Origin: a virus
Virus record (IMG/VR): IMGVR_UViG_3300012936_000084
Span: 1 to 32,356 of that record
DNA length: 32,356 nt
Direction: 5' to 3' (one strand)
This document shows positions 1 through 32,356 of this stretch, one piece after another. The position numbers and the translations under genes are program-made. Each line of letters begins with the position of its first letter. Position 1 is the stretch's first letter. A model generated the notes under the pieces. The model made no database searches, had not been told where the DNA came from, and saw nothing but the letters and a program-made list of their open reading frames with translations.

Positions 1-18
1 CAATAGTAGTAACCCTGC

Positions 19-468
19 TTACACTTCTTCATTGTTAGTGTCTGAGTTACTATTATTTAGAAAACCTTGTTTTAGAAGTTTTTGAAGATCTGAAGTTGAT
101 CCAACAAATAAAGCATTATTAGTGACATTATTTGTTGTTTTATTTCCAGAATCTTCTTCAAGATCTTTTACTTTTTTCTGAAGATCAACTAACTTATCTG
201 TGGTATCAGCAACACTTTTAATAATTTGACCCGCAACTTCATATGCTCTTGGACTGCCACCTTCACCAGCTACCTCCATGATACCATTGAGGACCTCTTG
301 ACCTTTTTCAATTAATGAATATAAATTTGCACGACTATATTCATAATCTTTTGAGAGGTCCTGATCACTTTTATTTGGAAGTGTTAGTTCAGCAGGTTTA
401 TCCTCTGATTTAACAATTTCACACTTTGTATTAAGTGCATCATCTATAGAATCAAATTTATTAGTCAT
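19..468 (-). CDS. gp16: small terminase subunit (T4 gp16-like)
   Basis: This 149-residue protein matches T4 gp16 (164 residues) in length, in position after gp15, and in layout. It has an acidic N-terminus and then a central helical region with a SPRAYEVAGQIIKSVAD stretch (about residues 72-88) that corresponds to the SPRHMEVF region of T4 gp16. A predicted coiled coil (about 89-107, DTTDKLVDLQKKVKDLEE) follows, and then a C-terminal segment with NNALFVGST (about 116-124), like NATVFMGSP in T4. Small terminases form rings that recognise concatemeric genome DNA and regulate the large terminase ATPase/nuclease. The ATG lies 3 bases after the gp15 stop and I see no clear Shine-Dalgarno, so translation may depend on coupling. 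The large terminase gp17 should follow, but only 18 bases remain on the left and they show no ATG start. The identity is inferred from remembered family features. Confidence 0.88.
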   Translation of the reverse strand: MTNKFDSIDDALNTKCEIVKSEDKPAELTLPNKSDQDLSKDYEYSRANLYSLIEKGQEVLNGIMEVAGEGGSPRAYEVAGQIIKSVADTTDKLVDLQKKVKDLEEDSGNKTTNNVTNNALFVGSTSDLQKLLKQGFLNNSNSDTNNEEV

Positions 469-471
469 GAA

Positions 472-1518
472 TTAGATATCAATTTTTCTGGTTGGACTAA
501 AATCCGCTCCACTTTCAAAGAAATCAAGAGATTCATTGAATCCAAAGTCATCACCTGGTGCAATAAGAGCATCATCGGCAGTGCTGAGAACATTGAGTTG
601 TGATCCCTTACGATGTTCTGCTGCAATTGTTGCACTGTGTGCTCTCTTAACCGTTATGGAGGTGCTAGTTAACTTAGTTACCTTCATGATTTCACTATCA
701 ATAATAACTCTATTATTGACTGCAATACCAGAAGTATCATTCAGTTCAATTACAGTTTCTGTTAGATCAATTGATTCTGTTGTCAGTGCTCCAGTATCAT
801 CATCATAATTTTTCCTTGCTTGTGGTGTGGCAGTATATCTAACTTGTCTTTTCGCTGTCAGTTTATTAGTATCACTGTAATAATCAACCTGAACCTTACG
901 AATAAGTCCATCAGTGCTATCTGCAATAGGACCAAATAGATATGTTTTTGCGGTAAACTGTAAGGTGTAAATTAAAGCTCTGCGAGTAGAAAAATCACCT
1001 TCATAATCATCTTGAAATGATATACTATCTAAAACAACTGGAATATCTCTTTTTTCTCCAATTGAATCTATTAATTCAACAGTAATATTAAAAGATGGTT
1101 GAAAATATGGAAGTATTTGCTCAACAATTTGAAGAGCATCGTCATTTAATTTTGTTAAAATATTTAATTCAAATCCAAGATTATATGGAACTGGCATAAA
1201 AACTTTTTTGACCCTACTATTATCATCTACTGCCTTAAAAGTTTGAGTGACCGATACTTTTCTTGTGGGATCATATGAAATACTATTCATCTCAAAAGAC
1301 ATTCTTGGCAATGTAATTTGAACTGCTCTGTTCAAATCTGCTTGCTGTTCTAATCTTGCCAAGAATTTTTGAGCAGGACCATATGCTAATGGAACTTTGA
1401 TTTCACTTTCAACATTTCCACTTGCGTCATCATGTTTCACGTAAATTTGATTAAACAGTGTTCCAAAAGAAACGACTGTTTTTCTAATTATTTCGTGATA
1501 GAAATAGGTGCCTAACAT
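472..1518 (-). CDS. gp15: tail sheath stabiliser / tail completion protein (T4 gp15-like)
   Basis: This is a 348-residue counterpart of T4 gp15 (272 residues), the hexameric ring that caps the tail tube and sheath and meets the neck. The N-terminus YFYHEIIRKTVVSFGTLFNQI (residues 5-25) and the segments LARLEQQ and YTLQFTAKTYLFGPI are typical of marine T4-like gp15. Compared with T4 the protein is longer at its C-terminal end. Residues of about 245-310 hold an extra beta-rich module with a DSEIMKV core followed by VKRAHS...AEH..G, which resembles modules in the gp7-like and DUF4815 proteins of this window. After it comes an acidic, phenylalanine-rich tail (GDDFGFNESLDFFES). The ATG overlaps the gp14 stop as TAATG, so the two are probably translationally coupled. 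The gp15 identity is confident. The role of the extra module is unknown. Confidence 0.92.
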   Translation of the reverse strand: MLGTYFYHEIIRKTVVSFGTLFNQIYVKHDDASGNVESEIKVPLAYGPAQKFLARLEQQADLNRAVQITLPRMSFEMNSISYDPTRKVSVTQTFKAVDDNSRVKKVFMPVPYNLGFELNILTKLNDDALQIVEQILPYFQPSFNITVELIDSIGEKRDIPVVLDSISFQDDYEGDFSTRRALIYTLQFTAKTYLFGPIADSTDGLIRKVQVDYYSDTNKLTAKRQVRYTATPQARKNYDDDTGALTTESIDLTETVIELNDTSGIAVNNRVIIDSEIMKVTKLTSTSITVKRAHSATIAAEHRKGSQLNVLSTADDALIAPGDDFGFNESLDFFESGADFSPTRKIDI

Positions 1519-3425
1519 TAATAATTACCAAAAGGATTTGATTCTGTAAAATCAACTATGAGATCTGCCTCAGTTTCAATAGAATCATTGTCAGTGTATT
1601 TATCATATGTATCATCATTTGTATAGAAATCAATTGCATAAGATGCAGAGGATTCTGCGCCAACAATTAGTTCACCATTTGTAAATGTTCCGTCAACATA
1701 AGAAATTTTAAGAGTTTTTGATGAAGAAATCCATTCCTTTACTCTTGCTGTAGTTCCTGAACTAGACCCTGTAATAAGTTCATTGAATATAAATGTTCCA
1801 ATACCTGCAATTAGTGGTGGATTTTCAATAGTAACGGTTGGATTTTCTGTATAACCAATACCAGGATTAACAATTCTTACTGCAGTAACAATATTTCCAG
1901 AAGAAACTTCTACTCTTGCTGTTGCTCTCACACCACTCTTAATTGAATCCTCATTGGCAATAGTAACTGTTGGAACACTTTGATATCCACTACCAGGATC
2001 AGTAATCGTGAGAGATGTAACAGTTCCTCCGGCACTGACGGTTGCAGTTGCACTCGCAGCAATTCCTGCTATTGATTGAATTGAATTAACCATTAATCGG
2101 AAATTGTCATTTCCACTACCACCTCTTGCTTCATAAAAATCAGCAGATGGATTAGAACTTACTTCAAAGTCATGACCACCATAAACAGTTGTAAATCCAG
2201 TTACACTACCAGATCCATCAACAGAATCGATACGGATTATTGCTTCCGTTCCACCCATACTTACATTGTTTGGAACTAATCTAATAGTTTCATTTGCTTG
2301 ATATCCACTACCAGCATTCGCAGATGTCATCAAATCAATAACACCAGATCTTGTTCCAGAGGTGCTAATAGCAACCACTGGTGCTGAAAGATACTGAGTG
2401 CCAGGATTAGTAATGGTAAGAGATGTAATAGTTCCACTAGCACCAACTGTTGCTGTTGCTGTAGCAGCTTGAGATGGATGAGCAACAGTGATTATAGGTG
2501 CTACTGGATATCCAGATCCACCATCATCTACAGATATAGAAACAACACCTTTTTCAGTGGTTTCGATAGATGCAGTTGCTGCTGCTCCAACACCACCACC
2601 ACTATAAATTGTTATTCCAGGAGCAGCAGTATAACCAAATCCAGCGTTAGTTAATAAAATTTCTTTTATTGAGTGAACACCAGCAACTGATGTTGTTATA
2701 GCAACTGCTGTTGCAGTACCACCAGAAACTGGAGAATCATCAAACTGAATAATTGGTGTCGATGTGTAACCACTTCCATCATTATTTAAAAATACTTCTC
2801 TTATATAACCATCTTGTATTAGTGAAGATGCAGAAGCAGTTTCACCAATTCCAACTAATTGTAATGTAGTAATATACCCCTCATCTTGAATTTGAGTGTC
2901 AATTTCATCAATAGATGTATCGATAACTTCATCTTCATACTCAAAGAGTTCACACTTAAGTTGATAAACGTAGTTTTTACCTAACTGATAGAAAGGATCT
3001 TCATGTTCTACAAACTTAACTTCAAATAATCTTTGCCCCAATGGAAAATAAATTAAATCTCCTTCTCTAGGTCTATTAGAAACAATAATCTCATCATCAT
3101 CTTCCCCTTCAAGGAACATTGCAATAAAATCTTCAAATCTTTCTTTAGATATAGTTATTGTCAACTCATCTTTGAGTGACATTCCGAATTTAGTTAAAAT
3201 ATCTCCAGCACCAGAATAACCTTCATACGTATTAATATATGCTTCAATAGTATAATTATCATCAAATTTAGAAGTTTGAACTTCATTGAGAATAGTATCT
3301 CTATTGACAATCTTTCTTGGGATGTATGTGACATCAATCCCATACATCCTAAGTTGCTCATTTATTAGTTCTTGAACAAGTCTTTGTTCAGACTGAGAAC
3401 CTTGTAGAAAGAATGGATTTAACAT
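1518..3425 (-). CDS. gp14: neck protein with repeat insertion (T4 gp14-like)
   Basis: Residues 1-190 carry the neck-protein signature of marine T4-like phages: FFLQGSQSEQRLVQELINEQ, then YGIDVTYIPRKIVN and FGMSLKDELTITISKERF. The C-terminus ADLIVDFTESNPFGNY is also typical. gp14 works with gp13 to close the head portal and join it to the tail. T4 gp14 has 256 residues and this protein has 635. The difference is mainly an inserted array at about residues 205-560 with seven or eight units centred on GSGY..xP or close variants (GSGYTSTP, GFGYTAAP, GSGYPVAP, GTQYLSAP, GSGYQANE, GSGYQSVP, GIGYTENP). Each unit is followed by a short beta-strand-like run. The array is likely exposed on the neck surface, as a whisker-like or host- or particle-binding decoration; this is inference. 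Start and stop join the neighbouring genes as TAATG overlaps. Confidence 0.9.
   Translation of the reverse strand: MLNPFFLQGSQSEQRLVQELINEQLRMYGIDVTYIPRKIVNRDTILNEVQTSKFDDNYTIEAYINTYEGYSGAGDILTKFGMSLKDELTITISKERFEDFIAMFLEGEDDDEIIVSNRPREGDLIYFPLGQRLFEVKFVEHEDPFYQLGKNYVYQLKCELFEYEDEVIDTSIDEIDTQIQDEGYITTLQLVGIGETASASSLIQDGYIREVFLNNDGSGYTSTPIIQFDDSPVSGGTATAVAITTSVAGVHSIKEILLTNAGFGYTAAPGITIYSGGGVGAAATASIETTEKGVVSISVDDGGSGYPVAPIITVAHPSQAATATATVGASGTITSLTITNPGTQYLSAPVVAISTSGTRSGVIDLMTSANAGSGYQANETIRLVPNNVSMGGTEAIIRIDSVDGSGSVTGFTTVYGGHDFEVSSNPSADFYEARGGSGNDNFRLMVNSIQSIAGIAASATATVSAGGTVTSLTITDPGSGYQSVPTVTIANEDSIKSGVRATARVEVSSGNIVTAVRIVNPGIGYTENPTVTIENPPLIAGIGTFIFNELITGSSSGTTARVKEWISSSKTLKISYVDGTFTNGELIVGAESSASYAIDFYTNDDTYDKYTDNDSIETEADLIVDFTESNPFGNY
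1810..2815 (-). repeat. GSGY repeat array inside gp14
   Basis: Within gp14 the reading frame encodes seven or eight diverged units of roughly 35-60 residues, each with a core of the form (N/D)xGxGYxxxPxVxI. Two units are still recognisable as DNA repeats: about 60 bases starting at 1993 and at 2401 agree at roughly 80 percent of positions by eye. They encode TITDPGSGYQSVP-type and TITNPGTQYLSAP-type units. The same unit type occurs in the gp7-like, gp8 and DUF4815 proteins of this window. Confidence 0.8.
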
Positions 3426-4267
3426 TATCCAATAAGATCGAGAGGTGGTAATTCATTTTCAAGCATCATATTTTGCTTGAGTTGGTCTAATTCTCTTTGA
3501 GCATCTTCATAAATTTCTCTACCGTTTAATTCAATACCACCTGGCAATTTAACTCCTCTAAACTTAATTAGATTTTGTCCCCACTGCCTTTTAATGAGTG
3601 CTGTTAAATATTTTTTAACAAAACTATCATTATAAACCTGAGTAAATGAATCTGGATCAAGTGCCCTATAACAATCAATAACTAAAAAGTCTCCAGCATT
3701 CTGTGCATTCCAATCAATATCAAGATACATTCTATCTTGACGCTTATTAAATCTAATTTGCTTATCAGTTGTTAATAGGAAATCAATATCTTCCAAATAA
3801 CTTTTGGTCATTGCATATTGCAACAACTCAACAGAATTAAAATAATATAGATCATTTAAGAATAATTGATATTTAATACTAAACATTCCTCCAGAAATGC
3901 TGCTAGTATCAAACTTAAATACTTTTTCAATTCCCACTACAGAATCGGGAACCTGAATAAAATTAGAATTTTCGTAAAAACTTGATGTAAATGTTCCAGA
4001 ACCACTATCTGTAGATGTTGCTGTAGTGGTTACAATACCAACACCTGTTGTTCCACTTGCCCTTCCTCTGTCAATATCTGCTTGTTTCAACTCATATTTG
4101 AGGAACATTCTTTCAACACCGTCAAAGTGGCGTTCATTGAAGTATTGAACGGCATCATCAACTAAATCATCGATCTGGTCATCATCAACGTTTATCTCCA
4201 ATACAGGGGCACCCAGACGCCTTAAACAGTAATCAATTAGTCCTTGACGTGTTGATGGTTTTGCCAT
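3425..4267 (-). CDS. gp13: neck protein / head completion (T4 gp13-like)
   Basis: This 280-residue protein compares with 309 for T4 gp13. The N-terminus AKPSTRQGLIDYCLRRLGAP followed by VLEINVDDDQIDDLVDDAVQYFNERHFDGVE is the characteristic gp13 opening in marine T4-like phages. Helical C-terminal segments include YLTALIKRQWGQNLIKFRGV and REIYEDAQRELDQLK. gp13 forms the head-proximal neck ring with gp14 and stabilises packaged DNA before tail attachment. A Gly/Ser/Thr-rich low-complexity stretch at about residues 70-97 sits between the first domain and the VPDSVVGIEKVF strand and is probably a surface loop. An AGAGG Shine-Dalgarno-like sequence precedes the ATG, which overlaps the stop of the upstream small gene as TAATG. 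The following gp14 begins in the same overlapping way, so gp13, gp14 and gp15 form a coupled cassette. Confidence 0.92.
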   Translation of the reverse strand: MAKPSTRQGLIDYCLRRLGAPVLEINVDDDQIDDLVDDAVQYFNERHFDGVERMFLKYELKQADIDRGRASGTTGVGIVTTTATSTDSGSGTFTSSFYENSNFIQVPDSVVGIEKVFKFDTSSISGGMFSIKYQLFLNDLYYFNSVELLQYAMTKSYLEDIDFLLTTDKQIRFNKRQDRMYLDIDWNAQNAGDFLVIDCYRALDPDSFTQVYNDSFVKKYLTALIKRQWGQNLIKFRGVKLPGGIELNGREIYEDAQRELDQLKQNMMLENELPPLDLIG

Positions 4268-4512
4268 TATTCTTCAACCTCTGAGTTCTGATAATCATCT
4301 GCGCCTGTTAAAGGTTTTGATTTAGATTTAATAGTTACTGGTTCTGGTTTTTTTAGTTCCAGAAGTTGTGCCAGTAACTTATTTTTTTCATCTTCAAACT
4401 CTTTTGTTAATGTTTGAATTTTTGCCTCCAACAAAACGTTTTGATTTGTTAGTGCTGCTAATTTTTTATTATAAAGAGTCACTAACACATTAATATCTAC
4501 TTCACTATTCAT
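4267..4512 (-). CDS. small coiled-coil protein, unknown function
   Basis: This 81-residue protein has a likely coiled coil over residues 9-53 (leucine/isoleucine spacing in LVTLYNKKLAALTNQNVLLE and what follows, with alternating Lys/Glu). A basic and proline-containing linker (KKPEPVTIKSKSKP) and an acidic C-terminal tail (NSEVEE) follow. I do not recognise a named family. Its place between a tail-fibre-like gene and gp13, and its joining to both (5-base gap upstream, TAATG overlap downstream), suggest a late protein, perhaps a small trimeric fibre or whisker component or an assembly factor. That role is a guess from context. A GGAGG sequence lies upstream within the end of the previous gene. 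Confidence 0.7.
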   Translation of the reverse strand: MNSEVDINVLVTLYNKKLAALTNQNVLLEAKIQTLTKEFEDEKNKLLAQLLELKKPEPVTIKSKSKPLTGADDYQNSEVEE

Positions 4513-4517
4513 AATTT

Positions 4518-6155
4518 TTAGAAGGTTCCTCCGTCAATCGTTGAGGTCCAAGTTGGTTTACTAGTGTATGTAGTAGCAACATTAGTTGGGTTTACACTGG
4601 CACTAGTGCCATCATCAACAATATCATTTGTCGTGTCAAAAGTTCCCTGAACTCCAATCAAAGTAACACTATTTGATGAAGATGTTGTAGTTTTAACCAT
4701 ACCATACGCTGCACTATTATTTTGCTGCGTAATTTGCGATCCAGCTGCTAAACTTGCATTACCACTTAAGGTAAGAACAATTTCAGTAACAGCAGTTAAA
4801 ATTTGTGTTGATGTTACTGTAGTATCAGCATCACCTGGTTGATTTGTGGATCTTTGAAGACCAGTGCTATCAAAATATACGATACCATTAGTATCATAAT
4901 CACCAGATTGATAGTAGATACCTTTAATATCTAAGAAACCTTTAGTTCCTGCAACAACACTATTACTAATAGTTGCATCAGGAATGTAGGTTAACCTTCT
5001 ACTATTATCAGCATGTGTTCCATGATTCAATGCGCCAGCAGAACTATCAGCGATAGAACTGTCATCCATACCAAAGAAACCAGTCTTGTTATTTCCAACT
5101 CCACTGCTTGTATTATAATCAAATGAAACACCACGGTCTGTATTAGTATCAAATCCGTGAGTTACTGTGATTTGTGTAGTTGTAGAAAGACCAGCACTTG
5201 TTGTTCCACTAAAAGTAACAACTTTTGCCGCAATATCAATTGCAGAAACTGTCGCAATACCTGATGCGTTAATACTAGTTGCTGTAAGAGTATCGCCAGT
5301 ATTAATGCCAACAACAGAATCTAATCTTGCTGTGCTTACACCAGATGCAACATCAGTGATAACCGTTCTTACACTGGTTACATCACCAAGATTCATGATA
5401 GATTCATTAACAGTAACCGAACTTGAGTTTACTGTTGTAGATGTTCCATCAACCTGGAGATCACCTTTAATAATTACCGTTCCCTCATTACTAAAACCAT
5501 CGGGGAAAGGATCAATATAAAGAGTATTTCCACCACCAGATCTTGTTGAAATTACATTAGATGAAATACCAACATTATCAATAACAAACTGACTACCAGT
5601 TGGAATAATATATTGTTGTGCAACATTCCATACCCAAGGGGCACCAGTTACTTGAACAGCATCTGAACCATTTTCATCATATTCAATCTTAGCATCTTTA
5701 CTATCACCAAATACTAAGAACTGATCATCTGGAATTACAACCTCACCAGAACCATTAGTTCTTAATACAATGTCTCCATCTGTATCATTAGATGATATTG
5801 TATTACCATCTAACGTTAGATTGTCTACACTCCATTGATCAACTCTCGGTAAACGAGAAATTGCACCAGCACCACCAGGATTTCCTCCATTTTCCGTTAA
5901 TAGAACGGGAACAAAACCGTTTGCCTGTGTTGTTGGGTTATCTTGCCCTGCAACTAATCCAGGTGCAATACTTAAAAGATCTGTGTAATATCTACCACCA
6001 ATTAACTGTGGGTTTTGGGAGTTATCTCCAGCAAATACCCTTCCACCCCTATTGCCATGTGTTCCATTACCAATTGTAAGTGCTAACTCACCATAATTTA
6101 GAGTACTGGGTGCAGAAGTACCAGTAGATCTTTTGACTCTAATGATACTCGCCAT
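4518..6155 (-). CDS. tail-fibre-like virion protein
   Basis: This is a 545-residue, beta-rich protein. The N-terminus MASIIRVKRSTGTSAPSTLNYGELA is a recurrent opening of fibre-type proteins in marine T4-like phages. At about residues 225-262 it has the fibre motif VIIKGDLQVDGTSTTVNSSSV with VNESIMNLGD, seen in many phage tail fibres. Residues of about 320-390 (HGFDTNTDRGVSFDYN, KTGFFGMDDSS, RRLTYIPDA) form another conserved segment. The C-terminus is Ser/Thr/Val-rich low complexity ending in STIDGGTF. It is probably a structural fibre or fibre-connecting protein on the baseplate or neck. No receptor-binding tip or chaperone domain is recognisable. The ATG overlaps the preceding gene's stop (TAATG) and has a good GGAGG nine bases upstream. 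The product class is likely, while the exact appendage is unknown. Confidence 0.72.
   Translation of the reverse strand: MASIIRVKRSTGTSAPSTLNYGELALTIGNGTHGNRGGRVFAGDNSQNPQLIGGRYYTDLLSIAPGLVAGQDNPTTQANGFVPVLLTENGGNPGGAGAISRLPRVDQWSVDNLTLDGNTISSNDTDGDIVLRTNGSGEVVIPDDQFLVFGDSKDAKIEYDENGSDAVQVTGAPWVWNVAQQYIIPTGSQFVIDNVGISSNVISTRSGGGNTLYIDPFPDGFSNEGTVIIKGDLQVDGTSTTVNSSSVTVNESIMNLGDVTSVRTVITDVASGVSTARLDSVVGINTGDTLTATSINASGIATVSAIDIAAKVVTFSGTTSAGLSTTTQITVTHGFDTNTDRGVSFDYNTSSGVGNNKTGFFGMDDSSIADSSAGALNHGTHADNSRRLTYIPDATISNSVVAGTKGFLDIKGIYYQSGDYDTNGIVYFDSTGLQRSTNQPGDADTTVTSTQILTAVTEIVLTLSGNASLAAGSQITQQNNSAAYGMVKTTTSSSNSVTLIGVQGTFDTTNDIVDDGTSASVNPTNVATTYTSKPTWTSTIDGGTF
4528..4532 (-). promoter_or_regulatory. 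possible Shine-Dalgarno for the 81-residue gene
   Basis: On the minus strand this reads GGAGG, lying 15 bases before the ATG at 4512. It is formed by the Gly-Gly codons of the IDGGTF C-terminus of the upstream fibre-like gene. The spacing is longer than ideal, so it may be weak. Confidence 0.4.
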
Positions 6156-6385
6156 TAGAATGAGCCTCCATTAATATCTAAATTCTGTGTAGTTCCTGGT
6201 GTTAATTCTAAAGTTGCATCAAACTTATTTGTAGTGGAATTGTATACGAGAACCATACCGTTCTCTAATCCACCACCAACATTAACATCACTTAAACCAG
6301 CGAGAGTTCCAGATGTTTCTCCAGCAACTGCAGAAACAACCTTAATTGCATTTTGTTGACCTACTCTTACTTTTATGTCTGGCAT
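6155..6385 (-). CDS. small virion-associated protein, unknown (76 aa)
   Basis: This is a 76-residue protein. The N-terminal half (PDIKVRVGQQNAIKVVSAVAG) looks beta-stranded. The second half contains TLAGLSDVNVGGGLENGMVLVYN and TNKFDATLEL, a pattern found in the stalks of phage fibres (sdVd...l.dG.vL.yd..t.kw). It ends in NLDINGGSF, which resembles the STIDGGTF end of the following fibre-like protein, so the two may share an assembly or docking tail. A late-promoter box lies 39 bases upstream, making this the probable first gene of a transcript running through the fibre-like gene and the neck genes. No clear Shine-Dalgarno precedes its ATG. Calling it a fibre-module protein is inference from sequence style and neighbours. 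Confidence 0.68.
   Translation of the reverse strand: MPDIKVRVGQQNAIKVVSAVAGETSGTLAGLSDVNVGGGLENGMVLVYNSTTNKFDATLELTPGTTQNLDINGGSF
6165..6169 (-). promoter_or_regulatory. Shine-Dalgarno for the fibre-like gene
   Basis: The minus strand reads GGAGG, ending nine bases before the ATG at 6155, which is near-ideal spacing. It is embedded in the Gly-Gly codons of the previous gene's INGGSF C-terminus and supports the chosen fibre-gene start. Confidence 0.7.
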
Positions 6386-6423
6386 ATGATCATACCAATT
6401 GATAATTATCAGGATCTAAAATA

Positions 6424-6431
6424 TATTTATA
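6424..6431 (-). promoter_or_regulatory. T4-type late promoter box (TATAAATA)
   Basis: The minus strand reads exactly TATAAATA, the T4 late promoter -10 element recognised by gp55-type sigma. It sits across the end of the 60-residue gene and in the 41-base gap before the 76-residue gene, with a predicted start of transcription about 30 bases before that ATG. Confidence 0.7.
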
Positions 6432-6609
6432 CTCCTTCTAATCCGAGTTTAGATATAACCTCTTGTTGTTTCAAAAATAATTTTAACGATGCCTTAAGCA
6501 TTGTTCTTAATTCATTAATATCATCACACTCATCAATTTGTCGTACTTGTTTTTCAAACTCAAACATTTTAGAAACTGTATCTAAAGAAATTTCATCATG
6601 GTCGCGCAT
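6427..6609 (-). CDS. small helical protein, unknown (60 aa)
   Basis: This 60-residue acidic protein is predicted to be almost wholly helical. It begins MRDHDEISLDTVSKMFEFEK, continues with RQIDECDDINELRTMLKASL, and ends QQEVISKLGLEGV. I recall similar short proteins in marine T4-like phages but no named family or function. The ATG has a good GGAG seven bases upstream (6617-6620) and lies inside the end of the preceding 65-residue gene, overlapping it by 14 bases. The pair are therefore probably co-translated. An adaptor or chaperone role for virion assembly is possible, but nothing in the sequence proves it. Confidence 0.7.
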   Translation of the reverse strand: MRDHDEISLDTVSKMFEFEKQVRQIDECDDINELRTMLKASLKLFLKQQEVISKLGLEGV

Positions 6610-6793
6610 TGATTAACTCCATAAGTAGATTTTTAATTTCATGAACGTCTTTTTTTAATTGAGAAATTTCTTCCTTTTGTTTTTGACGGTCATGTTTCAT
6701 TTTAATATACTGATTATACTCAGTAGTGTCACAATTGACAATTGCACCAGAATCATCGCGAAATAAATTTTTATGTCCTTCAACAGGTATCAT
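6596..6793 (-). CDS. small coiled-coil protein, unknown (65 aa)
   Basis: This 65-residue protein has two parts. Residues 1-28 include MIPVEGHKNLFRDDSGAIVN, which looks like a short beta-hairpin. Residues 29-62 are a strongly charged coiled-coil-like helix (KHDRQKQKEEISQLKKDVHE and following). Proteins opening with MIPVEGH.NL.RD..GAI.N recur in marine T4-like phages as I remember them, without known function. The ATG overlaps the TGA of the DUF4815 gene as ATGA and the 3' end overlaps the next small gene, so it is embedded in a coupled run. Function is not assignable; a small assembly factor or minor virion component is plausible. Confidence 0.72.
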   Translation of the reverse strand: MIPVEGHKNLFRDDSGAIVNCDTTEYNQYIKMKHDRQKQKEEISQLKKDVHEIKNLLMELINARP

Positions 6794-9700
6794 GCTAAGG
6801 CAATCACTCTTACATCTTTAAATTTATTTGTGTATGCCTCATTCGTTCCACTCATTACAATCTTAATTGAAAATCCAACAAATGAATCTAGATTATCTGC
6901 AGAAAACTGATATTCTGAATATTCATTTTCTCTATTTGGATTTACTTCCACATCAGGCAAACCATCGTTTAATGATGTATTAATGACAGTATCACCATAA
7001 CCATCACCATCAGAGTCAGTTAAATTATTATATCCAGGGAATAATTCATATGTTTGTTCAACTTCACTAGAATCTGCTCTGATAAGTTTATATAGAACTC
7101 TAAAATCACTAGAAGAATCTCTGTATGATGTAAGTAATACTTTTAGAGATGATGCTGGTCTTTGTAAATTGATAGTATTTGAGATGTAAATAGAAGCATG
7201 TGGATCATTTGAAGTTTGATTAGATCTCGAATCTATTGCATAATCACCAACAGGATTATTTAACCTGTTTCTAGCAAATACAAATGTTGCTGCTTCAGAG
7301 AGATCTACAACAGGTGAAAGAGAATTATTGTTAGACTCCATCCTAATTCCAAGTGTTAATGATTTATTCTTAGGAAGAGATGTTAATCTTTCAGTTTCAT
7401 TAATATTTGAACAAACAATTCTAGGTGTAGAAAGTTCATTTACTCTATTGATTGCGACTGATTCAAATCCTTGATCTTGGAAAGAAACTTCGTTTCCACC
7501 TGCACTAGTTCCAGAAACTGTTCTCAATGTTGCCGAAACACTTGTATTTTGTGGATTGATAACATTGAAATATGGAATTATTTCATTAAATTGAATATTT
7601 TGAGATGCCTTACAACCGTTACCACCTAGTGAACTCTCACTGTTAAAGTTCAACATTGTAGTTCCACTATTTTTACCTGAAGGTCTCTCAAATTCCAAAT
7701 GATATGTATCAATATCCCTATTACCAACTAAAATCTGATTAGTTGGCATATTATGTTTTCTATTGATTCTTGTTAATGAAACTCCATTTAATTCGTATTT
7801 ACGAATCAAATCTCCAACTGAATGATTTCTAACAATTGATTCATTTTCACCACGAGCAACAATAGTTAAAGAACCAACATTAACAGCATTATATGAAATA
7901 ATTTCGTCATTAATTATAACATAACCAGGATTTGTTCCACTAACAGCAGATCCCTCAAAAGTTGTAAATGATGCAGTATTCGCAACTGAAACATTTGTAT
8001 TTGTAGAAATAATCGCAGCATTAATGGTAGTAGATGTAGTATTTGGTTCAATATCACTCAAATTAACTACATTACTATTGGAGTGCATTCCATGATTGTA
8101 ATGTGATACTTCAAAAACATTTCCAGAGAATAGTTGATCGGGAACTGTAGTTGCTCCTCTAACCACTGTTCCTGCCATAGAAACATTAGTGTTCCCACTA
8201 AGATATGAAATAGTATCTCCAGTATCGAATGTTTCACCTTCAACATTTGTGATGTATAGTGTGTCAATATTTGGAACCGATGTAACGGAGATCAACGCAC
8301 CATTTCCAGTTCCTGCAACAGAACTAGTTGTAACTCCAAGTAAATCACCTTGCCTATAACCATTTCCAGTTGATGCCAAGGAGACGCTATTTACACCATT
8401 ACCAACAACTGTAATATCTGCCGTTGCACCAGAACCACTACCTGAAATAGTATACAATGGAACATTACTGAAAGTTCCATTTGAATAACCCACACCAACA
8501 TTGGATGTAGTAACTACACCAATATTTCCACCTACAAATTCAATAATACCTGTATTGTCTCCTTCAGAAACTTTAACACCAGGAACTAAAATACTACCAA
8601 GTGCTGCAGAAGTTGTCATTCCAACATTTAATTTGCGTGGCAATGTTTTAATTGGATTATCAACTAAAGATGGTATATTAGAATCTGCTGATGTAAATGT
8701 GCTACCAACAGAAAGTTTTGGATTGCAGAAATAAGCAATACCAGTTTGGGAAGTAAATTGTGCCTTATAAAGTTTAAATTTCAAATCTTCAGAAATTACT
8801 GGCGACCAAACAGAACCATTTTGTGGTTTGAATAGATTACCACCAGTATATTGGTTTGAATAAATTATCTGATCAGCTGCAGGATAATTTTGTGTTGCTA
8901 CAGTTGGTTGATTCGTTTCACCAACCCAAACTTCATAATCATCAGAAGTTGGGCATGATAGTGTTAATGAGTACTGTCTATTTGGTTGCAAATATAGTGG
9001 TGATGGTAAATCTACAAGAGTTTCGGTGGATCCATCCGTAGATACTGTTATATCTGATGGTAATAATCCAACTCTAGCAAAATTTTGAACCACTTTATTT
9101 TTTGGTGTTCCACCAATATCAGTTTCTCTTATCTCTAAGAAAATCTTTTCGGTTGTGTCTTTTACTTTAAAGAAAAGACCTATTCTGGTTAAGAAACCAC
9201 CAACATTATCAGTTCTAAATGTTTGAGATAGAGGATCTCTTCTTACAGCATTTTCTGGAAGTGCTGCAGGAGGTTTTCTAATTGAAACACTCTCGGTATA
9301 AACCGAGGGGTCAACAACTCCATTATCATGGAATGTTTCTTGTGTAAATCTAACTGAAGAAGCAGATGAGTTGGTAGAACTACTAGTCAGTTTAAGGGTT
9401 TTTGACCCAGATTTAAATGATACTGAAGGTGCTGGATTTGTGTGTGGATTTCTAATGAATAAACATCCATTCAAATCGCCAACAACATCAGTCGTTAATG
9501 ATTGTGCAGAAACAGTTGCTTGAGCAGAACTAGTTTCTCCCACTAAAGTCATATTATTGGAAACATATCCATAAAATCTACCATCTCCATCATCTGCAAG
9601 TGACATAATATCAATACAGATTAATGGAGCAGATGATGAATATACTGTTGCAATATCTAATGTTGGTGAATATGGATTTTTAGTATATACTTCCGATGGA

Positions 9701-12700
9701 TTCAAATATGGACCTGATTTATGATTTGCATTTGCTAATCTAAACGCGGTTACCTTTTTCCCACCTTCATACCCATAAACAATTTCTCCAGCTTGGAATG
9801 AACCACTGGACATTGATACTTGTAACAGTTTTGGAATTGTATCAATGTTTGAACTTCCACCAAAGAATGAATAATAATTTGTTGATGGTTGTAAACCAGA
9901 AGCTTCAAATGCAATATTTCTAGATCTTAATTTTCTACTAGTTTCTGAACTAGTTATTAAGTTATTAATATATGAACCAGTCCAATTACTTTGTGTTCTT
10001 AAAATCCTACCTGCTTGAACATTAAGAGTTCTTGCCCAAGTATCGGATGAAGGTGTTAATTTTACAACACCATTATAGTTTTCAACACCAAAAGGATTAA
10101 CCTTTTGTGATTTGGTTGCAAATGATTGTTGAATATCAGACCAAACAACTGATGAATAGTTTAAGGTAACTAGATCACCTGTTTTTTTGATATTTGGATC
10201 ATTTAAAGTAAAATCTGATGAAAAATCTAGTATACTGGTATCTGCAGTTGTTGCTGGTGAGATTCTAGATTTTAATGAACTAAACACTAAATCAGATCTC
10301 AATTCGCTCTTTTGAGTATCAATTGTAGAATTTGCATCTGGATCGTTGGTATTAATAAAACTAGTTCCTCTGAAATTATCAACAAAGAAACCAGATTTAA
10401 ACCTATCAATACCATCAATATCTCTGACTTGAAGAGTTTTTGTATTTAATTCAAGTAAAGTTAATGATGTTAATTCCTCTACATTTTCAATACGATCTTC
10501 GAGTTCACGAAGATTTTGCATAGTATATCTCTTATTATTTGAAAGAGTAATTTTTACATCGTCTGGATTATAAAGATATGCTGGTAATTGAATTGTCGCC
10601 AAATCCATCGATTCATCAATAGAAGTTGGTTCTACTGGATTCAATGATCCAACACCTTTAATTAATGAAATATTTCCATCTCTTGTGAGACAAATTTTAT
10701 CAATTCTTGGTAAGTAATATGAGTAACCTACAAGTGATGTTTCATTTGGTGCAATAACAAATTCACTATTGGATGTAAGTGTGGAGAAGTTTCTACTAGA
10801 AAATACAAATGGTGAAGAAGTAGTTGAAGTAAATGGTGCAACTCTTGGTCTAAAATCTAAGATATCGGAAGATCTTACATTGCCAGCAAGAATTGGAATA
10901 TCTTTTTCGTATCTTTGACCATCATAACTACCTACCGTATAAACATCTCCAGAATCACTAGTAGGAACTTTATAGCAATCATAGATTACTAACAATCTTT
11001 TAGATGGAATGTAAAAATCAGATTTTCTTACAATTCTAGAATAATCATAATATTGTTGCTTTTGTCCTTTATCTAAAGTATAATCATTTGTCTTATCTGT
11101 ATATGAACCGTTAGTAATAGTAAGAATAGAAGTTCTTATGTTAGATTCTTCAAAAACGACCGATTCATTTGGAGAGAATCTATTTGCATTCAAATAAACA
11201 AATTCAACCTGTGTTGAAGATGATCTGGTAACAATTTGTCCAACAGCACCACTACCTTGACCTATAATTTTTTCACCCAATATTGATGCTGTATCGAGAC
11301 TTAAACCAGATCCGAAGGATAAACTATCTAAAACTACACTACCATCATCAATTGATTCATAAACAGCAATAACTTTATTAACATCAGGAACATTTAAAGA
11401 AATTTCCTTATCCTCTACACGAAGACCGTAAAAATTATTCTGTGTTAATCCAGAACTTACTGTAAGAACACTACTTGCACTTCTCGCAACTTCTAATTTT
11501 TCACTTCTAATATAATTTTTCTTCTTAGAAATGACCGCATTTTTCTTGGCAGTAACATTTACAAAAATATTACTTTGATTAGCGATTAATCCACTCAGAG
11601 TGACACTTTCACCATCAGAAGAAACTACTACCTGATCTGATGAAAGATCTGCAGATATACCATTATCATAGATAACCGAATATCGATCTAATGCATATGG
11701 CATAAAGAAAGAACTAGTAATGCCAATATCAGTACGATTAAGTGTTATGGAACCATTATTATCTGATGCTTGCGATGTAGCTTGTTTTCTTACTATGAAA
11801 TTAGATCCACTAAGAGATACATTAGAAACATTTTCAGCGTTTAATTTAGTATATAACTTTGCTCTATCAGAATCAGCAATATCGGGAGTTAGAACTTTGA
11901 AATTATAATTACCACTCACAATAGCACTTGCAGAAATTCCAGTAACATTGTGTGTTGTTGCTAAGGTTACTGTTAAACCATTAGTTGCAATACCAACAAT
12001 TCTATTAATATTAGGTACTGTATTACCCACAACAGAATATTTAACTAAAGAATCTGTTTTAACACCTACAAAATTTCTACCCAGACAAGTTGCAATTCCA
12101 GTTGTTGAGTCAACTGTCAATACATCATTAATACTAAAATTTGGTAAAACATTCTCTCTTAAAACAGAGTCACCATGGAATGCTGTTTGAAGATTGGTAT
12201 TTGTAGTTGTTTGGAAAACTGATTTGATATCTTGAATTCCAAATACCTTTACTCTTACAACAGATCTACTTAAAGTTGAGTTCCCATTTAAAATTACTTG
12301 CTCACCCTGAACAAAAGTTCCAGATGTTTGCTCTAATGTAAATTCTGAACCAGAACGAGTAACGACAAATCCAGTTGCACCACTATTAACACCTTTTACA
12401 TGCCCACCAACAGGAAGTTGACTTACTGTTGCACCCGAACTTAATGTGAGAATTGTATATGTTTGTATATCCCAAAGATATAGATCCCAAACATTCTCAG
12501 TATCGGTGTCATCTGCATCAGCAAGATCAAATGAATATGCTCTTGCAGTTCCCACCTTCAATCCAGTTCCAGCATTTGCTGTTGCTGGATTTCTTCTTCG
12601 ATTGAATAACTGAATAACATGGTTATTATCAAGGTTAAGACCTAATGCTGGTGTTCCAGAAACATTGTTTAACCTTATTCTATTACCCATTTCAAATGGT

Positions 12701-13866
12701 ACAGATGCCGATGAGACATTTCTTGTAGTTCTGGGTTTAGCAACATCTAAAATAGTTGTGGACGTTTTTTCAATATCAAATCCACGAACATATGCTTTTC
12801 CTGGAGAAACTTTTACTGCTAAAAGATCTTCTGATGGATTGTTGCCTTGTTCTGTAATTTGATTTGAAAAGAATACTCCATCGGAACCCAACCTATCATT
12901 TAATGAGTTTTCAACTTCAACATTAAAGGAATCTACCGCATAATTACCAGATTCTTCAAAAGTTCTTTTAGCTAGATATTCTTTAATTTCTGAGTATTGA
13001 TTAGTATCTTGAATTTTTTTAACTACACCGTTAGATACTCTTAAGATCTCTACGAAATCTTTATCATCCGTATCAGTTAATCTTTTTTTAGTTAAATTTG
13101 TTGAAATTCTCAACCTATCTGCACCTGGTGCAGCATAATTTGAAAACCCTCTAGCATTATCATATAAAGAATCGTCTTCCTGTGCATCAATTATCGATTC
13201 TGTAATTGATAGACCAACTCTATACGATGGAGTATTTGAATACTGATCGAGGATAATAGTATCTTCTGCAACATTGACAAAATGTCCCCTAATATAATAA
13301 ACACCATTAGAGATAGAGACTGCGGATCCGGTAAAGGTTGCCTCCGAATTGATTAATGTTGCAAATGTATCCCCACCAGAAATTGTAGTGTTCCCATAAG
13401 TAACACTATCTAAAGTAATTAGAGTTTCGGAATCACTAAACTGAGAAATATTAAAGGCAGAATCTGCAGTAATATATTTTACATATAATGTATAATCTTC
13501 AGTTTCTGATTCTGTATTTTTTAAAACTTTTTGAACAACACCAGTAATTTGTGATGTTTGTCCTTTAATTCTTTTACCAACCAACTGGTCAAGATATAAT
13601 CCAACACTAAGACCAACATGCGTTGGGTTTATTTTTACTGCATAGTATGTTGAATTATATGATATATTTCCTGGAATTACAATGGAACCATCTTTAAAGA
13701 TATGATTTCCAAAAGATTTAACCTGGTTTTGTAACATTGACTGCAAAGCAGTCAGTTCTCTAGATTGAACTGGAAATCCTGGTTTAAAAAGAACCCTATA
13801 GTAATTACTATTGGGATCAAAATCATCATAATATGGAGAAACATTTAAGTTTGTTTTTTGTGACAT
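6790..13866 (-). CDS. DUF4815-type large virion structural protein
   Basis: This is a 2358-residue protein. The N-terminus LNVSPYYDDFDPNSNYYRVL followed by FKPGFPVQSRELTALQSMLQ and FGNHIFKDGSIVIPG is the DUF4815 signature of T4-like phage structural proteins. That region appears to run to about residue 1160 and ends with a short coiled coil (MQNLRELEDRIENVEELTSL) and DIDGIDRFKSGFFVDNF. Residues of about 1540-1700 form a second conserved beta-domain (DPLSQTFRTDNVGGFLTRIG, then LFKPQNGSVWSPV and EDLKFKLYKAQF). Residues of about 1790-1860 hold GSGY-type repeats, and about 1940-2030 hold a DDEii-RG module (VIINDEIISYN, TIVARGENE). A jelly-roll-like C-terminus ends KFKDVRVIALA. It follows gp8 where T4 has genes 9-12, so it is probably a baseplate-peripheral or fibre-base protein. 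That role is inferred. It starts one base after gp8. Confidence 0.85.
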   Translation of the reverse strand: MSQKTNLNVSPYYDDFDPNSNYYRVLFKPGFPVQSRELTALQSMLQNQVKSFGNHIFKDGSIVIPGNISYNSTYYAVKINPTHVGLSVGLYLDQLVGKRIKGQTSQITGVVQKVLKNTESETEDYTLYVKYITADSAFNISQFSDSETLITLDSVTYGNTTISGGDTFATLINSEATFTGSAVSISNGVYYIRGHFVNVAEDTIILDQYSNTPSYRVGLSITESIIDAQEDDSLYDNARGFSNYAAPGADRLRISTNLTKKRLTDTDDKDFVEILRVSNGVVKKIQDTNQYSEIKEYLAKRTFEESGNYAVDSFNVEVENSLNDRLGSDGVFFSNQITEQGNNPSEDLLAVKVSPGKAYVRGFDIEKTSTTILDVAKPRTTRNVSSASVPFEMGNRIRLNNVSGTPALGLNLDNNHVIQLFNRRRNPATANAGTGLKVGTARAYSFDLADADDTDTENVWDLYLWDIQTYTILTLSSGATVSQLPVGGHVKGVNSGATGFVVTRSGSEFTLEQTSGTFVQGEQVILNGNSTLSRSVVRVKVFGIQDIKSVFQTTTNTNLQTAFHGDSVLRENVLPNFSINDVLTVDSTTGIATCLGRNFVGVKTDSLVKYSVVGNTVPNINRIVGIATNGLTVTLATTHNVTGISASAIVSGNYNFKVLTPDIADSDRAKLYTKLNAENVSNVSLSGSNFIVRKQATSQASDNNGSITLNRTDIGITSSFFMPYALDRYSVIYDNGISADLSSDQVVVSSDGESVTLSGLIANQSNIFVNVTAKKNAVISKKKNYIRSEKLEVARSASSVLTVSSGLTQNNFYGLRVEDKEISLNVPDVNKVIAVYESIDDGSVVLDSLSFGSGLSLDTASILGEKIIGQGSGAVGQIVTRSSSTQVEFVYLNANRFSPNESVVFEESNIRTSILTITNGSYTDKTNDYTLDKGQKQQYYDYSRIVRKSDFYIPSKRLLVIYDCYKVPTSDSGDVYTVGSYDGQRYEKDIPILAGNVRSSDILDFRPRVAPFTSTTSSPFVFSSRNFSTLTSNSEFVIAPNETSLVGYSYYLPRIDKICLTRDGNISLIKGVGSLNPVEPTSIDESMDLATIQLPAYLYNPDDVKITLSNNKRYTMQNLRELEDRIENVEELTSLTLLELNTKTLQVRDIDGIDRFKSGFFVDNFRGTSFINTNDPDANSTIDTQKSELRSDLVFSSLKSRISPATTADTSILDFSSDFTLNDPNIKKTGDLVTLNYSSVVWSDIQQSFATKSQKVNPFGVENYNGVVKLTPSSDTWARTLNVQAGRILRTQSNWTGSYINNLITSSETSRKLRSRNIAFEASGLQPSTNYYSFFGGSSNIDTIPKLLQVSMSSGSFQAGEIVYGYEGGKKVTAFRLANANHKSGPYLNPSEVYTKNPYSPTLDIATVYSSSAPLICIDIMSLADDGDGRFYGYVSNNMTLVGETSSAQATVSAQSLTTDVVGDLNGCLFIRNPHTNPAPSVSFKSGSKTLKLTSSSTNSSASSVRFTQETFHDNGVVDPSVYTESVSIRKPPAALPENAVRRDPLSQTFRTDNVGGFLTRIGLFFKVKDTTEKIFLEIRETDIGGTPKNKVVQNFARVGLLPSDITVSTDGSTETLVDLPSPLYLQPNRQYSLTLSCPTSDDYEVWVGETNQPTVATQNYPAADQIIYSNQYTGGNLFKPQNGSVWSPVISEDLKFKLYKAQFTSQTGIAYFCNPKLSVGSTFTSADSNIPSLVDNPIKTLPRKLNVGMTTSAALGSILVPGVKVSEGDNTGIIEFVGGNIGVVTTSNVGVGYSNGTFSNVPLYTISGSGSGATADITVVGNGVNSVSLASTGNGYRQGDLLGVTTSSVAGTGNGALISVTSVPNIDTLYITNVEGETFDTGDTISYLSGNTNVSMAGTVVRGATTVPDQLFSGNVFEVSHYNHGMHSNSNVVNLSDIEPNTTSTTINAAIISTNTNVSVANTASFTTFEGSAVSGTNPGYVIINDEIISYNAVNVGSLTIVARGENESIVRNHSVGDLIRKYELNGVSLTRINRKHNMPTNQILVGNRDIDTYHLEFERPSGKNSGTTMLNFNSESSLGGNGCKASQNIQFNEIIPYFNVINPQNTSVSATLRTVSGTSAGGNEVSFQDQGFESVAINRVNELSTPRIVCSNINETERLTSLPKNKSLTLGIRMESNNNSLSPVVDLSEAATFVFARNRLNNPVGDYAIDSRSNQTSNDPHASIYISNTINLQRPASSLKVLLTSYRDSSSDFRVLYKLIRADSSEVEQTYELFPGYNNLTDSDGDGYGDTVINTSLNDGLPDVEVNPNRENEYSEYQFSADNLDSFVGFSIKIVMSGTNEAYTNKFKDVRVIALA

Positions 13867-13867
13867 T

Positions 13868-15427
13868 TTAGAATTCCAGTACTATTTTGATATCTTCTTT
13901 TTGTCTTGGGTTTCTTGAGACACGAGGTCTATTATCAAGATAGATAATTTGCCCCGATCCTTTATTTATCTCAGGAAGAGAAATGCCATTTGTAAATTGA
14001 GTTGCTAGATTTACATTTTTAGTAGACGTAATTGCTGTTGTAATTCCAGTAAAGTTTTGATCAATAGTTCCACTAAAACTATTTTCTGAGGTTACAGTTC
14101 CACCATCTTTAGTAAAGTCAACTTTTGTTGCTTCAGATATAATAGTTTTGGAATCTTTCTGATCATAAGATCCTGTATTAAAATACAAACTTCTATCTTG
14201 GAAATACTTTATAACTTGAGTTTCAGTGTCATAAGAAGCAAGATAACCAGTTGCTGTTCCCACACCAGTAACAGTTTGAAATAGTCTATTTCCTGGAATT
14301 GCATCTTCTGGATTAGAAACAGATGTTAGTTTAAATCCACCTAAATTTGAGAATTGACTCTCTTGAAAGATGGAAGATGCTGTTCCTATTCTACTTGGAT
14401 TCTTTACGATTCCAATTTGTGCAAATCTGGTATCAAGAGGAAAATCTTTAGTTGATGAATCAAAACGAGCATAAACTAAAACACGATCTGTTCCCAACTC
14501 TTCATATACATTATATCCATGTCCTCTTGATGGAGGAATGATTGGAATTAGGTGTGCAAATCCAGTAGCACCGGAGTTAATCGTTGATAAATCAACTCTT
14601 CCATACGTATATCCATTTCCACCAGCAGAAACAGTTGCTGAAGTAATTTTACCGCCAACAACATTTACAACTGCCTTTCCACCAACACCATCACCAAGAA
14701 TATCTAACTCCGCATCAGTGGTATTGTATCCAGAACCTTCATTTTCTACATAGATCTTTTTAATCTGATTTTCATTAATTGTGGAATCACCATTGTCTCT
14801 TACAGATACAATTTGTTGATCTGTTGTTGTTTCCCAATCGCTAGGAACTGGAATATATTCAATAGAGTCAAACTTAATAATATCTGCTGGAGATACGGTA
14901 AACAAATATTTCCAGACATATCCATCACCACTTTCTCCTGCTCTTGATGGTTCTAAATCAACAAAAGTTGGTTCATCCTGTGAAAAATTACCAGTTGTAT
15001 TTGTTGCAGAAGATCCATTGTCAATGCAAATATAAACACGAAAATCACTATTAATTACATAGTAATTTGCATCATATAATCTAGCAGAATTTGTTTGCGG
15101 AGATGGATTATCTAATCCATAATCATGCCTATACATCTCATAGACAGTTCCTTGCTTCCAATCAACCCTCCTAACCAATCTTCTAATATCATTTTTGGTA
15201 ATTCTCTTACCAAAAATCATAGTATCTTTCACATGACTTAGGTAGTTTTTATTATCTACAGGAGATGGTGTATTAGTATCCCAAGTTGTAGATCTTCCAA
15301 ATCCAACATTTGCCGAAGGATTTACAAGACTCAAAAAAACGTAGTAAGAATTATTTGGATCACTAACGGAATCCACAAAATTCTCGGCGTTTAAAATTCT
15401 AAATTGATCTGTGACAATCGCAGCCAT
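13868..15427 (-). CDS. gp8: baseplate wedge subunit (T4 gp8-like)
   Basis: This is a 519-residue counterpart of T4 gp8 (334 residues), a dimeric wedge protein. Alignable landmarks, by memory of T4 gp8, are AAIVTDQFRILNAENFVDSV at the start, FGRSTTWD (T4 FGRSEPW), GDGYVWKYLF (T4 GDGYVWEYLF), EYIPVP (T4 EYIVVP) and the end IIYLDNRPRV...KEDIKIVLEF (T4 MIYMENRPPI...EEINILFTF). RRVDWKQGTVYEMYRHDYG is typical of marine relatives. The extra length includes a region at about residues 222-310 carrying GSGYNTTDAELDI and GGNGYTYGRVDL, the same GSGY repeat type as in gp7 and gp14. A TATAAATA late-promoter box lies about 20 bases before the ATG, giving a very short leader with no clear Shine-Dalgarno. Confidence 0.95.
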   Translation of the reverse strand: MAAIVTDQFRILNAENFVDSVSDPNNSYYVFLSLVNPSANVGFGRSTTWDTNTPSPVDNKNYLSHVKDTMIFGKRITKNDIRRLVRRVDWKQGTVYEMYRHDYGLDNPSPQTNSARLYDANYYVINSDFRVYICIDNGSSATNTTGNFSQDEPTFVDLEPSRAGESGDGYVWKYLFTVSPADIIKFDSIEYIPVPSDWETTTDQQIVSVRDNGDSTINENQIKKIYVENEGSGYNTTDAELDILGDGVGGKAVVNVVGGKITSATVSAGGNGYTYGRVDLSTINSGATGFAHLIPIIPPSRGHGYNVYEELGTDRVLVYARFDSSTKDFPLDTRFAQIGIVKNPSRIGTASSIFQESQFSNLGGFKLTSVSNPEDAIPGNRLFQTVTGVGTATGYLASYDTETQVIKYFQDRSLYFNTGSYDQKDSKTIISEATKVDFTKDGGTVTSENSFSGTIDQNFTGITTAITSTKNVNLATQFTNGISLPEINKGSGQIIYLDNRPRVSRNPRQKEDIKIVLEF

Positions 15428-15445
15428 ATCGCTAGCTTTTTTCTA

Positions 15446-15453
15446 TATTTATA
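15446..15453 (-). promoter_or_regulatory. T4-type late promoter box (TATAAATA)
   Basis: An exact minus-strand TATAAATA lies in the 31-base gap between the gp7-like gene and gp8. The predicted transcript start is only about 13 bases before the gp8 ATG. A palindromic GCTAGC sits in that short leader. Confidence 0.72.
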
Positions 15454-15458
15454 AATGA

Positions 15459-18400
15459 TTAACCAAGATCTTTTCTCAGAGATCCATTATCTCTAAGACC
15501 AAAGTCTCTTCTTTGGATAGTTGGGTATGTAGTTAATCCAGAATTAACAGTTAAACCAGAAACACCAACACCTATTGCATTCGTTCCTCGTTTAAATCCA
15601 GCAAGTCTACCCCAAGAGAATGATCCACATGGGTTTGATCTAGATCCCTCCGTAGATCCTATAGTAACAATGTTAGTTGTTGATAGGATATTCGCAGTTA
15701 TAACACCAGTTAAGTTTTGAACGTGGAAAGAATGCACATAGTATATATTATCAGCAAATGTGGTTCCGATACCAACAATTGCATTATCATCACCATCAAT
15801 TGATGTTATTCCGTTTCCAACTGTAGTATTTGAAACTATAATTGGATATCCCGTCTGTAATGTATCAATATCTGTTCCTGCATCAAACAGAAGATCAAAT
15901 TTAACTGCAAGCGAATTACCACCAGTTCCAACACTAGTTGTAATACCAGTGACAATTCCACTATATCCAGAAACAAACTTAATGCCAGTAATTAATTCTT
16001 CAGTTACAGATGGTAATGCTGTGATTAAAGATGGAGTTGCTGTGGATGTATATCCAGATCCAGGATTGGTTATTGAAATGGAACTAATTGTTCCTGCTGC
16101 AGAAACTACAGTGTTCGCAGTAGCACGAACCTGGTCTTGATATAAACCAAAGTCAAATGTTCTTGTAAGTTCTTTGGTATTTGCAACAGATTTATTAAGT
16201 TCAACAGATTCAGTGCCAATTCCAATAACTGTAAAAGTTTTATCAACAATCTCTACAGATCCATTAAATATTCTATCTAAAGAATGACCAATTCGAATTG
16301 ATGCTGTGCTGATACCTGTTATGAGTGTAGAACCAATTCCAACTGTTCCAACTACATTTTCAATCTCTGGTTTGAAAATATCAGTTCCAATACCACCAAT
16401 TGGCGATGCAACAATAACTGTAACAGTTGACCCAGAATCATATCCACTACCACCTTCAATAACGTCGATAGAAGAAATTGTTCCTGCAGCAGATACAACC
16501 GCTGTTAATGCACAAGAAACACGGTTTTGATTGCCTGGTATAAGTAATCCAGAAACTTGAGGGATATCTATAGATGATTCATTTTCCTCGTAGTTGAATA
16601 ATTGAGCAGCATCAACAAATATTTCAGTATCTTGAGAACCAAAATCTTTAATTACTTTAGCAGTTGGGAAAACCATGCCCTCAATAGAATCTCTAGTTTT
16701 TGGTTGAGCATTATCACTGATAAACAAATCTCTCTTTTGCTTACTCCAATCGATTGGTTTGAAGTTATTTTCATCAATACCATCACCAAGATAAATTCCA
16801 GTTTCTATTGTGTCTGCAGATACAATAGCAGAAACAACTCTACTATCCTGAGAAATAGTTCCACTTATAGCATCATTTTTTAATACTCGAACTTCATCAC
16901 CAGGTTTGATTGTTTCATTAACATCAACTTCAATACTATCTTGATTTCTAGTTCCTCTATAGAAGAACACATCTATTTCATCTTCAAACTTGGGTGCTTC
17001 AATAAATTCAAATGTTGTTCCTCCTTCAAAAGTATATGATTTTCCTGGTTCTTGCATAACACCATTGACATAAATTAGCAAGATCGAATCAAAATCAATA
17101 AGTGATGATGTTACATCTGAATTATTCTTCTCAAAACTCAATAATTGTTGATTCTTGAATAGTGGGAATCTAGTTCTAATGCCATTTTGTCTTGTTTTAT
17201 TACTATCAATATAATCAAATTCACCTAATTGCCAAGATCCAAATGAATCATTAAACACTTCAGTTACTGTAAATTCCAACTCACTAATTGGTGATGATAA
17301 TCCAGCAGCTGTAACTAATCCAACGGGTCTAAACACATCACCCTTTCTAAAGGAATAACCAGGATTAGATATCTCGTATCTTTGAATTTCAAAGTATGAA
17401 GTTCCAACACCAACAGATGATGGACCCATCTCAAGTGTCATTGATAAACCAATACCAGTTGCTGTTGTTGTGCCAATACCAAGTCTTGATATTCCTATTA
17501 CTGATAGATTTTCATATGAAGGACTATCAACAGTTACGAGTGGATTAACATATCCACTGCCACCATCAACAATATTAAATGCTAGGGTTCCACCAGCACC
17601 CACAGTCGCCGTAATATTTGCATCCTTTCCTGCTCCCCCACCAGGTCCAATATTAACTGTGATTGTATTTGAGGTAACAGCGGTAATTGCTGTTTGAATA
17701 CCTGCAACAGGATCCGTTGATCTTGGATATGGATGTTCTGTCTTGTAACCATCTTTAGAGCAGGTGAATACAAGAGATCCCGTATCAATACCAACAGTAT
17801 TTGATACAGTCAATCCATGATTTGGAATTGTTAATACTAGAACACCTGATTCTGAAGTATATCTTGCGTTTGTTGCTGTATGATCAGTATTTGTATCATC
17901 TGTAATTGAATTAATTCCAGCACTAACAAATTTGTGTTCATATGCCAGATCTGTAATTGCAACACCAACTGTTCCTCTATATCCAGATCCAAATGTTAAC
18001 TGTGGATAGTATTCGCGAACAGTTCCGCCAGTTTCATATGTATGTGGAATTGTACTAGTTCCAACATTAACTTCGAATGTCTTGGCAGAAGAAATACCTG
18101 AAATTGGATATTCAAATCCTTGTGTTCCATCGGGGAATATTGTTGTAGTTACACCAGCATGTGGTGCAGCACAAGAGAATTCTAATCCTAAGAGTGATAC
18201 AAATCCACCAGATCCACATAGATTGTGTGGTGAGGCAGTTGTAATCTCAAGAACACCAGTTGATTCATTATAGCGAGAAGTGCTAATGTTAATTTGAGTG
18301 GAACTGAAGGTTGAAACGCCAAGTAATCCAGAAATTGATTTTCCAGCACCAATAGTTGGTTTTACTTTAGCACCAACAGGTAATGCATATCCAAGTCCAC

Positions 18401-21400
18401 CAGTAGATGCCACAGAAATTACGATACCACCTCTTGGAATTTGATTCTGATTGACATCCTTTTCAGAAATAATAATATTACTTGTATTATTCTGTGTGAT
18501 TCCAGTAAATGTAACACTAGAAATTCCAGTTGCTAAATCAGAACCAAAGGAATAGTTATTACCAGAATTATTTGGAGTATCTGGTGTTTGGAAGATATCA
18601 TTGATGAATACTAAATTACTTCCTGCTTCTAGACCTAAAGTATTTTCACCCTCTTTCTGTATTGTAAATGTTCTACCAATACCATTAAAACTTAGAGAGA
18701 TATCATCATATATCACATTTCCAGTATAATTTTGCCTTAAATAAACTCTACCATTGAAAGTTGATTTAGGAAGTGATAATGCACTCGCATTTAATCTATC
18801 ATTATTGCCTTTACCATCAGGTGCTTGAGTAAAGTGAATCTTATTACCAACAATGTTATATGCACCTTTAAATATCCTTGCCTCAGAACCATCAGTATGA
18901 GTGGTTGCAGAGGTTCCAACAAACCCTCTTGATACATTGATTAGTGGAACTGTTCCAATACCACTAATTGGACCTGCTGTTGTAGTTCCAAGTCCTACGT
19001 TTTGAATTTCTAAGAATTCATTATCTAGTTTGAGGATATCTCTTGGTTTGATTGACGATATTCCAGATAGTGATAAGAATGAAACTGCAGCTCCAATATT
19101 ACCACCACCATTATTTTCCAAATTAAATGATAGTGGAGTATATGCTAGTGGATACTGTGTTACGCCGTCAATCGTAATTAATGCCTTTTCAAGTTTCTTC
19201 TTCATCTCTAACTTGTGGCGGTTTCCAGATCCACTGTCAGTAAAAGTAAATCCAATTCCGCTACCACCAGCAGTTCCTGATAACTTGAAAGTATCTTTTG
19301 TAAGTCTAATTGCATAGACTCTTGATGGCATAATATCTGTAGTAATACCTGTTGAGAAAGTTTCTCTAATTGTCGATGCTGTAGAAACATTCGACATAGT
19401 TACTGACCAATTTGCATTATCAACATAGTAACTTCTATCATCACCACCAACAATTGTTACAGATGATGTTATAGAATTAATGCCGATAGCAATAACACTT
19501 CCTAATGCAGTATTATCTCCAGAGAAAATACCTGATCCAACTTCTATAATAGAAGTGTTAGCAATACCAGTAATTACTGATGCACCCGCACTTACAACAT
19601 CTCCTTGGAAATATGAATTGAAAGTTTGAATACCAGTAATTGTTGTATTTGCTGCAATACCATCACCAAATAGTAAAGCACCAGATATCAAACCAGTTGA
19701 GTTTGCGATACCTGTAATTGTAGAAAAACCAGTTTCTGGGATATCACCAGTAAATAAAGTTCCGTTTACAATAGTAGTTCCAATACCAACAGGTGTTGCT
19801 GCAATTCCAATTAGAGTTGATGCAGGAGTATAGATCAATTCCTCACCAGTTTCAAAGAAGTGATCATTAATACTGAACACACCAGTTGATTTGTTTAATG
19901 TTGTGGTATTTCCTGGATCAAAAGTTTTTTCATAAATTGGAATCGACTTGTAATTTAGATCAAAATCAGTTTTATCCTTACCAAATAGATTAATAGATCC
20001 GTAGAAAGAATTTTCTATCTTTTCAATTACAGACCCTACTTGGAAGTTTGGTGGAATATTAAATTCATCAATATCGGTATAGATGTGTTGATTGAATGAT
20101 TGTAACGTTACAGTATCACTTGCAAATTCTGCATCTGGGTGGAATTTAACAATAACATTACTTCCATCCATTTCGGATGAGAATGTTCCAATGCCATTGG
20201 AAGTATTTACATTAATGAATGGTGATGCTTGAATAGATGTTCTCGTTTGGTCTGCAATAACCATTAAGTTTTGAATTGCTGTAGTTTCACCAACACCAAT
20301 TTTTATAATTGATTTTTGACTAAACTGAATAACACTATCAAATTCAAATACAGTAGCAATACCAACTGTTTCTTTTAACTGGGAATCAAACTTTGCTGTT
20401 CTTTCTGTTCCTGGAATTTGCCCAGAAACCAAGTAACGATGCGTTCCAACACCAGCAGCAGTAGTTCCTATACCAACTGTTCTTGTTTTAACAACTAAAT
20501 TGTTATTAGTATCATTTTCAAATTGTAATCTGATAACACCACCAGAAACATTTAATCCAAATGTACCAATATTTGCTCCAGAGAATGAACTGGATGGTAA
20601 AGTATCATAATAGAACTCAGATATATGATTATCTTGTCCGTCATGATGAGCAACTACTTCAAAGTAGTTCATTCTATTAGTATCAGTATTCAGAACTTGT
20701 GCAAAAGTATATGTTGTATCAAACTTATCTGATAACGCTTCAAATACATCTGTTGTAAATCCAACTAAACCACTATTATCAGCTGGTCCTAAAACATTAG
20801 TTCTTCCATCTATTCTAGCAAATCCAAATTCAGTAAATCCTGAACCAACATTTGCTGGTGTAAACGATTCTCTATAAACTTTAAGATTGTAATTAAAATT
20901 ATTTGGATCTACAGGATCAAATCTTAAAGTTGGATCTCCACTAGCAGCAAAATCACCTGAGAAATCACCAAGTTTTGTATCAGTGAACAAATCGGTTTTA
21001 TTTAATGTATATGTGTTGTCGTAATCATTTAGTATGATGACTTCACTAAGTTGAGAACTTGTTTTATCCTCATCAGTAACTTGAACTAAGAATTTAGAAT
21101 AAAAATCAGTAATTGGGTATTCAACTGCTTCTACAAAAGGATCTTGATTAAATTCTGCACTAGAGAATCTATTACTAATATCATCAATTTGAAGAACTCT
21201 ATTTGTTCTACATTCAATAAAATCAGCAAGTCTTCTATTTTTAAATATTAGAAATCTGGAGGAATTGCTAGTTGCCTCATAATCTTGAGTAAAATCAAAT
21301 TTGTTTATAGTATCAACTCTTCTTTCTCCAATGAAATCAAGAACAGTAGAAACGAAAGAATCAGTTATACCAATGGAAACAGAAGATTTCGATTCAATTT

Positions 21401-24400
21401 GAGTATCAGAAAAATTCAACATTCCAGTTGGGTGAACATGTCGTGAAACTTGTTCTTGAATTGTTAAAAATTCTTTTGGACTTTTAATGGTATATGAAAG
21501 ATTTTGATAGTAATTATTATCAGGAGTAACCTGCAAAGTATCACTTAATCTACCAACGTTATTTTTCCAACCAAAATTCTTCTTACTTGAGTAATCAACA
21601 GCAAATCTACCTTTGTAATCTTTGATGGATTGAATAGAACCAAAAATACCAGAATTAATTCCTTTAAGAACATCTCCAGGTTTTATCTTATAGTTACCAT
21701 CAACTTTTATTAGATCTTGTTCAACAACTGTAGTCACTAAATCTGTTTCAATACCATTAACAACTAAATTCTCACCAAGGAAGAATAAACCAGGAATGAT
21801 ATTTAATTTAAATACGGGTAAATTTTGCTTTTTAATAACTGAAGTGAAACTTGTTTGTATTGTTACCGGAACTCCCGCATCCGATGTAATGTCACCTATA
21901 TTGTATTTTAAAATTGCTGGATTTGAATTTGTATATTCGGTAACTTTAAAGAACTGATATCCATTATCTTCCGAATTAAATCCACTACCAGAAGATGTTA
22001 CATTACCTAAGGTATCAGTTTGTGTTTGTTTTTCCAATCCTTCAATAAAAACTTCATCACCAACTACAAACGGTGCAGTTGCAAATCCATCAATAGGTGG
22101 AGTGCTCAGTTCCAGTTCAACAATTCCACCACTATAACTCAAAATTCTTTCTACTTGAATACCATTACTGTTTAAAACTGGGAATATTTTATGTTCAACA
22201 GCATCCAATCCATTTGGTTCTGAAATTACATCAACGCCAACGATTGTATTTCCGGTAAAATCAGTTTCTAAAGCATATGATGAAGGATCAACTGCCTCTC
22301 TGGTATACATGTTGACAACAACAAGATTTGGAGCAGAAAGATAGTTTTTACCTCCATCCAGAACATTAACTGATTTTATAATATTTGTTCCAGTGAGTGT
22401 AATTAATTTTGATATATTTGCTTCTGGTCTTAAAGTTTTATCAGATGAATATTCAAAACCTTCATTAACAATTCTAAAATTATTTAATTTGCCAATAGAT
22501 TCTGTTTTTGCTCTAATAATTGCATTAGTTCCAAAACTAGTTGAAGTTCCAGTAGAAAGACCAGAAATTATTGGTAATCTAGAATAATTTGATCCTTTGG
22601 AGATATTGTTAATACCTGCAATAGGTCCAGATGCAGTTTTTGAATTTGTTGTATAAGAAAATTCAGCGGTATTTAATGAAGTATAGGAATTACTTTCTGG
22701 AAGTTTGGTTGGGGATATATTAAAAGTAGTTGACCCTACACCAAATACCTTATATGAATCATTATAGTTACTATCAACATATACAATTTCAGAATAGTCT
22801 ACAACATCAATATCGGGATCTACAGAGATTCCATTCTTTTCAAAAGAATAATATAGTTTAGTTGGAAGACTATCATTATAGGTAATAGTATATGTGGAGG
22901 TTATACCACTTACAGATGATTCAACAACAGAGAATACTGAAGTTGTTCCAGTGGAAACAAACTCATTACTTAAACCTCTGTCATAGAAGAATTTGAATTC
23001 ATAATCAACTAATGAAGAATCTTCAACATTAAATACAATATTATTATTTTTAAATACTTTAATTTGAGGATTTAATAGACTAATTTCCTGATCCGATCCA
23101 CCAGTGCTTCCAATACTTACTAAAACTGGTGGTGATGAGGTGGTATCATTATATGTTTTTGCTAAGTTAAAATTATCATCATCAATTCTGACCACATAAT
23201 ATCCACCTGTTTCTAAACCACTAGCAACTTCGATGGGTGAATCATAAAATATTTTTTGTCCTGTATTATATCCATGATTTTCTAAATTAATAGAATCAGT
23301 GGTAGGATTAACTTTATCCGAACCAAATCCAACACTATTAACTAAAACTGTTTTAAATGTAGAATTATATTTTACATCTACTGAGGATAGAGTTCCAATT
23401 CCAGTAGATTGATTTGGTTTTACTACAAGATCAATAACATCTCCATTTGATAAGTTATGTACGGTTGAAATCGATACTTGTGTTTTTATTTTTTGAACAT
23501 TCGCAGTTATTTCATTAAATTTAGTTGTGAATGCATATTCAAAACTATTATTGGTATTTACATTTGTTGCTGTAAAGAATAAACCGTTTGTGGATGTTGT
23601 CAATCCAACCTCAGTTACAATACCAATGAAATCTTTTCCTTTGTTTATGACATAAACAGTTTGATTTGCTATTGGGAATGTAAGATCAGATGGAGTATTT
23701 CTAGCATTTATGCCAACAAAACCAGTAGGAACACTTAAATCAACTGCTTGATTATTTTTGAACGGATGATTTGGTAAGAAAATTGATTGTGTAGGAACTG
23801 AAACATTTTTAAGAGTATTTCCTACATGATATCCGATAGAATAATCTGTTCCAGTTTGCAATCCAACACCGACTGATTCAAATGGATTGAAGTAAACACT
23901 ACTATTTTTTGTAGATTGAACATCTTCTTCAACACTTATTGGTATAATAAAATGATCGTTCTTTACAGTTACTAAGTCTGAATACGTGTGAGACATTCCA
24001 ATTGAACCTCTCTTAACACGTAATATATTTTCATCACTGAAAACATTTAAAACGCTCAGTGTTTCTGTTGAAATACCAATAGATGATCCCGAACCAATTA
24101 TTGATGGTATAGAAGCAACATATATGTCTGTTGTTACTCCTGTATTTGCTGTTATAAAATCAGTTAATCTCGTTGAGAATGAACTAACTCCAATTGTATG
24201 GGATCCTGTTAATTTATCAACGAACGTTGAAATTCCAGAAATTTGAACAATATCACCATCTAAAAGATTATGGGTATCATTTGTATAGATTTTAACAGTT
24301 TCTGAATCTTTCTTCTCTATTATCGAATTTTCATACTTTAAGTACTCTGTAGATAGATTATCAATTTTTCTACCAAAAACTTTAGATACCTCTGCAGCTG

Positions 24401-27400
24401 CACCACCGCCACCAGTTCCACTATTATTATAAACTAAAGAATTTCCAACTCTATAATTATCACCTGAATTTATAATCTCAAATGAATCAATTGATCCTTT
24501 TGATGCGGATTCTACGATTGTTGTCTGATCAACTGGGGAATTTGATTCAAATAGGAAGTCACTTCCAGAATGTGGTTTTGCAGTTCTATATGGGAAAGTA
24601 TTTCTAACTAATGTAGATTTATTAAAATCAAATGTTTGATCAAGAGATTCACTTGCAACTTGAGATCTATAAGTATCACCAACAAAATATGGGAATGCTG
24701 GATCTAACTTACCAGTACTGGCATTTGTAGATACACCAACAAAGTATGCATAAACACCATTTGGAAATTCTGGGGTTTTTGAATATCTACCATTATGAAT
24801 ATCCAAATCACCACTATCATCAAATTTAAAGTCTTCGATAAAATATCCACTTTCGAATACATTTAAATCTGGACGATTTTTAACACTAGAAGGTGATTCA
24901 ATATATCCAGATACCAAACGTCTCGTTACTGAGTTATCATCATTAGGATCAGAGAATGCATATGGTCCATAAATTGGATTTCCATCATTTGCCCATCCTA
25001 TAACTTTAGAATGCTCATCTTCAGTATTGGAATCTAAGAAAGATGTTCCATCCCTATCAGTCGAATATCCAACAACACCATACGACAAATCATCTTCATA
25101 ATTTACAAGTAATTCATCTGAGAATCTCTTCAAATTATTAACACGAAGATGTCTAACATTTGATTCTAATACAACATTTCTACCAGGTGGTTTGACGTTG
25201 ATAGTTGTATTAGTATCCTTATATCCAGTTCCTTTATTAATAATAATTATATCTTCAATTCTACCATTTTCAACAACTGCTCTAAGTTTTGCACCAACAC
25301 CATCTCCATTGATTTCTAAATCTGGAGCAGCATCATAAAACTTACCTTTATTTTGAACTTCAACTGCAATTATATGACCCCTCTTTACAATTGCTTTTAG
25401 TTGAGCACCTAAACCAGTTTTTGTAACAACTTTAGGATTTCTATGGAAATTTAGAATGTTAGATCCATAATCGGATCCTTCCTCATAAACATAAACGTCA
25501 ACAATTTCACCTCTAACTAAAGGAGTTGTAAAGATTGTGTTTGCAGCACCACTAGTTCCAGGTGCATATTCAGCATTAATGTTTACAACAATTGGAGGAT
25601 ATGAAAATATTTGATACCCTTCACCAGAAGTAGAACCAAAACTTACATAATTTTTTCTTTCATAATTTGTTCTTGCACCACCAACTGCTGTTGCAACTTG
25701 GAATTGAGAATCATTTATTTTTAATATTCTGTATTGTGTTGAACTAGAAAGACCAGAAACGGAACTAGTTTCAAAATTATAATCAACTAAATCACCATCA
25801 TTAAAACCATGATTTTTAAACTCAATAATATTTGTAATCGTAGAGATACCAACTGGTAAAACTCTCAGTTTTCTATTTTTATATCCAGAACCTGGATTTA
25901 TAACTTTAATCTCAGAAACAACTGTTTGCTCATCATATGTTCTGAATATATGAATACCACCTGTGTTTACTGTGGTAAAACCAACAGTATTAATTCCAGA
26001 ATTATAGTCACTAAGATTTTTAAACAAGTAAACAGATCTTGTATTAATAATCTTTGGATAGTATATACCACCACTTACAAGATAATCATTTTGATCTAGG
26101 TTAGATCCGTCAAAAGATCCAATACCAAGAACTGAATTGCCATTAGGATTATAAACGATCCTTTGTCCATCAACTAGATTGTGAAACTTTTCAAATGTTA
26201 ATGTATCGTTTACAACATCAATACCACCTGTAGCGGCAAGACCAACTCTAGATCCATTGAATGGTATATCCCTAAACTGTTTAGATACAACTGATTCTAA
26301 GAGAGCTCCAGTGCCATTACCACCTTCTAATGTTGTTGATAAAACACGATTAATACTGAAGTCTTGTGGATCAACAATAATCTCTTTTACAGATCCATCA
26401 ACTACTACTTGTGCTTTTGCAGTAGTTCCTGATGAAATAACAGGATCAGATACCACAATCTGTGGTGGATTTATGACGTCATAATTTGATCCACCATTCA
26501 ATACTTTAATATTTTCTAGAGGTCCATAGTAAACTCTATCATCAGACTTATAATTTTGTATTTCAACACCATTAATTAACAGACCAACTGGTCCTGCTTC
26601 TGTTTCTGTATTCGTTCCAGACTGTATATTTGGAACTAGTGGTAATTTAATTAGGGATTTTTTGGCTTTTAAATTTCTATTATGATGACTTTTTAACGTA
26701 AATGTGTGATCAGTACTAGTATCAAAAGAAGTATCTTGCAATCCAACATGCTGATCAGTGCCAATAAACGATCTTGCAAGGAACAATCTAATTCTATTAG
26801 TTTTAACTGGATTAGTATCCCTTATAACTTCAACATAGTATGTCCTACCATCTTCCAATCCAACAATATTATCACCATCGGTTTCATAAATTATCTCATC
26901 ACCCGTTATGAAGGGAACATCATTAGTAAATGATAATATTGAATACTTTCCTGTAGTTGGAACAAACCCTTGATATATGTTGTTTAGATTTGATGAAGAT
27001 GTTATAGTAATTGTTGCATTTGAAATATCTTTTGTTATATCATAATTTGGAAGAGAGTTTGATGCAACATATAGATTTGCATCCTTTTCATTATAAGTAT
27101 TTTGAACATTAGATAAGATTGTGGTTGATTCTAACTGAACACCAGAAGAAGATGCATAATCAAATTTCTTACGTATACTTAAATCTTGATTAGAAGAAAC
27201 TGTTATATTTTGATTTATCTTTACTTCTTTTCCAGAAACAGAATTTACTACAGCATCTGAAACTATAATATTTTCAGAATTTCTATCTAGTATATCAACA
27301 TTATCATCTTTTTTAAGACTAGACTTATCTGGAGTTTCAAATAAAGTTACTGTGTTATTTGAGAAACTTTCTATTTCATATCTAGTTCTTGTGTTGTAAA

Positions 27401-28721
27401 TCCAAGTGTTAAAAATAAACTGCTTATAATCTTCATCATCATTTGCAATATTATCTCCAAGATGTTTAACACTAATCAAATCATTATTGAAAAGTAGATC
27501 ATATTGATCTTTGTTCTCAATATCTGACATTACACCAGTAACTCTAAGTTCTGCTCTCTTAGAGAGGTCACCATCTTCATAACCATAAATTATATCAGTT
27601 TGTGAATAAGCAAGATCTCCTGGATTTATTGCTGCAGTTACATTACTGCATCCAAAAAATTGATTAACACTCTTATCAGAATATTCTATTTTTTGATCAC
27701 CAATACTTAAAACTCCTGTTTGACCAAATCCAATAGTACTATCAACTGTAATAACAGATGCACCAATTGATACATTATCTGAAACTAAACTATTTGGTGT
27801 AATATTAAAAACACCTTCAATTAAACTTTGTTCATTATATCCAGAGAAGAGTTGAATTTTATAAAAAGTTTTTCTATTTCTTGTTATAATTTCAACTTCT
27901 GATACAGGTCCAGTCGCAGTATCAACATAATTGTTAATCATTTGACCAACAAGTTTATTTGGATCTCCAGAAATTCTTTCTCCAACAAGAACTCTTCTTC
28001 TTATAAATTCAGCATATGATGGTTTTAAAAGGAAATCTTCTAAGTTAATAACTTTTGGAACTTGATTATATAAAATCGCAAATAAAATTCTAAACGATTC
28101 TTCTGTTCCTTTACTTTGATAAAAATTACGAATTTGTTTTACAAAGTTATTAACATCCAACTCACTATCAAAGTTGACTTCTTCAAATCCAGGTGCAAGA
28201 AGATACTTTAATTTTTTATAAAACTCTTTAAGAAATAATGCACTTATGTTCTTAATTTGAGTTCCATCAGTATGAGAATCTGCGGAAGTTGATGTAAATA
28301 CAAGTTCCTCTGGATTTAGGGCATCCCTGTAGGAACTAATTCCACTAAATCCACGAATACATCCAGTAAAACTATTTGTAGTTATTCCAGTGTAAGTAAT
28401 AATCTCATCATCTAATTTAAAGAGACCATACTCATTGGGAAAACCATTTGTTGTAGTTACATTTATAGTAGTATCTGATGATGTAACTGCACCATTAATC
28501 GATGAATGATCATTTAAAATATCAGAAGTTAAGTTATTGATACTTAAATACTGATCTAAATTTTCGACAATATCAATCGCACCGCCTTGAAATTCTTGAG
28601 AAGCATAGTATTGCTTCAGAAAATCAACGACTTTTGGACTTTCATTTAAAATGAATTCTGGTAATTGGCTATCAATGACTTGCTGAACTTTTACTCTAGC
28701 ATCAAAACCAGTTGTGATCAT
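15459..28721 (-). CDS. gp7: giant gp7-like baseplate wedge protein (4420 aa)
   Basis: This lies between gp6 and gp8, where T4 has wedge gene 7 (1032 residues). Residues 1-250 form a conserved region: DARVKVQQVIDSQLPEFILN, VVDFLKQYYASQEFQGGAID, then LKEFYKKLKYLLAPGF and YQSKGTEESFRILFAILYNQ with KPSYAEFIRRRVLVGE. The rest is a chain of beta modules. DDEii-RG-type modules lie at about 78-155, 311-375 and 3215-3295. At least twelve GSGY-type units fall between 745 and 4230, and HNL.dGD-type units near 850, 970, 1485, 1757, 1819 and others. A YHYH-like domain lies at about 1235-1350, and a tandem TGIA...G.gI..nT.I pair at about 2987-3095. The C-terminus (NPCGSFSWGRLAGFKRGTNA, PTIQRRDFGLRD, LRKDLG) looks like the intact natural end of marine relatives. 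The frame is open throughout. Good AGAGAGG precedes the ATG. The gp7 name rests mainly on synteny. Confidence 0.75.
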   Translation of the reverse strand: MITTGFDARVKVQQVIDSQLPEFILNESPKVVDFLKQYYASQEFQGGAIDIVENLDQYLSINNLTSDILNDHSSINGAVTSSDTTINVTTTNGFPNEYGLFKLDDEIITYTGITTNSFTGCIRGFSGISSYRDALNPEELVFTSTSADSHTDGTQIKNISALFLKEFYKKLKYLLAPGFEEVNFDSELDVNNFVKQIRNFYQSKGTEESFRILFAILYNQVPKVINLEDFLLKPSYAEFIRRRVLVGERISGDPNKLVGQMINNYVDTATGPVSEVEIITRNRKTFYKIQLFSGYNEQSLIEGVFNITPNSLVSDNVSIGASVITVDSTIGFGQTGVLSIGDQKIEYSDKSVNQFFGCSNVTAAINPGDLAYSQTDIIYGYEDGDLSKRAELRVTGVMSDIENKDQYDLLFNNDLISVKHLGDNIANDDEDYKQFIFNTWIYNTRTRYEIESFSNNTVTLFETPDKSSLKKDDNVDILDRNSENIIVSDAVVNSVSGKEVKINQNITVSSNQDLSIRKKFDYASSSGVQLESTTILSNVQNTYNEKDANLYVASNSLPNYDITKDISNATITITSSSNLNNIYQGFVPTTGKYSILSFTNDVPFITGDEIIYETDGDNIVGLEDGRTYYVEVIRDTNPVKTNRIRLFLARSFIGTDQHVGLQDTSFDTSTDHTFTLKSHHNRNLKAKKSLIKLPLVPNIQSGTNTETEAGPVGLLINGVEIQNYKSDDRVYYGPLENIKVLNGGSNYDVINPPQIVVSDPVISSGTTAKAQVVVDGSVKEIIVDPQDFSINRVLSTTLEGGNGTGALLESVVSKQFRDIPFNGSRVGLAATGGIDVVNDTLTFEKFHNLVDGQRIVYNPNGNSVLGIGSFDGSNLDQNDYLVSGGIYYPKIINTRSVYLFKNLSDYNSGINTVGFTTVNTGGIHIFRTYDEQTVVSEIKVINPGSGYKNRKLRVLPVGISTITNIIEFKNHGFNDGDLVDYNFETSSVSGLSSSTQYRILKINDSQFQVATAVGGARTNYERKNYVSFGSTSGEGYQIFSYPPIVVNINAEYAPGTSGAANTIFTTPLVRGEIVDVYVYEEGSDYGSNILNFHRNPKVVTKTGLGAQLKAIVKRGHIIAVEVQNKGKFYDAAPDLEINGDGVGAKLRAVVENGRIEDIIIINKGTGYKDTNTTINVKPPGRNVVLESNVRHLRVNNLKRFSDELLVNYEDDLSYGVVGYSTDRDGTSFLDSNTEDEHSKVIGWANDGNPIYGPYAFSDPNDDNSVTRRLVSGYIESPSSVKNRPDLNVFESGYFIEDFKFDDSGDLDIHNGRYSKTPEFPNGVYAYFVGVSTNASTGKLDPAFPYFVGDTYRSQVASESLDQTFDFNKSTLVRNTFPYRTAKPHSGSDFLFESNSPVDQTTIVESASKGSIDSFEIINSGDNYRVGNSLVYNNSGTGGGGAAAEVSKVFGRKIDNLSTEYLKYENSIIEKKDSETVKIYTNDTHNLLDGDIVQISGISTFVDKLTGSHTIGVSSFSTRLTDFITANTGVTTDIYVASIPSIIGSGSSIGISTETLSVLNVFSDENILRVKRGSIGMSHTYSDLVTVKNDHFIIPISVEEDVQSTKNSSVYFNPFESVGVGLQTGTDYSIGYHVGNTLKNVSVPTQSIFLPNHPFKNNQAVDLSVPTGFVGINARNTPSDLTFPIANQTVYVINKGKDFIGIVTEVGLTTSTNGLFFTATNVNTNNSFEYAFTTKFNEITANVQKIKTQVSISTVHNLSNGDVIDLVVKPNQSTGIGTLSSVDVKYNSTFKTVLVNSVGFGSDKVNPTTDSINLENHGYNTGQKIFYDSPIEVASGLETGGYYVVRIDDDNFNLAKTYNDTTSSPPVLVSIGSTGGSDQEISLLNPQIKVFKNNNIVFNVEDSSLVDYEFKFFYDRGLSNEFVSTGTTSVFSVVESSVSGITSTYTITYNDSLPTKLYYSFEKNGISVDPDIDVVDYSEIVYVDSNYNDSYKVFGVGSTTFNISPTKLPESNSYTSLNTAEFSYTTNSKTASGPIAGINNISKGSNYSRLPIISGLSTGTSTSFGTNAIIRAKTESIGKLNNFRIVNEGFEYSSDKTLRPEANISKLITLTGTNIIKSVNVLDGGKNYLSAPNLVVVNMYTREAVDPSSYALETDFTGNTIVGVDVISEPNGLDAVEHKIFPVLNSNGIQVERILSYSGGIVELELSTPPIDGFATAPFVVGDEVFIEGLEKQTQTDTLGNVTSSGSGFNSEDNGYQFFKVTEYTNSNPAILKYNIGDITSDAGVPVTIQTSFTSVIKKQNLPVFKLNIIPGLFFLGENLVVNGIETDLVTTVVEQDLIKVDGNYKIKPGDVLKGINSGIFGSIQSIKDYKGRFAVDYSSKKNFGWKNNVGRLSDTLQVTPDNNYYQNLSYTIKSPKEFLTIQEQVSRHVHPTGMLNFSDTQIESKSSVSIGITDSFVSTVLDFIGERRVDTINKFDFTQDYEATSNSSRFLIFKNRRLADFIECRTNRVLQIDDISNRFSSAEFNQDPFVEAVEYPITDFYSKFLVQVTDEDKTSSQLSEVIILNDYDNTYTLNKTDLFTDTKLGDFSGDFAASGDPTLRFDPVDPNNFNYNLKVYRESFTPANVGSGFTEFGFARIDGRTNVLGPADNSGLVGFTTDVFEALSDKFDTTYTFAQVLNTDTNRMNYFEVVAHHDGQDNHISEFYYDTLPSSSFSGANIGTFGLNVSGGVIRLQFENDTNNNLVVKTRTVGIGTTAAGVGTHRYLVSGQIPGTERTAKFDSQLKETVGIATVFEFDSVIQFSQKSIIKIGVGETTAIQNLMVIADQTRTSIQASPFINVNTSNGIGTFSSEMDGSNVIVKFHPDAEFASDTVTLQSFNQHIYTDIDEFNIPPNFQVGSVIEKIENSFYGSINLFGKDKTDFDLNYKSIPIYEKTFDPGNTTTLNKSTGVFSINDHFFETGEELIYTPASTLIGIAATPVGIGTTIVNGTLFTGDIPETGFSTITGIANSTGLISGALLFGDGIAANTTITGIQTFNSYFQGDVVSAGASVITGIANTSIIEVGSGIFSGDNTALGSVIAIGINSITSSVTIVGGDDRSYYVDNANWSVTMSNVSTASTIRETFSTGITTDIMPSRVYAIRLTKDTFKLSGTAGGSGIGFTFTDSGSGNRHKLEMKKKLEKALITIDGVTQYPLAYTPLSFNLENNGGGNIGAAVSFLSLSGISSIKPRDILKLDNEFLEIQNVGLGTTTAGPISGIGTVPLINVSRGFVGTSATTHTDGSEARIFKGAYNIVGNKIHFTQAPDGKGNNDRLNASALSLPKSTFNGRVYLRQNYTGNVIYDDISLSFNGIGRTFTIQKEGENTLGLEAGSNLVFINDIFQTPDTPNNSGNNYSFGSDLATGISSVTFTGITQNNTSNIIISEKDVNQNQIPRGGIVISVASTGGLGYALPVGAKVKPTIGAGKSISGLLGVSTFSSTQINISTSRYNESTGVLEITTASPHNLCGSGGFVSLLGLEFSCAAPHAGVTTTIFPDGTQGFEYPISGISSAKTFEVNVGTSTIPHTYETGGTVREYYPQLTFGSGYRGTVGVAITDLAYEHKFVSAGINSITDDTNTDHTATNARYTSESGVLVLTIPNHGLTVSNTVGIDTGSLVFTCSKDGYKTEHPYPRSTDPVAGIQTAITAVTSNTITVNIGPGGGAGKDANITATVGAGGTLAFNIVDGGSGYVNPLVTVDSPSYENLSVIGISRLGIGTTTATGIGLSMTLEMGPSSVGVGTSYFEIQRYEISNPGYSFRKGDVFRPVGLVTAAGLSSPISELEFTVTEVFNDSFGSWQLGEFDYIDSNKTRQNGIRTRFPLFKNQQLLSFEKNNSDVTSSLIDFDSILLIYVNGVMQEPGKSYTFEGGTTFEFIEAPKFEDEIDVFFYRGTRNQDSIEVDVNETIKPGDEVRVLKNDAISGTISQDSRVVSAIVSADTIETGIYLGDGIDENNFKPIDWSKQKRDLFISDNAQPKTRDSIEGMVFPTAKVIKDFGSQDTEIFVDAAQLFNYEENESSIDIPQVSGLLIPGNQNRVSCALTAVVSAAGTISSIDVIEGGSGYDSGSTVTVIVASPIGGIGTDIFKPEIENVVGTVGIGSTLITGISTASIRIGHSLDRIFNGSVEIVDKTFTVIGIGTESVELNKSVANTKELTRTFDFGLYQDQVRATANTVVSAAGTISSISITNPGSGYTSTATPSLITALPSVTEELITGIKFVSGYSGIVTGITTSVGTGGNSLAVKFDLLFDAGTDIDTLQTGYPIIVSNTTVGNGITSIDGDDNAIVGIGTTFADNIYYVHSFHVQNLTGVITANILSTTNIVTIGSTEGSRSNPCGSFSWGRLAGFKRGTNAIGVGVSGLTVNSGLTTYPTIQRRDFGLRDNGSLRKDLG
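24670..25020 (-). other. YHYH-like domain within the gp7-like protein
   Basis: At about residues 1235-1350 the giant protein reads HSKVIGWANDGNPIYGPYAF, then about 40 residues of variable sequence, LDIHNGRYSKTPEFPNGVYA, YFVG and FPYFVGDTY. This order (GxAxDGxPIYGP, then LD..NGR...TPEFPxGxYAYF, then FPY) resembles the YHYH domain known from bacterial, often marine, secreted or surface proteins. The match is from memory of the family; a profile search would settle it. Confidence 0.6.
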
Positions 28722-28725
28722 ATTT

Positions 28726-28731
28726 CCTCTC
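28726..28731 (-). promoter_or_regulatory. Shine-Dalgarno for the gp7-like gene
   Basis: The minus strand reads GAGAGG, ending four bases before the ATG at 28721. It lies in the 12-base gap after the gp6 stop and supports that start for the giant gene. Confidence 0.7.
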
Positions 28732-28733
28732 TA

Positions 28734-30596
28734 TTACCTTGTTATTTTTCCGTTTAAGTAACTTGACTTCACTGGGAAATTAACTCCAGAAATTTGTTCT
28801 CCGGAGACAATCGTGTCCTTAACCATATTTATAGTGCTTTTGGAGACGTCAAAGATTAAATACAAATCTTTCAATCCAATTACGTCATTTGAATCTGGTA
28901 TTGCCTGAATCTCCACAACATTGTCTGGAAGATCTGTAGAAGTTATGTTAATAGTATTAACAACAATTTCACCTTTTTTATAATCAACTATTCCAATTGA
29001 TTTCTTGACGACTTCAAAAGTGTCTGGATTTAATGTTGGTTTAACAATAGAAAGAATACCAATATCACTATCTTCTACCGGAACATCTAAGAAATATACA
29101 GTTTCAGATTCACCCGCAACTTTAAATCCAGTGCTCTTAATACTAGAACCATCTAATTTTTTGAAGAACTTATTTCCAAAACATATTTCATATTGTGCAA
29201 ATGTATTAGTAATACAATTCATATTTCTTCGCATCTTCACTTTTGTAATATTAGATGTAATGCTTGTATCTACATTATCAATAATTTGAAGAACTTTACT
29301 ATACCTAAATCTTCCACCAAATTTATTCATATCAACAGTTTTGGAGTGTTTAGTTAATGAAGATATAATGTTTGCTCTTATAGTAGAAATATCAGTTACT
29401 TTAGATGAATCATAAAAGACATCACTCTCAAGTTCAACAAATAGTAGTTTGAGATCTGATAATTCTTGTTTAACACCAGATACGGTGTATTGCTTTAAGT
29501 CATTTAAAATTTGTGATTTTGCAAAGTCGGAGATAGCAAAACCATTTTTTGGTTTAATACTAATAACAACTTTACCAAACTGTGGTGGATCTAATTCTTC
29601 ACCACCAACAACAGAAACAGATTCTGTGCTTGGGAAGATTTGTTGTATAATTGCCTCATAGTCCTTCGATGTAACGGCACGGTACTGTGAGGAATACACT
29701 CTAGGTGCAAAGTATTTGATTGAGTCAATTGGTTCAATCTCACCGCCTCCAGCAGCGTTAGAGGAGGTTGTTACTGATGGTGACTGTGTAGGAGTAACAA
29801 CTATTCCATTACTATCTGTAGTTGTTCCCGAATAAGTAAACCTAGATGGACCATTACCAGTTTCACCATCGGTTACAATATAACTAACTTTAATTACATC
29901 ACCAGTTGCTAATTTTTTACCAATTATTCCATCACCGAAAAGAAGTTCATATTTTTCATCCGCAACTTCTTGAATCAGATAAATTTCTGAATCTTTATTG
30001 ACTGTTATGATATTATCTACTTGTTTATATTCTCTAGTTCCAACTACCACCTTGATGGTTTCAGTATCAATATTTGGATTATTTAAAATAAATCTTTGAT
30101 CTTGAGAATTATCTGCAGTAAATTCTTTTGTCAGATATGTTCCTTGTAAAATCTCAAGGTTAGTAAATTTTGCTTGGTTATTATCAATATTGGCGCTTAC
30201 ATCGCCTGCAATAGAAAAGGTATAAGAAGAGTTATCTACTGCTCCAACACACACTAGACCTGCTTTCAGAATCAACTGAGAGGCAGTTGTGGAGGTATCT
30301 AGTGTAAATGATACAGTTGCCTTTGCAGCAGTTTTAGATCTAGGAACATAACCAATATTTCTTGCTAAAGAAACAACGTTCTCTCTAAGAGTTGCTGAAT
30401 CCAAGAAGGATTCATTTACAACCATGTTAGAGTTGAACGCAGTGATATACGTATTATATGCTAACGTGTCGATTAGAACAGAAAAGTTAGATCCTTCAAA
30501 GTCAAAATCTGTGAAATCGGAATTTGCACGAAGATAGTCTTTGATGGACGTTTTTATCTGATCAAAATCTAGATTGGTAAACTTAGTAAAAGGCAT
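28734..30596 (-). CDS. gp6: baseplate wedge subunit (T4 gp6-like, baseplate J family)
   Basis: This 620-residue protein compares with 660 for T4 gp6, whose dimers form the inner ring of the baseplate and control sheath contraction. The opening MPFTKFTNLDFDQIKTSIKD, YLRANSDFTDFDFEGSNFS, then VLIDTLAYNTYITAFNSNM and the ATLRENVVSLARNIGYVPRS segment are classic gp6/J-like sequence. A later RAVTSKDYEAIIQQIFPSTE stretch (about residues 304-323) is the conserved baseplate-J core. Length and motifs are ordinary for marine relatives, without repeat insertions, in contrast to gp7, gp8 and gp14. It starts four bases after gp25 and stops 12 bases before the gp7-like gene. A TATAAATA box lies inside its 3' end. 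Confidence 0.94.
   Translation of the reverse strand: MPFTKFTNLDFDQIKTSIKDYLRANSDFTDFDFEGSNFSVLIDTLAYNTYITAFNSNMVVNESFLDSATLRENVVSLARNIGYVPRSKTAAKATVSFTLDTSTTASQLILKAGLVCVGAVDNSSYTFSIAGDVSANIDNNQAKFTNLEILQGTYLTKEFTADNSQDQRFILNNPNIDTETIKVVVGTREYKQVDNIITVNKDSEIYLIQEVADEKYELLFGDGIIGKKLATGDVIKVSYIVTDGETGNGPSRFTYSGTTTDSNGIVVTPTQSPSVTTSSNAAGGGEIEPIDSIKYFAPRVYSSQYRAVTSKDYEAIIQQIFPSTESVSVVGGEELDPPQFGKVVISIKPKNGFAISDFAKSQILNDLKQYTVSGVKQELSDLKLLFVELESDVFYDSSKVTDISTIRANIISSLTKHSKTVDMNKFGGRFRYSKVLQIIDNVDTSITSNITKVKMRRNMNCITNTFAQYEICFGNKFFKKLDGSSIKSTGFKVAGESETVYFLDVPVEDSDIGILSIVKPTLNPDTFEVVKKSIGIVDYKKGEIVVNTINITSTDLPDNVVEIQAIPDSNDVIGLKDLYLIFDVSKSTINMVKDTIVSGEQISGVNFPVKSSYLNGKITR
28826..28833 (-). promoter_or_regulatory. 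possible internal late promoter before gp7
   Basis: An exact minus-strand TATAAATA lies inside the last 100 bases of gp6, about 105 bases before the gp7-like ATG. It could give the giant gene its own late transcript. Being within coding sequence of AT-rich DNA, it may be chance. Confidence 0.4.
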
Positions 30597-30600
30597 TATT

Positions 30601-30999
30601 TTATCTGGTTGCCTCTAGGATAAATGAAAATTGTTGTGCTGGAACTTCTTGCCCAATAATTCTATAAGATACGAAGATCTCAAATTCGTTTCTATCCGCA
30701 TTTGGATCTACCCTAACCCGAAGATTATCTACTCTTGGTTCATAATTTTCAATTGCAACTAAAATTTGTTCTTCAAGAACAGAAGCAGTACCAAAATCAA
30801 CAAATTCAAATAAACTAGTTTTTACATCGGAACCAAAGATGGGATTAAAGAATCTCTCACTGGGAATGGTTTGTACAATATTACGGATTGCTTTTTTAAT
30901 TGCATCCTCATTCTTAATGTTGAGAATATCATTGGTTATGGGATGCCTATCAAATGATAGACTAATGTCCTTAAATGCTCTAGATATCCTCTGAACCAC
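30601..30999 (-). CDS. gp25: baseplate wedge subunit (T4 gp25-like)
   Basis: At 132 residues this is the same length as T4 gp25, the small wedge protein that binds gp6 and resembles T6SS TssE. Key segments are QRISRAFKDISLSF at the start, AIRNIVQTIPSERFFNPIFG in the centre, then LFEFVD, IENYEPRV and a C-terminal beta-strand FEIFVSYRIIG. These fit the GPW/gp25 lysozyme-like fold family, which has no lysozyme activity. The start is a GTG codon (30997-30999) giving MVQRISRAFKD. An in-frame stop lies seven codons further upstream with no ATG between, so a non-ATG start is required. A late-promoter box lies 27 bases upstream and no Shine-Dalgarno is evident. In T4 gene 25 is separate from gene 6, while here they are neighbours, as in marine relatives. 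Confidence 0.94.
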   Translation of the reverse strand: MVQRISRAFKDISLSFDRHPITNDILNIKNEDAIKKAIRNIVQTIPSERFFNPIFGSDVKTSLFEFVDFGTASVLEEQILVAIENYEPRVDNLRVRVDPNADRNEFEIFVSYRIIGQEVPAQQFSFILEATR

Positions 31000-31025
31000 G
31001 ACAATATGGAGATTTTACTTAATCT

Positions 31026-31033
31026 TATTTATA
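31026..31033 (-). promoter_or_regulatory. T4-type late promoter box (TATAAATA)
   Basis: An exact minus-strand TATAAATA lies in the 41-base gap between the 86-residue gene and gp25. The predicted transcript start is about 20 bases before the gp25 GTG. It would drive the baseplate block. Confidence 0.72.
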
Positions 31034-31040
31034 TCCATAT

Positions 31041-31301
31041 TTAAAATAATTCGGTGTTATCATCAGATTTTTCGTAAAGATCTTCTTGATTGATAGTATC
31101 ACGTTTTTTTGGTGTAATATCATCATTTGAAATTTCACGAAGCATTTTTTGATGCTGATCGTTTGCCAAGTTGTCTAGAAAATCATTTTGTGGGTTCATT
31201 TCTTCATTTTCGTAGTAGTTAATGTAGTCAGTAGCGAGTTTTGTGGTTCCCCACATCTCTCTCATATAATTAATGTCCCTGTCAACAGGTGAGTTGCCCA
31301 T
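31041..31301 (-). CDS. small acidic protein, unknown (86 aa)
   Basis: This 86-residue, strongly polar and acidic protein opens MGNSPVDRDINYMREMWGTT. It continues KLATDYINYYENEE and ends in a disordered-looking charged tail (KKRDTINQEDLYEKSDDNTE LF). The ATG is well supported by GGGAG (31307-31311) at ideal spacing. I recognise no family. It has no cysteine, no signal peptide and no membrane segment. It sits just ahead of the gp25 late promoter, so it belongs to the upstream transcription unit or is read through into the baseplate block. It is likely a cytoplasmic accessory or assembly protein, with nothing more specific supported. Confidence 0.72.
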   Translation of the reverse strand: MGNSPVDRDINYMREMWGTTKLATDYINYYENEEMNPQNDFLDNLANDQHQKMLREISNDDITPKKRDTINQEDLYEKSDDNTELF

Positions 31302-31306
31302 TTTAG

Positions 31307-31311
31307 CTCCC
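31307..31311 (-). promoter_or_regulatory. Shine-Dalgarno for the 86-residue gene
   Basis: The minus strand reads GGGAG five bases before the ATG at 31301. It is one of the clearest ribosome sites in the window and fixes that start. Confidence 0.7.
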
Positions 31312-31344
31312 GATTCATTAAAATCAGAACTTTTAAAGGGGTTA

Positions 31345-31821
31345 CTATCCCTTATTTGTATTTATTTTATTTTTTACAACATCATAATCATCTTCAAGTA
31401 CATCTTTTAGATAATCTTCATCGTAATTATCGTAATAATTGGTTTTTGTAAGTTTTAATCTTGCTTCTAGAAGATCTTTTCTTGATTGCACTAGAACTAG
31501 ATTGTATTTTCCGTTATTTGACTGAACTTTATTGACAAAAGTGCTCTCATTTCTATGATCTGCAAGGAATTTATAGTCTTTATACTTTAAATTGTAGTTA
31601 TCAACAGCATTATAGAGATAATCGGGGTCATGATGATCCTCTACAATGTAAATTATAACATCATAATCGGGAGATGGAACAATTTCATCCAATTTTTGCT
31701 CTACGATGAGAAAATTTGCCGTTGAAGCAAAGGGACAAAGCGAAAAATTACCTAATTCTGGTCTAACTTTAGATAAATCTCTAATCCATCTCCGAATATG
31801 TTTATTTTTCTTGTCTCTCAT
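31345..31821 (-). CDS. unknown protein with CPFA motif
   Basis: I choose the ATG at 31821, giving 158 residues and a 20-base overlap with the preceding gene. Earlier GTG/ATG starts (31854, 31845) would overlap it by about 50 bases. The protein opens MRDKKNKHIRRWIRDLSKVR, then GNFSLCPFASTANFLIVEQK, a buried strand VIIYIVEDHHD, KFLADHRNES, a strand YNLVLVQSRKDLLEARLKL, and an acidic end. The W-(x)n-LCPFA arrangement near the N-terminus is reminiscent of DUF1415-type proteins, which begin with a helix and LNLCPFA. That likeness is weak and unproven. It has no predicted membrane segment. It forms an overlapping pair with the gene upstream, suggesting linked function, but the role is unknown. Confidence 0.68.
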   Translation of the reverse strand: MRDKKNKHIRRWIRDLSKVRPELGNFSLCPFASTANFLIVEQKLDEIVPSPDYDVIIYIVEDHHDPDYLYNAVDNYNLKYKDYKFLADHRNESTFVNKVQSNNGKYNLVLVQSRKDLLEARLKLTKTNYYDNYDEDYLKDVLEDDYDVVKNKINTNKG

Positions 31822-32356
31822 CGGGTGTTGTCCAGAAATAATCATCACAATCACCTAATCTTCCCCATTCAACACCATTTTCAGTTTGGAAAATCTGTGT
31901 TGATACCTTAAAATCGGGTGTTTTGACTGGATCTGGGGTCATTGAGGTATCATAGATGCGACATCTATTGTTTGGATAGAGACAAAACTGCCCATTCCTC
32001 AATTCAATCAGGTTAAATGACTTATGTTCATCAGGAAGTTCACTGACGGAAGCATCAATCTGATCAAAATCACCATGATAATTATCAAGAGTGCAGATGT
32101 AAGTGCCTTTTAACTCACCAAAGTGCCTTGTACGCACTTCCCATTCCATCGGTGCGACAAATTGCTTCTGAATCACTGTAAAATCATAGTCCATACAGTT
32201 CCAAAACTGTAGGTTATAGATGTCCATATCAGGATCTGGTGGTTCAGGGCGTGATAAGAATGCTGATATTGGTAATTTATCAAACATTGCCCCATATTCT
32301 GGTAGATAGGTTTCAAAATAAAATGCACGTCCTTGAATAGACTTGGCACATACCCA
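31802..32356 (-). CDS. unknown protein, 5' end outside window (partial)
   Basis: The frame is open from the right edge to the stop at 31802, so the gene is cut by the window: at least 184 residues are visible. Although an ATG exists at 32287, the 23 codons before it read through as WVCAKSIQGRAFYFETYLPE YGA, which look like real protein, so that ATG is probably internal. The visible part is rich in aromatic and acidic residues: FETYLPEYGAMFDKLPISAF, NLQFWNCMDYDF, FGELKGTYICTLDNYHGDFD, FNLIELRNGQFCLYPNNRCR, TPDFKVSTQIFQTE, then WGRLGDCDDYFW near the end. It has four or five cysteines. I recall similar conserved hypothetical proteins in marine T4-like phages but no function. It overlaps the CPFA-motif gene downstream. 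Confidence 0.75.
   Translation of the reverse strand, partial: WVCAKSIQGRAFYFETYLPEYGAMFDKLPISAFLSRPEPPDPDMDIYNLQFWNCMDYDFTVIQKQFVAPMEWEVRTRHFGELKGTYICTLDNYHGDFDQIDASVSELPDEHKSFNLIELRNGQFCLYPNNRCRIYDTSMTPDPVKTPDFKVSTQIFQTENGVEWGRLGDCDDYFWTTPDERQEK

Follow-up and report, generated by a model that had tools for sequence, protein, structure and literature searches.

The window, by which we mean the whole 32,356-nucleotide stretch of viral DNA analyzed here (IMG/VR record IMGVR_UViG_3300012936_000084, a 32 kb fragment), contains a T4-like structural gene cluster that lies on the minus strand throughout, as do all the features described below. The cluster encodes gp6, a gp7-like protein, gp8, a DUF4815 protein ("VrlC"), small proteins, gp13, gp14, gp15, and gp16, the last of which was assigned by position. 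Gene order and the closest relatives (S-SRM01, P-SSM2, and S-SM2) place the phage with the Kyanoviridae. The core proteins gp14, gp8, and gp7 are the same as those of T4 (Straboviridae). The N-terminal core of gp14 (aa 1 to 178; 2892 to 3425) is homologous to T4 gp14 (PF11649, head closure; Pfam E = 1.4e-34; PDB 9mkb, E = 1.8e-27), and gp8 belongs to the T4-type gp8 family (PF09215; Pfam E = 7.5e-13; Foldseek of the gp8 model to PDB 1n7z, E = 1.7e-6). As the initial annotation had stated, the T4 counterparts are shorter: gp14 has 635 residues in the window versus 256 in T4, gp8 has 519 versus 334, and the gp7-like protein has 4420 versus about 1032, the T4 figure for gp7 being taken from coordinates. 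The DUF4815/VrlC protein has 2358 residues, and no counterpart was annotated among the T4 genes compared.

Four of these proteins, gp14, gp7-like, gp8, and DUF4815/VrlC, carry copies of a unit of about 40 residues with the consensus GxITSVxIxNxGSGYxxxPTVTIxxxGTGAxAxAxV and a period of mostly 34 to 45 residues. A GSGY repeat had been described in the same four proteins, and we found the motif at every position named for it. The units are on the minus strand, and their full extent (1779 to 26534) is slightly wider than the 1810 to 25910 given before. The near-invariant positions are the turn glycines and the aromatic residue (G and Y), and mean column identity between units is 35%.

In gp14, the T4-type N-terminal 178 residues are followed by six clear units and one weak unit and then by a conserved C-terminal tail; seven or eight units had been proposed, of which six full copies (anchors at aa 217, 262, 303, 342, 478, and 522) and the weak seventh (aa 372) were recovered. 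Units 1 to 4 form tandem GxGY beta repeats directly behind the core (aa 203 to 370; 2316 to 2819; unit HMM, and AlphaFold with a pLDDT of 87 to 95 in most blocks), and units 5 and 6 follow at aa 461 to 549 (1779 to 2045; unit HMM, profile-profile comparison, and AlphaFold). The two groups are separated by an insert (aa 371 to 460; 2046 to 2315) that opens with the weak unit (GSGYQANETIRL; 6.7 bits), and an alignment showed this insert to be missing from the shorter gp14 proteins of P-SSM2, S-SRM01, S-SM2, and syn9. The C-terminal tail (ETEADLIVDFTESNPFGNY; 1518 to 1619) is kept across Kyanoviridae in the alignment of relatives. Judged by eye, it looks like the end of T4 gp14 (SFESSPFDNDFMD). 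A terminal half-unit of T4 gp14 (VVVNNRGKSFESSP) that the aligner had placed on a unit was rejected; by eye, the conserved C-terminal tail is the better fit, and the scan of the T4 genome returned no unit.

The gp7-like protein had been credited with at least twelve units, and we found 13 candidates, all of which fall in regions detected by profile-profile comparison. They lie at 26409 to 26534 (anchor aa 744; also the unit HMM and a bacterial-unit profile), 25842 to 25934 (aa 944; bacterial-unit profile), 25167 to 25499 (aa 1082, 1126, and 1164; same-protein matches, with the bacterial-unit profile for 1126 and 1164), 24372 to 24509 (aa 1420; bacterial-unit profile), 22302 to 22634 (aa 2043 and 2088, both divergent, and aa 2124; same-protein matches, with the bacterial-unit profile for 2124), 17322 to 17624 (aa 3721 and, weakly, aa 3788; unit HMM and same-protein matches), 16362 to 16544 (aa 4091; unit HMM and comparison of relatives), and 15972 to 16139 (aa 4221; unit HMM and comparison of relatives). 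Nine of the 13 scored with the bacterial-unit profile, which contained no window sequence. The two units of gp8 (aa 212 to 290, anchors aa 231 and 270; 14558 to 14794; profile-profile comparison, AlphaFold, and alignment) are set between conserved gp8 segments. The two units of DUF4815/VrlC (aa 1772 to 1868, anchors aa 1791 and 1834; 8263 to 8553) were detected with family profile-profile comparison, and in relatives this pair reads NVGxGYSNGTFxNVPLYTIxGxGSGATAxITV...SVSIAxTGNGYxxGDLLGITTS.

Predicted fold and relatedness of the units

AlphaFold, run with a 40-sequence alignment, modeled most gp14 repeats at a pLDDT of 87 to 95. Each unit has three strands: strand A (207 to 218 in the first unit), strand B (225 to 228), and strand C (239 to 247), followed by A at 250 to 260, B at 271 to 274, and C at 279 to 288, and so on. 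Every strand C turns into the next strand A within a few residues, giving successive hairpins. The gp8 model, which matches the T4 gp8 structure (PDB 1n7z), has the same strand order at 224 to 229, 238 to 245, 251 to 257, and 260 to 268, as judged by comparison of strand order. As far as strand order goes, the gp14 and gp8 models favor a shared module over the unrelated folds that had been named as refuting it. Foldseek with the gp14 model returned no confident PDB match for the repeat part, only T4 gp14 for the N terminus; among predicted structures, many cyanophage virion proteins resembled the repeat part. Searches of PDB sequences with the unit profile and the repeats gave nothing significant. 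The sole lead there was the Acinetobacter tailspike Dpo31/Dpo36 (PDB 28lx and 8ck1; E = 0.06 to 0.2, the lower value obtained with an artificial two-unit query).

A profile of gp14 units had been expected to detect the other three proteins. We built such an HMM with the gp14 units of 84 relatives. It detected the gp7-like protein (E = 3e-15; best domain, 18.5 bits) and, weakly, gp8 (E = 0.0017; best domain, 10.4 bits), but it gave no match to DUF4815, which required family profiles. In 100 shuffles each of gp7, gp8, and DUF4815, no domain scored above 4.5 bits. Profile-profile comparison of family alignments joined all four proteins (gp14-gp7, up to 97.1%; gp8-gp7, 97.5%; gp8-DUF4815, 96.8%; gp14-DUF4815, 94.6%), while 144 comparisons with control regions drawn from these proteins gave 13% at most. 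The bacterial-unit profile also detected window gp14 (E = 9e-47) and the gp7-like protein (E = 4e-12). An iterated unit profile drifted and shortened, and the seed profile U0 was used from then on. Cross-detection between the proteins thus exceeds the controls, and the failure of detection that had been named as refuting the proposal did not arise, with the qualification that DUF4815 required family profiles. Together with the predicted strands, this supports the earlier proposal of a single, homologous, beta-rich module shared by four proteins that are otherwise unrelated.

Distribution and resemblance to Ig-like domains

We scanned whole phage genomes in six frames with a window-unit profile, at E ≤ 0.1 in one set and E ≤ 0.01 in the others. 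Copy numbers of 17 to 32 were found in most of the complete cyanophage myovirus genomes examined (P-SSM2, 19; S-SRM01, 17; syn9, 32; S-SM2, 19; S-PM2, 17; P-SSM4, 28). Counts were low in Syn5 (1), S-CBS2 (2), phiM12 (2), HTVC008M (3), and Ps15 (5), and no unit was matched in T4, Lw1, KVP40, P-SSP7, or HTVC010P. HTVC008M is classed as Kyanoviridae though it is not a cyanophage.

The module had been attributed to neck and baseplate proteins, a restriction that does not hold. Units also occur in the hub/lysozyme (gp5) and tail fibers of P-SSM2, the hub and long fiber of S-SRM01, a 6076-residue virion protein of syn9, and the tail sheath of Ps15. Bacterial and archaeal genomes were scanned with an artificial canonical two-unit sequence, and the results were checked with window-only and bacteria-only profiles. 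Unit relatives were found across many phyla, including in nonphage proteins. A Nostoc contractile sheath has six units ahead of its conserved sheath domains, and other carriers were a phage cement protein, a Neobacillus multicopper oxidase-like protein, a Tad protein, and a tailspike-like protein. A gp8 with units was also present in a gammaproteobacterial bin, where the sequence is probably from a phage. In random bacteria the unit is rare: among 177 genomes from three phyla, with center genomes excluded, a single one had a match at E ≤ 1e-5.

The unit is matched by no model in Pfam or NCBIfam, and a search of the available literature for the motif strings found nothing. The profiles of several PHROG families (phrog_460, 2885, 701, 438, 5342, 708, 1922, and others) already include units. 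About 20 PHROGs with head, connector, and tail functions are hit by gp14, and the repeat region is responsible for many of these hits. However, PHROG families are whole proteins, and the shared unit has no named family there.

The closest known parallel is provided by the Ig-like, FN3, and BIG2 domains of phages, small beta modules that are found at insertion sites in many unrelated virion and bacterial surface proteins and are patchy among relatives. The GxGY units share this promiscuity on unrelated virion proteins and this patchy presence. Ig-like domains usually have 80 to 100 residues, whereas the units have about 40, are predicted to form tandem hairpins, and carry a GxGY...P signature without a Pfam match. 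The Ig-like, FN3, and BIG Pfam models gave no match at E ≤ 1 in gp14, gp8, and DUF4815 or at E ≤ 0.1 in seven proteins with canonical units; the 34- to 45-residue period and the hairpins do not correspond to an Ig-like beta-sandwich of 80 to 100 residues, and Foldseek gave no confident Ig match. By analogy, the units appear to work like promiscuous phage Ig-like domains, yet Pfam matching and sandwich size place them outside that family.

Possible role of the repeats

Taken together, these results make it probable that the units belong to a single homologous tandem repeat that folds by itself, a promiscuous insertion module that was placed long ago and serves mainly as an exposed structural extension. 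Each unit would run from strand A (GxITSVxIxN) through the GxGY loop to strand B (PTVTI), which is short, and on to strand C (ATATxV), with C turning tightly into the next A. Units may have been placed anciently at tolerant sites in gp14, gp7, gp8, DUF4815, hub, fiber, sheath, and cement proteins and would then have multiplied within genes through tandem duplication and loss. They would make exposed arms of the neck and baseplate longer and stiffer; the gp14 units lie in the arm that contacts gp15 in T4. The surface that they present would be variable and may add weak adhesion. The data show homology, a predicted fold, conserved insertion sites, the spread of the module, variation in unit number, and exchange that is old and not recent; exposure at the surface, a mechanical function, and adhesion, if there is any, are inferred.

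Alternatively, and in line with the coating of the particle that the initial annotation had suggested, the units might form a receptor- or glycan-binding coat, with one type of weak adhesive surface concentrating the phage on cells or particles. The presence of the module in tail fibers, in a tailspike-like protein, and possibly in the Dpo31/Dpo36 tailspike would fit such a role. Phages can bind epithelia by way of their Ig-like domains (PMC13370021), and by analogy the units might serve in a similar way. However, their near-invariant residues, being turn glycines and an aromatic residue, look structural and unlike a binding site, and units also occur in neck, sheath, and cement proteins, away from the receptor-binding tip. 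We regard a binding coat as doubtful, though it is the strongest competitor to a structural extension.

Age of the sharing and further shared modules

The initial annotation had attributed the spread of the module to recombination. This is only partly borne out: we found no sign of recent exchange. When the 23 window units were compared with other phages, leaving out matches at ≥75% identity, every one of them scored higher against the same protein elsewhere (71 to 158) than against units of other proteins (22 to 87). A tree of 178 units, the test that had been proposed for exchange between genes, had only 14 changes of protein label, versus 52 to 67 with shuffled labels. At the DNA level, window units were at best 77% identical over 43 nt. 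The gp8 units occupy one site in Kyanoviridae, HTVC008M, Sinorhizobium phage phiM12, and Stenotrophomonas phage Ps15; the gp8 proteins of T4 and Lw1 lack them. Since the units are nearest to those of the same protein elsewhere, label changes are few, DNA identity is low, and the gp8 site is fixed, transfer between genes is ancient. The number and spacing of units are still changing: relatives have two to six units in gp14, and in gp7 the C-terminal pair of units is adjacent, about 90 residues apart, or missing altogether, depending on the relative.

These same-protein matches, the tree, and the divergent DNA make it quite unlikely that units are still being shuffled between these genes by recombination inside a genome, even though neighboring genes share the module, unit number differs among relatives, and a separate shared module is found in gp15 of some phages and not of others. 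It is similarly improbable that glycine-rich beta-hairpin repeats arose separately in each protein and that the profiles sense only composition and turn rules; the units are short and degenerate, some in gp7 were detected only in context, and low pairwise similarity leaves room for convergence in the weakest of them, but scores were low in shuffled and reversed controls and in the control-region comparisons, matches are rare in random bacterial genomes, and the alignments extend over one or two units whose strands come in the same order.

Profile-profile comparison revealed two further shared modules in the window. One, of the RG..G..A..H type, is present in gp15, the gp7-like protein, and DUF4815; the other, of the GE..SGA type, is common to gp14 (aa 546 to 602; 1620 to 1790) and DUF4815. 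On balance, we lean toward the view that the GxGY unit is a promiscuous module of tandem beta-hairpins, about 40 residues long and so far unnamed, without a Pfam or NCBIfam model, that occurs across bacteria, archaea, and phages. In the Kyanoviridae, which are abundant marine T4-like phages, it would have expanded to dozens of copies and, together with two or more other shared modules, would explain some of the excess size of neck and baseplate proteins. Little of the giant gp7-like and DUF4815 proteins that abundant ocean phages encode has been explained, and naming the module would cover part of their sequence. It would also clear false family links, such as many of those that tie gp14 to about 20 protein families, give a testable rule for the gain of extra virion surface, and tie phage structural proteins to repeats scattered in bacterial and archaeal proteins.

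In T4, the gp14 arm (residues 178 to 256) contacts gp15 residues 203 to 245 (PMC12270204). In the window, both the equivalent gp14 arm and the C-terminal part of gp15 carry inserted modules, and we judge this to be the part most deserving of a structure. The gp15 insertion is an RG-H-type module (aa 245 to 318; 565 to 786; profile-profile comparison and comparison of relatives) that is present in the window and in S-SM2, while the site is empty in P-SSM2, syn9, S-SRM01, phiM12, and T4.

Modules shared besides the GxGY unit

Profile-profile comparison revealed two further shared modules, both distinct from the GxGY unit. The first, of the RG..G..A..H type, is common to gp15, the 4420-residue gp7-like protein and the DUF4815 protein of the window, with copies at 565-786 (gp15), 18867-19094, 28257-28499 and 7792-8034. 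The gp15 proteins of the window and of S-SM2 have one copy, and those of P-SSM2, syn9, S-SRM01, phiM12 and T4 were found to be without this module. The other, of the GE..SGA type, is shared by gp14 (window 1620-1790) and two sites in DUF4815 (window 12232-12459 and 11107-11289).

Annotation and structure of the repeat

When gp14 (window 1518-3425) was searched against PHROGs, about 20 families matched, many through the repeat region alone, and thus annotating the structural proteins of Kyanoviridae from PHROG matches can give misleading results. A PDB sequence search with an artificial two-unit query returned a weak match, with correct spacing, to a two-unit stretch at residues 431-510 of the Dpo31/Dpo36 tailspike (PDB 28lx / 8ck1), which, if true, would provide a solved structure of the unit.

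Units in sheath and cement proteins

Genome scanning with an artificial canonical unit pair identified a Nostoc contractile-tail sheath protein (L272:1750-3861) in which six canonical units, at aa 264-484, come before the conserved sheath domains. In Stenotrophomonas phage Ps15, two units are present in the tail sheath (NC_070951.1 57907-58140). Two units also precede the cement domain of a phage cement/minor capsid protein encoded in an Acetobacter genome (L257:2755-3546).
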